DNA of 64,000 nt. Source: Cellulophaga sp. 20_2_10 (lineage in GTDB: Bacteria; Bacteroidota; Bacteroidia; Flavobacteriales; Flavobacteriaceae). The notes under the pieces were generated by a model. The model worked only from the letters and a program-made list of their open reading frames with translations. It was not told where the DNA came from and ran no database searches. The position numbers were made by a program, and so were the translations under genes. This document shows, in pieces, positions 1-64,000 of this stretch. The number at the start of each line of letters is the position of its first letter. Position 1 is the stretch's first letter. Where the stretch lies: assembly GCF_023476645.1 (NCBI RefSeq), contig NZ_JAMCOJ010000002.1, forward strand, positions 33,561 through 97,560, in the 5' to 3' direction.

Positions 1-530
1 TATTTTTAAGTAAAAAAACTTATTTCTTACTTAAATAATATTAAAAACTGCTTGTAATTGATGTAAAGACCTACAAAATATAAAGAAGTTGTAAAGTAAT
101 TGATGTAGTTTTTTTTATCTAAAATCAAAAATAGAATCTCTTACTGTGTTTTAATCGATGTTTATTGTATTTAATCGATTTAATTTTATCAAATGTTTTA
201 GTCACTGCTTGTAAATTGCAAACCTCTTTTTGGTGAAAGGAATACGTATAGTGAACTTAAACTAAGTAGCGAGTATTTATGGAGTAGTACTATCTATTTG
301 ATAAAATACTGAGGAATAGATTGTTCTAAGTTCTTCTAAGTAAATTATTAGGGCTGCTGCACTGTTAAATTGCATCGAGTAAGTTTTATGTGTTTTCTTT
401 GAGTTATGTATTCTTTCAAAAAATTGATAAATGTAGGCTGTTTAAAACTCTGATTGGTAAAACAGTTAATTGCACGTACTCTTTATGTTTCTTGTAATTT
501 AAGATCAACTTAATTTAAATCTGAATATAA
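1..530. other. Non-coding stretch at window edge, no gene seen
   Basis: No convincing coding region or RNA gene was found in these bases, which are very A/T-rich. A few short exact repeats occur: ACTGCTTGTAA at 47-57 and 204-214, TAATTGATGTA at 55-65 and 97-107, and TTTAATCGAT twice around 150-180. They may be chance in such skewed sequence or binding sites for a gene to the left of the window. Confidence 0.5.
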
Positions 531-566
531 AACACAAAAAAGCCTGTTGTTAAAACAACAGGCTTT
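531..566 (-). terminator. Rho-independent terminator of the cold-shock gene
   Basis: An 11-bp perfect stem, AGCCTGTTGTT at 541-551 with AACAACAGGCT at 554-564, is followed on the minus strand by a T-rich run that is the complement of the A-run at 535-540. It lies about 30 nt past the stop codon of the cold-shock gene. Confidence 0.85.
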
Positions 567-595
567 GTAATGTAATAAGTTAAATTCTTTATATA

Positions 596-787
596 TTAAA
601 GGACTTCAACGTTTACTGCATTAGGTCCTTTTTTTCCTTCTTCAACGTCATAACTAACTTTGTCTCCTTCAGCTATTTCGTGTGTTAATCCACTGATGTG
701 AACAAAAACGTCTTTACCACCATCATCTGGAGTGATAAAACCAAATCCTTTAGAGTCGTTAAAAAATTTTACTGTACCGTTACTCAT
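596..787 (-). CDS. Cold-shock domain protein (CspA family)
   Basis: Small single-domain RNA/DNA chaperone of the cold-shock family, 63 residues, the usual size in Bacteroidota. The two nucleic-acid motifs are intact: RNP1 as KGFGFI at residues 13-18 and RNP2 as VFVHI at 27-31. These proteins bind single-stranded RNA and melt secondary structure in the cytoplasm. The gene lies 68 nt downstream of gltD on the same strand but has its own -7 element (TATCTTTG at 811-818) and its own terminator, so it is probably a separate transcript. Nothing shows whether it is cold-induced; the leader appears short, unlike the long cspA leader of E. coli. Confidence 0.95.
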
Positions 788-810
788 AATTTTATTTTTA
801 ATTTAAAGTG

Positions 811-818
811 CAAAGATA
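811..818 (-). promoter_or_regulatory. Putative -7 element for the cold-shock gene
   Basis: TATCTTTG on the minus strand matches the Bacteroidota -7 consensus TAnnTTTG and would start transcription about 17-20 nt before the ATG. No clear -33 TTG was found at the usual spacing. Confidence 0.45.
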
Positions 819-855
819 GTATAATATCAATACAAATGGGTTTTTTTTTATTCTT

Positions 856-2322
856 CTATAATCTAGGTAAATCTCCTTCTCCTTTTAGTGGTAGAGTAGA
901 GCTTCCTGTAAGGTAAATATCTACGTGATGCGCTGCCTGCCTGCCTTCAGAGATTGCCCATACAATTAAGGACTGTCCTCTACGTTGGTCACCAGCTACA
1001 AAAACACCGGGAACATTGGTCATATAATTTTTTGCAGTGGCTTTAATATTCGTCCTAGAATCGGCTTCTAAGCCTAGTTGTTGAGCTACAGTCATTTCCG
1101 ATCCTGTAAAGCCCATTGCAAGCAAAACTAAGTCACATTTCCACTCTTTTTCTGTTCCTGGAACTTCTTTTAAGCTTGGTCTTTGTCCAGGAGTTTTAAT
1201 CCATTCTACTTCTGTTGTAATTAAGGCTTTTAGGTTGCCATCCTTGTCGCCAACAAATTCTTTTGTAGAAATACTAAAGAAACGTTCTGCGCCTTCTTTA
1301 TGAGAAGAGCTTGTTCTTAAGCGCATTGGCCAAAACGGCCAGGGTTGATCTTCTGGTCTCTCTGCTGTGCCTTTGCTCATAATTTCAAAGTTAGATACAG
1401 AAGTAGCTCCATGGCGTATAGATGTTCCTATACAGTCAGACCCAGTATCACCACCACCAATAACAATAACATCTTTGTCCGTAGCTTTAATCTCTTCGCC
1501 TAAATCTGTAATGCCATCTACACGTTTGTTATTTTGCTTTAAAAAGTCCATTGCTTGTACAACACCTTTTAAATCTGCTCCTTTTATAGGTAGATTTCTG
1601 CGAATAGTAGCGCCTCCCGAAAGAACAACAGCATCAAAATCGGCTTTTAGTGTGTTGGCATCTATGTCTACACCAATATGTGTATTGGTTTTAAATACAA
1701 TGCCTTCTTCCTTTAAAACTTCTAATCTACGGTCTATTACATTTTTTTCCATTTTAAAATCTGGAATGCCATAACGTAATAATCCGCCAACTTTTGCATC
1801 ACGCTCAAAAACAGTAACTAAATGTCCGGCTCTGTTTAATTGCTGTGCTGTTGCTAAACCTGCAGGTCCAGAGCCAACTACGGCTACTTTTTTACCAGTT
1901 CTTGTTTTTGGTGGTTGTGCAATAATCCACCCTTTAGAAAAAGCAGTTTCTACAATGTTTTTTTCTATATTTTCTATAGATACGGGGTCTTCATTAATTC
2001 CTAATACACAAGCTTCCTCACAAGGAGCAGGGCATAGTCTGCCAGTAAATTCTGGAAAGTTGTTGGTAGAGTGCAGAATTGTTGCGGCCTTTTCCCATTT
2101 TCCTTTGTATACAGCATCATTAAAATCTGGAATTAAATTACCAAGCGGACAACCGCTGTGGCAAAAAGGTACGCCGCAATCCATACAACGTGCACCTTGA
2201 TTTTTTAATTCATCTTCTTTTAAAGGTTGTGTAAATTCTTTATAATTTTTTATGCGCTCTTCTACAGGAGCGTAGTCTTCTACTTTTCTATCGAATTCTA
2301 AAAATCCAGTTATCTTTCCCAT
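856..2322 (-). CDS. gltD: Glutamate synthase small (beta) subunit
   Basis: Beta subunit of NADPH-dependent glutamate synthase (GOGAT), 488 residues. It passes electrons from NAD(P)H through FAD and Fe-S clusters to the large subunit, which makes glutamate from glutamine and 2-oxoglutarate. Two N-terminal cysteine groups for 4Fe-4S clusters are visible: C46, C49, C54, C58 and C97, C101, C105. The FAD dinucleotide motif GSGPAG is at 150-155 and a second, NADPH-type, GGGDTGS motif near 290. Only 9 nt separate it from the gltB stop upstream, so the two are one transcript, gltB-gltD. Length and motifs are normal for the family. Confidence 0.97.
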   Translation of the reverse strand: MGKITGFLEFDRKVEDYAPVEERIKNYKEFTQPLKEDELKNQGARCMDCGVPFCHSGCPLGNLIPDFNDAVYKGKWEKAATILHSTNNFPEFTGRLCPAPCEEACVLGINEDPVSIENIEKNIVETAFSKGWIIAQPPKTRTGKKVAVVGSGPAGLATAQQLNRAGHLVTVFERDAKVGGLLRYGIPDFKMEKNVIDRRLEVLKEEGIVFKTNTHIGVDIDANTLKADFDAVVLSGGATIRRNLPIKGADLKGVVQAMDFLKQNNKRVDGITDLGEEIKATDKDVIVIGGGDTGSDCIGTSIRHGATSVSNFEIMSKGTAERPEDQPWPFWPMRLRTSSSHKEGAERFFSISTKEFVGDKDGNLKALITTEVEWIKTPGQRPSLKEVPGTEKEWKCDLVLLAMGFTGSEMTVAQQLGLEADSRTNIKATAKNYMTNVPGVFVAGDQRRGQSLIVWAISEGRQAAHHVDIYLTGSSTLPLKGEGDLPRL

Positions 2323-2331
2323 AGTATCGAT

Positions 2332-5300
2332 TTATATTATGCTAGCTTTTTCTTCTTCTTCAAGCCTTTTAAGTGCTTGTCTGTATTCTTCAGGGAATAC
2401 TTTTATAAACTTAGGTAGACTTTCTTCCCAGTTCTCTAATAATCGCTGTGCTAATGGACTCATTGTGCAGTTGTAATGACTTTCTATTAAGTCTTTAAGT
2501 TCTGCGATGTCTTTAGCTTCTTCTACAGGAAGTAAATTAAGAGCTTCTTTGTTGCAGTTTTTTTCAAACGTTTTGTTTGGGTCGTATGCATATGCAATAC
2601 CACCACTCATACCTGCACCAAAGTTTCGCCCAACTTCACCTAAAATTACAGCAACACCACCAGTCATATATTCGCAACCGTGATCTCCAATACCTTCTAC
2701 TACTGTTTTTGCTCCTGAATTACGAACACAAAAGCGTTCGCCGGCTTTCCCATTTATATAGGCTCTACCAGCAGTAGCTCCATATAGCGTAACGTTACCT
2801 GTGATAACATTGTCTTCTGGTATTATAGTAGCGCCTTCTGGTACTTTTATAACAAGCTTAGCTCCAGATAAACCTTTGCCTAGGTAATCATTAGTATTAC
2901 CATTAACGGTCATAGTTAAACCTCTTGTAGCAAAGGCACCAAAACTTTGACCCGCAGAACCTGTAAAGTTTAATCGTAAAGTGTTTATAGGTAATCCTTT
3001 TGCTCCGTAAGTCTTAGATATTTCGTTGCTTATGATGGCACCTACCGCTCTATCTGTGTTTTTTATAGGGTAATCTAAAGTCAGTTTTTCTTTTCTAAAT
3101 AAAGAAGGGTTTGCTTTTTCTATAATTTTAAATTCGATTGACTTATAAATGTCGTGCTCCTGTTTTTGAGTATTGTATAGTTTTGTACCTGCAGGAACAG
3201 CTACTTGGTGTAAAATAGGTGTAAGATCTATGCCTTCTGCTTTGTAATGTTGTATTGCTTTATTACGATCTAATTTTTGTACTTGGCCAACCATTTCGTT
3301 TACCGTTCTAAATCCTAACTGTGCCATTATTTCTCTTAGTTCTTGAGCTATAAAGTACATGTAGTTCACAACGTGTTCTGGTTTTCCTTTAAATTTTTTA
3401 CGTAACTCAGGGTTCTGAGTAGCTATACCAACCGGACACGTATTTAAATGACAAACACGCATCATAATACAACCAGAAGCTACTAATGGAGCGGTGGCAA
3501 AACCAAACTCTTCGGCGCCAAGTAAACAAGCAATAGCAACATCACGACCAGTTTTTAACTGTCCGTCACATTCTACAACAACTCTATTTCTAAGGTCGTT
3601 CATGACCAAAGTTTGTTGTGCTTCTGCAATACCAAGTTCCCAGGGTAAACCAGCGTGTTTTAAAGAGGTAAGCGGAGATGCTCCTGTACCACCATCGTGA
3701 CCAGAAATTAAAACCACATCTGCTTTTGCTTTTGCAACACCTGCAGCAACAGTACCTACGCCAACTTCTGAGACTAATTTTACGTTTATTCTTGCCTCTC
3801 TATTCGCAGATTTTAAATCGTATATTAATTGAGATAGATCTTCAATAGAATAAATATCATGGTGTGGAGGTGGCGAAATTAACCCTACATAAGGAGTAGA
3901 ATTTCTTGTTTTTGCTATTGATGGATTAACTTTTGGTCCAGGCAATTGTCCGCCTTCACCAGGTTTGGCACCTTGTGCCATTTTAATTTGTATCTCCTTA
4001 GCACTTGCTAGGTAGTTAGATGTAACACCAAACCTACCTGAAGCAACTTGCTTTATAGCGCTGTTTCTCCAGTCTCCAGTTTCGTTCTTATAAAAACGTT
4101 CTGCATCTTCACCGCCTTCACCAGAATTACTTTTACCGCCAATACGGTTCATGGCTATCGCTAAGTTTTCATGAGCTTCTTTGCTAATAGAGCCGTAAGA
4201 CATTGCGCCAGTTTTAAAACGCTTAACAATATCTGTCCATGGTTCTACTTCATCAATAGGAATAGGATCGTAATTAGAGAATTCAAATAAGCCTCTAATA
4301 GTCATCAAGTGCTTAGATTGTTCGTTTATTAAACTAGAGTATTCCTTATATGTATCTGGCTCGTTATTGCGTACAGCTTTTTGAAGTTTAGCAATAGTCT
4401 CTGGGTTAAAAAGATGTTTTTCTCCATCTCTACGCCATCTGTAAGCGCCACCCATTTCTAATTCTAAATTAGCAGCAACTTCTTTACTGTTAAATGTTTT
4501 TAAGTGTCTTTTTGCAATTTCTTTTTCAATTTGATACAAGCCAATACCTTGTATTCTTGTTGGTGTGTTAGGGAAATAGTTGTCAACCACCTTTGTGTTT
4601 ATCCCTATACATTCAAACAACTGCGAGCCTCTGTAAGAATTTAAAGTAGAGATCCCTATTTTGTTCATCACTTTTAAAACACCTTTTCCAATACCTTTGT
4701 TGTAGTTTTTAATAGCTTCATCAAAAGTAATATCGGTAATATCGTGTTCTTGTATTTGCTCGGCAATAATCTCGTTTACTAAATACGGGTTTACTGCACT
4801 AGCGCCATAACCAAATAATAATGCAAAATGATGCACTTCTCTTGGTTCTGCAGATTCTACAATAACACTAAGTTTAGATCTTTTTCCTAGTTTTTGAAGA
4901 CCACTATTTACAAATGATAATGCAAGTAATGCAGGAATAGGAGCATTGTCTTTATTTACATTTCTATCTGATAAAATAATAATATTTGTACCGTTGTCTA
5001 TAGCTTTTGATGCTTGATCAAGAATTGAATCTAGCGCTTCTTCTAAAGCATTGTGTCCACGTGCTATTTTATATAGAATGGAAATAGAAGTTACTTTGTA
5101 GTCTGGACTAACATCATAATTCTTTATTTTATCTAAATCTTCTTTAGATATTACAGGATTCTGAATCTTTAGTTTACGACAGTGTAATTCTGAAAAGTCG
5201 AAAATATTATGATCACTACCTAAAGTAAGACTAATATCTGTAATTAATTCTTCTCTAATACCATCTAAAGGCGGATTGGTTACTTGTGCAAATAATTGCT

Positions 5301-6843
5301 TAAAGTAATTGTATATGAGTTGAGGCTTGTCTGATAAAACCGCTATTGGCGTATCAGACCCCATTGAGCCAAGAGGTTCCTTGGCAGTTTTAACCATTGG
5401 TAAAATAATGGTGTTTATGTCTTCTAAAGTATATCCAAAAAGCGATTTTCTTTTTTCTAAGGTTTCTTCACCCAAAAATAAAGGGCAATCGTTATATGGT
5501 ATGTCTTTTAAATGCACTAAATTTTTATCTAACCATTTTTGATATGGTTTTAGTTGTGCTATTTTTTCTTTTATTTCTTCGTCATTAATAATACGGCCTT
5601 CTTCCATATTTACTAAAAACATTTTTCCTGGTTCTAATCGACCGTGAAATTGTATGTTACTCGGTTCTATATCTACAACACCTGTTTCAGATGACATAAT
5701 TACATAACCATCTTTAGTAACAGAATACCTGGAAGGTCTTAAGCCGTTACGGTCTAATACTGCACCAATGTAATTGCCATCTGTAAAAGGCACAGATGCT
5801 GGTCCGTCCCAAGGCTCCATCATACAAGAATTATACTCGTAAAAAGCTCTTTTAGCAGGAGACATATCTGGGTTTTTTTCCCAAGCTTCTGGTACCATAA
5901 TCATCATAACTTCCGGTAAAGAACGACCAGTCATTAACAATAATTCTACAACCATATCCATAGTGGCAGAATCTGATTTTCCTGGCAATATTATAGGGAG
6001 TATGTTTTTTATTTCGTCTCCGAATAAATCACTTTTTAAAAGTTCTTCTCTAGAGCGCATTCTAGAAACATTACCACGTAATGTATTTATTTCACCATTA
6101 TGACACATATACCTAAACGGTTGCGCTAAATCCCAAGTAGGGAAGGTGTTTGTAGAAAAACGTTGGTGTACCAAAGCAAGTCTAGTTACGACTCTAGGAT
6201 CCATTAAATCTTTAAAGTAAAATTTAATGTCTTGTGGCATTAAAAGTCCTTTAAAAATAATTATTTTGGTTGATAAACTTGGTACGTAGAAAAAGCCGCT
6301 TTCAGATAATTTTGAACTTAAAATAGTGTGTTCTGTTACTTTACGGGCAATGTAAAGTTTTAGGTTAAACGCATCATAACTTTGAGAAGCATTCTCTTTA
6401 GCAATAAAGATTTGCTTTACAAAAGGCTCTGTTTCCATAGCAATGCGCCCGGGAACATTTTTGTTTACAGGAGCATCTCTCCATCCTAATAAGTTTAGGC
6501 CTTGTTTTTTTATGTTTTCTTCAAAAGCAGAAATACAGAAGTTTCTTTGGTTTTCTTTCTGAGGTAAAAATATGTTGGCAACTGCATATTCTCCAGGTTC
6601 AGGCAAGTCAAAATCACAAACTGCTGTAAAGTAGTCGTGTGGTATGTCTATTAAAATACCTGCACCATCTCCTGTTTTGCCATCAGAGCTTACAGCACCT
6701 CGGTGTTCTAATTTGTCTAGTATCTCTAAAGCTTTGTGTATAATATCATTAGACTTTTCTCCTTTTAAGCTACAGATAAACCCAGCTCCACAATTATCAT
6801 GTTCAAAATCCGGTAGGTATAACCCTTGTTTTTTTAGCTTCAT
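2332..6843 (-). CDS. gltB: Glutamate synthase large (alpha) subunit
   Basis: Large subunit of bacterial glutamate synthase, 1503 residues, the full expected length. The N-terminal class II glutamine amidotransferase has its nucleophile at C18 after a short propeptide (NCGAGF), which is cleaved in known homologues. The central and FMN-binding synthase domain contains SYGSISKEAHENLA and the 3Fe-4S motif C-x5-C-x4-C around residues 1125-1136. The C-terminal GxGxG beta-helix domain follows. With gltD it forms the assimilation branch of ammonium via glutamine. It is first in a two-gene minus-strand operon with a -7 element at 6861-6868. Several long antisense frames inside it have no supporting features and are shadows. 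Confidence 0.97.
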   Translation of the reverse strand: MKLKKQGLYLPDFEHDNCGAGFICSLKGEKSNDIIHKALEILDKLEHRGAVSSDGKTGDGAGILIDIPHDYFTAVCDFDLPEPGEYAVANIFLPQKENQRNFCISAFEENIKKQGLNLLGWRDAPVNKNVPGRIAMETEPFVKQIFIAKENASQSYDAFNLKLYIARKVTEHTILSSKLSESGFFYVPSLSTKIIIFKGLLMPQDIKFYFKDLMDPRVVTRLALVHQRFSTNTFPTWDLAQPFRYMCHNGEINTLRGNVSRMRSREELLKSDLFGDEIKNILPIILPGKSDSATMDMVVELLLMTGRSLPEVMMIMVPEAWEKNPDMSPAKRAFYEYNSCMMEPWDGPASVPFTDGNYIGAVLDRNGLRPSRYSVTKDGYVIMSSETGVVDIEPSNIQFHGRLEPGKMFLVNMEEGRIINDEEIKEKIAQLKPYQKWLDKNLVHLKDIPYNDCPLFLGEETLEKRKSLFGYTLEDINTIILPMVKTAKEPLGSMGSDTPIAVLSDKPQLIYNYFKQLFAQVTNPPLDGIREELITDISLTLGSDHNIFDFSELHCRKLKIQNPVISKEDLDKIKNYDVSPDYKVTSISILYKIARGHNALEEALDSILDQASKAIDNGTNIIILSDRNVNKDNAPIPALLALSFVNSGLQKLGKRSKLSVIVESAEPREVHHFALLFGYGASAVNPYLVNEIIAEQIQEHDITDITFDEAIKNYNKGIGKGVLKVMNKIGISTLNSYRGSQLFECIGINTKVVDNYFPNTPTRIQGIGLYQIEKEIAKRHLKTFNSKEVAANLELEMGGAYRWRRDGEKHLFNPETIAKLQKAVRNNEPDTYKEYSSLINEQSKHLMTIRGLFEFSNYDPIPIDEVEPWTDIVKRFKTGAMSYGSISKEAHENLAIAMNRIGGKSNSGEGGEDAERFYKNETGDWRNSAIKQVASGRFGVTSNYLASAKEIQIKMAQGAKPGEGGQLPGPKVNPSIAKTRNSTPYVGLISPPPHHDIYSIEDLSQLIYDLKSANREARINVKLVSEVGVGTVAAGVAKAKADVVLISGHDGGTGASPLTSLKHAGLPWELGIAEAQQTLVMNDLRNRVVVECDGQLKTGRDVAIACLLGAEEFGFATAPLVASGCIMMRVCHLNTCPVGIATQNPELRKKFKGKPEHVVNYMYFIAQELREIMAQLGFRTVNEMVGQVQKLDRNKAIQHYKAEGIDLTPILHQVAVPAGTKLYNTQKQEHDIYKSIEFKIIEKANPSLFRKEKLTLDYPIKNTDRAVGAIISNEISKTYGAKGLPINTLRLNFTGSAGQSFGAFATRGLTMTVNGNTNDYLGKGLSGAKLVIKVPEGATIIPEDNVITGNVTLYGATAGRAYINGKAGERFCVRNSGAKTVVEGIGDHGCEYMTGGVAVILGEVGRNFGAGMSGGIAYAYDPNKTFEKNCNKEALNLLPVEEAKDIAELKDLIESHYNCTMSPLAQRLLENWEESLPKFIKVFPEEYRQALKRLEEEEKASII

Positions 6844-6860
6844 AAATTATCACATTTACT

Positions 6861-6868
6861 CAAATATA
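6861..6868 (-). promoter_or_regulatory. Putative -7 element of the gltBD operon
   Basis: TATATTTG on the minus strand is an exact TAnnTTTG match 17 nt before the gltB ATG, giving a very short leader. The -33 box is not distinct. Confidence 0.5.
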
Positions 6869-7017
6869 TCACAAATGTTAAATTATGTTTAAATAATTAG
6901 CAATAACTAAGAAATAAATTCATCATTTTCAGGATAATGATAAGTTAAATGAAATTTTGCATTTTTAAGCCTAGCTAAATTGTGATATTCATAATTGCAT
7001 ATTTCGGTTTGGAGCAT

Positions 7018-7049
7018 AAAAAAAGCTGCATACAAAAGTATACAGCTTT
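7018..7049 (-). terminator. Terminator of the acyl-CoA dehydrogenase gene
   Basis: On the minus strand a 12-bp stem (AAAGCTGTATAC with GTATGCAGCTTT, one G-U pair) has a TTTT loop and is followed by seven T (complement of 7018-7024). It lies 25 nt past the stop. Confidence 0.85.
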
Positions 7050-7073
7050 AATAGTAACTAAAAATTATAATAA

Positions 7074-8216
7074 TTAATCTCTTAAAATACTTCTAGAGAT
7101 TACAATTTTCTGGATTTCAGAAGTACCTTCATATATCTGAGTAATTTTAGCATCTCTCATTAAACGCTCTACGTGGTAATCTTTTACAAAACCATTACCC
7201 CCGTGTACTTGTACTGCTTCTACAGAAACATCCATAGCAACTTTAGATGCGTATAATTTTGCCATAGCTCCAGATAAATCATAGTTTTCGTGATTATCTT
7301 TATCCATTGCAGCTTTGTAAACTAACATTCTAGCTGCCTCAATAGAAGTATGCATATCTGCTAATTTAAACGCAATGGCTTGGTGGTTTGCTATCTCTGT
7401 ACCAAAGGCTTTTCTTTGTTTAGAGTATTTTAATGCTAACTCATAAGCACCTGCAGCAATGCCTAATGCTTGTGCAGCAATACCAATTCTTCCGCCAGAA
7501 AGTGTTTTCATAGCAAATTTAAAACCAAATCCGTCTTCACCAATTCTGTTTTCTTTAGGTACTTTTACATCGTTAAAAATTAAAGAGTGTGTATCACTAC
7601 CTCTAATTCCTAATTTATTTTCTTTAGGACCAATTTCAAAACCTTCTGCGCCTTTTTCTACAATAAGTGCATTAATTCCTTTATGACCTTTTTCTACGTC
7701 TGTTTGTGCAATTACAAGGTAATAATCTGCAGAACTACCGTTTGTAATCCAGTTTTTAGTACCATTTAATATGTAGTGGTCTCCTTTATCTATTGCAGTT
7801 GTTTTTTGTGATGTTGCATCACTACCCGCTTCTGGCTCAGACAAACAAAAAGCACCAATGCTTTCGCCTGTAGTTAGACGTGTTAAATATTTTTGTTTTT
7901 GTTCTTCGTTACCAAAAGTTTCTAATCCCCAACAAACAAGAGAGTTGTTTACAGAAACAATTACGGAACAAGAAGCATCTACTTTAGACAGCTCTTCCAT
8001 AACTAGAACATAAGAAAGTGTATCTAGACCACTTCCGCCATATTTAGGGTCTACCATCATTCCTAAAAACCCTAATTCCCCCATTTTTTTTACTTCTTCT
8101 TTAGGAAACCTCTGGGCATCGTCTCTTTCAATTACTTCTGGCAATAATTCATTTTGAGCAAAATCTCTTGCTGCTTGCTGAATCATTAATTGTTCTTCTG
8201 TTAACTTAAAGTCCAT
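7074..8216 (-). CDS. Acyl-CoA dehydrogenase, short/medium-chain type
   Basis: FAD-dependent acyl-CoA dehydrogenase, 380 residues, which makes the trans-2-enoyl-CoA in the first step of beta-oxidation or branched-chain acid breakdown. The N-terminal helical domain, middle beta domain (FCLSEPEAGSDA) and C-terminal helical domain are all present. The catalytic base is expected at E363 in YEGTSE, the position used in short-chain and butyryl-CoA dehydrogenases. It is a single-gene transcript with a well-formed promoter (8246-8276) and terminator. The exact chain length preference cannot be read from the sequence. Butyryl-CoA dehydrogenase-like is the nearest guess. Confidence 0.93.
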   Translation of the reverse strand: MDFKLTEEQLMIQQAARDFAQNELLPEVIERDDAQRFPKEEVKKMGELGFLGMMVDPKYGGSGLDTLSYVLVMEELSKVDASCSVIVSVNNSLVCWGLETFGNEEQKQKYLTRLTTGESIGAFCLSEPEAGSDATSQKTTAIDKGDHYILNGTKNWITNGSSADYYLVIAQTDVEKGHKGINALIVEKGAEGFEIGPKENKLGIRGSDTHSLIFNDVKVPKENRIGEDGFGFKFAMKTLSGGRIGIAAQALGIAAGAYELALKYSKQRKAFGTEIANHQAIAFKLADMHTSIEAARMLVYKAAMDKDNHENYDLSGAMAKLYASKVAMDVSVEAVQVHGGNGFVKDYHVERLMRDAKITQIYEGTSEIQKIVISRSILRD

Positions 8217-8245
8217 CTTGTTGCGATAATGTTAATTTATGTATG

Positions 8246-8276
8246 CAAATATAGGTTTATATTGTGATATATTCAA
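8246..8276 (-). promoter_or_regulatory. Bacteroidota-type promoter of the acyl-CoA dehydrogenase gene
   Basis: On the minus strand a -33 TTG (8274-8276) is followed after exactly 20 nt by TATATTTG (8246-8253). Both elements and the spacing match the Bacteroidota housekeeping promoter. Confidence 0.65.
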
Positions 8277-8382
8277 CAGCATATGGTTCTCTTTCTCTAT
8301 CATTTACAACCGTTCAACGTAAAATTAATGAAAAATTAATCATTCTATGACTGTTAAAAGTTTAAAAATGCCGCAATATTTT

Positions 8383-8390
8383 TATATTTG
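8383..8390 (+). promoter_or_regulatory. Putative -7 element of the amino-acid dehydrogenase gene
   Basis: TATATTTG matches TAnnTTTG exactly. Transcription would begin near 8397, leaving a leader of about 120 nt, longer than most leaders in this window. Confidence 0.5.
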
Positions 8391-8429
8391 TTGAATTGAA
8401 TTTTTATTAATTGATTTAATATTAAAATT

Positions 8430-8475
8430 ATGAGACAGCAGTAACTCCCGTTTGGGAGGGATATTTTTAACAACA
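8430..8475 (+). promoter_or_regulatory. Leader hairpin and four-codon micro-ORF before the dehydrogenase gene
   Basis: The leader holds ATG AGA CAG CAG TAA (Met-Arg-Gln-Gln-stop, 8430-8444). Directly after it comes a GC-rich hairpin, CTCCC (8445-8449), GTTT loop, GGGAG (8454-8458), and then a T-rich tract (GGATATTTTT). The layout resembles a weak attenuator or a stalled-ribosome switch, but the stem is only 5 bp. Function is inferred and uncertain. Confidence 0.3.
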
Positions 8476-8520
8476 ATAGCGATGCAGAAATAATGTTACA
8501 TAATTTATAATCAATTTAAA

Positions 8521-9744
8521 ATGAAAGATTTACTACAAAAATACGAGGATAAACAACCTGAAATAGTTTTTAATTGGAAAGATCCTGAAACTGAAGCTGA
8601 AGGGTGGACAGTTATAAATTCTTTACGTGGAGGCGCTGCCGGAGGAGGAACAAGAATGCGTAAAGGCTTAGATATGAACGAGGTTCTTTCTCTTGCAAAA
8701 ACAATGGAAGTTAAATTTACAGTTTCTGGACCAGCAATTGGTGGTGCAAAATCTGGAATAAATTTTGATCCAAGTGACCCAAGAAAAAAAGGAGTTTTAA
8801 AACGTTGGTACAGCGCAGTTGCTCCTTTATTAAAAAGTTATTATGGTACTGGTGGAGATTTAAATGTTGATGAAATACACGAAGTAATTCCTATCACTGA
8901 AGATGCAGGAGTTTGGCACCCGCAAGAAGGTGTTTTTAACGGGCACTTTAAACCTACCGAGGCAGACAAAATTAACCGTATTGGTCAGTTGCGTTTAGGA
9001 GTTATTAAAGTAATAGAAAGTAAGTATTCGCCATCTGTAGACCACAAGTATACAGTTGCAGATATGATTACAGGTTTTGGTGTAGCAGAAGCAGCTAAGC
9101 ATTTTTATGATATTTATGGCGGAACCATAAAAGGTAAACGTGCAATTGTACAAGGATTTGGTAATGTTGGTGCGGCAGCAGCGTATTATTTAAGCCAAAT
9201 GGGAGTAAAAATAGTTGGTATTATAGATCGTGATGGTGGTGTAATAAATAAAGAAGGTTTTTCTTTTGAAGAAATAAAAGAATTTTACCTGAATAAAAAC
9301 GGAAATACGCTTGTTGCAGAGAATATGATTCCGTTTTCTGAAATAAATGAACAAATTTGGGGATTAGAAGCAGAAATATTTGCACCTTGTGCAGCTTCTA
9401 GATTAATTACCAAAGATCAAATAACACAATTAATAGATACAGGTTTAGAAGTTGTTACTTGCGGCGCTAATGTACCATTTGCAGATAAAGAAATTTTCTT
9501 TGGTCCTATAATGGAATATACAGATGAGCGTGTAAGTTTAATTCCAGATTTTATATCTAACTGTGGTATGGCAAGAGTATTTGCTTATTTTATGGAAAGA
9601 AGAGTAGAGATGAATGACGAGTTGGTTTTTCAAGATACATCTGAAACTATAAAAAAGGCAATGCAAAATGTGTTTAAGAACAACGCATCTAAAAAAGAAC
9701 TGAGCAAAACTGCTTTTGAAATAGCATTAAAACAATTAATATAA
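8521..9744 (+). CDS. Glu/Leu/Phe/Val dehydrogenase family protein
   Basis: NAD(P)-dependent amino-acid dehydrogenase, 407 residues, which interconverts an amino acid with its 2-oxo acid plus ammonium. The dimerisation domain carries SGPAIGGAKSGINFDP with the presumed substrate lysine at K77, followed by GTGGDLNVDE. The Rossmann domain motif GFGNVGAAAA is near residue 217. The C-terminal part contains the conserved CAASRLIT and CGANVPF. This lineage of the family is common in Bacteroidota and is annotated as glutamate or leucine dehydrogenase; the substrate cannot be fixed from motifs alone. The following antiporter gene starts 21 nt later, so the two are probably cotranscribed. Confidence 0.92.
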   Translation: MKDLLQKYEDKQPEIVFNWKDPETEAEGWTVINSLRGGAAGGGTRMRKGLDMNEVLSLAKTMEVKFTVSGPAIGGAKSGINFDPSDPRKKGVLKRWYSAVAPLLKSYYGTGGDLNVDEIHEVIPITEDAGVWHPQEGVFNGHFKPTEADKINRIGQLRLGVIKVIESKYSPSVDHKYTVADMITGFGVAEAAKHFYDIYGGTIKGKRAIVQGFGNVGAAAAYYLSQMGVKIVGIIDRDGGVINKEGFSFEEIKEFYLNKNGNTLVAENMIPFSEINEQIWGLEAEIFAPCAASRLITKDQITQLIDTGLEVVTCGANVPFADKEIFFGPIMEYTDERVSLIPDFISNCGMARVFAYFMERRVEMNDELVFQDTSETIKKAMQNVFKNNASKKELSKTAFEIALKQLI

Positions 9745-9765
9745 ACTAAACTAAGAGAAAGAAGA

Positions 9766-11100
9766 ATGGAGACCATTATAATTATTATTTTTTTTGTTGG
9801 TTATTTGGCAATAACCTTAGAGCATAATCTAAAAATAGATAAGCTAATACCTGCACTTGCAATGATGGCATTGCTTTGGGCGGTAATAGCGTTAGCTCAT
9901 ATGCCTGTTTTTGAGGTGGATGCTGCTTTGCGAGAATTAGCACCTTCACACGTAGATGAAATTTTACTGCATCATTTAGGTAAAACGGCAGAAATATTGG
10001 TCTTTTTATTAGGGGCAATGACCATTGTAGAAATCATAGATTACTTTAATGGGTTTGCAACAATTAAAGATTTTATTAAAACCAAAAAGAAGAGTAAACT
10101 TTTATGGTTGTTCTCCATTCTTGCTTTCATCTTATCAGCAATTATAGATAACTTAACAGCTACAATTGTATTAATCACAATTTTACAAAAGGTAATTAGA
10201 GATAGGGAAACACGTTTGTGGTTTGCTGGTATGGTTATTATTGCGGCAAACGCTGGTGGTGCTTGGTCTCCTATTGGTGATGTTACAACAACAATGCTTT
10301 GGATAGCACATAAAGTATCTGCTGCACAATTAGTAGAGCACGTATTTGTACCTTCAGTTTTATGTATGGTTATACCAACATTTATAGCGAGTAAGTTTAA
10401 AGCGTTTAAAGGTAATATTGAAGATATTGAAGAAGCAGAAGAGGAAAAGAAATCTAAATTTGGGTCAACAATGTTGTACTTAGGTTTAGGAGCTATTGTT
10501 TTTGTTCCTTTCTTTAAAACAATTACACATTTACCTCCTTATGTAGGTATGATGTTGTCTTTAGCAGTAGTAGCTGCTTTTGCAGAAATATACAGTAACT
10601 CTAAATTTAGTATTTCTAATGTAGATGGTGAAAGTGAAGCAGCTTCGCATCACAGTCCAGTACACCATTCATTATCTAAAATTGAGTTGCCTAGTATTTT
10701 ATTCTTTTTAGGGATATTATTAGCTGTTGCAGCATTGGAATCTTTAGGTATGTTATTCCATTTTGCAGAAGGTCTTAATTCTGCAATACCAAATTCAGAT
10801 ATCGTAGTTATGTTATTAGGGGTTGGTTCTGCAGTAATTGATAACGTTCCGTTGGTAGCAGCAAGTATTGGTATGTTCCCTCAAGGAATGGATGATCCGT
10901 TGTGGCATTTTATAGCATATTCTGCTGGTACAGGTGGTAGTATGTTAATAATTGGTTCTGCGGCAGGTGTTGTTGCAATGGGTATGGAAAAAATTGATTT
11001 TTTCTGGTATCTGAAAAAGATTAGTTGGTTAGCATTAATAGGATTTTTAGCTGGTGCGGGATCTTTTATTTTAATTAGAGATTTTATACTAAACGCATAA
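9766..11100 (+). CDS. nhaD: Sodium:proton antiporter NhaD
   Basis: Integral membrane antiporter of the NhaD/ion transporter superfamily, 444 residues with about 12 predicted membrane segments. Characteristic motifs include LSAIIDNLTATIV near 124-136, NAGGAWSPIGDVTTTMLW near 166-183, and a second AVIDNVPLVAA segment near 355-365. The repeated D-N dyads are typical of the family. NhaD exports Na+ (and Li+) in exchange for H+ and is common in marine and halotolerant bacteria. A charged Glu/Lys loop sits near residues 218-230 and a His-rich loop near 295-302. It follows the amino-acid dehydrogenase by 21 nt and precedes exbB by 50 nt. Confidence 0.93.
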   Translation: METIIIIIFFVGYLAITLEHNLKIDKLIPALAMMALLWAVIALAHMPVFEVDAALRELAPSHVDEILLHHLGKTAEILVFLLGAMTIVEIIDYFNGFATIKDFIKTKKKSKLLWLFSILAFILSAIIDNLTATIVLITILQKVIRDRETRLWFAGMVIIAANAGGAWSPIGDVTTTMLWIAHKVSAAQLVEHVFVPSVLCMVIPTFIASKFKAFKGNIEDIEEAEEEKKSKFGSTMLYLGLGAIVFVPFFKTITHLPPYVGMMLSLAVVAAFAEIYSNSKFSISNVDGESEAASHHSPVHHSLSKIELPSILFFLGILLAVAALESLGMLFHFAEGLNSAIPNSDIVVMLLGVGSAVIDNVPLVAASIGMFPQGMDDPLWHFIAYSAGTGGSMLIIGSAAGVVAMGMEKIDFFWYLKKISWLALIGFLAGAGSFILIRDFILNA

Positions 11101-11150
11101 TTTTATTTGCAAAATAACGTTATAAGAGCAACTTAAATACTGGAAAATAT

Positions 11151-11843
11151 ATGTTATTGTTTCAAGATGCTGCTAATGAGGTAGTAATGGGAGAAAGTGT
11201 ATCCGAGGAAAAAACACTATCTGTAATAGATTTAATTGTAGATGGTGGTGCAGGAAGCATTATTATCATAGGAATTTTAGGAATTCTATTATTTGTTGCG
11301 CTATATATTTATTTTGAAAGAGTCTTTGCAATTAAGGCTGCTTCTAAGATTGATAAAAATTTTATGAATCAGATTAAAGATCACATAACAAATGGGAAGT
11401 TAGATGCTGCTCGTATGTTGTGCGCGCAAACAGATTCTCCAGTAGCAAGATTAACAGAAAAAGGGATCTCTAGAATTGGCAAACCTCTAGACGATATTAA
11501 TACAGCAATAGAAAACGCTGGTACATTAGAAGTCTATAAATTAGAAAAAAATGTAAGTGTTTTAGCTACGGTTGCAGGTGCTGCACCAATGATTGGTTTC
11601 TTAGGAACAGTAATTGGTATGATTTTGGCATTCCATGAAATGGCATCCGCAGGCGGACAAGCAGAAATGGGGTCTTTAGCATCTGGTATTTATACTGCAA
11701 TGACAACTACAGTAGCTGGTTTAGTAGTAGGTATTATTGCCTATATTGGGTATAACCACCTTGTAAACAGAACAGGTAAGGTTGTACATGCAATGGAAGC
11801 TAATGCGGTTGACTTTTTGGATTTATTAAACGAACCACTTTAA
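11151..11843 (+). CDS. exbB: MotA/TolQ/ExbB proton channel family protein
   Basis: Inner-membrane proton-channel subunit, 230 residues, that couples proton flow to TonB-type energy transduction. One hydrophobic segment spans about 36-56, and two more lie around 135-155 and 175-200. The conserved proton-channel region reads APMIGFLGTVIGMI and later TAMTTTVAGLVVG. ExbD and a TonB-like protein follow directly (10 nt, then a 1-nt overlap), giving a complete ExbB-ExbD-TonB unit. The N-terminal 35 residues before the first helix are acidic. It probably energises TonB-dependent transporters in the outer membrane; a Tol-like role is an alternative. Confidence 0.93.
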   Translation: MLLFQDAANEVVMGESVSEEKTLSVIDLIVDGGAGSIIIIGILGILLFVALYIYFERVFAIKAASKIDKNFMNQIKDHITNGKLDAARMLCAQTDSPVARLTEKGISRIGKPLDDINTAIENAGTLEVYKLEKNVSVLATVAGAAPMIGFLGTVIGMILAFHEMASAGGQAEMGSLASGIYTAMTTTVAGLVVGIIAYIGYNHLVNRTGKVVHAMEANAVDFLDLLNEPL

Positions 11844-11853
11844 ATTTCTATAG

Positions 11854-12240
11854 ATGAAATTAAAAGGGAGAAATAAAGTGAGTCCAGACTTTAGTATGTC
11901 ATCAATGACAGACATTGTGTTTTTACTGTTGGTATTTTTTATGCTAACATCAAATGCACCAAATGCGCTAGATTTGTTACTGCCTAAGGCAAAGGGAAAA
12001 TCGACCAATACACAAAATGTATCTGTAAGTATTAATAAAAACTTAGAGTATTTTGTGAACAATGAAAAAATTAACGGGAAGTACATAGAAATTGAATTAA
12101 AGAAAGCACTAGAAGGTCAAGAAAAACCAACAATTATTTTAAGAGCAGAGGAGACAGTACCTGTTAAGGAAGCAGTAAATGTTATGGATATTGCTAATAA
12201 AAATAATTACAAGGTTATACTAGCTGTGCGAGCTAAATAA
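11854..12240 (+). CDS. exbD: ExbD/TolR biopolymer transport protein
   Basis: Partner of the ExbB channel, 128 residues. It has one N-terminal membrane helix (about 21-40, MTDIVFLLLVFFMLTS) whose aspartate D22 is the conserved protonatable residue of ExbD/TolR. A periplasmic domain of about 85 residues follows. The start lies 10 nt after exbB, and the stop TAA shares its last base with the ATG of the next gene (TAATG), so translation of the TonB-like partner is probably coupled. Confidence 0.93.
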   Translation: MKLKGRNKVSPDFSMSSMTDIVFLLLVFFMLTSNAPNALDLLLPKAKGKSTNTQNVSVSINKNLEYFVNNEKINGKYIEIELKKALEGQEKPTIILRAEETVPVKEAVNVMDIANKNNYKVILAVRAK

Positions 12241-13148
12241 TGTCGTTCTTAAATACAAAACACAAGAAAAAATCTTTTACGCTAACAACATTGTTGTTTA
12301 GCGCACTCTTGTTATTGCTTTTTTATATAGGTCTTACTTATATGGATCCTCCAGAGGAAAAAGGTATTGCGGTTAATTTTGGTCAGATGGATTTTGGTAA
12401 GGGAGATGTACAGCCAAAAGAAAAGATAAAATCTGAGCCAATAAAAACAGTAAAAGAAATTGTAGAGGAGCAACAAGAAGAGGTAAAACCAGTTACAGAG
12501 CCAGAAGTACAAGTATCTGCAGAAGAAAAAGCAGCAGAGAAACTGGTTACTCAAGAAAATGAGGAATCTATCCTAATAAAACAAAAACAAGAAGCTAAAC
12601 GTAAAGCAGATGCTGCAGCTAAAAAGGCTACGGCAGATGCAGCGCGTAAAGAGCAGCAACGAGTGGCTGCAGAAAAAGCTGAAACAGAACGCAAAAGAAA
12701 AGCCGAACAAGCCAAAAGAGATAAAGTAGATAACCTTTTTGGTGGTTTAGCTAAATCTGATGGTACCGCAAAAGGCGGCGAAGGAGATGATAATAAAGCA
12801 GGCGATAAAGGTAATCCTGCGGGAGATCCTTATGCTACTAGTTATTATGGTACTCCAGGTTCCGGTAGTGGTGGTTCTGGTTATGGACTTTCCGGTAGAA
12901 AACTACTAAAAAAAGGTCAGGTCAAACAACAATGTAACGAAGAAGGTAGAGTAGTTGTTAAGATTGTGGTAGACCGTAATGGTAAAGTACTATCTGCAAC
13001 AGCAGGGGTAAAAGGCACAACTAATAACGACCCTTGTTTGTTAAAACCTGCAGAAGCAACTGCGCGTTTACATAAATGGAATTTAGATGCTAACGCACCT
13101 AGCCAACAAGTAGGTTTTGTTGTTGTAAACTTTAAATTAGGAGAGTAA
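12240..13148 (+). CDS. TonB/TolA-like energy transducer
   Basis: Periplasm-spanning energy transducer of 302 residues. An N-terminal membrane helix (about 17-36) is followed by a Pro/Glu/Lys section and a long Ala-, Lys- and Glu-rich helical region (about 80-165), as in TolA-type spacers. A Gly/Ser-rich linker (about 170-215) leads to a C-terminal TonB-like domain (about 215-302). The C-terminal domain has two cysteines (C237 region and DPC near 257) that could form a disulfide. Overlap with exbD makes this the third member of the complex. The long Ala/Lys spacer leaves open whether it acts as TonB or in a Tol-like envelope function. Confidence 0.85.
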   Translation: MSFLNTKHKKKSFTLTTLLFSALLLLLFYIGLTYMDPPEEKGIAVNFGQMDFGKGDVQPKEKIKSEPIKTVKEIVEEQQEEVKPVTEPEVQVSAEEKAAEKLVTQENEESILIKQKQEAKRKADAAAKKATADAARKEQQRVAAEKAETERKRKAEQAKRDKVDNLFGGLAKSDGTAKGGEGDDNKAGDKGNPAGDPYATSYYGTPGSGSGGSGYGLSGRKLLKKGQVKQQCNEEGRVVVKIVVDRNGKVLSATAGVKGTTNNDPCLLKPAEATARLHKWNLDANAPSQQVGFVVVNFKLGE

Positions 13149-13202
13149 TTATCTAAAATTACTTTAATTTTACTTCTTATTTAGACAACTTAATAAACTT
13201 TA

Positions 13203-14414
13203 ATGACATATACCCAAACGTTAGATTGGATGTTTGCACAGCTTCCAATATACCAAAACAAAGGAAAATCTGCGTTCAATGGTAAGTTAGATACTATTTT
13301 ATTATTTTCTAAAGCATTAGGATCACCAGAAAAGCATTTTAAAAGTATACACGTAGCAGGTACCAATGGTAAGGGCTCTAGCAGTCATATGTTAGCTTCT
13401 ATTTTGCAAGAGGCAGGGTATAAGGTTGGTTTGTATACATCTCCTCATTTAAAAGATTTTAGAGAGCGTATTAGAATTAATGGAGAGATGATATCTAAAA
13501 AAGATGTTATTAGCTTTATAGCGCACAATAAACAGTTCTTTAATGATCATAAGTTGTCTTTTTTTGAGATGACTGTGGCAATGGCTTTTAAACATTTTGC
13601 AGATGAGAAAGTAGATATAGCCATTATAGAAGTTGGTTTAGGCGGAAGATTGGATTCTACCAACATTATTACTCCGGAAGTATCTTTAATTACAAATATA
13701 GGTTTAGATCATACAGATTTGTTGGGAGATACTATTGCTAAAATTGCAGTAGAAAAAGCAGGTATTATTAAGGAAGGGGTTCCTGTGGTGGTTAGCGAGT
13801 CACAAGAAGAAACAACTTCTATATTTAAAACTATAGCAAAAGAAAAGAACGCTACTATTATTTTTGCAGATTCGGCTTCTATAAAAGAATACAAGACATC
13901 TTTGTTGGGTTATTATCAGAATAAAAATATAAAAGGAGTGGTAGGCACTTTACAGCAGCTTAAAAACTTTGTTATTAAAGAAAGCGCTATAATAAATGGT
14001 TTATTAAATGTAGTTGTTAATACAGGTTTAATGGGTAGGTGGCAAGTGTTACAAGATAGCCCAAGGGTAATTTGTGATACTGCACACAATGCAGAAGGAC
14101 TAAGTTTAACCATGCAGCAATTAAAAGCGCAAAATTACAAGGAGCTTTTTATTGTTTTAGGTGTTGTTAAAGACAAGAATTTAGATGCTATTTTCCCCTA
14201 TTTTCCTAAAAATGCAAGCTATTTTTTCTGTTCTCCAAAAATAGAAAGAGGTTTAGATGCAACCTTGTTACAGCAACGTGCTAGTGACTTTTTGTTAAAG
14301 GGAGCGGTCTATTTATCTGTAAAAGAAGCACTTGAAAAAGCAAAATCTTTAGCGGGAAAAGAAGATTTAATTTACGTTGGGGGCAGTACATTTGTTGTTG
14401 CTGAAATAGTTTAA
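13203..14414 (+). CDS. folC: Folylpolyglutamate synthase / dihydrofolate synthase
   Basis: Mur-ligase superfamily enzyme, 403 residues, that adds glutamate to dihydropteroate and to folates using ATP. The P-loop GTNGKGS is at residues 53-59. The family's conserved FFEMTVAMAF and GLGGRLDSTN are present, and the C-terminal ligase domain carries DTAHNAEGL. The gene lies 54 nt after the tonB-like gene on the same strand. The N-terminal YQNKGKSAFNGKLD segment is normal for the family in Bacteroidota. No terminator was seen between it and the tRNA promoter. Confidence 0.95.
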   Translation: MTYTQTLDWMFAQLPIYQNKGKSAFNGKLDTILLFSKALGSPEKHFKSIHVAGTNGKGSSSHMLASILQEAGYKVGLYTSPHLKDFRERIRINGEMISKKDVISFIAHNKQFFNDHKLSFFEMTVAMAFKHFADEKVDIAIIEVGLGGRLDSTNIITPEVSLITNIGLDHTDLLGDTIAKIAVEKAGIIKEGVPVVVSESQEETTSIFKTIAKEKNATIIFADSASIKEYKTSLLGYYQNKNIKGVVGTLQQLKNFVIKESAIINGLLNVVVNTGLMGRWQVLQDSPRVICDTAHNAEGLSLTMQQLKAQNYKELFIVLGVVKDKNLDAIFPYFPKNASYFFCSPKIERGLDATLLQQRASDFLLKGAVYLSVKEALEKAKSLAGKEDLIYVGGSTFVVAEIV

Positions 14415-14431
14415 TTTTTTTTCATATTTTA

Positions 14432-14463
14432 TTTGCGGGAATCGAAAAACAGTTATATATTTG
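14432..14463 (+). promoter_or_regulatory. Promoter of tRNA-Val
   Basis: TTTG at 14432-14435 and TATATTTG at 14456-14463 are separated by 20 nt, a full match to the Bacteroidota promoter. The tRNA begins 39 nt after the -7 element, consistent with a short 5' trailer removed by RNase P. Confidence 0.75.
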
Positions 14464-14501
14464 CACTCGCAATAAGGAAATAACCTTCTAAATTGCAGTG
14501 A

Positions 14502-14576
14502 GGGCTCTTAGCTCAGTTGGTTTAGAGCACCTGCCTTACAAGCAGGGGGTCACTGGTTCGAATCCAGTAGGGCCCA
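14502..14576 (+). tRNA. tRNA-Val (anticodon TAC)
   Basis: A complete cloverleaf can be folded. The 7-bp acceptor stem is GGGCTCT with AGGGCCC. The anticodon stem is CCTGC (14530-14534) with GCAGG (14542-14546), around the loop CTTACAA. The anticodon TAC is at 14537-14539, and the T arm contains GGTTCGAATCC. The discriminator is A14576 and CCA is not encoded. A terminator follows at once. Confidence 0.97.
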
Positions 14577-14582
14577 CATTAT

Positions 14583-14614
14583 AAAAAGCTTCCGATTTTA
14601 TCGGGAGCTTTTTT
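14583..14614 (+). terminator. Terminator after tRNA-Val
   Basis: The stem AAGCTTCCGAT / ATCGGGAGCTT (one G-T pair, TTT loop) is followed by a run of T up to 14614. Confidence 0.85.
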
Positions 14615-14821
14615 GTTTTCTACTATTTTGTAGGTGTAATACAGTAAGTTGTATGCCTAAATAAAACATCAATATCTTAAAATATTTGAAAATAAACATA
14701 GCTTATGAGCTATTGTTTTTGCTATGTTTTGTATTTTAAGTTAAATGTTATTAATTTGATAAAATTACCGTTAAACGTGCGAAATTACTGTAATTGAGTG
14801 CTTCTCCATTTTCCTTTTTTT

Positions 14822-14829
14822 TATATTTA
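14822..14829 (+). promoter_or_regulatory. Putative -7 element of the beta-barrel gene
   Basis: TATATTTA is one base from TAnnTTTG and would start transcription near 14836, which supports the TTG at 14857 as the start codon. No -33 box is clear. Confidence 0.35.
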
Positions 14830-14856
14830 CATTATATTAATTTTAAATTATTTATT

Positions 14857-15720
14857 TTGAAACAAAGGGTAATATTATTAGTCGGTATTTTAATTAGTAC
14901 TATGTCTTATGCTCAATTTGAAATTTCGGCAGGGTCAGGTTATGCAATAAGTAGTGCAGGGATGAAATTAGGAACGGAAACAAGTACTTCAGGTGTAGAG
15001 AATACATATGGTAGTTTTGGAGAAGGTACTAACATACAAGTAAGAGGTGCTTATTTTTTTAATGATAAAGTAGGTGTAGATGTTGGTGTAGGTTATTTAC
15101 ATGGAACAGATAAAACTGTTAATGAAACTAATTTACCTGGTGTAAATGTAGATGCAATTGCAAGAGCTAGAGCTTTTGGTGCAACAGCTACAGTGGTTTA
15201 CAAATTTACAGATAATTTTTATGGTCGTGTTGGTGCGTTGTTAAAAATTGCAGGTAAAACGGAAGCTGTTGTTTCTAGTAATACGGTTTTTTCCAAAGCG
15301 CAATCTGATGCTCAAAGTTTACCAGAAGGTTCTTATTCAGAAACAAATTATATCGAAGATTTTCATGGGAAGTTTCCATTAGGTTTTGTTGGTGCTTTTG
15401 GATATAAATTTCCTATAGATGCTAACTTTAGTGTTTATGTAGAGGCAGAATACTATGGTATTAGTTTAAAACGTAAAGATTCTGAATTACAAGAATTCAA
15501 TACAAACATATTTAGACCAGACGGTACTATGGCTGCGGAAAGTGTTTATACTTTAGATAATTTACCTGCAGGTACGTATAAGAAGACTACTTACGTAGAT
15601 GAATTGCCAAACAATAATACAGATCCATCTAAAAAATTATCTCAAAAAGTACCATATTCTTCTTTCGGAGTTAATGTAGGTGTAACATACAAGTTTAAAA
15701 AATCTGCTAAAAAGCAGTAG
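14857..15720 (+). CDS. Outer-membrane beta-barrel protein
   Basis: Predicted outer-membrane beta-barrel of about 287 residues. A signal peptide of about 18 residues (KQRVILLVGILISTMSYA) is cleaved before QFEISAG. Alternating Gly/aromatic strands (VGVDVGVGYLHG, GRVGALLKIAG, FGVNVGVTYKFK) follow and end in a typical aromatic/basic barrel terminus. I choose the TTG at 14857: it sits directly before the signal peptide and 27 nt after a TATATTTA element. The further upstream TTG at 14794 would add 21 residues with no signal character. Function beyond a barrel is unknown. It is monocistronic, with a strong terminator downstream. Confidence 0.8.
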   Translation: MKQRVILLVGILISTMSYAQFEISAGSGYAISSAGMKLGTETSTSGVENTYGSFGEGTNIQVRGAYFFNDKVGVDVGVGYLHGTDKTVNETNLPGVNVDAIARARAFGATATVVYKFTDNFYGRVGALLKIAGKTEAVVSSNTVFSKAQSDAQSLPEGSYSETNYIEDFHGKFPLGFVGAFGYKFPIDANFSVYVEAEYYGISLKRKDSELQEFNTNIFRPDGTMAAESVYTLDNLPAGTYKKTTYVDELPNNNTDPSKKLSQKVPYSSFGVNVGVTYKFKKSAKKQ

Positions 15721-15750
15721 TACTTAAAGGAGTTTAAAATTCTTTACGTA

Positions 15751-15792
15751 AAGCCTACTAAAAATGTTTTAGCATTTTTAGTAGGCTTTTTT
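15751..15792 (+). terminator. Terminator of the beta-barrel gene
   Basis: A 16-bp perfect stem (15751-15766 with 15773-15788, loop TTTTAG) is followed by T-rich sequence. It is one of the strongest hairpins in the window and may work in both directions. Confidence 0.9.
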
Positions 15793-16113
15793 ATTTATCA
15801 TCGTTGTTTTAGACGATTTAAATTTATAAATAATTACACTTTATTGTTAAATTTTTGTCAATTTATTAGTTATTGTTTGCTTGCTAGTTAGTTAATCATA
15901 CCTTAGTGAGCTTATTGTCTTCAGAACAGTTTTTGAGTTCTTAGTAGTAATAAGGCTCATTTGTTTTTATTGATGATATTAAAAATTTGGTCTTTAGTTT
16001 GCTTTTGCTTTACGTCTAGAACACTTAAATGGGTGTTAGTCTAAAAATTATCAAATTATACAAAAAGACTTTTAATCTTTGATTTAAATAACCCCAATAT
16101 AAATTGAAAGAGC
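15793..16113. other. Intergenic region upstream of the nagB fusion, nothing certain
   Basis: No gene, RNA or strong repeat was recognised in these 321 bases. An AATCTTTG near 16074-16081 is one base from the -7 consensus and could serve the downstream gene, but no -33 partner was found. Confidence 0.4.
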
Positions 16114-18042
16114 ATGTTGAAAAGTAAGATTGATAAGGCTACAGGTTTTGAAAAACGTTTTGAAAACATAAATACCGTTGTTTTTGAAAATTCAAACACC
16201 GCATCTAAAGCCGTTGCAAATGAGATTGCCGATTTAATTAAAGAAAAGCAAAAGGAAAACAAACCTTGTATTTTAGGTTTAGCTACCGGTTCTACACCAA
16301 AAGGATTGTATGCAGAATTAGTAAGATTGCATAAAGAAGAAAATCTAAGTTTTAAGAATGTAATTACATTTAATTTAGATGAGTACTACCCAATGGAACC
16401 AGATTCTATTCATAGTTACGTTAGGTTTATGAAGGAATTACTGTTAGACCAAGTAGATATTCTTCCTGAAAATTACCATATTCCAGATGGTACATTAACC
16501 AAATCACAAATTTCTAAGTATTGTAATGACTATGAGACTAAAATTGAAAATTTAGGTGGTTTAGATTTGCAAATTTTGGGTATTGGTGGTAATGGTCATA
16601 TTGGTTTTAACGAATCGGGATCTCTACAAAATTCTAAAACAAGATTGGTTGCTTTAGACCATATTACAAGAGTTGCGGCTAGTAAAGATTTTGGTAGTTT
16701 AAGTAATACACCTAGAACAGCAATTACACTTGGGGTTAAAAAAATAATGGAAGCCAAACGTGTTGTTTTAATGGCTTGGGGAGAAGGAAAATCTAATATT
16801 GTATCACAATCTGTAGAGGGTGAGGTTACTAATAAGATACCTGCATCTTTTTTACAAGAACACAATAATGTAGTTTTTATTTTAGATAAAGAAGCTGCCT
16901 CTAAATTATCTAGGGTAGATACACCTTGGTTGGTAGAGAAAGTAGAGTGGACAGATAAATTAATCCGTAAAGCAGTATTAGGGGTAGCGCTACGCTTAAA
17001 TAAGCCTGTTTTAATGCTAACAGATGCAGATTATATAGAAAACGGTATGAGTGATCTATTGGCAGATTCTGGACCGGCTTACGATATAAACATTAAAATA
17101 TTTAATAAGTTACAAAGTACAATAACAGGTTGGCCAGGAGGTAAGCCTAATGCTGACGATAGTAATAGACCAGAGCGTGCAGAGCCAGAAAAAAAACGTG
17201 TTCTAATTTTTAGCCCACACCCAGATGATGACATAATTAGTATGGGTGGTACTTTTAAAAGATTAGTAGAGCAAGGTCATGATGTGCACGTAGCATACCA
17301 AACATCCGGAAATATAGCTGTTGCAGATGATGAGGCTTTGCGTTTTGCTAGTTTTGTGTGCGACTATAATGAGAAGTTTTCTATTAAGAGTGATGAAGCA
17401 CTTGGTATTTATGCTAAAGCTGCTAAATTTTTAGCAAATAAAAAGGCTAGTGAGGTAGATATACAAGAAGTAAGATATATAAAAGGACTTATAAGAAAGG
17501 GTGAGGCAAGAGCTACTAGTCATTTTATAGGTTTAAATGATAGTCATATTCATTTTATGAACCTTCCTTTTTATGAGACAGGAACTATAGAAAAGAATCC
17601 ATATGGTGAAGAGGATTTAAAACGTACTATGGATTTAATAGCAGAAATAAAACCACATCAAATATATGCAGCAGGAGATTTAGCAGATCCCCACGGTACG
17701 CATAAGGTTTGTTTAGATGCTATTTTTGAGTCTATTACAAGACTGAAACCTGAATCTTATATGGATAACTGTTGGGTTTGGTTGTATAGAGGTGCTTGGC
17801 AAGAATGGGGAATAGATGAAATTGAAATGGCGGTACCAATGGGGCCAGATCAAGTTCTAGAAAAAAGACGCGGTATTTTTAAACATCAATCTCAAAAAGA
17901 TGGTGTAGTTTTTCAAGGAGCAGATAGCCGTGAATTTTGGCAAAGAGCAGAAGATCGTAATAGAGAAACCGCAGATATTTATGATGCCCTAGGAATGGCT
18001 CGCTATGCAGCTATGGAAGCATTTGTTAGATGGCGTTTTTAA
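16114..18042 (+). CDS. nagB: Glucosamine-6-phosphate deaminase fused to a PIG-L/LmbE-type deacetylase domain
   Basis: Two-domain protein of 642 residues. Residues 1 to about 290 are a NagB-type deaminase (glucosamine-6-phosphate to fructose-6-phosphate plus ammonia) with GLATGSTPKG (55-64), LDEYY (88-92) and GNGHIGFNE (159-167). Residues from about 360 to the end are a PIG-L/LmbE-like zinc deacetylase domain with the metal motif HPDDD (369-373), and later SHIHFMNLPF and HGTHKVC. The combined length is more than double that of a plain NagB. A similar long NagB form occurs in other Bacteroidota. The pairing suggests that deacetylation and deamination of an amino sugar are coupled, as in N-acetylglucosamine use. 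Substrate of the C-terminal domain is inferred only. Confidence 0.88.
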   Translation: MLKSKIDKATGFEKRFENINTVVFENSNTASKAVANEIADLIKEKQKENKPCILGLATGSTPKGLYAELVRLHKEENLSFKNVITFNLDEYYPMEPDSIHSYVRFMKELLLDQVDILPENYHIPDGTLTKSQISKYCNDYETKIENLGGLDLQILGIGGNGHIGFNESGSLQNSKTRLVALDHITRVAASKDFGSLSNTPRTAITLGVKKIMEAKRVVLMAWGEGKSNIVSQSVEGEVTNKIPASFLQEHNNVVFILDKEAASKLSRVDTPWLVEKVEWTDKLIRKAVLGVALRLNKPVLMLTDADYIENGMSDLLADSGPAYDINIKIFNKLQSTITGWPGGKPNADDSNRPERAEPEKKRVLIFSPHPDDDIISMGGTFKRLVEQGHDVHVAYQTSGNIAVADDEALRFASFVCDYNEKFSIKSDEALGIYAKAAKFLANKKASEVDIQEVRYIKGLIRKGEARATSHFIGLNDSHIHFMNLPFYETGTIEKNPYGEEDLKRTMDLIAEIKPHQIYAAGDLADPHGTHKVCLDAIFESITRLKPESYMDNCWVWLYRGAWQEWGIDEIEMAVPMGPDQVLEKRRGIFKHQSQKDGVVFQGADSREFWQRAEDRNRETADIYDALGMARYAAMEAFVRWRF

Positions 18043-18060
18043 TTAAAAAATTCGAATTAT

Positions 18061-18095
18061 AAAAAAAAGCGAAAGACACATCTTTCGCTTTTTTT
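18061..18095. terminator. Bidirectional terminator between nagB and usp
   Basis: The stem AAAAAGCGAAAGA / TCTTTCGCTTTTT with a CACA loop has an A-run before and a T-run after. It can therefore end transcripts from both convergent genes. Confidence 0.88.
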
Positions 18096-18106
18096 ATAGC
18101 TAATGG

Positions 18107-18943
18107 TTAGCTAGGTAAAACCAATAACGGTATTTTAGTATGGTGATCTGCGTCTAATAAAACGGACTCTTTTATAATATCTTCTAAATAGCTACGGTTA
18201 TTATATACCAAAGCTAAAGTATCTATGTTGTAGTCTTTAGTAAACCTACTTAGTATTTCAGACTTATTTGCGTAAGATGGTAGTATGTGTAACTTAATGG
18301 TAACTGGCTGTAAATAGTTTTGTAATATTTTTAAGTTTGATTTCTGAAAATCATCTAATATATTATTTACTTTTAAATGAAGAATATGTACAGTGCAATT
18401 GTACATTTTTGTAATAAATAATAATGCTTCTAGCGCTTCTGGTCCTAAACTTCTTTTTAAATCGGTTGCTAACACAATTTGTTTTGGTTTACGATACATA
18501 TAGTTATTTGGTATTGCTAAGACAGGACATTCTTTTATGGCGTTTATAATACGCATTGTATTTGCTCCAATAAAAACACGCTCAAAATTTGTAATACCTT
18601 TTGTGCCAGACACTACAAAATCTATTTTTTCATTTTTAATAATATCAACAACTTCATGTGTTAATAAATCAAAAGAAGAAATAGTTTTGTAACTATGTTT
18701 GGAGTTTTTATGATGAAGAGAAATATAAATTAGCGTATTTTTAAGTCCCTTTTTAGAGTCGGTCTCTGCGCATTTTTCTACTACTTCTGTTGAGGTAGCC
18801 ATAAACCTGCTGTGTGGTATGGCAGGTGTATAAGTATTTAATATGTAGAATGTAGTTGCTTCGTTTTTAAACAATTCAAGTGCATAAGAAATTGCATTAT
18901 ATGCATTTTCTGAAAAATCAGTAGGTAAAAGAATATTTTTCAT
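18107..18943 (-). CDS. Universal stress protein, tandem Usp domains
   Basis: UspA-family protein of 278 residues with two Usp domains, about 1-140 and 150-278. The first begins with MKNILLPTDFSENAYNA and has the ATP-type loop GTKGITNFERVFIGANT near 115-131 (GxxG-x9-G pattern); the second begins IVLATDLKRSL and is more divergent. Such proteins are typically induced by oxygen limitation or growth arrest. Its promoter carries an Fnr-type palindrome (19002-19013) at the same distance from the -7 element as in the other respiration genes here, so it belongs to the local regulon. Its exact physiological role is unknown. Confidence 0.9.
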   Translation of the reverse strand: MKNILLPTDFSENAYNAISYALELFKNEATTFYILNTYTPAIPHSRFMATSTEVVEKCAETDSKKGLKNTLIYISLHHKNSKHSYKTISSFDLLTHEVVDIIKNEKIDFVVSGTKGITNFERVFIGANTMRIINAIKECPVLAIPNNYMYRKPKQIVLATDLKRSLGPEALEALLFITKMYNCTVHILHLKVNNILDDFQKSNLKILQNYLQPVTIKLHILPSYANKSEILSRFTKDYNIDTLALVYNNRSYLEDIIKESVLLDADHHTKIPLLVLPS

Positions 18944-18970
18944 TACACTATTATTTAATATCTAATAATG

Positions 18971-19013
18971 TAAAAGTAGCAGTAGTGGTATCTTTAAACT
19001 ATGACATTTATCA
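18971..19013 (-). promoter_or_regulatory. Fnr-type promoter of usp (site A)
   Basis: The palindrome TGACATTTATCA (19002-19013, TGAC-N4-ATCA) is followed on the minus strand after 23 nt by TACTTTTA (18971-18978), one base from TAnnTTTG. Transcription would start near 18964, about 20 nt before the usp ATG. The plus-strand side, where there is no gene start, has no in-register -7 element. Confidence 0.65.
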
Positions 19014-19037
19014 TTTAATAAAAAAGAAGGAAGTTTT

Positions 19038-19724
19038 CTACAAACCGCTAATAACGGTTTCCAATTTTGGAATATTTAAAATACGTATTTTTTTACCAGA
19101 AGTTTCTATTATTCCTTTTTTCTTAAATTCAGATATAATTCTAATTGTAGACTCTGTAGCTGTACCTACTACATTACTCATATCTTCTCTAGTAAGGCTC
19201 AGGTTTAAAAAACCAAGCTCGTCTTCTCCAAAGTTATCTTTAAGGTAAATAAAAGCTTCTGCAATACGTTGTTTTACTGTTTTCTGAGAGATATTTACAA
19301 TAACATCATCTGCATCTCTTAGGTCTTTTGCCATATGGCGCAATACCTCTACAGCAAAGTTAGGGTTGGTGTTTAAAGTGTGTAGAATACTTTCTTTAGG
19401 GATAAAGCAAACGTCCATATCTTTAATAGCAATTGCGCTTAAGTTTGCAGATTCTTCTGCAATAACAGAGCGTTGGCCTAATATTTCTCCTTTAGAAGCA
19501 AGTTTTATTATTTGGTCTTTTCCGTTAGAACTTAATTTAGATAGTTTAGATACGCCATCTCTAACACAAAAAACACCATCTAATCTATCTCCTTCTTCAA
19601 AAATTGCATCGCCCTTTTTAAAGGTCTTGGAAACCTTGGTGTCCGAAACCTTTTTTAACTCTTCCTTGCTCATAGCTCGCAAAGAGTTAAACTGACGAAT
19701 AATACAATTTTCACATCTACTCAT
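19038..19724 (-). CDS. Crp/Fnr family transcriptional regulator
   Basis: Regulator of 228 residues with an N-terminal cyclic-nucleotide-type beta-roll (about 20-140) and a C-terminal winged helix (about 150-220; LTREDMSNVVGTATESTIRI). It has four cysteines: C4, C7, C53 and C106. C4-x2-C7 and C106 (in DVCFIP) line up with C20, C23 and C122 of E. coli FNR. The position of FNR C29 is Asn or Phe here, so one standard Fe-S ligand is missing. The recognition helix keeps the Glu and Arg of FNR. It is flanked by usp and, divergently, ccoI, and both it and its neighbours carry TGAY-N4-RTCA sites. It is the likely regulator of the whole respiration island, including its own gene. Confidence 0.9.
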   Translation of the reverse strand: MSRCENCIIRQFNSLRAMSKEELKKVSDTKVSKTFKKGDAIFEEGDRLDGVFCVRDGVSKLSKLSSNGKDQIIKLASKGEILGQRSVIAEESANLSAIAIKDMDVCFIPKESILHTLNTNPNFAVEVLRHMAKDLRDADDVIVNISQKTVKQRIAEAFIYLKDNFGEDELGFLNLSLTREDMSNVVGTATESTIRIISEFKKKGIIETSGKKIRILNIPKLETVISGL

Positions 19725-19746
19725 AATGTTTTTTTACCTGACACAA

Positions 19747-19820
19747 CAAATTTACAGCTTCTACGATAACCGAAACCTGACAATTGTCATATTTTTAAAT
19801 ACTTCTATCATGGACCTTTG
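19747..19820. promoter_or_regulatory. Divergent Fnr-type promoters of the fnr-like gene and ccoI (site B)
   Basis: The perfect 12-bp palindrome TGACAATTGTCA (19778-19789) serves both directions. On the minus strand, after 23 nt, lies TAAATTTG (19747-19754), an exact -7 match, leading to the regulator gene. On the plus strand, after 23 nt, lies GACCTTTG (19813-19820) with TTTG in register, leading to ccoI. Leaders would be about 16-17 nt in both cases. Autoregulation plus activation of ccoI is inferred. Confidence 0.75.
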
Positions 19821-19843
19821 TTTTTAGCTTAACTTGCTTATAA

Positions 19844-22219
19844 ATGAATAAAGAAAAATGTTTTCATTGTGGAGATGACTGTGATATAGTACCAATTGTG
19901 TTTAAAGATAAGCATTTTTGTTGCAATGGATGCAAAACAGTCTTTGAGATTTTTGAGTCTAATGATTTGTCGTACTATTATGATTTACAATCTGCTGCTG
20001 GTGCTACACCAAACGAGGTAGAAGGTAAATACAACTTTCTAGATACTCCAGAAATTTTAGATAAGCTTATCGAGTTTAATGAAAAGAAGCATCAGATAGT
20101 TAATCTATATATTCCACACATACACTGTAGTTCTTGTATTTGGATTTTAGAAAACCTAAATAAATTGCAAAAGGCAGTAAGTAGTTCTCAGGTAGATTTT
20201 CCAAAAAAAATGGTGCGTATAGCCTACAATCCAGAAGAGTTAACGCTAAAGCAATTGGTTATTTTATTAGCTAAAATTGGCTATGAACCGTATATCTCTT
20301 TAGACGATTATGACAAAGGAAAAAAGAGCGTAGATCGTGGTCTTATTTATAAATTAGGGGTTGCTGGTTTTGCCTTTGGTAATGTTATGTTTCTATCCTT
20401 TCCTGAGTATTTTGAAGTTCAGGAATTTTGGTTAGATCAGTATAAAAATATATTTAGGTGGTTAATGTTTGTTTTTGCTTTACCTGTTGTTTTTTATTCG
20501 GCTCAGGATTATTTAATATCGGCATACAAAAGTATTGCTTCTAAAATTTTAAATATTGATGTTCCAATAGCATTGGGTGTTTTGGTTCTTTTTATACGCA
20601 GTACTTTAGAGATTGTTTTTGATTGGGGAACCGGTTTTTTTGATAGTCTTACTGGCTTAATTTTCTTTTTGTTATTAGGTAAATTTTTTCAACAAAAAAC
20701 ATATTCTTTTTTATCTTTTGAGCGCGATTATAAGTCGTACTTTCCAATAGCAGTAACTAGAATTTTATCAGGAGGTAAAGAAGAAACAGTACAGGTTTAC
20801 GACATTAAACAAGGCGACAGGCTTTTAATTAGAAATGAAGAATTAATACCAGTAGATGGTATCGTTTTAAAAGGAAATGCACGTATAGATTATAGTTTTG
20901 TAACGGGGGAATCAGAGGCCGTAGAAAAGGTTTCTGGCGATAAAATTTTAGCAGGGGGCAAGCAGTTACAAGGGGCCATAGAAATGGAAGCCTTAAAATC
21001 CGTATCTCAGAGTTACTTAACACAGCTTTGGGGTAATTCTGTTTTCTCTATAGATAAGACTAGCAAGTTCCAAACCATAACAGATAAAATTAGCCAACGT
21101 TTTACTATAGCTGTTTTAACCATTGCATTTGTAGCTACTTTTATTTGGATGTTTATAGATAGTAGTAAGGCTATGAATGTGTTTACGGCTGTATTAATAA
21201 TTGCTTGTCCGTGTGCAATTGCCCTAGCGGCACCTTTTACATTAGGGAATATGTTGCGCATTTTTGGGCGTAAAAAATTCTACTTAAAAAACACCCAAAC
21301 TATAGAGCAGTTAGCACAATTAACTACCGCTATTTTTGATAAAACAGGTACATTAACTACGGCTCAAAAAAGCACCGCTACTTATGAAGGTCTTACTTTA
21401 ACTAAGGAGGAAGAATTACTCTTAAAAAATACATTACGTGCCTCTAATCATCCATTAAGCAGAACACTTTATAGCTTGTTAGCTGAGCAAGATATTTTAA
21501 CCTTAGATGAGTATCAAGAACATCTAGGGAAAGGAATTGTAGGAGTTTTAGAGCATAATAATATCAAAGTTGGTTCTGCAAGCTTTGTTGGTAATGCTAG
21601 TATTGTTAACCAAGAAAATACTGCTGTTTATGTTAGTAGTAACGACACTTATAAAGGTAGATTTGTTTTTTCTAACGAATATAGAGAAGGTGTTTCTAAA
21701 TTATTTTCAGAAATGCAAGAAATGTTAGATTTAGGTATTTTATCTGGTGATAACGAAGGAGAGAAGCAACGTTTGGAGGCTTTGTTGCCAAAAAATACTC
21801 CGTTATATTTTAATCAGAAACCAGAAGATAAATTAGGTTTTATACAGCGTTTACAGGATCAAGGAAAAAAAGTACTTATGGTTGGCGACGGATTAAATGA
21901 TGCAGGGGCTCTTGCACAGAGTGATGTTGGTATTGCAATATCTGAGAATGTAAATGTGTTTTCACCTGCGTGTGATGGTATTTTGGATGCATCTAAATTT
22001 AAACAACTAAATCAATATATAAAAGCATCTAAAAGTGCAATGAATATTATTAAATTTAGTTTTGGGTTTTCTCTCTTGTATAATGTAATAGGGTTATACT
22101 TTGCTACAACTGGGCAGCTAATGCCCGTTATTGCGGCTATTTTAATGCCTTTAAGTTCTATAAGTATTGTATTGTTTACCACTATAGCAACAAATTTTTT
22201 AGGTAAAAAACTAGTGTAA
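19844..22219 (+). CDS. ccoI: Heavy-metal P-type ATPase CcoI (cbb3 copper supply)
   Basis: P1B-type copper ATPase of the CcoI/FixI group, 791 residues, that loads copper needed by cbb3 oxidase. The N-terminus has a Cys-rich putative metal-binding unit (C6, C9, C13, then FCCNGC at 25-30), followed by an HMA domain with CSSC at 95-98. The actuator loop has TGES (354-357), the membrane copper motif is CPC at 455-457, and the phosphorylated aspartate is D499 in DKTGT. The hinge GDGLNDAGAL is near 682-691. It is separated from the ccoNOP operon by the nirK operon but shares the same Fnr-type promoter architecture. A terminator follows at 22263. Confidence 0.93.
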   Translation: MNKEKCFHCGDDCDIVPIVFKDKHFCCNGCKTVFEIFESNDLSYYYDLQSAAGATPNEVEGKYNFLDTPEILDKLIEFNEKKHQIVNLYIPHIHCSSCIWILENLNKLQKAVSSSQVDFPKKMVRIAYNPEELTLKQLVILLAKIGYEPYISLDDYDKGKKSVDRGLIYKLGVAGFAFGNVMFLSFPEYFEVQEFWLDQYKNIFRWLMFVFALPVVFYSAQDYLISAYKSIASKILNIDVPIALGVLVLFIRSTLEIVFDWGTGFFDSLTGLIFFLLLGKFFQQKTYSFLSFERDYKSYFPIAVTRILSGGKEETVQVYDIKQGDRLLIRNEELIPVDGIVLKGNARIDYSFVTGESEAVEKVSGDKILAGGKQLQGAIEMEALKSVSQSYLTQLWGNSVFSIDKTSKFQTITDKISQRFTIAVLTIAFVATFIWMFIDSSKAMNVFTAVLIIACPCAIALAAPFTLGNMLRIFGRKKFYLKNTQTIEQLAQLTTAIFDKTGTLTTAQKSTATYEGLTLTKEEELLLKNTLRASNHPLSRTLYSLLAEQDILTLDEYQEHLGKGIVGVLEHNNIKVGSASFVGNASIVNQENTAVYVSSNDTYKGRFVFSNEYREGVSKLFSEMQEMLDLGILSGDNEGEKQRLEALLPKNTPLYFNQKPEDKLGFIQRLQDQGKKVLMVGDGLNDAGALAQSDVGIAISENVNVFSPACDGILDASKFKQLNQYIKASKSAMNIIKFSFGFSLLYNVIGLYFATTGQLMPVIAAILMPLSSISIVLFTTIATNFLGKKLV

Positions 22220-22262
22220 AAAAAGTTAAGGTAGTAAGCTAAGGTAGAAAGTATCGTATATA

Positions 22263-22297
22263 AAAAGAGCAACTCTAAAATCAAGAGTTGCTCTTTT
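22263..22297. terminator. Bidirectional terminator between ccoI and the porin gene
   Basis: The 14-bp perfect stem AAAAGAGCAACTCT / AGAGTTGCTCTTTT (22263-22276 with 22284-22297, loop of 7) lies between two convergent genes and has T-rich flanks on both strands. Confidence 0.88.
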
Positions 22298-22317
22298 GCT
22301 GCTAAATAATAAAAAGG

Positions 22318-23577
22318 TTAGTTACTAGTATAGCTAAAAAAATGAGGTTTAAAAGTGATCATTGCCCAAGCCCAATTGTTGGTTTTAGAGGCATCTCCTC
22401 CTTTTATTGTCTCCATAGTGTCTGTGGCAAACATTTGTGAATAACCAGCGTTAAACGTAATACTTTTAGATGCTTTGTAACCTAATGTAAGATCTATTTC
22501 TGTTCCTAAGTAGTTGTCTTGTTCTATATTATTAATAGCTATTACGGTAGCTGCCGCACTAAAAAAGTGAGGGGCCAAATTAGCAGAGAATTTATTTTTA
22601 GTATAGTTTATTTTTGCATTAAAATCTAAAAGGCCAACAGAGTTACTATGGTTGCCGACATAAAAATAATCCATAGTACCATTAAATTTATGATTGGTTC
22701 CAAACCAAGGAGTAAAAGAATGTAACTCGCCATCTGTCTCGTTCATATCTGTACCAGAGATATATTCTGCACCAAGACCAACCAGAAACTCTGAGTTAAG
22801 GCTATAGCTAAAATTAGCACTTGCGTTTAAAGCGGAAAGAGCTGTTTTTTCTATTTTACCTGTTTGTACATAGATAGCAGCATCTGCATTCCATTTATTT
22901 TCTGTAATACCACTGGTTAAACCAATAGTTTGGTTATATGCTATTTTTTGCTCGTTAACATCTGTATATGCAAAACCTGTATTTAAAAATAAGAAACTTA
23001 ACCCTATTTTATTAAAATTGGTATTGTACCATAAGTACTGAAAGTTTTTATAATTGTTTACTGTGTAATCTTGTTCAAAAACGGATTCAGAATTCTCGTT
23101 TAAAGCAAAACCAATATCTATTCTATTGTTAACATCTGCTTTAAATTTAATTCTAAGAGCATCGTGGCTACGTGCTTGTTGGTTCCAATTTACGCTACCA
23201 AAAATACGTTCGTTATCATAGGCAATTTCTTGCCTACCTAACTTAAAACTAAACTTTCCTAAAAAAGCTTCTGCCCAGGCTTGTTGCAGTGTTATGCCAT
23301 TTAGATCTGTAGTAGATAATGTGCCAACGTCTCCCCAGGTTCTAACATTTTGAGCAGATATGTACGCATTAAAATCAGTGCTTAAATAGCCAAAATTAAG
23401 CCTAGTTCTTTGCGATACAAAAGACGCAGCATCTACAGCATCGGAATTAAGAGTTTTGTAACCGTTTCTATATTCAAATCTAGGTTTTAACTCAGCATCT
23501 AAGTCAAACTGTTGCGCGTTAGATTGCTGAATGCATATTAAGAATAGAATACTAAATATACTTTTTAATAACTTCAT
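22318..23577 (-). CDS. Outer-membrane porin, alginate-export-like
   Basis: Beta-barrel outer-membrane protein of 419 residues with a signal peptide (about 1-21, cleaved near SNAQQ). It opens with AELKPRFEYRNGYKTL and continues with the long strand pattern typical of the alginate-export (AlgE-like) porin fold, including KLGRQEIAYDNERIFGSVNW. It is the last gene of the nirK operon and overlaps the stop of the di-iron repair gene by 4 nt (ATGA). The family occurs in Bacteroidota that do not make alginate, so the name is structural. In this context it may admit nitrite or another respiration substrate, which is inference only. Confidence 0.8.
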   Translation of the reverse strand: MKLLKSIFSILFLICIQQSNAQQFDLDAELKPRFEYRNGYKTLNSDAVDAASFVSQRTRLNFGYLSTDFNAYISAQNVRTWGDVGTLSTTDLNGITLQQAWAEAFLGKFSFKLGRQEIAYDNERIFGSVNWNQQARSHDALRIKFKADVNNRIDIGFALNENSESVFEQDYTVNNYKNFQYLWYNTNFNKIGLSFLFLNTGFAYTDVNEQKIAYNQTIGLTSGITENKWNADAAIYVQTGKIEKTALSALNASANFSYSLNSEFLVGLGAEYISGTDMNETDGELHSFTPWFGTNHKFNGTMDYFYVGNHSNSVGLLDFNAKINYTKNKFSANLAPHFFSAAATVIAINNIEQDNYLGTEIDLTLGYKASKSITFNAGYSQMFATDTMETIKGGDASKTNNWAWAMITFKPHFFSYTSN

Positions 23578-24308
23578 ACCTGTTCTTTTTTTTGTATCGC
23601 TTTCTCAAAGATGATGGCTTTAGGAAAAAGAATGTTATTCTCTAAATGTACATGCTTATGTAAGTCCTGTTCAAACTCATTTAATTTATTATAGAGTGCT
23701 TTAAATGTGTTGCAAGCACCTTCAGGCGGAGTATAGTTATTACTTAATATGGAGATTTGTTTTAATAGATCACCTGCAATTTCATGTTCCGTTTCCATCA
23801 TTTTTATTGGATTTTCTATAGTTCCAAATTGTGGTTTACTTATAAAAGAAGCTCCATTTTTTTCTGCAACCATACGTTTTATAAAGGGGAAAAGAATAAT
23901 TTCCTCTTTTTTCATATGTGATGCAAGTTCTTGTATAACCTGGTGTATTATGTTGTTTATTTCTACTACTTCGGTATAATGATGTCCATGTACTTTAGCA
24001 ACTTTGTCTGAATATTGAATAAGTATAGTGCTAGCTTCTTCTACATATTTATGATGTGTGTTTACTATATAATCTGCTAAATAGTCTATTTCCCATTCGT
24101 TGTAATTGTGACTGGTAACCACATTAGCATCAATAGCAATAAGTTCTTTTTTTAGTTCGTCTAAATTTGTGTTACTTTTTTCACAAGCTTTTTCTAGTGT
24201 AATGCCTCCACCGCAACAAAAATCTATGCCGTGCTTTTTAAATATATCTGCAGTCTTAATATTTTCTGTTACTATTGCTGCTACTGTTTTGTTTTTAATT
24301 ATTTCCAT
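23574..24308 (-). CDS. Iron-sulfur cluster repair di-iron protein (RIC/ScdA/YtfE family)
   Basis: RIC-family hemerythrin-like protein of 244 residues. It has the N-terminal ScdA domain with CC at 31-32 (HGIDFCCGGG), followed by a hemerythrin domain whose His/Glu ligands are spread through HHKYVEEAS, HGHHYTEV, HMKKEE, ETEHEIAGD and HKHVHLENN. Known members repair Fe-S clusters damaged by nitric oxide and peroxide. Its place directly in the nirK operon, 4 nt after the SCO gene, fits protection against NO made by NirK. All expected motifs are present. Confidence 0.92.
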   Translation of the reverse strand: MEIIKNKTVAAIVTENIKTADIFKKHGIDFCCGGGITLEKACEKSNTNLDELKKELIAIDANVVTSHNYNEWEIDYLADYIVNTHHKYVEEASTILIQYSDKVAKVHGHHYTEVVEINNIIHQVIQELASHMKKEEIILFPFIKRMVAEKNGASFISKPQFGTIENPIKMMETEHEIAGDLLKQISILSNNYTPPEGACNTFKALYNKLNEFEQDLHKHVHLENNILFPKAIIFEKAIQKKEQV

Positions 24309-24312
24309 ACTA

Positions 24313-25026
24313 CTAGTAATTAGATTCCGTAATTATTTTAGCTACTGTTTCTGCATTATCTACACCCAAACCTTCTTGTTGGTGCATAAGAACACCTTCT
24401 TTGTTAAAAACACTTATAATATTAGAGTGAGAAAAATCTTTTGGTGAAATTTGCTTATAACTTACTGCTAAAACGGCTGCAAATTCTCTTGTATCTTCTA
24501 CTGAACCGGTTAAAAATATAAACTGATCACTGTCCATTTGGTTTTCTTTAGCAAACTCTTTTAAACGAGTAGGTGTATCTGTTATAGGATCTATACTTAC
24601 AAAAACTAATTTTACGTTATTTTTTTGTTCGTCCGGAATTTGTCTTTCTATATTTCTCATATCAGAAACAAGTCTAGGACAGGCAGATGTGCAGGTGGTG
24701 TAAATCATAACCATAACCAATACATCGCCTTTTAAATCTAGCAAAGAGATGTTTTCGTTGTTTTGGTTTGTCCATTTTGAGGGTAAATTAAAAATGGACA
24801 TTTCTGGAATTTCACCATCGTTTTTTATACTGGTGTTTGCTAGTTCCGTATCCATTTTACAAATAGGACATTTTTGTGGTTCTGTATAGGTTTTTTCTCC
24901 TTCGCAATGCATTGGGCATTGGTATAAAGCAGTGTCCTTCTTCACTGTTTCTTTGCAAGAAAATGTGACTACTGATAGTAAAATAAGTAGGATTACATTT
25001 ACTTTTTTTAAATTATAATTTTTCAT
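24313..25026 (-). CDS. SCO1/SenC family lipoprotein with an added metal-binding CPMH/CPIC module
   Basis: Copper chaperone/thioredoxin-fold protein of the SCO family, 237 residues. It has a lipoprotein signal with C24 as the lipidated residue (VTFSC). Next comes a small heavy-metal-binding module, CPMHC at 37-41 and CPIC at 53-56, of the kind also seen in CopA and CusB in this window. The SCO domain follows with the copper motif C112-x3-C116 (TCTSACP) and a distal His in KDFSHSN. SCO proteins deliver copper to cuproenzymes at the membrane. In this operon the client is most likely NirK. It overlaps the upstream FGE-like gene by 14 nt. Confidence 0.9.
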   Translation of the reverse strand: MKNYNLKKVNVILLILLSVVTFSCKETVKKDTALYQCPMHCEGEKTYTEPQKCPICKMDTELANTSIKNDGEIPEMSIFNLPSKWTNQNNENISLLDLKGDVLVMVMIYTTCTSACPRLVSDMRNIERQIPDEQKNNVKLVFVSIDPITDTPTRLKEFAKENQMDSDQFIFLTGSVEDTREFAAVLAVSYKQISPKDFSHSNIISVFNKEGVLMHQQEGLGVDNAETVAKIITESNY

Positions 25027-25792
25027 CTGTTATGTCTTTTACGCATCTAAATCCTAAATTTCTCATAGCATAATTTGCTTTTATACTGCCTCTAAATGCA
25101 TAACGCATAAAAGCGGCATAGTTCATTAGATCTGTAGCCCCAATAGCGGCTGTGCCACAGAATAAATTGCTGTCTTTGTCTACATCTTTTCTAGATTCTC
25201 CAGATATTAAAACGGAGTTAAAATCACCAGTCCATTCCCAAACTAATCCATGTAAATCATAAATCCCCCAATAGTTTTTAAACGTACTGCCTATTTTGTT
25301 TTTATTAGTTTTAGGGGTTTCGTACCAGCTTAAAATAAATTGATTGTATGTTTTTTTTTGTCGTGCATCTGGCAATTCTTCATCCGCCATAGCAGCGTAT
25401 TCCCATTCATCAATTGTAGGTAATCTTTTGTTTTGGCACTCGCAGTAATTTTTTGCTGCAAACCATGATACTTCTGTAATAGGCGTATCTTTTTTTAAAT
25501 TGATGCCCAGAATGGTATCAGATTGCCACGTACTAAGGTAATTTTTATCAGCAAAAAGACCTTTTACATTAGATCGTCTCCATTTTGGATTTTCTTTTAC
25601 AAAATTTAAAAACTGAAGATTGGTTACTGGGTACACATCCATTTTAATACTAGCTACTTTTACCTTAACAGAATCGCTACCATAAAGCGGAATATATTCT
25701 CCGCCTTTAATAATAACCATTGGGCTAACTTGAGCCTGTGCTATACAAAGTGTAGCAATTAAAAGGGATAACGTAAGTCCAATGGTTCTCAT
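25013..25792 (-). CDS. Formylglycine-generating-enzyme-like protein, NirV type
   Basis: SUMF1/FGE-fold protein of 259 residues with a signal peptide (about 1-20). Conserved family segments are present: PVTNLQFLNFVKENP, ITEVSWFAAKNYCE, RLPTIDEWEYAA, DLHGLVWEWTGDF and a final AMRNLGFRCVKD. NirV, a protein of this fold, often accompanies nirK in other bacteria but its biochemical role is not settled. It is encoded 38 nt after nirK and overlaps the SCO gene, so it belongs to the nirK operon. Periplasmic location is predicted. Confidence 0.85.
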   Translation of the reverse strand: MRTIGLTLSLLIATLCIAQAQVSPMVIIKGGEYIPLYGSDSVKVKVASIKMDVYPVTNLQFLNFVKENPKWRRSNVKGLFADKNYLSTWQSDTILGINLKKDTPITEVSWFAAKNYCECQNKRLPTIDEWEYAAMADEELPDARQKKTYNQFILSWYETPKTNKNKIGSTFKNYWGIYDLHGLVWEWTGDFNSVLISGESRKDVDKDSNLFCGTAAIGATDLMNYAAFMRYAFRGSIKANYAMRNLGFRCVKDITDEKL

Positions 25793-25830
25793 AGTTTATA
25801 ATTTTAAAGAGGTGTATAATTAAGTTTAGA

Positions 25831-27300
25831 TTAATGGCTATTTTTAACACCGTTAACCATTTTTGTAGTTACTACACTTTTGTTATTGCCCCAGTTGTTA
25901 TATACATAAGTTAATACATCTGCGATTTCTTCAGAAGAGATTACCTGCTTGGTCATAACACTATTGTATTTTTGTCCGTTTACAGTAATTTCTCCTGATT
26001 TCCCATGCAATACAATACCAATAGCTCTGTTTACATCAGCATTTAAATAATCTGACTTCGCTAAAGGAGGAAAAGCATTTGGTATACCTTGCCCTTCTGC
26101 TTGGTGACAAGCAAAACAGGTTTGGGAATATATCTGCTTACCAGCAGATAGTTGTTCTTCTAAAGATTTTATAACTTCTACATCTGCAACTTCTTTTTTA
26201 TTGCCATTAGGCATTTCTTGTATACCACTTCCTTCTGGCTGGTAAATTCCTTCTTGTATAGTTCCAGAGTAAATATCTTTTTTTTCTTCACCAGAAACTT
26301 TAAGCATTCCTAGTGCACCTTTATTAAAAGCTCTAAAAATTGAATGATCTACCAGTATAAAAGTACCAGGGACCTCAACCTTAAACTCAACTATAGTAGC
26401 ACTACCAGCTGGTATAAGTGTGGTTTGTACATTTTCATTAACTAAAGAACCACCTTCTACGTGTACTTTGTCAAAAATTTCACCAATTACGTGGAAAGAT
26501 GATACCAAGTTTGGACCACCGTTACCAACATATAGTCTAATAGTTTCACCAACCTCAGCAACAATAGCATTATCACCAGTAAGGGCATCTACACTACCAT
26601 TAAAAACTACATAGTCTGCATTTTCATCTACTGCTTTTTGCATATCAAATGCTTGTAAGCCTGGTTCTCCGTTTTTACCTTTTGTATAAAAATCGCCCTG
26701 CATAATATAATATTCACGATCTACAGGAGGTAAGCCACCTTTAGGTTCTACTAAAATTAAACCGTACATACCATTTGCAATGTGCATACCAACTGGTGCA
26801 GTAGCACAGTGATATACATAAAGACCAGGATTTAATGTTTTAAACGAAAATTTAATCTCGTGTCCTGGAGCAACAAAAGAAGATGTTGCACCACCACCAG
26901 GGCCAGTAACAGCATGCATATCTATGTTGTGTGGTAGTTTGTTGTCTGGGTGGTTTTTTAAAGTAAATTCTACTTCATCACCAACACGGGTTCTAATAAA
27001 GCTACCTGGTACACTACCACCAAACGTCCAGTAGTTATATTTAACTCCATTAGTCATAGTACCTTCTTTTTCTAGCACTTCCATATTAACCAACAACTTT
27101 TTTGCCGCACGGTTGCCAACAGATCTAGGCACATTAGGAGGCGAAGTTAATGTCGCAACTAATTCGCCACGTGTTTCTATAGTCGTAGAATCTTGGTTTG
27201 TACTTTCTGCTTTTTTGCAACTAGCTACTAGTAGTAAGAAAGCAAAAAGAACATACAGAACTTTTAGATTTGGTAAATAATTATTGAATTGATTTTTCAT
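25831..27300 (-). CDS. nirK: Copper nitrite reductase with a C-terminal cytochrome c domain, lipoprotein
   Basis: NO-forming nitrite reductase of 489 residues. A lipoprotein signal ends at C28 (LLLVASCKK). Two cupredoxin domains carry a full set of ligands. Type 1 copper: H124, C165, H173, M178. Type 2 copper: H129, H164 and H319. Catalytic D127 and H270 match the D98/H255 pair of known NirK. A cytochrome c domain follows with CFACH at 395-399 and a likely Met ligand at M449, so electrons may reach the type 1 copper from a fused haem. It leads the operon nirK-nirV-sco-RIC-porin and its promoter holds an Fnr-type site. No NO reductase gene is in the window. Confidence 0.95.
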
Positions 27301-27337
27301 AATAAACTGTTTTAAATGAAGGGGTTGTTATTGTGAA

Positions 27338-27411
27338 CAAAGATCATTGTGATAAATAGTTTAAAGTATGATATATATCATATATTGTAAAAGTGAACAT
27401 TATTATTTTTG
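27338..27411. promoter_or_regulatory. Divergent Fnr-type promoters of nirK and ccoS (site C)
   Basis: A 16-bp perfect palindrome (27367-27382) contains the core TGATATATATCA at 27369-27380. After 23 nt on the plus strand comes TATTTTTG (27404-27411), an exact -7 element for ccoS. After 23 nt on the minus strand comes GATCTTTG (27338-27345), TTTG in register, for nirK. The palindrome centre would sit near -42 of both transcripts, the class II activator position. Confidence 0.75.
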
Positions 27412-27431
27412 TAATATAAATTCAGGTAGGT

Positions 27432-27632
27432 ATGAGTGTAATTTATGTGTTGCTGTCTATAAGTATTGTAGTGGCGCTGTTTTTCTTTGTAGCATTTATA
27501 GTTTCGGTAAGGAGTGGTCAGTATGACGATTCTTACACACCGTCTGTACGTATGCTTTTTGAAGATGAACTGGTAAAAGAGAGCTCTAAAGCTCAAGAAA
27601 GTAAAAAAATCGAACAAACTAAGATGAATTAA
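27432..27632 (+). CDS. ccoS: cbb3-type cytochrome oxidase assembly protein CcoS
   Basis: Small membrane protein of 66 residues with one N-terminal helix (about 3-23, VIYVLLSISIVVALFFFVAF) and a short SGQYDDSYTPSVRMLF region typical of CcoS. CcoS is needed to insert cofactors into cbb3 oxidase. It is the first gene of the cco operon and stops 3 nt before ccoNO. The start is supported by the promoter about 14 nt upstream. Confidence 0.92.
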   Translation: MSVIYVLLSISIVVALFFFVAFIVSVRSGQYDDSYTPSVRMLFEDELVKESSKAQESKKIEQTKMN

Positions 27633-27635
27633 ATT

Positions 27636-29834
27636 ATGGAAGTACAACAGTTTTATTACGATAACAAGATCGTAAAGAAATTTCTCTATGCTACAATATT
27701 TTGGGGTATTGTAGGTATGTCAGTAGGTCTACTTTTAGCCTTTATGTTTCTTTTTCCAAATATAACCGATGGTATTTCATGGTTAAGTTTTGGTAGGCTA
27801 AGACCATTACACACAAATGCAGTAATTTTTGCCTTTGTTGGTAACGCTATTTTTGCGGGTGTTTATTACTCTACGCAACGTTTGCTTAAAGCGCGTATGT
27901 TTAGTGATGGACTAAGTAAATTTAACTTTTGGGGCTGGCAAGCTATAATTGTAGCGGCAGCAATTACGTTACCATTAGGGTATAGTACATCTAAAGAATA
28001 CGCAGAATTAGAATGGCCAATAGATATTGCTATTGCTGTAGTTTGGGTAGCCTTTGGCTGGAATCTTATTGGGACCATGTTACGCAGAAGACAAAGACAT
28101 TTATATGTTGCAATTTGGTTTTACCTAGCAACATTTGTAACTGTAGCTGTATTACATATTTTTAATAGTTTAGAATTGCCAGTAAGTGCCTTTAAAAGTT
28201 ACTCTGTTTATGCCGGTGTGCAAGATGCCTTAGTGCAGTGGTGGTACGGACATAATGCAGTTGCATTTTTCTTAACTACACCATTTTTAGGGTTAATGTA
28301 TTACTTTGTGCCTAAAGCGGCGAATAGACCGGTATACTCTTATAGGTTATCTATTGTACACTTTTGGTCGTTAATATTTATATATATCTGGGCAGGACCA
28401 CACCACTTGTTGTATACTGCTTTACCAGGTTGGGCTCAAAATTTAGGAGTAGCGTTCTCTATTATGTTACTTGCTCCTTCTTGGGGTGGTATGATAAACG
28501 GACTTTTAACCTTGCGTGGGGCTTGGGATAAAGTACGTACAGACCCTACTCTTAAATTTATGGTAGTAGCCATTACTGGTTATGGTATGGCAACTTTTGA
28601 AGGTCCTTTACTTTCGTTGAAAAACGTAAATGCCATAGCTCACTTTAGTGACTGGATTATTGCTCACGTACACGTTGGTGCATTAGCCTGGAACGGATTT
28701 TTAACTTTTGGTATGATCTACTGGATGGTGCCTAAAATGTTTAAAACAAAATTACACTCTATCAGTTTGGCAAATGCTCACTTTTGGATTGGTACTTTAG
28801 GTATAATTCTTTATACGTTACCAATGTATGTGGCAGGGTTTACACAAGCCTTAATGTGGGAAGATTTTAATCCAGATGGGACATTAGTTTATGGTAACTT
28901 TTTAGAAACTGTAAAAGAAATTATACCAATGTATTGGATGCGTGCAATAGGTGGTAGTATGTATATTATTGGTGCATTTATAATGTTGTACAATGTCTTT
29001 AGAACAATACGTTCTGGACAAAAAGTTGAGGATGAATTGGCAGAAGCAGCTCCGCTTACTAGAGTCTCTAAAAAGAGAACAAAAGGAGAGACATACCACT
29101 CTTGGTTAGAGCGTAAGCCAGTACAGTTAACAATATTAGCTACAGTAGCTATTTTAATTGGTGGTATAGTGCAGATTGTACCAACCATTTTAGTGAAATC
29201 TAACATACCAACGATTACAAGTGTAAAACCATATACACCATTAGAATTAGAAGGTAGAGATTTATATATAAGAGAAGGTTGTGTTGGTTGTCACTCGCAA
29301 ATGGTGCGTCCGTTTAGAGGAGAGGTAGAGCGTTATGGCGAATATGCCAAGGCAGGTGAGTTTGTGTACGATCATCCATTTTTATGGGGGAGTAAGCGTA
29401 CAGGTCCAGATTTACTTAGAGTAGGTGGCAAATACTCAGATAACTGGCATTTAAACCATATGTACGATCCACAAAGTACATCTTCGGGTTCTATAATGCC
29501 TGCATATCAATGGCTAGTTCGCGATGAGCATGACAGAAGCAATATTAAAACTAAAATGGAAGCAATGGTAACTTTAGGGGTGCCATATACAGAAGAAGAT
29601 ATTGCTAATGCAGAACAATCTATGGATGTACAGGCAACCAAAATAGAGAAGAATTTATATACAGATCCAGATTTTGCAAAGAACTACGAGGCAGATAAAA
29701 AATATGCCAAAGAAAACGGAGAACCTTTTGTAGAAATGAGAGATAGAGAAATAGTGTCTCTAATAGCTTACTTACAGCGTTTAGGTACAGATATTAAAAT
29801 AAAAAACGTAGAAGAAACAACCACTAAAAATTAA
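27636..29834 (+). CDS. ccoN: Fused CcoN-CcoO, cbb3 oxidase subunits I and II
   Basis: Catalytic subunit of the cbb3 oxygen reductase fused to the monohaem cytochrome c subunit, 732 residues. Residues 1 to about 480 form the 12-helix CcoN part with haem and copper histidines in RPLHTNAVIF, WWYGHNAVAF, GPHHLLYT and HVHVGALAWN. A linker with one helix (about 495-515) leads to the CcoO domain with CVGCH at 549-553 and a Met ligand in GSIMPAYQW. The N-O fusion is the usual arrangement in Bacteroidota. The enzyme reduces oxygen with high affinity in the inner membrane. Confidence 0.96.
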   Translation: MEVQQFYYDNKIVKKFLYATIFWGIVGMSVGLLLAFMFLFPNITDGISWLSFGRLRPLHTNAVIFAFVGNAIFAGVYYSTQRLLKARMFSDGLSKFNFWGWQAIIVAAAITLPLGYSTSKEYAELEWPIDIAIAVVWVAFGWNLIGTMLRRRQRHLYVAIWFYLATFVTVAVLHIFNSLELPVSAFKSYSVYAGVQDALVQWWYGHNAVAFFLTTPFLGLMYYFVPKAANRPVYSYRLSIVHFWSLIFIYIWAGPHHLLYTALPGWAQNLGVAFSIMLLAPSWGGMINGLLTLRGAWDKVRTDPTLKFMVVAITGYGMATFEGPLLSLKNVNAIAHFSDWIIAHVHVGALAWNGFLTFGMIYWMVPKMFKTKLHSISLANAHFWIGTLGIILYTLPMYVAGFTQALMWEDFNPDGTLVYGNFLETVKEIIPMYWMRAIGGSMYIIGAFIMLYNVFRTIRSGQKVEDELAEAAPLTRVSKKRTKGETYHSWLERKPVQLTILATVAILIGGIVQIVPTILVKSNIPTITSVKPYTPLELEGRDLYIREGCVGCHSQMVRPFRGEVERYGEYAKAGEFVYDHPFLWGSKRTGPDLLRVGGKYSDNWHLNHMYDPQSTSSGSIMPAYQWLVRDEHDRSNIKTKMEAMVTLGVPYTEEDIANAEQSMDVQATKIEKNLYTDPDFAKNYEADKKYAKENGEPFVEMRDREIVSLIAYLQRLGTDIKIKNVEETTTKN

Positions 29835-29838
29835 TTAT

Positions 29839-30033
29839 ATGCTAAAGTTTATAAAAGGCCATATGGAGAGCATGGAGGGTATAGCAACTTACCCTATGAT
29901 ATCGCTACTTATATTTTTTGTGTTCTTCGCCATACTTTTTTGGTGGGTGCTTACAGCAACAAAAGAACATATTAATGAGGTAAGCCATATTCCTCTAGAT
30001 GATGATGATACAACCAACCTAACAAAAGAATAA
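29839..30033 (+). CDS. ccoQ: CcoQ-like small subunit
   Basis: Protein of 64 residues with one membrane helix (about 20-40, PMISLLIFFVFFAILFWWVL) and an acidic tail. Sequence similarity to proteobacterial CcoQ is weak, but the size, topology and position between ccoNO and ccoP, with 4-nt gaps on both sides, identify it. It probably stabilises the oxidase complex. Confidence 0.82.
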   Translation: MLKFIKGHMESMEGIATYPMISLLIFFVFFAILFWWVLTATKEHINEVSHIPLDDDDTTNLTKE

Positions 30034-30037
30034 TACT

Positions 30038-30931
30038 ATGAAAAATATGACACCATGGTGGATAAGGATCCCCGTAGTTTTCTTCATCGTTTTTGGATTG
30101 ATGGAGTACTTTGTAGACTCTGGTGATAAACCTGCATTTATTACTTATCCTATAGTTTCAGGTTTCTTAGTTCTTGTTTTACTAATACTAATTGCTACCG
30201 AGCTTATTGTTAGGTCTATTGAGAATGTAATGTTTCAGACCTTACCAGAAGAAGCAAAGCAAAAGTATTTAGAAGAGGACACTAAGAAGTTTGAGTGGAA
30301 ATGGGGTAAAAGAGTGTATTCTAAATTATTAGGTACTAAATCTATAGAAGAAGAACACGAAATTATCTTAGATCATAATTATGATGGTATACAAGAATTG
30401 GATAACAATTTACCACCTTGGTGGGTATACCTTTTCTATGCAGGAATTATTTTTGCTGTTGTTTATTTGGCTAGGTTCCATGTGTTTAATGATTATGATC
30501 AAATATTAGAGTACGAGCAAGAAGTTGCAGCTGCTAAAATAGAGATAGAAGAGTATAAAAAAACAGCTAAAGGTTTGGTAGATGTTAATACTGTTGAATT
30601 GTTAACAGATGCAGCAGATATTAAAGCTGGTAAAAAGATATATACGACGAGCTGCGTGGCTTGCCATATTGTAGATGGTGGTGGTGGTATTGGTCCTAAC
30701 CTAACAGATGAGTATTGGCTTTTAGGTGGTGGTATTAAAAATGTTTTTAACACCATATCAGAAGGTGGTAGAGACGGTAAAGGTATGGTTGCTTGGAAAC
30801 AAATACTTAAACCTTTAGAGCGTGCACAAGTAGCAAGTTATGTGCTAACACTACAGGGTACAACGCCAGCTGCTCCAAAAGAACCACAAGGAGATATCTG
30901 GAAACCAGAACAAGTAGAAGAGAGTAAATAA
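30038..30931 (+). CDS. ccoP: CcoP-like cbb3 oxidase subunit III, single haem site
   Basis: Subunit of 297 residues. The N-terminus has two membrane helices (about 10-30 and 35-60) before an amphipathic stretch, then the CcoP N-terminal signature NNLPPWWVYLFY with a helix near 125-150. One cytochrome c domain follows with CVACH at 206-210. Proteobacterial CcoP carries two CxxCH motifs; only one is present here although the length is normal, because the N-terminal part is larger. It is followed by ccoG after 31 nt. Confidence 0.92.
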   Translation: MKNMTPWWIRIPVVFFIVFGLMEYFVDSGDKPAFITYPIVSGFLVLVLLILIATELIVRSIENVMFQTLPEEAKQKYLEEDTKKFEWKWGKRVYSKLLGTKSIEEEHEIILDHNYDGIQELDNNLPPWWVYLFYAGIIFAVVYLARFHVFNDYDQILEYEQEVAAAKIEIEEYKKTAKGLVDVNTVELLTDAADIKAGKKIYTTSCVACHIVDGGGGIGPNLTDEYWLLGGGIKNVFNTISEGGRDGKGMVAWKQILKPLERAQVASYVLTLQGTTPAAPKEPQGDIWKPEQVEESK

Positions 30932-30962
30932 AGGAGTATTATTACTAGTAAAAATAATAAGA

Positions 30963-32378
30963 ATGGCTGCAGATGAAAAATTTAGAGATTCTATTGGTAC
31001 AATAGATACTGATGGTAAAAGAGCCTGGGTTTTTCCAAAAAAACCAAGTGGTAAATTTTATAAATATCGTAAATGGGTTAGTTACACATTACTGTTATTT
31101 TTACTAGTATCTCCTTTTATAAAAATAAATGGCAATCAGTTTATATTATTTAATGTAATAGATCGTCGCTTTAATATTTTCGGATTTCCTTTTTGGCCAC
31201 AAGATTTTCATTTGGTAGTAATCTCAATGATTATTGGTGTGGTTTTTATCGCCCTATTTACAGTAGCATTTGGTCGTATTTTTTGTGGGTGGATGTGTCC
31301 GCAAACCATATTCTTAGAAATGGTTTTTCGTAGAATAGAATATTGGATAGAAGGTGACCGTGGAGCCCAAATACGTTTGGATAAACAAAAGTGGGATGCC
31401 GTTAAAATAAGAAAAAGAGTAACCAAATGGATAGTCTTTTTTATTATATCGTTTATTATAGCAAATGTATTTTTAGCATATTTAATTGGAAGCGATAAAT
31501 TAATTAGTTACATCACCGACGGACCAATGTTGCATACAAGCACAATGATTTCGTTGTTAATTTTTACAGCTGTCTTTTATTTTATTTTTGCTTGGTTTAG
31601 AGAGCAGGTTTGTATTATAGCTTGTCCTTATGGACGTATGCAAGGTGTGCTTTTAGATAATAAATCTATAGTTGTTGCATACGATCATAAAAGAGGAGAA
31701 GGAGAAAACGGAAGAAAAAAGTTTAGAAAAAATGAAGATCGTTCTGCTCTTGGTAACGGAGATTGTATCGATTGTTTTCAATGTGTAAATGTTTGTCCTA
31801 CGGGTATAGATATAAGAAACGGCACCCAACTAGAGTGTGTTAACTGTACAGCCTGTATAGATGAGTGCGATACCATCATGGAAAAAGTAAACTTGCCAAA
31901 AGGTCTTATTAGATATGCAAGTGAAGATAATATAGAGAAAAAAGCAAAATTTAAGTTTACACCAAGACTTAAAGGATATTCAGCTGTTTTGGTAATTTTA
32001 ACAGGTTTGCTAATAGGTATGTTGTTTTTAAGAAATGATATAGAAGCAAATATTTTAAGACTTCCAGGTCAATTATACGAGCACAAAGAAGGCAATATTA
32101 TTAGTAATGTGTACACCTTTAAATTGGTGAATAAGACAACTGAAGATGTAGAAGATGTTAACTTTAAATTATTGTCTCATAAAGGAACAATTAAATTAGT
32201 TACCCATCAAAATTTTAAAGTTCCAGCTCAAGAGTTAGCAGAAGGTACATTGTTTATAGAGATAAATAATGCCGCTTTAAATGGTGATAAAGACAAACTT
32301 AAAATTGGTGTATATAGTAAAGGTAAGTTAGTAGAAACAACTACAGCTCGCTTTTTAGCACCAAGAAGTTATAAATAA
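30963..32378 (+). CDS. ccoG: cbb3 oxidase accessory protein CcoG
   Basis: Membrane Fe-S protein of 471 residues (CcoG/FixG/RdxA). Several membrane helices surround CGWMCPQTIF. A ferredoxin-like region carries two 4Fe-4S groups (CIDCFQCVNVCP and CVNCTACIDECD, about 260-305), and an Ig-like domain occupies the C-terminal 110 residues on the periplasmic side. CcoG acts in copper reduction and maturation of cbb3 oxidase. It sits between ccoP and ccoH in the standard order. Confidence 0.95.
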   Translation: MAADEKFRDSIGTIDTDGKRAWVFPKKPSGKFYKYRKWVSYTLLLFLLVSPFIKINGNQFILFNVIDRRFNIFGFPFWPQDFHLVVISMIIGVVFIALFTVAFGRIFCGWMCPQTIFLEMVFRRIEYWIEGDRGAQIRLDKQKWDAVKIRKRVTKWIVFFIISFIIANVFLAYLIGSDKLISYITDGPMLHTSTMISLLIFTAVFYFIFAWFREQVCIIACPYGRMQGVLLDNKSIVVAYDHKRGEGENGRKKFRKNEDRSALGNGDCIDCFQCVNVCPTGIDIRNGTQLECVNCTACIDECDTIMEKVNLPKGLIRYASEDNIEKKAKFKFTPRLKGYSAVLVILTGLLIGMLFLRNDIEANILRLPGQLYEHKEGNIISNVYTFKLVNKTTEDVEDVNFKLLSHKGTIKLVTHQNFKVPAQELAEGTLFIEINNAALNGDKDKLKIGVYSKGKLVETTTARFLAPRSYK

Positions 32379-32389
32379 AACGAATAGTT

Positions 32390-32836
32390 ATGAAAATAAA
32401 TTGGGGAACAGGAGTTGTACTAGCGTTTTTAGCTTTCATAAGCTTTATTCTATATTTTGTTATTAGGATGAATTCTGAAAACAGAGCAAAGCACGATTTA
32501 GTGACGGAAGAATATTACAAAGCAGAGTTAGGCTACCAAAAAGAGTTGAATGACGCTACTAATGCTTATAAATTAACGAATAAACTTGTTCTAGAAAAAA
32601 CGGAGGACGGCTTGTTAATTGAATTTCCAAAAGATCAAGATTTTAATAAAATAACAGGTAATGTGTCCCTATATAGACCATCTAATAAACAATTGGATTT
32701 TAACTTACCCATAAGTTTATCCAAAACACATTTGCTCATACCTGACAAACGTTTGTTAGATGGTCGATGGGACATTAAAATTACTTGGCAATACAATAAA
32801 GAAGAATATTTACACAAACAAAGTATTACGTATTAG
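32390..32836 (+). CDS. ccoH: FixH/CcoH family protein
   Basis: Single-helix membrane protein of 148 residues (helix about 5-25, WGTGVVLAFLAFISFILYFV) with the conserved DLVTEEYYKAELGYQ segment just after it. CcoH is an assembly partner of cbb3 oxidase. It starts 11 nt after ccoG and ends 2 nt before the SafE-like gene. Confidence 0.92.
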   Translation: MKINWGTGVVLAFLAFISFILYFVIRMNSENRAKHDLVTEEYYKAELGYQKELNDATNAYKLTNKLVLEKTEDGLLIEFPKDQDFNKITGNVSLYRPSNKQLDFNLPISLSKTHLLIPDKRLLDGRWDIKITWQYNKEEYLHKQSITY

Positions 32837-32838
32837 TT

Positions 32839-33540
32839 ATGCTACTATCTGCTTTTATACTGGGATTAATGGGGAGTCTGCACTGCGTTGGTATGTGCGG
32901 TCCTATTGCTTTTATGTTACCAGTAGATAGACACAGTAAGCTCAAAAAAACAATCCAGATATTTATTTATCATTTTGGGAGATTATTGGCTTACGGAATA
33001 ATTGGGCTTGTTTTTGGCCTGCTTGGTAAGGGTTTGTATGTTTTTGGTTTGCAACAAAAATTGTCAATCTTTATTGGTGTTGTTATGATTATTATCGTTC
33101 TAATTCCATCTAAAACATTAAATAAATACAATCTGTCTAAGCCTATATATAGACTTATCTCTAAGGTGAAGTCTAGGTTGGGGAAAGAACTTAAAAAGAG
33201 AACTCCAGATACTTTTTTAACCATAGGATTTTTAAATGGTTTTTTACCTTGTGGGTTGGTTTATATGGCACTGTTTGGAGCTATTGCAATGGGTAATGCA
33301 GCACAAGGATCTCTATATATGATTCTTTTTGGAGCAGGGACTATACCACTTATGACTGTTGCTGTTTATTTTGGAGGAATGTTAAAAGGCGTAGCTCGTA
33401 AAAAGGTACAACAATTAATTCCGGTTTTTGTGGTCGTAATTGGTGTGTTATTTATTCTTAGAGGCTTGGGCCTTGGTATACCTTATGTGTCTCCTAAGCC
33501 TGTAGTAGAAATGGTTTCTACAGATATGGAGTGTCACTAA
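32839..33540 (+). CDS. TauE/SafE-like (DsbD-type) membrane protein of cbb3 maturation
   Basis: Polytopic membrane protein of 233 residues with about six helices. The first helix contains LHCVGMCGP with C16 and C20, a likely copper-handling pair, and a later helix has NGFLPCGLVY. Proteins of this sulfite-exporter/SafE-like group are regularly found at the end of cco operons in Bacteroidota and Proteobacteria and are thought to help copper delivery. The 2-nt spacing from ccoH supports a function in oxidase assembly, not sulfite export. Confidence 0.85.
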   Translation: MLLSAFILGLMGSLHCVGMCGPIAFMLPVDRHSKLKKTIQIFIYHFGRLLAYGIIGLVFGLLGKGLYVFGLQQKLSIFIGVVMIIIVLIPSKTLNKYNLSKPIYRLISKVKSRLGKELKKRTPDTFLTIGFLNGFLPCGLVYMALFGAIAMGNAAQGSLYMILFGAGTIPLMTVAVYFGGMLKGVARKKVQQLIPVFVVVIGVLFILRGLGLGIPYVSPKPVVEMVSTDMECH

Positions 33541-33558
33541 TTTTTAAAAATTAAATTT

Positions 33559-34827
33559 ATGAATATTGTTTCTGCAGCGCAAGCCGCAAAATCTATAGAA
33601 TCTGGTAATAGAGTTTTTTTACAAGGTGCAGCAATGACGCCTAATGTATTAATTGATGCTTTGTGTGAGCGATACAATGAGCTAGAAAACGTAGAAATTG
33701 TATCTATACATACAGAGGGCGAAGCTAAGTATGCGCAAGAACCTTATAGCAATAGTTTTAAGATGAATAGCTGTTTTGTTGGTAGCAATGTTAGAAAACT
33801 AATAAACACCACTCAAGGAGATTATATTCCAATTTTTTTAAGTGAAATTAATCTCTTGTTCAGAAATGGTATTCTTCCGTTAGATGTTGCTGTGGTACAA
33901 GTATCACCGCCAGATAAACACGGGTATTGCTCTTTAGGTGTTTCTGTAGATATTACATTGCCAGCGATACAAACAGCTAAAAAAGTAATAGCACAAATTA
34001 ATCCTTTTGTGCCAAGAACACACGGTGATGGTATTATACATATAAGTAATATAGATTGTGCTATAGAAGTAAATACTCCAATACATACACACGGTATTAC
34101 ACCTATATCTAGTATAGAACAAGAGATTGGAAAACACGTAGCTGGTTTAATAGAAGATGGTGCAACCTTGCAAATGGGTATTGGTAACATACCTAATGCG
34201 GTATTAAGTAATTTAGGCAACCACAAACGTTTGGGTATACATACAGAAATGTTTTCTGATGGTGTTTTGCCTTTAATAGAAAGCGGCGTAATTACGGGTG
34301 AAGATAAAGTGGTAAAACACGGAAAAATTGTAACTTGTTTCGCTGTTGGTTCTCAAAAGTTGTACGACTTTGTAGACGATAATCCATTAGTGCACTTTAA
34401 AGAAGCAGCCTATACCAACGATACTTCTATTATACGTAGAAACCCAAAAGTTACAGCTATTAATAGTGCTATAGAAATAGATATCACAGGTCAGATTTGT
34501 GCAGATACTATTGGTAGTAGACAATATTCTGGTGTAGGCGGACAAATGGATTTTATACGTGGTGCATCTTTATCTAAAGGTGGTAAGCCTATTTTTGCAA
34601 TGCCATCTATGACAGCAAAAGGGATTTCTAAAATAACTCCGTTTTTAAAGCAAGGAGCCGGAGTTACAACAACACGTGCACATGTACATTATGTAGCAAC
34701 AGAATACGGAGTAGTTAATTTATATGGTAAAAATTTACAAGAAAGAGCAAAAGCATTAATCTCTATTGCACACCCTAACTTTAGAGAAGAATTAGAAAAA
34801 GAAGCATACAACCGTTTTAAAAGTTAA
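33559..34827 (+). CDS. Acetyl-CoA hydrolase/transferase family protein (class I CoA-transferase)
   Basis: CoA-transferase of the Cat/acetyl-CoA hydrolase family, 422 residues, which moves CoA between short carboxylic acids such as acetate, succinate, propionate or 4-hydroxybutyrate. The catalytic glutamate is expected in HTEMFSDG near residue 229. The glycine-rich motif GVGGQMDFIRGA is present, as are GIGNIPNAVL and the C-terminal TEYGVVNLYGKNL. Its ATG is 18 nt after the SafE-like gene with no terminator or promoter between, so it appears to be part of the cco transcript. That makes it an unusual passenger that may link acyl-CoA metabolism to oxygen limitation. Specificity is not readable. 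Confidence 0.88.
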   Translation: MNIVSAAQAAKSIESGNRVFLQGAAMTPNVLIDALCERYNELENVEIVSIHTEGEAKYAQEPYSNSFKMNSCFVGSNVRKLINTTQGDYIPIFLSEINLLFRNGILPLDVAVVQVSPPDKHGYCSLGVSVDITLPAIQTAKKVIAQINPFVPRTHGDGIIHISNIDCAIEVNTPIHTHGITPISSIEQEIGKHVAGLIEDGATLQMGIGNIPNAVLSNLGNHKRLGIHTEMFSDGVLPLIESGVITGEDKVVKHGKIVTCFAVGSQKLYDFVDDNPLVHFKEAAYTNDTSIIRRNPKVTAINSAIEIDITGQICADTIGSRQYSGVGGQMDFIRGASLSKGGKPIFAMPSMTAKGISKITPFLKQGAGVTTTRAHVHYVATEYGVVNLYGKNLQERAKALISIAHPNFREELEKEAYNRFKS

Positions 34828-34853
34828 TTTTATAGAACGATAAAAGCTTCAGA

Positions 34854-36065
34854 CTAGTTTTCTTTTTTAATGAAGAATGATGTTGCAAAAATATATAAAA
34901 TTGCGATTACAATTAATAAACTAGCTAAGGCTAATAGTTTAAAATATGTATGGGGTAATGGTAAACTTTGCCAAATAATAAAGCCTTTATAAAATATAAG
35001 AGCTTCAGTTAATAAAAATCCTGAGAGGTATATGTAATATGCTTTTTTCGGGATTTTTATCATTCTAAAATAGTCTAGAAATAAGAATAAAGTAATAGTT
35101 ACTACACCTAAAAAAGTCCAGTGTAAATAACCAATTGTAAAATCTAAAATTGTCACGGCTAAATTAGCAAAATAGGGTAGTGCCGTTAATAATTGAAGTG
35201 TCATTTTTAGCACTAATAAGAAACCAACTGTTTTTAATAGTAAGAGTTGAAAACTAGAAAATAGAACACTAATTTTTTTACTGTTTTGTTTTAAATAGTT
35301 AACTATTAGAAACAAACTATATAGCTGAAAAATAGCACCAATGCCACCCAGTATATATAAAATAATAGGAGGTTTTGTAAATAGAGTAGATAAAAAGAAT
35401 GTTCCTATTATTCCGATATTTATACTGTAAAAAAAGCGTTTAAAAACAGCTTTAGGTACTTGTATATTTTGTTCCTCTAAAATGTACAGTAGTATGCCTA
35501 TTAAGGCTAAAATCATCCATCCGTTGTACTGAAAGTGTAAATAGAAATAGATAGCCAATCTGTACCAAATAGATGTAGCGCCTAGTGTGGTCATAATTCC
35601 GCCTAAAGCCCAAGGGCCTATGCTAGAAATTACCAGATACCACAGCGCAGCGTTACTACAAGAATAAGAGTTTCGGTTTTTATCTTCTAATGAAATGTAC
35701 TTTTTAAAAAATATAAAAAACCAATACGATGCTATTAAAAACAGCGTAGAAAATACAATTGAAAATAAGGCATATCCCTGAAAAGGAAACGAACAAAGCA
35801 TACCAACTAATGTAAGTTGAGTAAACCAGAATATATAATTGTATTTTTTTTGTACCTGTAATTTTTCTAGATACAACTTATAAATAAGTGTGGTTAGTGC
35901 AATGTATACCCAGCCCAGCAATGCGATATGCGAATGTGCGTGCACTACAAATTTAAACGTAATTGGTATTTCTAAAACATAGAAAAAACGTAGAATTAAC
36001 CCTAATAAAGCAGCCATTAAAAAATAACCTAATGCTAGTCTAGAATGATTTTTTAGATACTTCAT
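34854..36065 (-). CDS. Polytopic membrane protein, haem-copper-oxidase subunit I-like
   Basis: Membrane protein of 403 residues with about 12 helices. The second helix carries three histidines, H42, H44 and H46, in VHAHSHIALLGWVY, a pattern reminiscent of haem-binding helices of CcoN and NorB. Further histidines occur in YFYLHFQYNGW (about H177) and GYLHWTFLG (about H316). It is too short, and lacks too many ligands, to be a normal oxidase. It is not a recognised NnrS either, though a similar role in haem or NO handling is possible. It is transcribed divergently from the 607-residue protein at 36197, with an Fnr-type site shared between them. Function unknown. Confidence 0.7.
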   Translation of the reverse strand: MKYLKNHSRLALGYFLMAALLGLILRFFYVLEIPITFKFVVHAHSHIALLGWVYIALTTLIYKLYLEKLQVQKKYNYIFWFTQLTLVGMLCSFPFQGYALFSIVFSTLFLIASYWFFIFFKKYISLEDKNRNSYSCSNAALWYLVISSIGPWALGGIMTTLGATSIWYRLAIYFYLHFQYNGWMILALIGILLYILEEQNIQVPKAVFKRFFYSINIGIIGTFFLSTLFTKPPIILYILGGIGAIFQLYSLFLIVNYLKQNSKKISVLFSSFQLLLLKTVGFLLVLKMTLQLLTALPYFANLAVTILDFTIGYLHWTFLGVVTITLFLFLDYFRMIKIPKKAYYIYLSGFLLTEALIFYKGFIIWQSLPLPHTYFKLLALASLLIVIAILYIFATSFFIKKEN

Positions 36066-36083
36066 GTTACATATTTATTAGAC

Positions 36084-36157
36084 TAAATATCTTTTTTTAA
36101 AAATAGGCAAAGCCTGACTAAAATCATATAATAACATCTTTTATGTTCTCTATTTTG
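36084..36157. promoter_or_regulatory. Divergent Fnr-type promoters of the two poorly known genes (site D)
   Basis: TGACTAAAATCA (36115-36126, TGAC-N4-ATCA) lies between the divergent genes. After 23 nt on the plus strand comes CTATTTTG (36150-36157), and after 23 nt on the minus strand GATATTTA (36084-36091), both with the TTT core in register. Leaders would be about 33 nt and 12 nt. The layout copies sites B and C. Confidence 0.65.
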
Positions 36158-36196
36158 TGAAATGAATAAAAAGAATTTCTAAAGTATAGATCATTT

Positions 36197-38020
36197 ATGG
36201 ATAATTACAATACAATTACAACAAATAGCTTAAAAGCACATTCTTTTCATATTCCAGTTATGGGCATCGGCTTTACCATAGATACGCCTTTAAAGGTATC
36301 TAAGTATGGTATAGACTCTGTTATTTCTTTGGTAGACGATATTCTGTTAGAGAAGTTACGTAAAATGTACTGCGATAAATTTAATATGCAGTACACAGAA
36401 ATATCTGAAAAGATAGAAGATTTTAGAGCAAAAAGAATAACATCTTATTTAAACATGATGCATAGTATTTCTAATGCTAAGTTTGAAGAGTTTAAAAATA
36501 CCACAGTAAAAACTGCAAATAGTATTAAAGGTTTTTTTGATACGCTACCAGATATGTCTTCTGTTAAGCAAGAATTTAAAAAGTATACAGATACTGTAGA
36601 TTTAGATGCTATAAGAGGCTGGGTTAAAGACCATATGGTTATGGGGAGTATAGATGTAAATATTATGACCAAGGTAGATAAAGAGAATTACATTAAAAAA
36701 GAAAAACTACCAACAGAATATAACGATGCACACGCTGCTCTTCGCGGTTTTGCTAATAGTACATTAAATTCTTCTGTTATTCTTTCTGCGGGGATGAATC
36801 CTAGGTTGTATAGTTATTTAGAAAATTTTAAAGATTTTTACCCAGATGCAAATGGGAACATTAAAAAGAAAATTGTTTTAAAAGTGAGCGATTATCGTTC
36901 AGCTTTAATTCAAGGTAAATTTTTAGCTAAAAAAGGTCTTTGGGTGTCAGAATATAGAATAGAATCTGGCTTAAATTGTGGCGGACATGCATTTGCGACA
37001 GATGGGTATTTAATGGGGCCTATTTTAGAGCAATTTAAAGTGAACAGAAACGAGCTAATAGAAACAGTGCATAAAATACTAATAAAGGCATTAAGTGATA
37101 AGAATATGACTGTTCCGGCATCTTACTTGCAACTAAAAATTAGTGCGCAAGGTGGAGTTGGTACGGCAGAGGAACATCAGTTTATAGTAGATTATTACAA
37201 TGTAGATTCTGTTGGCTGGGGATCTCCTTTTTTACTAGTGCCAGAAGCAACAACGGTAGATAAATCAACTTTAAATAGATTAAAAGAAGCTAAAGAAGAA
37301 GATTTGTACTTAAGTAATACGTCACCGTTGGGAGTTCCTTTTCATAGCTTAAAAGGGAATACGAAAGATCAAGAAAAACAACATTTAATTAATAAGGGTA
37401 GGCCAGGTAGCTCTTGCCCTAAAAAGTTTGTGGCTCTTAATAAAGATTTTTCAGATAAAGGAATATGTACTGCATCTAGAGAGTATCAATATTTAAAAAT
37501 AAAAGACTTAGATAAAGCGGGTTTGTCTAGTTCGCAGTATCAATTAAAATATAATAAAATAATAGAAAAATCTTGTACTTGTGTTGGCTTAGGTACTTCT
37601 GCTTTGTTGGCATATGGATTAGATACAAAGACAGAAGGAGAAGGGGTTTCTGTTTGTCCAGGTCCAAATATGGCCTATTTTTCTAAAGAAATGAACCTAT
37701 CTGAAATGATAAACCATATTTACGGTAAAGCCAACGTAATTACTAGAACAGACAGGCCAAATATTTTTATTAAAGAACTTGGTATTTATATTAAATATGT
37801 AAACGATAAATTAGAGGAGAGTAGAGAAGGCACAACCGATAAGCAGCGTAAATATTTAACGGTTTTTTTAAATAATTTAAAGGAAGGTGTATTGTACTAT
37901 CAGACATTATTTACTACATCTGGTAAGGTTTTTAAAGAAAATAAAGATCAAATTATAGACGATTTACAGAAAAGTTTAGGAATTCTAGGTGTATTAGAAA
38001 TTGAAGTAAAGAGTCTGTAG
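36197..38020 (+). CDS. Conserved protein of unknown function with Cys motifs, Fnr-type promoter
   Basis: Soluble protein of 607 residues that I cannot assign to a characterised family. It has no signal peptide or membrane helix. Recognisable blocks are SGLNCGGHAFATDG (C261, H264), SAQGGVGTAEEHQF near 313-326, DSVGWGSPFLLVPEAT near 335-350, and a C-terminal cysteine set: C407-P, C424, C460-T-C462 and C487-P. The GGVGT and GWGSPF blocks resemble phosphate/flavin loops of TIM-barrel FMN enzymes, and the cysteines could hold an Fe-S cluster; both are inferences. Its promoter shares the Fnr-type palindrome with the divergent membrane gene, so a role in microaerobic or nitrogen-oxide metabolism is likely. 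Confidence 0.75.
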   Translation: MDNYNTITTNSLKAHSFHIPVMGIGFTIDTPLKVSKYGIDSVISLVDDILLEKLRKMYCDKFNMQYTEISEKIEDFRAKRITSYLNMMHSISNAKFEEFKNTTVKTANSIKGFFDTLPDMSSVKQEFKKYTDTVDLDAIRGWVKDHMVMGSIDVNIMTKVDKENYIKKEKLPTEYNDAHAALRGFANSTLNSSVILSAGMNPRLYSYLENFKDFYPDANGNIKKKIVLKVSDYRSALIQGKFLAKKGLWVSEYRIESGLNCGGHAFATDGYLMGPILEQFKVNRNELIETVHKILIKALSDKNMTVPASYLQLKISAQGGVGTAEEHQFIVDYYNVDSVGWGSPFLLVPEATTVDKSTLNRLKEAKEEDLYLSNTSPLGVPFHSLKGNTKDQEKQHLINKGRPGSSCPKKFVALNKDFSDKGICTASREYQYLKIKDLDKAGLSSSQYQLKYNKIIEKSCTCVGLGTSALLAYGLDTKTEGEGVSVCPGPNMAYFSKEMNLSEMINHIYGKANVITRTDRPNIFIKELGIYIKYVNDKLEESREGTTDKQRKYLTVFLNNLKEGVLYYQTLFTTSGKVFKENKDQIIDDLQKSLGILGVLEIEVKSL

Positions 38021-38139
38021 CTTTATTAAATAATTGATACGTAATTATATAGGTGTATGTAAAATAAGAAATTTGAATATGCGTTTTTAAGATAGTAATA
38101 ACAGTTGTCATTCTTTTTTTTAGTAATTTTGTGACTAAT

Positions 38140-38553
38140 ATGAAACAAGTATTCCATAAAATAATGTCTAGCTTGCTGGCTATTGTAGTTTTATTTTCTA
38201 CAATGTCCTTTGCTATAGATATGCATTATTGTGGCGATACTTTAGTAGAAACAGCTGTTTTTTATAAAGCAGAAGGTTGTGGTATGGAAATGCAAAAACC
38301 ACAAACTAAAGAGTGTTCTATTACAAAGAAAAGTTGCTGTACAGATGAGCAATTGGTTATAGACGGACAAGATAGTTTGCAATTATCGCTAGGCGCCAGC
38401 TCTTTTGATCAGCACATATTTATTACTTCATTTGTTTACACCTATATTTCTTTATTTGAAGAATTAGAAGAGAATGTAACCTTATACACAAAATACAATC
38501 CTCCCCTTGTCGTCAAAGACATTTTTAAGTTAGACGAGACTTATTTAATCTGA
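38140..38553 (+). CDS. HYC_CC_PP family small Cys-rich protein
   Basis: Secreted or membrane-anchored protein of 137 residues with a signal peptide (about 1-28, MSSLLAIVVLFSTMSFA). It carries the family's hallmark residues: MHYCG near 30-34, a CGME segment, then KSCCTDE near 66-72 and a late PP (YNPPLVV). The Cys/His content and position directly upstream of the cusA-type exporter suggest copper binding or sensing in the periplasm. I use the ATG at 38140; an upstream in-frame GTG at 38131 would add three residues. No biochemical function is established as far as I know. Confidence 0.78.
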   Translation: MKQVFHKIMSSLLAIVVLFSTMSFAIDMHYCGDTLVETAVFYKAEGCGMEMQKPQTKECSITKKSCCTDEQLVIDGQDSLQLSLGASSFDQHIFITSFVYTYISLFEELEENVTLYTKYNPPLVVKDIFKLDETYLI

Positions 38554-38682
38554 TTTTTTTTAGTAGTTGGTTATAATGCAAAGCTTTTTGTGTTATGCCT
38601 TTTTATGTTTAGAAGTTAACTTTTTTACAAAATACTTCTTGGTATCTAATACCTTGTATTCACTACTAAAATTTTATAATCA

Positions 38683-41600
38683 ATGCTAAATAGAAGCATC
38701 AAATTTCTAATAGAAAATAAGCTTGTAGCTGTTTTGTTACTCGTTCTTTTTATAGGCTGGGGAACCGTAAATGCACCGTTTAATTGGGATACAGGTTTTT
38801 TGCCAAGTAATCCGGTAGCTGTAGATGCTATACCAGATATTGGCGAGAACCAACAAATTGTGTATACCAAATGGGATGGTCGTTCACCACAAGATATAGA
38901 AGATCAAATTACATACCCATTAACGGCATCTTTATTGGGTATTCCTGGGGTAAAAACCATTCGTAGTTCATCTATGTTTGGGTTTTCTAATATTTATATC
39001 ATTTTTGATGAGGATGTAGAGTTTTACTGGAGTCGTAGTAGAATTTTAGAGAAACTAAATTCTTTGCCAAGTAATTTATTGCCAGAAGGTGTAAACCCTG
39101 CCTTGGGTCCAGATGCAACAGGTTTGGGACAAGTGTATTGGTATACCCTAGAAGGTAGAGATAAAGATGGTAATGTTACTGGCGGTTGGGACTTAAATGA
39201 ACTTAGAAGCGTGCAAGATTACTATGTAAAGTTTGCGCTGTCTTCTGCAAGTGGAGTATCTGAGGTTGCTTCTATTGGGGGGTACGTACAGGAATATCAG
39301 ATAGATGTTAACCCAGAATTAATGCGCCAATATAATATTGGCTTGGACAAAGTTGTAAAAGCAGTAAAAGATAGTAATAAAGATATTGGTGCGCAGACTT
39401 TAGAAATTAATAAAGCCGAGTATTTAGTTCGTGGTTTAGGATATGTAAAATCTGTGGAAGATATAGAGAATGCAGTTGTTACTTCTGTTAACTATACCGC
39501 TATAAAAATAAAAGACATTGCTAAAGTGTCTTTAGGGCCTGCTGCTCGTAGAGGTATTTTAGACAAAGAAGGTGCTGAGGTTGCAGGTGGAGTTATAGTT
39601 GCACGTTATGGTGCTAATCCAATGGAGGTGATAACCAACGTAAAAGAAAAAATAAAAGAACTTAGTGCGGGTATGCCATCTAAGGTTTTAAAAGATGGTA
39701 GAACATCACAATTAACTATAGTTCCTTTTTATGATAGAAGTGAGCTTATACAAGAAACACTAAGCACATTAAACGAAGCCTTAACGTTAGAAATACTAAT
39801 TACTATTTTAGTAATTATTGTAATGGTATTTAACCTTAGAGCATCTGTTCTTATTTCTGGTTTGTTACCAGTAGCAGTCTTAATGGTTTTTGTAGCTATG
39901 AAACTTTTTAATGTAGATGCTAATATTGTAGCTCTTTCTGGTATTGCAATTGCCATTGGTACAATGGTAGATGTAGGTGTTATTTTATCAGAAAATATTA
40001 TTAGGCATATAGATGAGGAAAATCTTAGAGTTAAAAGGGAAGAGTTAAATGTTAACACGATAAATGTTGATGAAGAAAAATTATCAATTAATCAAATTGT
40101 ATACAATGCTACTGCAGAGGTTTCCGGAGCAATTGTAACTGCTGTATTAACCACTATAATTAGCTTTTTACCTGTTTTTACAATGTTAGGAGCAGAGGGT
40201 AAATTATTTAGACCGTTGGCTTTTACCAAAACATTTGCGCTTATTGCCGCATTGGTTATAGCTTTATTCTTAATTCCACCGTTTGCCGCATCAATATTTA
40301 AAAAAGTCAACCTAAAAAAAACGGTATCTAATGTTTTAAATGCATTATTAATTGTTGTTGGTAGTGTAATAGTAGTTTATGGGTATTGGATAGGTACTTT
40401 GCTTATTGGCTTTGGTCTTACTGCTTTTTGGTTTACTTTCTCTAGTCAAAAAGAATATAGAATATCGTTTTTCAATTTCAATTTTACAATTAATAAGAAT
40501 ACGGTAAATATTATATTGTCTTGCGTGGCTATTGTGCTTTTACTAGCAGAACATTGGAGACCATTAGGTGTTGGGAACAGCCTATTTTTAAACCTTCTAT
40601 TTGTTTCTATTATTTGTTTTGGCTTGTTAGGTGTATTTAGTGTTTTTCAAAAATACTATAAGCAAATTTTACAATGGGCGTTACAAAACAGACTGTTGTT
40701 TTTATCAATTCCTTTAACGTTAGTTGTTTTTGGATTTTTCATTCTTAAAAATACAGGTAAAGAGTTTATGCCGTCTTTAAATGAAGGTTCGTTTTTATTA
40801 ATGCCTACATCTATGCCACATTCTGGTGTAGAAGAAAATAAACGTGTTTTACAACAGTTAGATATGGCTGTGGCTAGTATTCCAGAAATTAAAACTGTAG
40901 TTGGTAAAGCGGGTAGAACAGAATCTGCTCTAGATCCTGCACCATTATCTATGTACGAGAATATGATTCAGTATAAACCGGAATATATGCTGAATGAAAA
41001 AGGAGAACGTCAACGTTATAAAGTAAATGATGATGGTGATTTTGTTCTTAAAAACGGAATGTTATTACGTGTAGAAGAACGTGAAACTTGGGAATCCATC
41101 AACCTAAAGGAACAATTAATTCCAGATAATAGTGGAGATCTTTTTCGTAATTGGAGACCAGAAATTAAGAGTCCAGATGATATTTGGAACGAAATTGTTA
41201 GGGTGACTAAATTACCAGGAGTAACATCTGCACCAAAACTGCAACCTATAGAAACTCGTCTAGTAATGCTGCAAACAGGTATGCGTGCACCAATGGGCAT
41301 AAAAGTAAAAGGTCAAGATTTAAAAGAGATTGAAGCTTTTGGTATTCAGTTAGAGGGTATTTTAAAACAAGCAGAAGGAGTAAAAGTAGAAGCTGTTTTT
41401 GCAGATCGTATCGTAGGTAAACCTTATTTGTTAATAGATATTGATAGAGAAAAAATAGCGCGTTACGGTATTTCTATAGATAATGTGCAAAGCGTTTTAC
41501 AAGTTGCCGTTGGTGGTATGGTATTAACCCAAACAGTAGAAGGTCGCGAGCGTTATGGCGTTCGTGTACGTTACCCAAGAGAGCTGCGTAGCAATCCAGA

Positions 41601-42465
41601 GGATTTAAAAAACATTTATATTCCAGTAGAAAAAGGAAGCCCAGTTCCGTTAAGCGAATTGGCAAGTATTACCTATGAGCAAGGGCCACAAGTTATAAAA
41701 AGTGAAGATACTTTTCTTGTTGGTTATGTTTTGTTTGATAAACTAGATGGTTTTGCAGAGGTAAATGTTGTAGAAAAGGCGCAAGAGTTAATAGAAAGTA
41801 AAATTAGCACAGGCGAATTGGTTGTGCCAAAAGGAATAAATTATCAATTTACGGGAACGTACGAAAATCAGTTGCGTGCAGAAAAGACGTTATCTGTTGT
41901 TGTGCCATTAGCGTTGGTAATTATTTTCCTTATTCTGTATTTTCAGTTTAGATCGATAACAACGTCATTAATGATTTTTACAGGAATTACAGTTGCTTTT
42001 GCAGGTGGCTTTATAATGATGTGGTTATATGGTCAAGATTGGTTTTTAAATTTCAGCCTATTTGGAGAAAATTTAAGAGACCTGTTTAATATGAAAACTA
42101 TTAATCTAAGTGTAGCAGTTTGGGTTGGTTTTATTGCATTATTTGGTATCGCTACAGATGATGGTGTTGTAATGGCAACATACCTTACACAGACTTTTAA
42201 TAAAGAAACCCCAACAACTAAAAACGAAATTAGGTTAGCGACTTTAGAAGCAGCAGGTAAACGTATTAGACCTTGTTTAATGACAACCGTTACAACTGTT
42301 TTAGCATTGCTGCCAGTACTTACATCTACAGGTAGAGGTAGTGATATTATGATTCCTATGGCGATTCCAATTTTTGGCGGAATGATTATAGATATAACAT
42401 CCTATTTTATTGTTCCGGTTTTATATAGTTGGAGAGAAGAGGCGAAATTGAAAGTGAAAAACTAA
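38683..42465 (+). CDS. cusA: CusA/CzcA-type heavy-metal efflux RND permease
   Basis: Inner-membrane RND exporter of 1260 residues, longer than the roughly 1040 of E. coli CusA but in keeping with Bacteroidota forms. N-terminal features are RSIKFLIENKL, the porter domain start DAIPDIGENQQIV and LGPDATGLGQVYWYTLEG. The proton relay lies in IAIGTMVDVGVILSENI near 425-441 and GIATDDGVVMATYL near 1153-1166. An extra loop of about 30 residues rich in Glu, Asn and Lys follows at about 443-472, and a second extra region near 565-640. The last six codons (KLKVKN) run into the adjacent repeat array. Substrate is most likely Cu(I)/Ag(I), from the neighbours. Confidence 0.92.
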   Translation: MLNRSIKFLIENKLVAVLLLVLFIGWGTVNAPFNWDTGFLPSNPVAVDAIPDIGENQQIVYTKWDGRSPQDIEDQITYPLTASLLGIPGVKTIRSSSMFGFSNIYIIFDEDVEFYWSRSRILEKLNSLPSNLLPEGVNPALGPDATGLGQVYWYTLEGRDKDGNVTGGWDLNELRSVQDYYVKFALSSASGVSEVASIGGYVQEYQIDVNPELMRQYNIGLDKVVKAVKDSNKDIGAQTLEINKAEYLVRGLGYVKSVEDIENAVVTSVNYTAIKIKDIAKVSLGPAARRGILDKEGAEVAGGVIVARYGANPMEVITNVKEKIKELSAGMPSKVLKDGRTSQLTIVPFYDRSELIQETLSTLNEALTLEILITILVIIVMVFNLRASVLISGLLPVAVLMVFVAMKLFNVDANIVALSGIAIAIGTMVDVGVILSENIIRHIDEENLRVKREELNVNTINVDEEKLSINQIVYNATAEVSGAIVTAVLTTIISFLPVFTMLGAEGKLFRPLAFTKTFALIAALVIALFLIPPFAASIFKKVNLKKTVSNVLNALLIVVGSVIVVYGYWIGTLLIGFGLTAFWFTFSSQKEYRISFFNFNFTINKNTVNIILSCVAIVLLLAEHWRPLGVGNSLFLNLLFVSIICFGLLGVFSVFQKYYKQILQWALQNRLLFLSIPLTLVVFGFFILKNTGKEFMPSLNEGSFLLMPTSMPHSGVEENKRVLQQLDMAVASIPEIKTVVGKAGRTESALDPAPLSMYENMIQYKPEYMLNEKGERQRYKVNDDGDFVLKNGMLLRVEERETWESINLKEQLIPDNSGDLFRNWRPEIKSPDDIWNEIVRVTKLPGVTSAPKLQPIETRLVMLQTGMRAPMGIKVKGQDLKEIEAFGIQLEGILKQAEGVKVEAVFADRIVGKPYLLIDIDREKIARYGISIDNVQSVLQVAVGGMVLTQTVEGRERYGVRVRYPRELRSNPEDLKNIYIPVEKGSPVPLSELASITYEQGPQVIKSEDTFLVGYVLFDKLDGFAEVNVVEKAQELIESKISTGELVVPKGINYQFTGTYENQLRAEKTLSVVVPLALVIIFLILYFQFRSITTSLMIFTGITVAFAGGFIMMWLYGQDWFLNFSLFGENLRDLFNMKTINLSVAVWVGFIALFGIATDDGVVMATYLTQTFNKETPTTKNEIRLATLEAAGKRIRPCLMTTVTTVLALLPVLTSTGRGSDIMIPMAIPIFGGMIIDITSYFIVPVLYSWREEAKLKVKN

Positions 42466-42678
42466 AAGTGATAAGTTAAGAGTGATAAGTGAAAAACTAA
42501 AAGTGATAAGTTAAGAGTGATAAGTGAAAAACTAAAAGTGATAAGTGAAAAGTGATAAGTTAAGAGTGATAAGTGAAAAACTATAAGTGATAAGTTAAGA
42601 GTGATAAGTGAAAAATGAAGAGTGATAAGTTGAAAGTGAAAAGTTGAAAGTGAAGATTGGAAAACTAAAAGTGAAAAG
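42449..42678 (+). repeat. Degenerate tandem repeat array (unit about 35 bp) between cusA and the four-helix-bundle gene
   Basis: The segment is built from the words GTGAAAAACTAAAAGTGATA and AGTTAAGAGTGATAA repeated head to tail. There are about five full units of roughly 35 bp, one with a 14-bp insertion, ending in degenerate GTTGAAAGTGAAAA copies. The array is almost free of C. It begins inside the last codons of cusA and ends at the ATG of the next gene. It is not CRISPR, as there are no unique spacers. Slippage-driven expansion or a mobile-cassette border are both possible. Confidence 0.92.
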
Positions 42679-42680
42679 TT

Positions 42681-43034
42681 ATGGCAGAAAGTATTTTAAA
42701 AGAAAAGAGTTATGCCTTCGCAATTTTAATTGTTAAGTTATCACAGGTATTGGTTGCAGAAAAAAAGGAATATATTTTAAGCAAACAACTTTTGCGAAGT
42801 GGAACCGCTGTTGGAGCGTTAATTCGTGAGGCTGAATTTGCACAAAGTAAGCCTGATTTTATACATAAAATGAGTATTTCATTAAAAGAAGCTAATGAAT
42901 CTCTTTACTGGATAGACTTATTAAAAGATACAGGTTATATGAGTAAGCAAGAATATAATACCCATTATAATCTAAATAAAGAATTGGTAGCAATGTTAGT
43001 GAGTTCAATTAAAACTACAAAATCGCGATTGTAA
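42681..43034 (+). CDS. Four-helix-bundle protein (S23-like, TIGR02436 type)
   Basis: Protein of 117 residues that matches the four-helix-bundle family first seen inside 23S rRNA intervening sequences. Typical segments are SYAFAILIVKLSQVL, LSKQLLRSGTAVGALIREAEFAQS, FIHKMSISLKEANESLYWIDLL and the final LVAMLVSSIKTTKSRL. Function is unknown; members are common, scattered passengers in Bacteroidota genomes. Here it is flanked by a direct-repeat array on the left and related direct and inverted copies on the right, and it interrupts the cusA-TolC gene order. These features point to acquisition as a cassette. Confidence 0.9.
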   Translation: MAESILKEKSYAFAILIVKLSQVLVAEKKEYILSKQLLRSGTAVGALIREAEFAQSKPDFIHKMSISLKEANESLYWIDLLKDTGYMSKQEYNTHYNLNKELVAMLVSSIKTTKSRL

Positions 43035-43077
43035 TATGAAAATATTTAAAATCATAAAATTTAATAAAGAACAGACG

Positions 43078-43221
43078 AAAGTGAAAGGTGAAAACTTAGA
43101 AATAGATAAAACGAAGTTATTTATTTATTTAAACAAAATGTTAGCTTTTCGCTTTACAGTCTTCTCTTTTCGTTTAAAGAATGCTGTTATTTTTAGCTTT
43201 TCTCTTTTAACTTTTCACTTA
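43078..43221. repeat. Right-hand repeat copies, one direct and one inverted
   Basis: A direct copy (GAAAGTGAAAGGTGAAAACT, starting at 43078) and an inverted copy (43195-43221, reading TTAAGTGAAAAGTTAAAAG on the minus strand) lie just after the four-helix-bundle gene. Further inverted GAAAAG-type words lie at 43141-43180. The inverted copy codes for the h-region of the next protein's signal peptide. Confidence 0.7.
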
Positions 43222-44391
43222 AGTAATGGTCAGAAACTAGAAACATATATACATGAAGCTTTGGAGAACAGTCCAGAGATTCAGAAGTACCAGTTGCGTT
43301 ACGGTATTGCATCAGAAAAGGTAAACGAATCTAATACATTGCCAAATACAGATTTCTCTGCAGGTTATTTTGTGAGCGAGCCAGAGACAAAAACTGGTCC
43401 GCAACGCTTTAAATTATCGGCAAAACAAATGTTACCTTGGTTTGGGACTATTACTGCTAGAGAAAATTATGCAAGTTCATTAGCAGATGCAACCTTTGAA
43501 GACGTAGTTATAGCAAAGCGTAAATTGGTGGTTTCAGTAACACAGTCGTACTACAACCTTTACACATTAAAAGCAAAACAGACAGTTTTAAAAGAGAATT
43601 TTGAATTGCTAAAAACGTATGAGACTCTGGCTTTATCTTCTGTAGAAACAGGTGCTGCATCTGCAGTAGATGTGTTGCGTTTGCAAATGAGACAAAACGA
43701 GATAGAACAACTAAGACAAGTTTTAGAACAGCAATATGTAGGAGAACAAACTGTGTTTAATAAATTATTAAATAGAGCTAAAAAAGAAGAGGTTCATGTA
43801 GTAGAAACATTATTTCTTCCGACTAATGATATGCAAATTGTAGACAAAGATTTTACATTGCATCCAGAATTAATTAAGTATGATAAGTTGTATCAATCTA
43901 TAGAAAAATCTGAATTGTTAAACCAGAAAGAACGTAAGCCTCTACTAGGTTTTGGAATAGATTACATAGCGGTTACAGAATTGCCTAATCAGAGTTTTAC
44001 AGACAATGGTAAAGATGTATTAATGCCAATGGTAGCATTGTCTATTCCTATTTTTAATAAAAGTTATAAATCTAAAACCAAACAAAATGAGCTTTTACAG
44101 CAAGAAATTGTACAGCAAAAACAAGAACGATTAAATGTTTTGGAAACACAATTAAGTAAAGCGGTAACAAATTTAAATGCAGCTAAAATTAATTACAATA
44201 CACAACTTAAAAATATACAGCAAGCGAAAGATGCAGAAGAAATTTTAATAAGAAGTTACGAGACGGGAACAATAGATTTTAATGACGTATTAGATGTACA
44301 AGAATTGCAGTTAAAGTTTCAGATAAATCAGATTGATGCAGTCTATAACTATTATTTACAGTTTGCAATAATTAACTATTTAACACAGTAA
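43138..44391 (+). CDS. TolC family outer-membrane efflux protein (CusC role)
   Basis: Outer-membrane channel partner of the RND pump. The mature part (from QKLETYIHEAL) shows the TolC-type helical repeats, NSPEIQKYQLRYG, SYYNLYTLKAKQTVL, LRLQMRQNEIEQL and FNDVLDVQELQLKFQ, with strong coiled-coil content near 330-400. I prefer the ATG at 43138 because it directly precedes a signal-like segment (KNAVIFSFSLLTFHLSNGQ). An in-frame ATG at 43036, 2 nt after the previous stop, would add 34 charged residues encoded by repeat-like DNA. The signal peptide itself is encoded by the inverted repeat copy. The regulator gene follows after 2 nt. Confidence 0.85.
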   Translation: MLAFRFTVFSFRLKNAVIFSFSLLTFHLSNGQKLETYIHEALENSPEIQKYQLRYGIASEKVNESNTLPNTDFSAGYFVSEPETKTGPQRFKLSAKQMLPWFGTITARENYASSLADATFEDVVIAKRKLVVSVTQSYYNLYTLKAKQTVLKENFELLKTYETLALSSVETGAASAVDVLRLQMRQNEIEQLRQVLEQQYVGEQTVFNKLLNRAKKEEVHVVETLFLPTNDMQIVDKDFTLHPELIKYDKLYQSIEKSELLNQKERKPLLGFGIDYIAVTELPNQSFTDNGKDVLMPMVALSIPIFNKSYKSKTKQNELLQQEIVQQKQERLNVLETQLSKAVTNLNAAKINYNTQLKNIQQAKDAEEILIRSYETGTIDFNDVLDVQELQLKFQINQIDAVYNYYLQFAIINYLTQ

Positions 44392-44393
44392 TA

Positions 44394-44948
44394 ATGGAAA
44401 CTATCTATATAAAAAATATGGTTTGTAATCGCTGTATAGTATCGGTTTTAAATATTTTTAAAACTGAAGATTACACTGTGGAATCTTTAAAATTAGGGGA
44501 GGTTGTAGCCATTAAAGGGCTAAAAAGTGAGTTTGGTAATTTAAGCTATGCTCTTGAAAAAGCTGGTTTTGAAATTATAGAGAATGATAATGATGCTTTA
44601 ATAGAAAAAATAAAGGTTGCTATAATTCATAAAATTGAAATAGGAGAAACAGCGAATTTGTTTCAGGCATTAGCAGTGAAATTTAGTAAAACAGAAGCCG
44701 CTCTAAGTAAACTTTTTAGTAAATCTGAAGGGTTAACCTTGGAGAAATATACCATCAACCTAAAAATTGAAAAAGTAAAAGAACACATACAATTAGGGCA
44801 ATTAAATTTTTCTGAAATAGCTTATAGCTTAAATTATAAAACAAGCAGCCATTTAGCGCGACAGTTTAAGGCTGTTACAGGAATGTCTATGAGCAATTAT
44901 AAAAGCCTAGGAAGTTGGGATAGAAAGACATTAGACAGAATTGTATAA
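44394..44948 (+). CDS. HMA-like domain fused to AraC-type HTH, putative metal-responsive regulator
   Basis: Small regulator of 184 residues. Residues 1 to about 65 resemble a heavy-metal-associated ferredoxin-like domain with the CxxC pair C11 and C14 (KNMVCNRC) and the downstream pattern LKLGEVVAIKG. Residues about 85-184 form an AraC-type double helix-turn-helix with EKYTINLKIEKVKEHI and FSEIAYSLNYKTSSHLARQF, ending GMSMSNYKSLG. The join suggests that copper binding at CxxC controls DNA binding directly. It lies between the TolC-like gene and copA, both of which it probably regulates. This form occurs in Bacteroidota metal loci; its metal specificity is inferred. Confidence 0.85.
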   Translation: METIYIKNMVCNRCIVSVLNIFKTEDYTVESLKLGEVVAIKGLKSEFGNLSYALEKAGFEIIENDNDALIEKIKVAIIHKIEIGETANLFQALAVKFSKTEAALSKLFSKSEGLTLEKYTINLKIEKVKEHIQLGQLNFSEIAYSLNYKTSSHLARQFKAVTGMSMSNYKSLGSWDRKTLDRIV

Positions 44949-44990
44949 ATAAGAATCGGAATTGTGAAAACCAAAGAAGAAGCATTTATT

Positions 44991-44998
44991 TAATTTTG
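44991..44998 (+). promoter_or_regulatory. Putative -7 element of copA
   Basis: TAATTTTG is an exact TAnnTTTG match 20 nt before the copA ATG. No good -33 box lies at the normal distance, which would fit an activator-dependent promoter. Confidence 0.45.
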
Positions 44999-45018
44999 TA
45001 GTATAAAAAGAAGACAGA

Positions 45019-47514
45019 ATGAAACATACATATCACATACACGGAATGACTTGTAATGGTTGTCGTGGCCACGTAGAAAAAACACTTTCTAATATAGACG
45101 GAGTAACTAATGCTGCGGTTAATTTAGAAAAAGCTGAAGCTATTATAGAAATGGAATCTCATATAGCATTAGAAACTTTAGCAGAAGCATTAAAAAACGA
45201 TGGCGGTAGATATAGTATACATAATTTAGGTGAGCACGTGCATACTCCTAAAAAGGAAGCGCAACCCAAAGGGCAAGGAACAGGTGTTTTTTATTGCCCA
45301 ATGCATTGTGAAGAAGATAAAACATATGATAAGGCTGGCGACTGTCCAGTGTGCGGTATGGACTTGGTAGAGGAACAGAATTTAAACGCTGTTGCAGAAC
45401 AACAATATACGTGCCCTATGCACCCAGAGGTTGTAAAAGACGAACCTGGCGATTGTCCTATTTGTGGTATGGATTTAGTGCCAATGAAGCCTAGTCTTTC
45501 TGCTGAAGAAAAAACATATAACAAGCTAATTCGTAAGTTTTGGATTGCATTAGGGTTTACATTGCCTGTTTTTTTAATAGCAATGAGCGAGATGCTTCCG
45601 AACAACCCATTGTACACTATTCTGGACCAGAAATATTGGAATTGGGTGCAATTAGTACTTTCTATTCCTGTTGTTTTTTACGCAACTTGGATGTTTTTTG
45701 AGCGTGCTTACAGAAGTGTAAAGACGTGGAATTTAAATATGTTTACGCTTATAGGCATTGGTGCAGGTGTAGCTTGGTTGTTTAGTGTGTTTGGCTTACT
45801 AGTCCCAGATTTCTTTCCGGCCGAGTTTAAAACAGAAAGCGGTGCAGTACACGTTTATTTTGAGGCTGCTACGGTAATATTAACGTTGGTTTTAATGGGG
45901 CAAGTGTTAGAGGCACGTGCGCATAGTAAAACAAATGCAGCAGTAAAAGAGTTACTTAAATTAGCACCTAACAAAGCAGTTAAAGTTGTAAACGGAGTAG
46001 AAGAAGAGGTTTCTATAAATGCCGTTGTTAAAGGCGATATTTTAAGAGTTAAACCAGGTGAAAAAATACCGGTAGACGGTTTTATTACAGAAGGGAAAAC
46101 GACGGTAGATGAATCTATGATTTCTGGTGAACCAATTGCTGTAAGTAAAACAGTAAAAGATGAGGTTAGCAGTGGAACTATGAACGGTAATCAATCTTTT
46201 TTAATGCAAGCAGAAAAAGTGGGTGCAGATACATTGCTTTCTCAGATTGTAAAAATGGTGAATGATGCTAGTCGTAGTAGAGCGCCAATTCAGAAATTAG
46301 CAGATAAAGTATCTGGTTATTTTGTGCCAATTGTAGTATTTATTTCTATAGTTACATTTATAGTTTGGGCAGTTTTTGGTCCAGATCCAGCTTATGTTTT
46401 TGCATTGGTAAATGCTATTGCGGTTTTAATTATCGCGTGCCCTTGTGCGTTGGGTTTAGCAACGCCAATGTCTATTATGGTAGGCGTTGGTAAAGGAGCA
46501 CAAAATGGTGTTTTAATTAAAAATGCAGAGGCTTTAGAATTAATGAATAAGGTAGATACATTAATTGTAGACAAAACAGGAACCATTACAGAGGGGAAAC
46601 CTACAGTAGAAAAAGTAGGTGGTTTTTCGGCTGATTTTACCACAGATAAAATTACACAGTATATCGCTTCTTTAAATAGTTCTAGTGAGCACCCTTTAGC
46701 AGAGGCAACTGTAAATTATGGTAAAGAAAAAGGTGTTACAGTTTTAAAGGTAGATGAATTTAATGCGGTAACAGGAAAAGGAGTAGAAGGTGTTGTAGCC
46801 GCTAAAAAAATAAGCCTAGGTAATGCTAAAATGATGGAGTTTGCCAATGCTGCTATTTCTCCTTCAATGAAAGAAGAAGTTCAAGTGTTTCAAAAACAAG
46901 GAAAAACAGTTTCTTACGTAGCAATAGAGACTTCTATTATTGGCTATGTTGTTATAGCAGATAAAATTAAAGAAACCAGTGCTAAAGCTATTAAAGAATT
47001 ACAAGATAGAGGCATTGCTGTAATTATGCTTACAGGTGATAATTATGACACAGCAAAGGCTGTAGCAGACGCACTTAATTTAACCTCTTTTAAAGCTGGT
47101 ATGTTACCACAAAACAAGTTAGAAGAAGTTGAAAAACTACAAAAGCAAGGTAAAATAGTAGCTATGGCTGGTGATGGAATTAATGATGCACCTGCTTTAG
47201 CAAAAAGTAGCGTTGGTATAGCAATGGGCACAGGTACAGATGTTGCTATAGAGAGCGCAATGATTACACTTGTAAAAGGAGATTTACACGGTATAGTTAA
47301 AGCGCATAATTTAAGTGATGCAGTACTTAAAAATATTAAGCAAAACTTATTCTTTGCGCTAATCTATAATACTATTGGTGTGCCAATTGCTGCAGGTGTT
47401 TTATATCCTGTTTTTGGGTTGTTATTATCTCCAATGATAGCTGCTTTGGCTATGAGTTTTAGTTCAGTTTCTGTAATTGCAAATGCATTGCGATTAAAAA
47501 ATATAAAAATATAG
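45019..47514 (+). CDS. copA: Copper-exporting P-type ATPase with HMA and two CPMH/CPIC modules
   Basis: P1B-type ATPase of 831 residues that exports Cu(I) from the cytoplasm. The N-terminal HMA domain has C12-x2-C15 (GMTCNGC). Two consecutive heavy-metal-binding modules follow at about 92-121 (CPMHC...CPVCGMDL) and 131-160 (CPMHP...CPICGMDL). The core has TGE-type SGEP near 374-377, the membrane motif CPC near 474-476, DKTGT near 518, the SEHP motif and GDGINDAPALA. It differs from CcoI in this window by the CPC-ALG context and the extra modules, so it is the detoxification pump. The CusB gene starts right after its stop. Confidence 0.94.
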   Translation: MKHTYHIHGMTCNGCRGHVEKTLSNIDGVTNAAVNLEKAEAIIEMESHIALETLAEALKNDGGRYSIHNLGEHVHTPKKEAQPKGQGTGVFYCPMHCEEDKTYDKAGDCPVCGMDLVEEQNLNAVAEQQYTCPMHPEVVKDEPGDCPICGMDLVPMKPSLSAEEKTYNKLIRKFWIALGFTLPVFLIAMSEMLPNNPLYTILDQKYWNWVQLVLSIPVVFYATWMFFERAYRSVKTWNLNMFTLIGIGAGVAWLFSVFGLLVPDFFPAEFKTESGAVHVYFEAATVILTLVLMGQVLEARAHSKTNAAVKELLKLAPNKAVKVVNGVEEEVSINAVVKGDILRVKPGEKIPVDGFITEGKTTVDESMISGEPIAVSKTVKDEVSSGTMNGNQSFLMQAEKVGADTLLSQIVKMVNDASRSRAPIQKLADKVSGYFVPIVVFISIVTFIVWAVFGPDPAYVFALVNAIAVLIIACPCALGLATPMSIMVGVGKGAQNGVLIKNAEALELMNKVDTLIVDKTGTITEGKPTVEKVGGFSADFTTDKITQYIASLNSSSEHPLAEATVNYGKEKGVTVLKVDEFNAVTGKGVEGVVAAKKISLGNAKMMEFANAAISPSMKEEVQVFQKQGKTVSYVAIETSIIGYVVIADKIKETSAKAIKELQDRGIAVIMLTGDNYDTAKAVADALNLTSFKAGMLPQNKLEEVEKLQKQGKIVAMAGDGINDAPALAKSSVGIAMGTGTDVAIESAMITLVKGDLHGIVKAHNLSDAVLKNIKQNLFFALIYNTIGVPIAAGVLYPVFGLLLSPMIAALAMSFSSVSVIANALRLKNIKI

Positions 47515-49281
47515 ATGATGAAAAAATATCTAGTGTATGCGGTTATTTTAGTTGTGGGGCTTTTGTTGGGAAAACTTTTTTTTGGCGGAACAATGGAAGT
47601 ACAAAAAACTAAAGATAATCATAACCATAATGAAACTTCAATGGTTAATGAAATGTGGACGTGCTCTATGCATCCACAGATTATGCAACCAGAAGCTGGC
47701 GATTGTCCTATTTGTGGTATGGATTTAATTCCTGCAGAAACTAGTGCAGAAGGTTTGTTAGCAGATCAATTTAAGCTGACAAAAAATGCAATGGCTTTAG
47801 CTAATATACAAACCACAGTTGTTGGACAAAGTAGTGCAGATAACAATGATGGTATAACGCTATCTGGTAAGGTTGTAATTAATGATGATGAGACGGCTAT
47901 ACAACCAGCTCATTTTAATGGTAGAATAGAAAAGTTATATGTTACCTCTCTAGGTGAAAAAGTGAGTAGAGGACAGGCTGTTGCTAAAATATATTCACCC
48001 GAGTTAATTGCAGCGCAACAAGAGCTAATTACGGCATATAAATTAAGAGCATCACAACCACAATTATACAAAGCTGTACAAGCAAAATTTAAAAATTGGA
48101 AAGTACACGGGTCACAATTAGAAGAGGTTGTAAAAACAGGTAATGTAAAAACTAGTTTCACAATATATTCTCACGTGTCTGGTGTGGTAACAGAAATTGC
48201 TGTGAGTGATGGGGCCCATATTATGGATGGTAAACCTATTTTTAAAGTATCTAACTTAAATACGGTTTGGGCAAATTTTGATGTATACGAAAATCAAATT
48301 TCATTATTTAAAAAAGGTCAAAATATTAAAGTAGTAACCAAGGCATATCCCGATAAATTTTTTAATGCAAAGGTGTCTTATATAGACCCTATTTTAAATT
48401 CGCAAACCAGAACAGTAATACTTAGGACTGTTCTAAGTAATAAAGACAATGTGTTTAAGCCGGGAATGTTTGTAGAAGGTAAAATACAAACAGGTACAGA
48501 GACAACAAAACAGGTTGTAGTTGTACCTGCATCGGCAGTTTTGTGGACAGGTAAGCGTTCCGTGGTATATACAAAAGCTACCGCTAACGAACCCGTTTTT
48601 GAAATGAAAGAAATTGAACTTGGTGCTAAAATTGGAGATAATTACCAGGTTATAAGCGGATTAGATAATGGAGATGAGGTGGTAACCAATGGAGCTTTTA
48701 CTGTAGATGCTGCGGCACAACTACAAGGAAAAAAATCTATGATGAATAAGTCGGGCGGAAAAGCAACTACGGGCCACGAAGGCCATATGAAAATGCAATC
48801 TAATAAAGGGGCTAAAAACGTGAGAATTAAAGTGTCTGAAGATTTTCAGGCTCAGCTAGCAGCTGTTTTGGAATCTTATATTTTAGTAAAGGATGATTTA
48901 GTTAATGAGAGTACAATAGCATCAAGCAAGAATGCAAAAGCAATGCTTAAACAAATAGAAAAAGTAAATTTGAAGCTTTTAAAAACTGAAGATGCTCTTA
49001 AAGAAGGAGAATTATTTATCAGTCCTATAAAACAAGAAACAGAACTTTTTGTAGCATCAGAAGATATAAAAGAACAACGTAAACATTTTCAAAATATATC
49101 AGCAAAACTATTAAGTGCTATAGAAGTTTTTGGAGTTAATAAAAAAATATACAGCCATTTTTGTCCAATGGCAGACAGTAATAAAGGTGCTTTTTGGTTA
49201 AGTAAAGAAGAAAGTATTGTTAATCCATATTTTGGAAAAGCAATGCTTAATTGTGGTGAAATTAGTAAAATTATAGAATAA
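47515..49281 (+). CDS. cusB: RND efflux periplasmic adaptor (CusB type) with metal-binding module and DUF3347
   Basis: Membrane-fusion protein of 588 residues. After an N-terminal anchor (about 4-22) it has a heavy-metal-binding module at about 47-73 (CSMHP...CPICGMDL). The adaptor core (beta-barrel, lipoyl, hairpin; GRIEKLYVTSLGEKVSRGQ) reaches to about 410. A His/Met-rich linker (GHEGHMKMQ) leads to a C-terminal DUF3347-type helical domain (about 440-588) with HFCPMAD. These features fit delivery of periplasmic copper to the CusA-TolC-like pump. The start ATG directly abuts the copA stop. Confidence 0.92.
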   Translation: MMKKYLVYAVILVVGLLLGKLFFGGTMEVQKTKDNHNHNETSMVNEMWTCSMHPQIMQPEAGDCPICGMDLIPAETSAEGLLADQFKLTKNAMALANIQTTVVGQSSADNNDGITLSGKVVINDDETAIQPAHFNGRIEKLYVTSLGEKVSRGQAVAKIYSPELIAAQQELITAYKLRASQPQLYKAVQAKFKNWKVHGSQLEEVVKTGNVKTSFTIYSHVSGVVTEIAVSDGAHIMDGKPIFKVSNLNTVWANFDVYENQISLFKKGQNIKVVTKAYPDKFFNAKVSYIDPILNSQTRTVILRTVLSNKDNVFKPGMFVEGKIQTGTETTKQVVVVPASAVLWTGKRSVVYTKATANEPVFEMKEIELGAKIGDNYQVISGLDNGDEVVTNGAFTVDAAAQLQGKKSMMNKSGGKATTGHEGHMKMQSNKGAKNVRIKVSEDFQAQLAAVLESYILVKDDLVNESTIASSKNAKAMLKQIEKVNLKLLKTEDALKEGELFISPIKQETELFVASEDIKEQRKHFQNISAKLLSAIEVFGVNKKIYSHFCPMADSNKGAFWLSKEESIVNPYFGKAMLNCGEISKIIE

Positions 49282-49324
49282 GAATACAAAAACAATTATA
49301 GTAACAACTAAATAATTAACTATT

Positions 49325-49741
49325 ATGAAAAAGATGATTTTGAGTATAACTGTATTAAGTGTGTTAGCCTTTGCAAGTTGTAAAAACGAAGCAAAGCAAC
49401 CAACAGAGGAAGCTAATGAAACTACAACAGTGGCCGTAGAAAATGAATTAGCTACGACTAAAGCTACTTTTGGTGTGCGTGGCAACTGTGGTATGTGTAA
49501 AAGTACTATAGAAAAAGCCGCAAAGTCCGTAGATGGAGTTTCTAGTGCAAACTGGGATGTAAAAAAGAAACAAATTACGGTAGCTTTTAATGGTGATAAA
49601 ACAAATGAAACTGCTTTGCATAATGCTATAGCGGCTTCTGGTTACGATACTGATAAATCTGTAGGTCGTGAAGACGCTTACAAAGAATTACCTGCTTGTT
49701 GTAAATACGATCACGAAATGGCAATGAGTTTAGAAGAATAG
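49325..49741 (+). CDS. Lipoprotein with HMA domain, periplasmic metal chaperone
   Basis: Protein of 138 residues with a lipoprotein signal peptide (MKKMILSITVLSVLAFASC, lipidated C19). After a short Thr/Glu-rich linker comes an HMA domain with GNCGMCKSTIE (C56 and C59), and a C-terminal ACCKYDHEM stretch that adds Cys and His. It probably carries copper in the periplasm for the CusB/CusA pump, like CusF but of a different fold. It is the last gene of the metal operon and a terminator follows. Confidence 0.88.
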   Translation: MKKMILSITVLSVLAFASCKNEAKQPTEEANETTTVAVENELATTKATFGVRGNCGMCKSTIEKAAKSVDGVSSANWDVKKKQITVAFNGDKTNETALHNAIAASGYDTDKSVGREDAYKELPACCKYDHEMAMSLEE

Positions 49742-49762
49742 GGAAACTATTTTTAAAAATGG

Positions 49763-49805
49763 AAAAGCACTAAATCCTTGCATAGGTTTTGGTGCTTTTT
49801 TTAGT
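49763..49805 (+). terminator. Terminator of the metal-efflux operon
   Basis: An imperfect 15-bp stem (49763-49777 with 49785-49799, one mismatch and one G-T pair) is followed by T-rich sequence. The next gene is convergent. Confidence 0.7.
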
Positions 49806-49816
49806 TATAATTATGC

Positions 49817-50482
49817 CTAGTAAATTCGCAACAACTGTTTTAAAGTAGAAATATTTTTCTCTTTTAATTTTGATAAAATCTTTAGAAAGGCGATCGCAGT
49901 AATATAGGCATCACCAAGAGCAGTATGTCTGTCTTTTACAGAAAGATTAAACTTTTCTGCCAATTCATCTAAAGAGTAATGCTCTTTTTTCACTAATAAA
50001 TTAGAGCGTATAAGTGTTTTTTTATACAGAGTAGATGTGTCTAGTATTTTGTTTTTAAGCTTAGGTAAACTATAACGTTCTAGAGCTGTATTTATAAAAG
50101 TAACATCAAAACCTGCGTGATGAGCTACAATAACACTATTTCCTAAGTACGCTAGAAATAATTTTAAAGTTTCTAATTCTTCTAACCTAGTGGCTTTACC
50201 TTCTTTTAAAATTCCGTGTATCTCTGCAGTTTGTTGGTTGTAGTGATCTTGATGTATAAACACCTCAAAACTATCGCCTACATTAATATCATTATTCTTA
50301 AGTTTTAATGCGCCAATACAAAGCATGCGATCTTCTTCATAACTAAAACCAGTAGTTTCTGTATCTAGAACAACAAAGGTTATATCTTCTATTTTTTCTG
50401 GGAGCTTAGCATCAAAAAGATTTTCATAACTACGCCAATAGTCTGGTAAGTCTAACTTACTTTTTTTAAAGAAGTTTCTCAT
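49817..50482 (-). CDS. DnaQ-like 3'-5' exonuclease (DEDDh)
   Basis: Exonuclease-domain protein of 221 residues. Motif I is VVLDTETTGF with D40 and E42, motif II is the AHHAGFDVTFINTALE region, and motif III is DRHTALGDA with the His/Asp pair near 191-196. It is shorter than a full DNA polymerase III epsilon subunit with its alpha-binding tail. Its start overlaps the end of the cNMP/CBS/DUF294 gene by 4 nt (ATGA), so the two are translationally coupled. The recurrent pairing suggests a joint role, possibly degradation of RNA or a nucleotide in response to a signal, which is unproven. Confidence 0.9.
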   Translation of the reverse strand: MRNFFKKSKLDLPDYWRSYENLFDAKLPEKIEDITFVVLDTETTGFSYEEDRMLCIGALKLKNNDINVGDSFEVFIHQDHYNQQTAEIHGILKEGKATRLEELETLKLFLAYLGNSVIVAHHAGFDVTFINTALERYSLPKLKNKILDTSTLYKKTLIRSNLLVKKEHYSLDELAEKFNLSVKDRHTALGDAYITAIAFLKILSKLKEKNISTLKQLLRIY

Positions 50483-52401
50483 CTTAATAAGTTTGATACT
50501 TTAAATCTAATATACACCAATTCTTGAATTTCTTTAATAGTCCTAAAGGTCCGTTTTAGTTTAATTTTTTCTGCTTTTGTAAGCTTACTTAAGGATATAT
50601 ATCTGCCAGAATCGTTGTGAGCTAGACCTTGTTTGGTTCTAAATTTTAATAGCGCTTTTGTAGCATACGAAGCAGCCATAAAAAGTTCTGCATTGTTGGG
50701 TTCTAATTCAGCTAATTTTTCAAAACGTTCTGCTGTATAATTTATAGATTTTATAGAGTGCGATAAAAGAAGTACTCTAGCGGCATCTGTTAAGGGCATT
50801 AGTGCTCTTCTTTTAATATCAAAAGAATCTTTGTTTGCACCATCTTGTTCTACTAAAAATTGTCTAAAGAATCCTGTTGGCGATGGATTTTGTAATGCGC
50901 CACTAGCTAAATGTAAAAAGAAGCTAGGGTAGTTTTTTGCAGTTTTAAATATATGGTCTGATAGGTCTGAGACTAGATCGTGATTGCCATAAACATTATT
51001 ATAATCAAAAAATATCGAGGATAATAGAACTTCGTCTGGACCAGGATTGGTAATCCAAGTCGTTATGTTCTTTTTCCATTCGCTTAAACTTAAACACCAG
51101 CTAGGGTTAGACGCCATCATCTCTGCAGGGCAGTACTCGTAGCCAATAACATTAAGTCGCTGTGTAACCTGTTTGGCAAAATGTATAAAAAAGGCTCTGG
51201 TTTCCTCTAAGTCTTCAGGAGCTACATCTTCAAATACTAACGCATTATCTTGGTCTGTATGCAAAAGTTGCTCACTTCTACCTTGACTACCCAACGCAAG
51301 CCATGCAAAAGTTACAGGTGGCGGTGTATCTAGCTTTGCTAAAGAGTTTTTAATTATTTGTTTAATACAAGCATCATTAAGCTCAGAGATTATTTTAGAA
51401 ATTAACGTCATTGGTATATTCTGATCTAAATAGCCTCTAAGAAGCATCATTATACCTTTTCTAACTTGTTTAATTTCTTTGGTTCTAGTTGCTCTTTTTA
51501 TTGCCTTAATTAAAACTGTAGGGTTGTTACCAACAGCCAGCATAACATCATGCTTAGATAATATACCAACTGCCTTAGAGTTTACTGTACCATCTTTGGT
51601 TAAGCATAAATGACTAATATTGCTTTTAATCATAGCCATTTGTGCCTGTGTAATTGTTAGTTTTTTAGAATAAGTAATTACAGGAGATGTCATTATTTCG
51701 CTAGCTGGTGCAGAAATAGGTAATTGGCCTGTCACAATTTTATTACGTAAATCTTTATCTGTAATAATACCAATAGGCATCTTATCTTCTAACACTAAAA
51801 TAGCACCAACATTTTTACTTGTCATTTTTGCAGCTAACACCTTTGCTTGGGTTTTAGGAGAGCAGCTAACAAGTTTTTTAGAATATTTAACGGGTTGTAA
51901 ATCTAATAACTCAGTACTAGGATTGTAAATTTCTGTACTTTCTGGTTCGCCATATAAAGTTCCTCTGTGACTTTTAGAATAGGGATTTCTTGTATTAGAC
52001 GCAAAACTGTCTATTAAAAAATTACCAACCTCTCTATTGCTGGTTGCATAAGGTTTAAAAGTGGTTATTGGTATGGCATAAAGAATACTCTCTTCATGCG
52101 CTTTGGCTTCCATTTTGTAATTTTCATTAGCAATTAAAGGTCGTAATCCAAAAATATCTCCCTCATCACAGATGTCTACAATAGTACTGGTTTGGGTTTT
52201 ATTTAAAGATACAGCTCCTTTGTGTACAATATAAAAATGAGAGTGTGGTACATCGTTCTCATTAAAAATGATAGCATCTTTTTCTTTATAAACTATAGAA
52301 ATTTGAGTAGATAATTCTTGCAACTCTTCTAATAATAGTAGATTAAAAGGAGGGTAGTTTTTTAAGAAATCTGCTACTCTGTGCGAAATAGTATTTTTCA
52401 T
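50479..52401 (-). CDS. cNMP-binding, CBS and DUF294 nucleotidyltransferase-like protein
   Basis: Cytoplasmic signalling protein of 640 residues in four parts: a cyclic-nucleotide-type beta-roll (about 15-140), a CBS pair (about 170-290), a DUF294 nucleotidyltransferase-like domain with GSQGRSEQ and the DxD-type TDQDNAL (about 365-385), and a C-terminal DUF294_C helical domain (about 480-640). The GS...DxD pattern is intact, so transferase activity is possible. Similar proteins resemble GlnD-like regulators. The coupled exonuclease gene follows. The ligand of the sensor domains is unknown. Confidence 0.88.
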   Translation of the reverse strand: MKNTISHRVADFLKNYPPFNLLLLEELQELSTQISIVYKEKDAIIFNENDVPHSHFYIVHKGAVSLNKTQTSTIVDICDEGDIFGLRPLIANENYKMEAKAHEESILYAIPITTFKPYATSNREVGNFLIDSFASNTRNPYSKSHRGTLYGEPESTEIYNPSTELLDLQPVKYSKKLVSCSPKTQAKVLAAKMTSKNVGAILVLEDKMPIGIITDKDLRNKIVTGQLPISAPASEIMTSPVITYSKKLTITQAQMAMIKSNISHLCLTKDGTVNSKAVGILSKHDVMLAVGNNPTVLIKAIKRATRTKEIKQVRKGIMMLLRGYLDQNIPMTLISKIISELNDACIKQIIKNSLAKLDTPPPVTFAWLALGSQGRSEQLLHTDQDNALVFEDVAPEDLEETRAFFIHFAKQVTQRLNVIGYEYCPAEMMASNPSWCLSLSEWKKNITTWITNPGPDEVLLSSIFFDYNNVYGNHDLVSDLSDHIFKTAKNYPSFFLHLASGALQNPSPTGFFRQFLVEQDGANKDSFDIKRRALMPLTDAARVLLLSHSIKSINYTAERFEKLAELEPNNAELFMAASYATKALLKFRTKQGLAHNDSGRYISLSKLTKAEKIKLKRTFRTIKEIQELVYIRFKVSNLLR

Positions 52402-52750
52402 AGAGGGTGACTATAGTGTTTGTTTTTTGTGTTCTCTAGCTATATAATTTAGAAATGAAGCTATAAAATAACAGAACTAATGTACGTTAGTGTGTCAATA
52501 GAATGCAATTTGTTTGTTGTTTTTTATAAAATAATCTTTTTTTTATTTTTTGAAATGATATTTAAAATGCTTTTAGCCCTTAATTTTAGAGGTGTTTTCT
52601 ATGGTTGCGTTTTTTAAATGTTAAGCAAAAATTATTTTTTTCATTTTTTTTATTTGAATATTAGTTTTTTCGTTTTTTTTGTTTTCATTTGTTCTGTCAA
52701 AATAACATAACAATTTTGGCGTTTTAGCACGTAGCTGAGCATAAATGTAT
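52402..52750. other. Intergenic, T-rich tracts, possible promoter for the speA leader
   Basis: No gene was found. The plus strand is dominated by T-runs. TTTG (52688-52691) and CAATTTTG (52711-52718) are spaced by 19 nt and make a fair Bacteroidota promoter, one base off in the -7 box. A transcript from here would start near 52725 and carry a leader of about 280 nt to the arginine decarboxylase gene. Confidence 0.4.
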
Positions 52751-52772
52751 AATGTTTATATGTTCGGGTTTT

Positions 52773-52900
52773 TGGGAATTAGGAAGGTATACCCACAAAC
52801 AACCTATAAGATAGGAAACCGAATTTTAAAGCTAACTTCCGGTAACAACTCTATAGTCTGCAGTCAGCATGACTACTTCTTCGTGCCAACCACGGAGCGT
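52773..52900 (+). ncRNA. Candidate structured RNA in the speA leader, class not recognised
   Basis: A GC-richer island in T-rich DNA folds into several local hairpins: CCTAT/ATAGG (52803-52815), ACCG/CGGT (818-821 with 840-843 of the same kilobase), TAGTCTGC with GCA-T-GACTA (52854-52875, one bulge), and CTTCGTG/CACGGAG (52879-52897, loop CCAAC). GGAAG at 52782-52786 can also pair with CTTCC at 52836-52840 to enclose the first hairpin. It lies 105 nt before the speA ATG on the coding strand. A cis-regulatory RNA for polyamine genes or a separate small RNA are both possible. I do not recognise a known riboswitch core. Confidence 0.45.
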
Positions 52901-53005
52901 CAAATCATTGTTTAGTATTTAGAAATTTTTTTACAAAAAATAGTGCCAAAAGGTGCAAGGTTTTCTTGTGCTTCAAATTTTTAATTTTACTAAAATAATA
53001 ATTTA

Positions 53006-54409
53006 ATGAATACTAAATATATCGATTTAATTGACCAAACTTATCATTTTCCACAAGAAGAATTTAAGTTAGATGGTGAAAACCTTATGTTTCATGACAT
53101 ACCGCTAAAGCAACTAGTAGAGCAGTATGGCAGCCCTTTGAAATTCACATACTTACCAAAAATCTCTGACAACATTTCTAGAGCTAAAGATTGGTTTGGT
53201 ATTGCAATGGAGAAGCACAAATACAAAGGTAAATACCATTACTGTTACTGTACAAAAAGTTCTCACTTTAAGCCTGTATTGCACGAGGCATTAAAGAATG
53301 ATATTCATATAGAAACGTCTTCTGCGTTTGATATTGATATTGTAGAAAATTTAAAAAAGGATGGTAAAATTAAAGATGATACATATGTAATTTGTAACGG
53401 TTTTAAGAGAGACCAATACGTAACTAACATTGCTAGATTAATTAATGAAGGTCACCGTAACTGTATTCCTATAATAGATAATTACGAGGAAATAGATTTG
53501 TTGTCTAATGAAATTAAGGACGATTTTAAAGTAGGTATACGTATAGCGTCTGAAGAAGAACCTAAGTTTGAGTTCTACACTTCTCGTTTAGGTATTGGGT
53601 ACAAAAACATAGTTCCTTTTTACGAAAGTCAGATAAAAGATAATGATAAAGTGCAATTAAAAATGTTGCATTTCTTTATTAACACAGGTATAAAAGATAA
53701 CGCATATTATTGGAACGAACTTTTAAAGTGTTTAAAGGTTTATGTTAAACTGAAAAAAATATGCCCATCATTAGATAGTTTAAACATAGGAGGCGGTTTT
53801 CCTATTAAAAACTCGTTGGTGTTTGATTATGATTATCAATATATGATTGATGAAATAATTAATCAAATTCAATTAACTTGTGATGAAGCAGATGTAGATG
53901 TACCAAATATTTTTACAGAATTTGGTAGCTTTACAGTAGGTGAGTCTGGAGGAGCTATTTATGAAATTTTATACCAGAAGCAACAAAACGATAGAGAAAA
54001 GTGGAACATGATAGATTCTTCTTTTATTACAACATTGCCTGATACATGGGCAATTAATAAGAGATTTATTATGTTGGCAATTAATAGATGGGAAGATGAG
54101 TACGAGCGTGTTTTACTAGGTGGTTTAACTTGCGATAGTGATGACTATTACAACAGCGAGCAAAATACAAACGCTATTTATTTACCAAAATATAAAAAAG
54201 ATAAACCATTATATATTGGATTCTTTAATACAGGTGCTTACCAAGAAAGTATTGGTGGTTATGGCGGTTTACAACACTGTTTAATACCACACCCTAAGCA
54301 TATATTAATAGATAAAGATGTAGACGGAAATATAACAACCAAATTATTTAGTGAACAACAAAAGGCAGAAGATCTGCTTAAAATTTTAGGATATGAGCAC
54401 AACAAATAA
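53006..54409 (+). CDS. speA: Arginine decarboxylase, fold III PLP enzyme
   Basis: PLP-dependent decarboxylase of 467 residues that turns arginine into agmatine, the first step of the operon's pathway. The PLP lysine is expected at K84 in CYCTKSSHF. Other conserved parts are HIETSSAFDIDIV, the glycine loop LNIGGGFPI and GGLTCDSDDYY near the C-terminus, whose Cys and Asp contact substrate in this fold. It is shorter than the E. coli enzyme (about 650 residues), as usual in Bacteroidota. Its last 17 nt overlap the agmatinase gene, and the long upstream leader may carry a regulatory RNA. Confidence 0.93.
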   Translation: MNTKYIDLIDQTYHFPQEEFKLDGENLMFHDIPLKQLVEQYGSPLKFTYLPKISDNISRAKDWFGIAMEKHKYKGKYHYCYCTKSSHFKPVLHEALKNDIHIETSSAFDIDIVENLKKDGKIKDDTYVICNGFKRDQYVTNIARLINEGHRNCIPIIDNYEEIDLLSNEIKDDFKVGIRIASEEEPKFEFYTSRLGIGYKNIVPFYESQIKDNDKVQLKMLHFFINTGIKDNAYYWNELLKCLKVYVKLKKICPSLDSLNIGGGFPIKNSLVFDYDYQYMIDEIINQIQLTCDEADVDVPNIFTEFGSFTVGESGGAIYEILYQKQQNDREKWNMIDSSFITTLPDTWAINKRFIMLAINRWEDEYERVLLGGLTCDSDDYYNSEQNTNAIYLPKYKKDKPLYIGFFNTGAYQESIGGYGGLQHCLIPHPKHILIDKDVDGNITTKLFSEQQKAEDLLKILGYEHNK

Positions 54410-55343
54410 TTACGCAGGCATACCAGACCAGTTTGCGCAATTGGAAACCGCAAAAGTAGTTTTAATACCTGTTCCTTATGACGGAACAAGTACATGGGGA
54501 AAAGGAGCAGATAAGGGGCCAGAAGCCTTTTTAAATGCATCGGAAAATATGGAGCTGTACGATATTGAAACAGGAACAGAACCATACCAGCAAGGTGTAT
54601 ATCTTGCAGATGCAATTACTGAAAATAGTTCTCCAGAAGCTATGGTAGATGCAGTGCATAAAATAACCAAAAAATACATTAAGCGTAATAAGTTTGTTAC
54701 CTTGTTTGGTGGTGAGCACTCTATATCTATAGGAACAATTAGAGCTTTTAATGAGTGTTTTAGCAACTTAACAGTATTGCATATAGATGCACATGCAGAT
54801 TTAAGAGCATCTTATGAGGGTACTACTTGTAATCATGCTTGTGCTGTACATGAAGCTAGTCAGCAAACGAACTTATTACAAGTTGGTATACGTAGTATGG
54901 ATGCAATAGAAAAAACATTCATGGACGAAGAAAAAACATTCTTTGCACATGATATGGTAAACGATGAGTATTGGATGGATAAAGTTGTAAATCAAATGAC
55001 AGAAAACGTATTTATTACGTTAGATTTAGATGCTTTTGATCCTTCTATAATGCCATCTACAGGTACGCCAGAACCAGGAGGCTTACTTTGGTACGAGATG
55101 CTTGAGTTTTTAAAACAAGTGTTTACAGAGAAAAATGTTGTTGGTTTTGATATTGTTGAGCTTTGCCCAAATAAAGCAGATAAATCATCAGACTTTTTGG
55201 CTGCAAAATTATATTACAAAATGTTAAGTTATAAATTTGCGACTAACGATGATAGTTATGACAATGGTGATGATGCTGATAAAGCAAATCCATTTAGTAA
55301 ACTATCTAAGTTTAAAGATGCTGCTGATAACGATGATTTTTAG
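54393..55343 (+). CDS. speB: Agmatinase (arginase/ureohydrolase family)
   Basis: Mn-dependent ureohydrolase of 316 residues, converting agmatine to putrescine and urea. Metal ligands are in place: H109 (GGEHS), D132, H134 and D136 (HIDAHADLR), and D211 and D213 (TLDLDAFDPS). The C-terminus is acidic (DDSYDNGDDADKANP). It overlaps the decarboxylase gene by 17 nt, and the metabolic order matches the gene order. Arginase or another ureohydrolase activity is the main alternative. Confidence 0.92.
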   Translation: MSTTNNYAGIPDQFAQLETAKVVLIPVPYDGTSTWGKGADKGPEAFLNASENMELYDIETGTEPYQQGVYLADAITENSSPEAMVDAVHKITKKYIKRNKFVTLFGGEHSISIGTIRAFNECFSNLTVLHIDAHADLRASYEGTTCNHACAVHEASQQTNLLQVGIRSMDAIEKTFMDEEKTFFAHDMVNDEYWMDKVVNQMTENVFITLDLDAFDPSIMPSTGTPEPGGLLWYEMLEFLKQVFTEKNVVGFDIVELCPNKADKSSDFLAAKLYYKMLSYKFATNDDSYDNGDDADKANPFSKLSKFKDAADNDDF

Positions 55344-55352
55344 TATTATAAA

Positions 55353-56885
55353 ATGATCAAAAATATAGAAAACATTGAGCTTCATTATTTAACCTTAACT
55401 GACTATAAGCAGTTAAAAGAAGCAATGATTCAGGCATACTCTAGTATGCCAGGTTCTTATTGGAGAGAGAGTCAAATTAAATCTTTAATTGATAAATTTC
55501 CAGAAGGGCAGGTTGTAATAAAGATAAATGGAGAGTTGGCGGGTTGTGCATTATCTATAAAATTAGATTATGATAGTTTCGACGATCAACATACGTATGA
55601 AGATATTACGGGCAATTATACCTTTGATACGCATCATGAAGATGGTGATGTTTTATACGGAATAGATGTTTTTATAAAAAAAGAATACAGAGGTTTACGT
55701 TTAGGTAGAAGGTTGTATGATTATAGAAAAGAACTGGCTGAAAAACAAAATTTAAAAGGAATTGCTTTTGGCGGTAGAATTCCTAATTATCATAAATATG
55801 CAGCAACTTTATCACCAAAAGAATATATAGAAAGTGTAAAGCGTAAGGATATACATGATCCGGTTTTAAACTTTCAAATTTCGAATGATTTTCATCCTTC
55901 AAAAATTTTAAAAGGATATTTAGAAGGTGATGAGAATTCTGGTGAATTTGCAGTTTTGTTAGAATGGGATAATATTTACTACGAGAAAAAATCTAAAAAA
56001 GCAGCGACAAAGAAAAAAGTGGTGCGTTTAGGCTTAATTCAGTGGCAAATGCGTTTGTATAAAGATTTGGAAGAATTAATGCAACAAGCAGAATATTTTG
56101 TTGATGCAGTTTCTGCTTACAGATCTGACTTTGCATTGTTTCCAGAGTTTTTTAATGCGCCTTTAATGGCCGATAATAATCACTTGCCAGAATCGGAAGC
56201 AATTAGAGAATTAGCAAAATATACACCACAAATTGTTCAGAAATTTTCTGAGTTAGCGATTACGTATAATATTAATATTATTACGGGTAGTATGCCAGAA
56301 ATTAAGGATGAATTGCTGTACAATGCTGGTTATATCTGTAAAAGAGATGGTTCTACAGAGCGTTATGAAAAATTACATGTTACACCAGATGAAGCCAAGG
56401 TTTGGGGAATGCAAGGTGGTAATGAAATAAAAACGTTTGATACAGATTGCGGTAAAATTGGGGTATTAATTTGTTATGATTCTGAGTTTCCAGAACTAAG
56501 TAGAATTTTAGCAGAAGAAGGAATGGATATTTTGTTTGTTCCGTTTTTAACAGATACTCAAAATGGATATTCTAGAGTGCGCCATTGTGCACAAGCTAGA
56601 GCAATAGAAAACGAGTGTTATGTGGCCATTGCAGGTAGTGTTGGTAATTTGCCAAAAGTAAATAATATGGACATTCAGTATGCGCAATCTATGGTATTTA
56701 CACCTTGCGATTTCTCTTTTCCTGCAAACGGAATTAAGGCAGAAGCAACTACAAATACCGAAATGATTTTAATTGCTGATGTGGATTTAGACTTGTTAAA
56801 AGACTTGAATAAATTTGGTAGTGTACGTAATTTAAAAGATAGAAGAACAGATATTTTCGAAGTTAGAAAATTATCAAAAAAATAA
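55353..56885 (+). CDS. GNAT acetyltransferase fused to a carbon-nitrogen hydrolase
   Basis: Bifunctional protein of 510 residues. Residues 1 to about 215 form a GNAT N-acetyltransferase domain (KEYRGLRLGRRLYDYRKELA as the acetyl-CoA loop region). Residues about 225-510 form a nitrilase-superfamily amidohydrolase with the catalytic Glu in ALFPEFFNAPL, Lys in YEKLHVTPDE and Cys in VLICYDSEFPE. Similar hydrolases act on N-carbamoylputrescine, and a GNAT domain could acetylate a polyamine. The substrate is not known. It is third in the polyamine operon with 9 nt before and 8 nt after. Confidence 0.9.
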   Translation: MIKNIENIELHYLTLTDYKQLKEAMIQAYSSMPGSYWRESQIKSLIDKFPEGQVVIKINGELAGCALSIKLDYDSFDDQHTYEDITGNYTFDTHHEDGDVLYGIDVFIKKEYRGLRLGRRLYDYRKELAEKQNLKGIAFGGRIPNYHKYAATLSPKEYIESVKRKDIHDPVLNFQISNDFHPSKILKGYLEGDENSGEFAVLLEWDNIYYEKKSKKAATKKKVVRLGLIQWQMRLYKDLEELMQQAEYFVDAVSAYRSDFALFPEFFNAPLMADNNHLPESEAIRELAKYTPQIVQKFSELAITYNINIITGSMPEIKDELLYNAGYICKRDGSTERYEKLHVTPDEAKVWGMQGGNEIKTFDTDCGKIGVLICYDSEFPELSRILAEEGMDILFVPFLTDTQNGYSRVRHCAQARAIENECYVAIAGSVGNLPKVNNMDIQYAQSMVFTPCDFSFPANGIKAEATTNTEMILIADVDLDLLKDLNKFGSVRNLKDRRTDIFEVRKLSKK

Positions 56886-56893
56886 AAAATAAA

Positions 56894-57862
56894 ATGAGCA
56901 AACCAATTACAAATTTTATAGAAAAATACTTTTTACACTTTAATGCTGCTGCTTTAGTAGACGCTGCAAAAGGGTATGAAGCACAATTAAATAAAGGGTC
57001 TAAAATGTTAGTTTCTTTAGCAGGAGCAATGAGTACTGCAGAGTTAGGAAAGATTTTTGCAGAAATGATTCGTCAAGATAAAGTGCAAATAGTTTCTTGT
57101 ACAGGAGCCAACTTAGAGGAAGATGTTATGAATCTTGTAGCACATTCTCATTACAAACGTGTGCCTAATTATAGAGATTTAACGCCTCAAGATGAATGGG
57201 ATTTATTAGAAAAAGGACTAAACAGAGTTACAGATACTTGTATACCAGAAGAAGAGGCTTTTAGAAGAATTCAAGAACATATTGTAAAAATATGGAAAGA
57301 TGCAGAGGCAAATGGTGAGCGTTTTTTACCTCATGAATATATGTACAAATTATTATTGTCTGGGGTTTTAGAGCAATATTACGAGATAGATATTAAAGAT
57401 TCTTGGATGTATGCAGCTGCAGAAAAGAACTTGCCAATTATTTGTCCAGGTTGGGAAGATTCTACTATGGGTAATATTTTTGCTTCTTATGTTTTAAAAG
57501 GCGAATTAAAAGCGAGTACGGTAAAATCTGGTATAGAATATATGACTTTCCTTGCAGATTGGTATACAAATAATTCTGAAAACGGAATTGGATTCTTTCA
57601 AATTGGAGGAGGAATTGCAGGAGATTTTCCAATCTGTGTTGTTCCAATGTTGTATCAAGATATGGAAAAACCGGAAACTCCATTTTGGAGTTATTTTTGT
57701 CAGATTTCAGATTCTACAACAAGTTATGGTTCGTATTCTGGAGCAGTACCAAATGAGAAAATTACTTGGGGTAAATTAGATATTGATACGCCAAAGTTTA
57801 TTATAGAAAGTGATGCCACGATTGTTGCGCCATTAATTTTTGCTTACTTGTTAGAGATGTAA
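56894..57862 (+). CDS. Deoxyhypusine synthase family protein
   Basis: Protein of 322 residues of the deoxyhypusine synthase fold. Recognisable parts are LAGAMSTAELGKIFAEMI, SCTGANLEEDVMN, CPGWEDSTMGNIF, IGGGIAGDFPIC and the closing SYSGAVPNEKITWGK. Bacteria lack the eIF5A substrate of the archaeal/eukaryotic enzyme. Bacterial members are thought to transfer an aminobutyl group from spermidine or putrescine, for example to make homospermidine. Its position after speA and speB supports polyamine synthesis. The catalytic lysine is probably in the NEKITWGKLD segment. Confidence 0.9.
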   Translation: MSKPITNFIEKYFLHFNAAALVDAAKGYEAQLNKGSKMLVSLAGAMSTAELGKIFAEMIRQDKVQIVSCTGANLEEDVMNLVAHSHYKRVPNYRDLTPQDEWDLLEKGLNRVTDTCIPEEEAFRRIQEHIVKIWKDAEANGERFLPHEYMYKLLLSGVLEQYYEIDIKDSWMYAAAEKNLPIICPGWEDSTMGNIFASYVLKGELKASTVKSGIEYMTFLADWYTNNSENGIGFFQIGGGIAGDFPICVVPMLYQDMEKPETPFWSYFCQISDSTTSYGSYSGAVPNEKITWGKLDIDTPKFIIESDATIVAPLIFAYLLEM

Positions 57863-57864
57863 CT

Positions 57865-58164
57865 ATGGATAATTTAAAAAGAGTTATAGTAGATTTTAAA
57901 AAGCTAACACCTGAAGTTTTAAAACTTTTAGTAGAAAGGTATCCTGATGGTTATGATGACCTAAATGTTATTCGTTTTTCTAATGCCAAAGGAGAGCGTA
58001 TAGAGGCCGTTGAGGTGTTAACAGAGGACACTAAGTACTTGGTTAAAATTAGTGAGAAGTTAGAAGTAACTATGGCTAATTATGATGAAGATGATTATGA
58101 AGGTTTTGATGATGATGACCCTGATGCAATACCAGATGTACCTTTAGAAGAAGATGAAGATTAG
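57865..58164 (+). CDS. Small acidic conserved protein, function unknown
   Basis: Protein of 99 residues. The first 65 form a compact alpha/beta-looking unit (VIVDFKKLTPEVLKLLVERY, ending KYLVKISEKLE); the last 30 are almost entirely Asp/Glu (DEDDYEGFDDDD). It has no signal or membrane helix. The start is 2 nt after the deoxyhypusine synthase-like stop and its stop is 2 nt before the next ATG, so it is firmly in the polyamine operon. An acidic tail could bind a cationic ligand such as a polyamine or a basic protein, which is speculation. Confidence 0.8.
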   Translation: MDNLKRVIVDFKKLTPEVLKLLVERYPDGYDDLNVIRFSNAKGERIEAVEVLTEDTKYLVKISEKLEVTMANYDEDDYEGFDDDDPDAIPDVPLEEDED

Positions 58165-58166
58165 CT

Positions 58167-58943
58167 ATGTATAGCGTAGACGCCTACCAAATTGCGGCCT
58201 CTATATCTATTAGAGAATGCAAACGTAATTTATCTTGGAACCTGCTTTTTTTAGACGGAGACGAGTTGTTTTATGAGATGGGTGATGAAAAGTTTGTGTA
58301 CATCTTTCAATACGGAATGGTTGGTTTTTTTAACCATTCCTTAGAAGAGAAAAGAATAATTTTAGATGGTATTAAACCTTTTTGCAAGGGGTTAAAAGAA
58401 GAACGTTTTTCTGAAGAGGTTAACGTTATAATAGAACCAGGTAAGCAAGAGGTATCATTTTATAAAGTGATAATACCTTCTTTTGATACAGAAGCAATAC
58501 GTTTAATAGTTTTAAATGCATCGCAGTCTGTAGCTTTGGATAATTATTTTGAAATTACAGAGAAACTTTTAGGAGAAACAAACGAACATACAAAGTATCT
58601 TGAGCAAAAAGGAAAATTAGATATATCTGGCAATAAGTTAAAACGATTTATAGGTCGAGTTTTAAACATTAAAAACGAGATTTCTGAAAACTTATATATT
58701 TTTGATTCACCAGATGTAACTTGGGATAACGAAACTTTAAATCATTTAAACCTAGAGTTAAAAAAGACGTTTGACTTAAAAGACAGGTACAGATACATTC
58801 ACGAGCGGTTAGGTGTTATAAAAGAAAACCTAGAGCTGTTTAAGGATATAATGGATCATAAAGAAAGTAGTAGGCTAGAATGGATTATTATAATCTTAAT
58901 TGTAATAGAAGTTTTAGATATGTTTTTTCTGAAATTAATATAA
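58167..58943 (+). CDS. RMD1/YagE/DUF155 family membrane-anchored protein
   Basis: Protein of 258 residues of the RMD1/DUF155 family. The body is alpha/beta with a helical C-terminal half (RDRYRYIHERLGVIKENLELFKDIMDHKES-type coiled segment, about 205-235). It ends in a single membrane helix (about 238-258, WIIIILIVIEVLDMFFL), the family's usual topology. Yeast Rmd1-type relatives are mitochondrial membrane proteins; the bacterial role is unknown. It closes the polyamine operon and is followed at once by a terminator. Confidence 0.87.
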   Translation: MYSVDAYQIAASISIRECKRNLSWNLLFLDGDELFYEMGDEKFVYIFQYGMVGFFNHSLEEKRIILDGIKPFCKGLKEERFSEEVNVIIEPGKQEVSFYKVIIPSFDTEAIRLIVLNASQSVALDNYFEITEKLLGETNEHTKYLEQKGKLDISGNKLKRFIGRVLNIKNEISENLYIFDSPDVTWDNETLNHLNLELKKTFDLKDRYRYIHERLGVIKENLELFKDIMDHKESSRLEWIIIILIVIEVLDMFFLKLI

Positions 58944-58948
58944 AAACT

Positions 58949-58981
58949 AAAAAGCCTCTCTGTAATAGAGAGGCTTTTTTT
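58949..58981. terminator. Bidirectional terminator between the polyamine operon and murF
   Basis: The 12-bp perfect stem AAAAGCCTCTCT / AGAGAGGCTTTT with loop GTAAT has an A-run before and a T-run after, placed exactly between two convergent genes. Confidence 0.92.
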
Positions 58982-60257
58982 ATAGTATATCTAAAATTCT
59001 TTCTAGGGCCATACCTCTAGAACCTTTTATTAAAAGGTAGCTGTTGGCTTGTAAAGGATGTTCTTTTAAGTACGTTGGTATGTCATTAAAACTAGGAAGT
59101 TGTATAGCTTCAGTTTTTACTTTAGCAAAATTCTCTCCTACTAAAAAGGAAGTAGTAAAATTCATTTTGGTAACCTTGTCTGCAATCTCTTGGTGTTCTG
59201 CAGCGGCTGTATTTCCCAACTCAAACATATCGCCTAAAAAAACAATTTTGTGGGCAGCTTTTAAGCTGTTAAAATTATCTAATGCAGCCGTCATACTTGT
59301 TGGGTTGGCATTATAAGCATCTAGTATTATTTTATGGCCGTTTAGTTCTACTATTTGCGATCTATTATTTTCTGGAACATAACGTTCTATTGCATCTTTA
59401 ATTTCGGGTAACGTAATATTAAAATATTTTCCCATTAAAATGGCAGCACAACAATTTGTAAAGTTATAGGCGCCAACTAAGTTAGATGTTATAGTGGTAT
59501 CCTTAACTTTTATAGTCACAAAAGGATTTGCATTTACTAATTCTATCTTGTAGTATTGCTCGTTACTTGTGCTAAACCCTATTTTTTTAATATAGTTGCC
59601 AAGTTTGCTTTCTTGTATAGAATCATCAGCATTTAAAAAAATATGCTTTTGGTTTGTTGTTAGGTAGTGGTATAATTCGCTTTTGCCCTGTATTACACCC
59701 TCTGTACTTCCAAAACCTTCTAAATGGGCCTTTCCAAAATTAGTAATATAACCGTAGTCTGGTTCTGCTAAGTTGCTTAAAAATTCTATTTCTTTAAGGT
59801 GATTAGCACCCATTTCTACAATTGCAATTTCCGTATCTTCTTTTATAGATAAAAGAGTTAAAGGAACACCAATATGGTTGTTTAAGTTGCCAACGGTAGC
59901 AATGGTTTTATATTTTTTTTGAAAAACAGCTTTTATAAGTTCTTTGGTCGTAGTTTTTCCGTTACTACCTGTTAGACCAATAACTTTTGCTATACATTGC
60001 TTTCTATGGTATTTACCAAGTTGTTGCAAAGTTTGTAAAACATCTTCAACCAAAATAAATTGATCTGATATTGCGTATTTCTTTTCGTCAACAATAACAT
60101 AAGCAGCACCTTTTTGTAGTGCTTCTTTGGCATATTTATTACCATTAAAATTATCGCCTTTAAGAGCGAAAAAAATACAGTCTTTGGTGATTTTTCTTGT
60201 ATCTGTACAAACGGTAGAATACGTTAAAAATAGTTGATGGATTTGTGCTATTGTCAT
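58980..60257 (-). CDS. murF: UDP-N-acetylmuramoyl-tripeptide--D-alanyl-D-alanine ligase
   Basis: Mur ligase of 425 residues that adds D-Ala-D-Ala to the peptidoglycan precursor using ATP. The N-terminal substrate domain begins with DTRKITKDCIFFALKG. The P-loop is GLTGSNGKTTTKE near 107-119, EMGANHLKEIEFL follows, and the C-terminal ligase domain holds LDAYNANPTSM and FLGDMFELG. It lies downstream of gldJ on the same strand, an arrangement I recall from other Flavobacteriia, but a terminator lies between them, so it probably also has its own start of transcription. Confidence 0.95.
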   Translation of the reverse strand: MTIAQIHQLFLTYSTVCTDTRKITKDCIFFALKGDNFNGNKYAKEALQKGAAYVIVDEKKYAISDQFILVEDVLQTLQQLGKYHRKQCIAKVIGLTGSNGKTTTKELIKAVFQKKYKTIATVGNLNNHIGVPLTLLSIKEDTEIAIVEMGANHLKEIEFLSNLAEPDYGYITNFGKAHLEGFGSTEGVIQGKSELYHYLTTNQKHIFLNADDSIQESKLGNYIKKIGFSTSNEQYYKIELVNANPFVTIKVKDTTITSNLVGAYNFTNCCAAILMGKYFNITLPEIKDAIERYVPENNRSQIVELNGHKIILDAYNANPTSMTAALDNFNSLKAAHKIVFLGDMFELGNTAAAEHQEIADKVTKMNFTTSFLVGENFAKVKTEAIQLPSFNDIPTYLKEHPLQANSYLLIKGSRGMALERILDIL

Positions 60258-60268
60258 AAAGCGAATAT

Positions 60269-60304
60269 AAAAAAAAAAGACCGCTCTAAGGAGCAGTCTT
60301 TTTT
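60269..60304 (-). terminator. Terminator of gldJ
   Basis: On the minus strand an 11-bp stem (one G-T pair) between 60276-60286 and 60291-60301 is followed by about nine T, complement of 60269-60278. Confidence 0.82.
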
Positions 60305-60324
60305 AAAAAATATGTTATAGTAAG

Positions 60325-61992
60325 TTATTTTACTTTTTTACCTCTAGCAGTCTTATTTTTAGTTTTAGACTTAGAACCAACTCTAGACATTGCACATCTA
60401 AAGCCAATATCATCTGTAGCCATATACTGTGGTAAGTATCTACGTTGTGCAGGGTCTAACCAGAATGCACGGTCTCTCCAAGAACCACCTTTGTATACTC
60501 TAACTTCATTGTTAATTAAAGAAGTTCTATAATTAGATTTGTCATAGTTTCTAATAAATTTACCAGCACTATCTCTTTCTATCTTGTTTGTAGGTGAGTT
60601 GTACATAGATTTCTTGTTAGATTCATCACCATCTGCATCATTAAACTTATCGTAAAATCTTGTAGATCCTGGTTCACCATCTCTGTAACCTCTGTTGTCA
60701 CTAGAAGAGAAGTTTGTTCTTAAGTACGTTTCTTCTTCATCTACAGGAACCATTTTAATTTCTCCTGGTAAGTTAACTGCTACTATTTTTCCGTTTGGTA
60801 AGGTGTCATATAAAACAGAATCTCTAAGGATGTTTACTTTACCATCTTCGCCAATAGCTGTTTTCATATAAATGTTACCTCTATAGTAGTTAAAATCACT
60901 AATTTCATCATCTACTATTGGTCTGTATACATCGGCAACCCATTCAGATACGTTACCGGCCATATCGTAAAGACCTAAATCATTTGGTTTGTAAGACATA
61001 ACTGCGTTAGTAATATCTGCACCATCGTCAGACCAACCAGCAATTCCGCCATAATCACCTTTACCTTGTTTAAAGTTGGCTAATTGATCACCTCTACCAA
61101 CACGTTGCCCGTTACGAGTGTAATCACCATCCCAAGGATATTTTTTTCTACCTCTATAGTTATTGTATTCTCTATTACCTTGGTTAGCTTGTGCAGCATA
61201 TTCCCATTCTGTTTCTGTAGGTAATCTATATTCTGGTAAAATTATACCACTACTTCTTTTAGCAAAAGTAGAAACTGAATCCACCTTTTGAGCTTTACCT
61301 TGTAAAGAATCTATTTGTCCGCCATATACAGACTCTGGTCTGTTTAGGTAAGCCTCAGTACTAAAGGTACCACCGCCTTCACCATTTAAGGCTTTATATT
61401 TAGCTTCGTTATTAAGAAAACCTTCTTTTTCTAGCATTAGTTCGTTAACACGGTCTGTACGCCATTCCGCAAATTGAGTAGCTTGCACCCAGTTAACACC
61501 AACAACAGGATACTCTGCATAACCAGGGTGTCTTAAATAGTTATTAGTCATAGTTTCGTTAAAACCAAGTCTGTTTCTCCATACTAACGTATCTGGTAAA
61601 GCACCTTTATATATGTTAGCATATTTAGGGTTTTCTGGAGGGTAAACAGATTTTAAGTAATCTAAAAATTGTAGGTACATTTTATTAGTTACTTCAGTTT
61701 CATCCATATAAAAGGATTGTACGTGTTGCTGAGTTGGCGTATTATTCCAATCGTGCATAACATCATCTTGCACTTTACCTTTTGTAAAGGTACCTCCTTC
61801 TACAAAGACAAGACCGGGTGCGGTAACTTGTTCTTTAAAATCAGAGTTGTGCTGAAAACCACCTTCTTTGGCGTTAATTTTCCAACCTGTGGCACGAGAT
61901 ACATCTTTGGAAGAAGATGATTTTTTACAACTTGTAATGCTACCTGCTACAACAGCACACGAGAGTACAACTTTAATGAATTGTTTTTTCAT
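60325..61992 (-). CDS. gldJ: Gliding motility lipoprotein GldJ
   Basis: Lipoprotein of 555 residues essential for gliding and for the type IX secretion system in flavobacteria. The signal peptide ends in a lipobox with C22 (AGSITSCKK). The body is an FGE/sulfatase-modifying-factor-like domain: YMDETEVTNKMYLQFLDYL, VVGVNWVQATQFAEWR, LPTETEWEYAAQ, DMAGNVSEWVADVY and GGSWRDRAFWLD, ending with IGFRCAMSRVG. A basic tail (KTKNKTARGKKVK) follows; the C-terminus of GldJ is known to be important for secretion and motility. It is divergent from porV. Confidence 0.95.
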   Translation of the reverse strand: MKKQFIKVVLSCAVVAGSITSCKKSSSSKDVSRATGWKINAKEGGFQHNSDFKEQVTAPGLVFVEGGTFTKGKVQDDVMHDWNNTPTQQHVQSFYMDETEVTNKMYLQFLDYLKSVYPPENPKYANIYKGALPDTLVWRNRLGFNETMTNNYLRHPGYAEYPVVGVNWVQATQFAEWRTDRVNELMLEKEGFLNNEAKYKALNGEGGGTFSTEAYLNRPESVYGGQIDSLQGKAQKVDSVSTFAKRSSGIILPEYRLPTETEWEYAAQANQGNREYNNYRGRKKYPWDGDYTRNGQRVGRGDQLANFKQGKGDYGGIAGWSDDGADITNAVMSYKPNDLGLYDMAGNVSEWVADVYRPIVDDEISDFNYYRGNIYMKTAIGEDGKVNILRDSVLYDTLPNGKIVAVNLPGEIKMVPVDEEETYLRTNFSSSDNRGYRDGEPGSTRFYDKFNDADGDESNKKSMYNSPTNKIERDSAGKFIRNYDKSNYRTSLINNEVRVYKGGSWRDRAFWLDPAQRRYLPQYMATDDIGFRCAMSRVGSKSKTKNKTARGKKVK

Positions 61993-62391
61993 AATTAAGA
62001 CTTGAGTTCTATTCTTTACTGCTAATTTGCAGTTATACTATACTTATTTTCTATTTAAACTTTGCTTACTATCGGCTTATTAAACGCAAATTTTCTAAGA
62101 ATATTTTACATATCCTAAAAAAAACTGAAACTAGCAGAAAAACAAGGTTCAACACATCTATAACGGAGTAAAGAATAGAATAGTATTATTTTTTAAATTC
62201 TTTTTAGTAGAAATTCTTATATCCTTAATAATAAGGAAATAACAGATTTTATTTTTATAGTACATTAGAAGTCTTTAGGTTTGTCATTAAAAATAAAGTT
62301 ATTTATTTATAAGATATTTTAAAAAAGAGCGTTAATTAAATTATTGTACCTAATTAGATATAAAAAGGTAGGGAATACCACTATTATACAT
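61993..62391. promoter_or_regulatory. Divergent intergenic region of gldJ and porV
   Basis: No gene lies here. TAGGTTTG at 62276-62283 is an exact -7 match for porV. A 14-bp sequence, AGTAAAGAATAGAA, occurs on the plus strand at 62167-62180 and on the minus strand at 62007-62020, an exact inverted repeat with 146 bp between. Another short dyad, ACTGC-N6-GCAGT, is at 62018-62033 in the gldJ leader. The roles of these repeats are unknown. Confidence 0.5.
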
Positions 62392-63543
62392 ATGATGATG
62401 AAAAAAATACTATTCGTAGCGCTTTTAATATCCGGATACACTGGCAAAGCCCAAGAAAACAGATCTATTACTACTGCAGTACCTTTTTTAAATATTGCGG
62501 CAGATGCTAGAGCAGCTGGAATGGGGGATATGGGAGTAGCAACATCTGCAGATGCATATTCTTTGCAGTGGAATGCAGCTAAATTTGCTTTTGCAGAACA
62601 AAAAATGGGGTTTGGCATAAGCTATACACCATATTTAGAAAACATAGTTACAGATGTAGCCTTACTTAATGCTAGTTTTTATAATAAGTTAGATGATAGA
62701 AGTGCTTTTGCTTTTGGTTTGCGATATTTTGGTCTAGGAGAAGTAGAACTTAGGCAAACTATAGATGAAGAAGGTACTACTGTTAAACCAAATGAATTTG
62801 TTTTAGAGGGTGCATACTCTTTAAAATTATCTACCCAATTTTCTATGGGTATTGGAGGTAGATTTATTAGCTCTAATTTAAAATTCCCTTTAGATCCTAG
62901 TGTAGACTCTAAAGCAGCAACAGCTTTTGCAGTAGATATCTCTGGTTTTTACAGATCTCCAGAAATAGCTTATGATAAGTTTGATGGTAGATGGAGAGCT
63001 GGTTTTAATATCTCTAACTTAGGAAGTAAAATAGCATATGATAATAACGGACAGGAAAACTTTCTGCCAGGTAATTTAAAATTTGGTGCAGGGTTTGATT
63101 TTATTTTAGATCAAGACAATGTATTATCATTAACAACAGAATTTAATAAATTGTTAGTTCCTACTCCTCAAGATTTTAATGAAGACGGACAGATAGATAG
63201 TCAAGATAACGAACGTTACCAACAAATAAGCTTTTTAGAAGGGGCCTTTAATTCTTTTACAGATGCCCCAGATGGTTTTGGAGAAGAAATTAAAGAAGTA
63301 ACTTGGGCATTAGGAGCAGAGTATTCTTTTCAAAATGCATTTATGTTACGTACAGGCTATTTTAATGAAAACGAATTAAAAGGAGCTCGTAAATTCTTTT
63401 CTTTAGGAGCTGGATTTAAGTTTAAAGCTACCCAGGTAGATTTATCTTATTTATTCTCTACATCAAAAATAAAAAACCCTTTAGAAAATACACTGCGTTT
63501 TTCTCTTACCTTTAACCTAGGTGAAGAATTATTAAACGACTAA
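62392..63543 (+). CDS. porV: Type IX secretion system outer-membrane protein PorV
   Basis: Beta-barrel of about 383 residues of the PorV/LptO family, needed in type IX secretion to shuttle cargo and to help anchor it at the surface. The signal peptide is MKKILFVALLISGYTGKA, cleaved before QENRSITT. Conserved segments are FLNIAADARAAGMGDMGVATS and FSLQWN-type motifs (YSLQWNAAKFAF). The barrel ends with LRFSLTFNLGEE. I use the first ATG of MMMKK at 62392; 62395 and 62398 are equally possible, and an upstream TTG at 62344 would spoil the signal peptide. The cytidine deaminase gene begins directly after the stop. Confidence 0.93.
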   Translation: MMMKKILFVALLISGYTGKAQENRSITTAVPFLNIAADARAAGMGDMGVATSADAYSLQWNAAKFAFAEQKMGFGISYTPYLENIVTDVALLNASFYNKLDDRSAFAFGLRYFGLGEVELRQTIDEEGTTVKPNEFVLEGAYSLKLSTQFSMGIGGRFISSNLKFPLDPSVDSKAATAFAVDISGFYRSPEIAYDKFDGRWRAGFNISNLGSKIAYDNNGQENFLPGNLKFGAGFDFILDQDNVLSLTTEFNKLLVPTPQDFNEDGQIDSQDNERYQQISFLEGAFNSFTDAPDGFGEEIKEVTWALGAEYSFQNAFMLRTGYFNENELKGARKFFSLGAGFKFKATQVDLSYLFSTSKIKNPLENTLRFSLTFNLGEELLND

Positions 63544-64000
63544 ATGAAGAAACAAACAATATCTTTTGATATGTCTGTTTACGACTCTATTGATGAGTTG
63601 TCTAAAACAGACAAAGACCTTATGCTTAAAGCTGTAGGCGCTCGTAGTAACGCATATGCTCCATACTCTAGTTTTTTAGTAGGTGCGGCAGTGCTTTTAG
63701 AAAACGGAGAAATAGTAGTAGGTAATAATCAAGAAAATGCAGCGTACCCTTCTGGTTTGTGCGCAGAGCGTGTTGCAATTTATCAAGCAGCAGCTATATA
63801 CCCAAACGTAAAAATGGTTTCTGTAGCAATTTCTGCTACATCAAAAAATTATAAGGTGTTGGAGCCTGCGGCTCCTTGTGGAAATTGTAGGCAATCTATG
63901 ATAGAATATGAGCAAAAACAAAAAGAACCACTCTCTTTAATGTTAATGGGTGAGGTAGGTAAGGTTTTAAAGTGTAATTCTATCTCAGATATTTTACCGC
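63544..64000 (+). CDS. cdd: Cytidine deaminase, 3' end beyond the window
   Basis: The first 152 codons of a cytidine deaminase, cut by the window edge. It opens MKKQTISFDMSVYDSIDEL and contains the zinc and catalytic motifs CAERVAIYQAA (near 79-89) and PCGNCRQ (near 115-121), with SGL before the first, as in tetrameric Cdd. It deaminates cytidine and deoxycytidine in pyrimidine salvage. The ATG follows the porV stop by 0 nt (TAA-ATG), so it is cotranscribed. Only about ten residues are probably missing. Confidence 0.93.
   Translation, partial: MKKQTISFDMSVYDSIDELSKTDKDLMLKAVGARSNAYAPYSSFLVGAAVLLENGEIVVGNNQENAAYPSGLCAERVAIYQAAAIYPNVKMVSVAISATSKNYKVLEPAAPCGNCRQSMIEYEQKQKEPLSLMLMGEVGKVLKCNSISDILP

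Follow-up and report, generated by a model that had tools for sequence, protein, structure and literature searches.

The stretch of the Cellulophaga sp. 20_2_10 genome in which a Crp/Fnr-like regulator is encoded beside the genes of a cbb3 oxidase and a copper nitrite reductase raises the question of whether the palindromes found before these genes, each separated by a constant distance from an element with TTT(G/A), are the promoters of one regulon, and which protein and which signal may act on them. The window (the whole stretch of DNA that was analysed) has 64,000 nt, and the term composite refers here to the palindrome, the 23 nt and the box taken together. By direct reading, the four palindromes and seven boxes (Table 1) are where the initial annotation had placed them, always exactly 23 nt apart, and, as was also noted there, a box is missing on the plus side of site A.

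Table 1. Genes, palindromes and -7 boxes of the window (positions counted from its first letter)
Feature	Position	Strand	Remarks
usp, universal stress protein	18107..18943	-	PF00582 3e-19
Fnr-like regulator, 228 aa, Cys4/7/53/106	19038..19724	-	cNMP_binding + HTH_Crp_2
ccoI-type heavy-metal P-type ATPase	19844..22219	+	E1-E2_ATPase, ATPase-cat_bd
nirK, copper nitrite reductase, C-terminal cytochrome c domain	25831..27300	-	TIGR02376 4.8e-104, above cut-off; Cytochrom_C
ccoS, oxidase assembly protein	27432..27632	+	TIGR00847, above cut-off
ccoNO fusion, cbb3 oxidase subunits I/II	27636..29834	+	NF011053 (PRK14485) E=0
403-aa membrane protein, no known family, several invariant His	34854..36065	-	alignment of 4
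607-aa protein, no known family	36197..38020	+	profile and PDB searches
palindrome A TGACATTTATCA	19002..19013	none	usp only, minus side; read directly
palindrome B TGACAATTGTCA	19778..19789	none	common to regulator and ccoI
palindrome C TGATATATATCA	27369..27380	none	common to nirK and ccoS
palindrome D TGACTAAAATCA	36115..36126	none	common to 403-aa/607-aa pair
usp -7 box TACTTTTA	18971..18978	-	23 nt from site A
regulator's own-promoter -7 box TAAATTTG	19747..19754	-	23 nt from site B
ccoI -7 box GACCTTTG	19813..19820	+	23 nt from site B
nirK -7 box GATCTTTG	27338..27345	-	23 nt from site C
ccoS-ccoNO -7 box TATTTTTG	27404..27411	+	23 nt from site C
403-aa membrane protein gene's -7 box GATATTTA	36084..36091	-	23 nt from site D
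607-aa protein gene's -7 box CTATTTTG	36150..36157	+	23 nt from site D

Such a geometry could arise by chance, given that palindromes and TTTR are frequent in AT-rich intergenic DNA (TTTR at 34 of 928 intergenic positions), and the palindrome count of the window agrees with this, with 6 found against a shuffle mean of 2.90 and 9 of 100 shuffles reaching 6. Without enrichment in the window, the palindrome by itself was dropped as evidence. The spacing, on the other hand, places the box at 23 nt on seven of the eight sides of the four sites, and any other distance from 0 to 60 nt on two sides at most, whereas mononucleotide shuffling of the flanks, repeated 20,000 times, never gave more than four of eight at any one spacing, and reached four in 37 shuffles. 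The remaining two palindromes of the window are coding, one at 30490 in ccoP and the other at 55625 in a 510-codon ORF, and none of their four sides has a box.

The same spacing is observed among the relatives, given that 301 of 609 palindrome sides in 80 named loci have the box at 23 nt, against a mean of 12.2 sides for the other distances from 0 to 60 nt (22-24 excluded) and a maximum of 54, at 0 nt. In 199 genomes of the family, the pattern at N27 was counted 2969 times, while one extra base (N28) reduced the count to 545, i.e., 5 times rarer, and the reversed pattern was found 266 times, or 11 times rarer. These genome counts and the spacing peak in the relatives already refute a chance origin, the probability of which is negligible. 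An equal frequency in shuffled sequence had been named by the initial annotation as grounds for refutation; the comparison with shuffled and mis-spaced controls was run, and the composite proved far commoner, so that its motif stands. It is the length of the spacer that is kept, while its last 15 bases are near random, with pairwise identities of 0.31-0.39.

Among the 80 named loci, some of which lie on cut contigs, the composite was found at usp in 72, at the regulator gene in 60, at ccoI in 74 and at ccoS in 72, and it precedes the gene of the 607-aa protein in 21 of 30 orthologous loci. As the initial annotation had proposed, the motif is searchable, and it is strongly enriched near the microaerobic genes of relatives; the “one local regulon” described there is, by contrast, too narrow, as the motif is distributed genome-wide and family-wide. 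In other genomes, its targets include hemN, pflB (pyruvate formate-lyase), a [NiFe] hydrogenase and a 2-oxoacid:acceptor oxidoreductase, and the host genome has 17 composite matches outside the region. Seven of these 17 are probably due to chance: in six, a frame without stop codons, 174 codons or longer in some cases and of another length in others, extends across the site, and the seventh (L001) has no ORF start within 90 nt.

The identity of the box can be recognized from bases that the search did not select. While TTT and the G/A were imposed by the search pattern, A at -11 (277 of 278 sites) and T at -12 (203 of 278) were not, and these two bases rebuild the TAnnTTTG box in the 278 sites. 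This is the sigma-A -7 box of Bacteroidota, located at -12 to -5 in the start-site map of the sigma-A promoters of Flavobacterium psychrophilum (PMC9723704). The same source describes a strong induction of the cbb3 oxidase under oxygen limitation, and its main text contains no mention of Fnr, Crp or “palindrom” (PMC9723704). The TTT(G/A) element, which had been taken as a special feature, is then simply the usual -7 box of Bacteroidota, although only three of the seven boxes of the window begin with TA, given that T at -12 is missing in GACCTTTG, GATCTTTG, GATATTTA and CTATTTTG, the last of which has no A at -11 either.

With the box at -12 to -5, the centre of the palindrome falls at -41.5 from the predicted starts, and the polymerase box stands in fixed register with it. 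A centre at -41.5 is the textbook position of class II activators, and also that of FNR. The proposal that a palindrome of the Crp/Fnr type occupies the class II position is supported, with the starts placed from the published box position (PMC9723704). In the seven promoters, the end of the box lies 18-39 nt before the ATG, which results in predicted leaders of 14-35 nt, close to the 12-33 nt first given.

The seven elements are probably sigma-A promoters that depend on a class II activator and belong to a low-oxygen regulon of the Crp/Fnr type, presumably run by the regulator encoded at 19038-19724. A repressor overlapping the -33 region, which would block the polymerase in the presence of oxygen, may also be considered, since the palindrome borders this region and a bound repressor would likewise hold a rough spacing, but the spacing seen is precise to a single base, which repression does not need, the position is the one expected of an activator, and a T tract occupies -33 to -30 instead of a clear TTTG, all of which makes this alternative highly improbable.

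The ccoI-type ATPase scores slightly below the cut-off of TIGR01525; the 403-aa protein has no Pfam or NCBIfam match above cut-off and no PDB match, while the 607-aa protein, found in 76 of the 199 family genomes, has neither a Pfam or NCBIfam match above cut-off nor a significant PDB match. The region also encodes an ScdA/hemerythrin-type protein. Together with nirK and the 403-aa/607-aa pair, this last protein may point to nitric oxide, rather than oxygen, as the signal of a nitrosative-respiration regulon (of the DNR/NnrR kind), and the composite does precede nirK in 19 of 30 orthologous loci. However, nirK is present in only 38 of the 199 family genomes, in comparison with 133 for the Fnr-like regulator, it is oxidase assembly, hemN and usp that remain constant as targets, and four invariant cysteines suggest an Fe-S cluster, even though such clusters are also NO-reactive, so that nitric oxide is considered an unlikely signal.

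The predicted regulator has the Crp/Fnr fold, with a cNMP-like beta-roll and a Crp helix-turn-helix, and its Cys4, Cys7 and Cys106 are the equivalents of Cys20, Cys23 and Cys122 of FNR. Three of the four FNR cysteines (20, 23, 29 and 122) are represented in this way, while Asn13 is found at the Cys29 position, so that the canonical four-Cys cluster is incomplete. Cys53, the position of which is occupied by an Ala in FNR, is invariant across all 30 of the proteins aligned (that of the window and those of 29 of the 80 named loci). Residues E191 and R195 of the recognition helix are invariant among the aligned regulators, and presumably correspond to Glu209 and Arg213 of FNR. Neither the Fnr nor the FnrL model of NCBIfam reached its cut-off (98.9 bits for a required 228, and 85.8 for a required 300). 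Before TGA, A or C is usual, and a T was found there in none of the 278 sites and, in four further sets with 130 sites altogether, in 7. The term “Fnr-type” of the initial annotation should, then, be qualified, given that the protein has no Cys29 equivalent and the half-site differs from TTGAT. FNR was absent among the 50 fold matches listed for the predicted structure, of middling quality, which excludes nothing; for one Flavobacteriales Crp/Fnr homologue, carbon sensing has been predicted (PMC8510549).

The composite is not restricted to genomes with this regulator. A receiver-Crp protein of the relatives (PF00072+PF00027+PF13545 in L215), in which E8, D9, D52 and K104 are invariant in 12 aligned proteins, combines, by its domains, a Crp core with a receiver that has a predicted phosphorylatable Asp. 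Genomes with both regulators (62) have a mean of 23.4 sites, those with only the Fnr-like one (71) have 13.3, those with only the receiver-Crp have 13.9, and the 28 with neither have 1.7, although G065 and G060 possess the Fnr-like regulator and only one site each. Of the 62 genomes that have both, 10 show the order receiver-Crp, usp, Fnr, always with the composite before usp. As the same promoters are kept through receiver-Crp in the absence of the Fnr-like regulator, the site alone names no binder.

In the host genome, then, the true binder could be another Crp-type protein, and a second Crp/Fnr-type protein, 27% identical, is indeed encoded at G000:C56:72036, in addition to the receiver-Crp fusions linked with the same motif elsewhere. 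Against this, the host genome (G000) has no receiver-Crp match at E<=1e-55, the motif flanks the regulator gene on both sides, and it follows the regulator across genomes, as the means for the Fnr-only genomes and for those with neither indicate, which leaves the alternative with a very low probability. Whether the motif differs between genomes with only the Fnr-like regulator and those with only receiver-Crp was also considered, with T at -34 in 16 of 30 sites of G166 and G066 (31 listed) and in 4 of 28 of G094, G083 and G105 (44 listed), a post hoc result (p=0.002), and with p=0.056 for T at -43; within the Fnr clade, T at -34 is frequent at the ccoS and regulator sites as well, and this weak difference is not claimed.

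Under the preferred reading, of activation by the Fnr-like regulator at low oxygen, a dimer of this protein would bind (A/C)TGAY-N4-RTCA(T/G) at -47 to -36, replacing the -33 box, and would contact the RNA polymerase sitting at the -7 box TAnnTTT(G/A) at -12 to -5, while a single palindrome between divergent genes (sites B, C and D) may drive both directions. The regulator would control its own gene, the cbb3 copper pump and assembly proteins, the oxidase, the nitrite reductase, the stress protein and the 403-aa/607-aa pair, as well as, outside the window, probably hemN and some nine other genes at most. Oxygen would probably be sensed by an Fe-S cluster on Cys4, Cys7 and Cys106, with Cys53 as the likeliest fourth ligand. 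A broader proposal, to which we give an even chance, is that one architecture of the Flavobacteriaceae, (A/C)TGAY-N4-RTCA(T/G)-N23-TAnnTTT(G/A), may be the common output of two activators, an Fnr that senses redox state directly and has its fourth Cys ligand shifted to Cys53, and a receiver-Crp fed by phosphorylation, of which the lineages would keep one, the other or both, with site numbers adding up, the sensor changing and the regulon staying.

Flavobacteria are widespread in the sea, soil and fresh water, and neither the way in which they sense low oxygen and turn on high-affinity respiration and denitrification nor the present regulon was found described in the open-access papers listed by the literature searches. 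A motif precise to one base makes it possible to read the regulon in every genome of the family and to predict its targets, including two uncharacterised conserved proteins. The reading with two regulators, if true, would represent a natural exchange of sensors on a fixed promoter code, and the cysteine pattern provides a direct test of an Fnr working without the usual fourth ligand.

In relation to known systems, the regulator shares with the FNR of Escherichia coli and Aliivibrio fischeri the Crp fold, the equivalents of Cys20, Cys23 and Cys122 and the -41.5 position known for FNR, but its Cys pattern differs from that of E. coli FNR, with the Cys29 equivalent missing and Cys53 invariant, its presumed half-site avoids T before TGA, and Ile194 stands, in our own alignment, where FNR has Ser212. 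The FNR of At. ferrooxidans, reported to be more stable in air, likewise keeps Cys20, 23 and 122 and lacks Cys29, and either Ser at position 29 or Cys at position 40 has been proposed as its fourth ligand (PMC6659574); here, the candidate is Cys53.

HcpR, HcpR2 and DNR also recognize palindromes of the Crp/Fnr family, those quoted having a four-base centre, but their motifs (TTGACnnnnGTCAA, GTAACnnnnGTTAC and, for DNR, CTTGATnnnnATCAAG; PMC1274295) are unlike (A/C)TGAYnnnnRTCA(T/G) and their targets differ; the avoidance of T before TGA separates the flavobacterial sites from the DNR motif in particular. Finally, the core regulon of the alphaproteobacterial FnrL is similar in including the cytochrome c oxidase subunits I and II, a heavy-metal P-type ATPase, UspA, an oxygen-independent coproporphyrinogen oxidase and the regulator, and in having genes clustered beside the regulator gene (Dufour et al. 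2010, PMC2908626). The FnrL palindrome is TTGAY-N4-RTCAA (PMC2908626), whereas the leading T is absent from the flavobacterial half-site, (A/C)TGAY, which is combined with the Bacteroidota -7 box in a motif that is also common to a second, receiver-linked regulator.

Direct reading of the four sites confirmed the positions that the initial annotation gave for all palindromes and boxes, and likewise the 23 nt that it claimed between palindrome and box in all seven gene-facing directions. The palindromes alone are no proof, given that the six matches to TGAYNNNNRTCA in the window, against 2.9 expected, were equalled or exceeded in nine of 100 shuffles. It is the fixed spacing, unlike the palindrome by itself, that carries the evidence: nnnnTTTR lies 23 nt out on seven of the eight palindrome sides, any other spacing up to 60 nt occurs at most twice, and when the flanks were shuffled 20,000 times by mononucleotide, the count never exceeded four. 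Two further palindromes, both within coding sequence, have the box on none of their four sides.

The housekeeping sigma factor of Bacteroidota has a -7 box with the consensus TAnnTTTG, and the eight-base element is this box, mapped at -12 to -5 in Flavobacterium psychrophilum (PMC9723704). In that register, the 12-base palindrome occupies -47 to -36, with its centre at -41.5. Only three of the seven boxes in the window start with TA, and one of the other four, CTATTTTG, lacks both bases. A centre at -41.5 is also where class II sites of E. coli CRP and FNR lie.

Features of the window, and candidate composite targets and related loci elsewhere (G000, host genome)
Feature	Coordinates	Strand	Remark
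Palindrome A	19002		usp
Fnr-like regulator	19038-19724	-	228 aa
Palindrome B	19778		regulator/ccoI
Palindrome C	27369		nirK/ccoS
Palindrome	30490		in ccoP
Membrane protein	34854-36065	-	403 aa
Palindrome D	36115		403-aa/607-aa pair
607-aa protein	36197-38020	+	
Palindrome	55625		in 510-codon ORF
Segment mostly absent from C. fucicola	22540-27219		nirK to Alginate_exp gene
Piece retained in C. fucicola	24129-24260		132 nt, 95% identical
Oxygen-independent coproporphyrinogen oxidase hemN			G000 target
Metallo-lactamase/rhodanese protein			G000 target
Ferritin-family protein			G000 target
Flavin oxidoreductase			G000 target
Pyridine-nucleotide oxidoreductase			G000 target
Thioredoxin-like protein			G000 target
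Asparaginase			G000 target
Reprolysin-like peptidase			G000 target
Unknown protein			G000 target
43-codon ORF	L018:1342-1470 (G000:C12:238711)		G000 target; composite 30 nt upstream; small, apparently membrane-spanning; 2.5 kb from hemN site
Receiver-Crp	L215:1498-2553		Response_reg, cNMP_binding, HTH_Crp_2
607-aa orthologue	G211:C16:177816-179390		internal stops
607-aa orthologue	G159:C1:639293-641095		internal stops
nirK orthologue	G172:C7:165279-166748		internal stops

A profile scan for the regulator was reduced to the best 80 named loci among its matches, and the named set therefore consists of close kin, the closest being Cellulophaga fucicola (98% identity), together with Maribacter, Muricauda/Allomuricauda, Arenibacter, Croceitalea and similar genera. 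Among these 80 loci, nnnnTTTR stands at 23 nt on 301 of 609 palindrome sides, with seven sides at 22 nt, two at 24 nt and a mean of 12.2 at the remaining spacings (maximum 54, at 0 nt), and eight of the 301 lack an ORF by the rule applied. The composite precedes ccoI in 74 cases, usp and ccoS in 72 each and the regulator in 60, counts which are not rates, since some contigs are cut. The spacer is constant in length and near random in its bases (identity 0.31-0.39 across the last 15). The profile of 278 sites from this set also has preferences outside the search pattern, namely A at -11 (277 sites), T at -12 (203), runs of A from -53 to -50 and of T from -32 to -30, and C or A before TGA; T never precedes TGA and A never follows TCA, and in four further sets (130 sites in sum) these occur seven times and twice, respectively.

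The composite was found in 19 of 30 nirK loci and in 21 of 30 loci of the 607-aa gene; a few of the others have a palindrome with a near-box (TTTC or one base off), and in others no palindrome was seen. Across 199 family genomes, the 607-aa protein occurs in 76 and nirK in 38, and the two genes adjoin in one (G112). The 607-aa family, which has no significant Pfam or PDB match, is invariant over long stretches around ESGLNCGGHAF and AQGGVG, and its interrupted orthologues, like that of nirK, are possibly decaying copies or sequencing errors. No family model scores above cut-off for the 403-aa membrane protein, in which HxHSHIALLGW is invariant across four aligned relatives; a haem-copper or NnrS-like identity would be a guess. 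In C. fucicola (L055, 6921 +), the nirK-side -7 box at site C survives as a promoter without its gene, and this orphan promoter and the 132-nt remnant point to the loss of the nirK segment by deletion.

The host genome as a whole contains 148 palindromes, with 296 sides, and 24 composites, seven of which are those of the initial annotation. Ten of the 17 others lie 17-37 nt upstream of a plausible ORF, and the remaining seven are probably chance: six fall within longer stop-free frames, although for three of them an in-frame start also lies no more than 21 nt away, and in the seventh case no ORF begins within 90 nt. The scan of genome and relatives that the initial annotation had called for upheld the composite, as the stricter pattern with a W4 centre, which overlooks true-looking sites with a central G or C (e.g., ten usp sites in receiver-Crp/usp/Fnr loci), was found 2969 times in the 199 family genomes, against 545 with one base added to the gap and 266 when reversed. 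A scan of 198 genomes from the phylum finds the pattern abundant in this family, with up to 17 copies in a few other families of its class and 0-7, mostly 0-2, elsewhere.

Four genomes gave 98 hits, and among the 75 of these that were taken, an ORF start lies 3-60 nt past the box in 54 and the box starts with TA in 50, against nine and six of 20 one-base-off control hits, at least one of which, at a ccoS-like gene in G145, looks true with a 24-nt spacer. The target hemN recurs in each of the four genomes, identified by model in three and by likeness in G166, and ccoI, ccoS and usp were assigned by likeness; targets in one or two genomes include pyruvate formate-lyase, formate-tetrahydrofolate ligase, pyruvate phosphate dikinase, 2-oxoacid:acceptor oxidoreductase, NadA, the [NiFe] hydrogenase small subunit, MlaE permease and CBS proteins, several target ORFs ending at the stretch edge and scoring below full-length cut-offs.

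The Fnr-like regulator is encoded in 133 of the 199 family genomes (E<=1e-45), and the other 66 nonetheless average 8.8 composite sites. Twenty-nine of these have at least ten sites, and 28 of the 29 encode a protein of 350-370 aa that joins a receiver domain to a Crp core, with a recognition helix, G(I/T)ATE(S/T)xIR, resembling the GTATESTIR of the window's regulator. In 12 of the 30 loci examined (L195-L224), some of which contain other Crp proteins, this receiver-Crp lies directly upstream of a usp gene that has the same composite promoter. Receiver-Crp genes that immediately precede usp fall within L204-L223 and L350-L359. A profile search found the protein in 100 of the 199 genomes, and none in the host genome at the E-value limit used. 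In ten of the 62 genomes having both regulators, these are encoded about 1 kb from each other on a single strand in the order receiver-Crp, usp, Fnr, and the composite precedes usp in all ten.

Among these 199 genomes, which are related and were sorted by E-value limits of our choice, mean sites per genome were 23.4 with both regulators (n=62; off-by-one background 3.1), 13.3 with Fnr only (n=71; 3.0), 13.9 with receiver-Crp only (n=38; 2.1), where some genomes hold more distant Fnr-like proteins and the G206 receiver match is partial, and 1.7 with neither (n=28; 2.1), where many genomes are small and the figures for the 13 that reach 2.5 Mb or more are 2.5 and 2.2. Exceptions include G065 and G060, which carry Fnr and yet have one site each, and G163 and G201, with neither regulator and yet 11 (background 7) and 6 (background 1) sites.

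Cys4, Cys7, Cys53 and Cys106 are invariant in 30 regulator proteins (the window's and 29 from the best 80 named loci). Among 30 orthologues, all carry Cys53 and Cys106, and 29 carry Cys4 and Cys7 as first aligned; the thirtieth (L048) has these as well, 5' of the initially chosen start. Cys4, Cys7 and Cys106 align with the cluster cysteines of solved FNR-type regulators (9qlt and kin, from A. fischeri), with Asn13 at the Cys29 position and Cys53 facing Ala; the E. coli FNR cysteines are numbered 20, 23, 29 and 122 (PMC6659574). Cys53 and Cys106 each fall in a beta strand of the AlphaFold model (mean pLDDT 70.9), and the two strands may be adjacent in the beta roll.

The sites, their spacing, their conservation and their co-occurrence with regulators are established and describe a class II regulon that extends across the family and has both a variant Fnr and a further regulator linked to a receiver; binding, activation and oxygen sensing are inferred. 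Of the “one local respiration regulon” initially proposed, the kind of regulon stands and “local” does not, the composite being family-wide. The half-site, unlike the TTGAT of FNR, avoids a leading T, to which Ile194, invariant and at the position of FNR Ser212 by our reading of the alignment, may be linked. Like the regulator, the At. ferrooxidans FNR has no Cys29; it is reported to be more stable in air (PMC6659574). Finally, the low-oxygen reading is supported by the alphaproteobacterial FNR regulon, whose core gene set (PMC2908626) equals the one found here.
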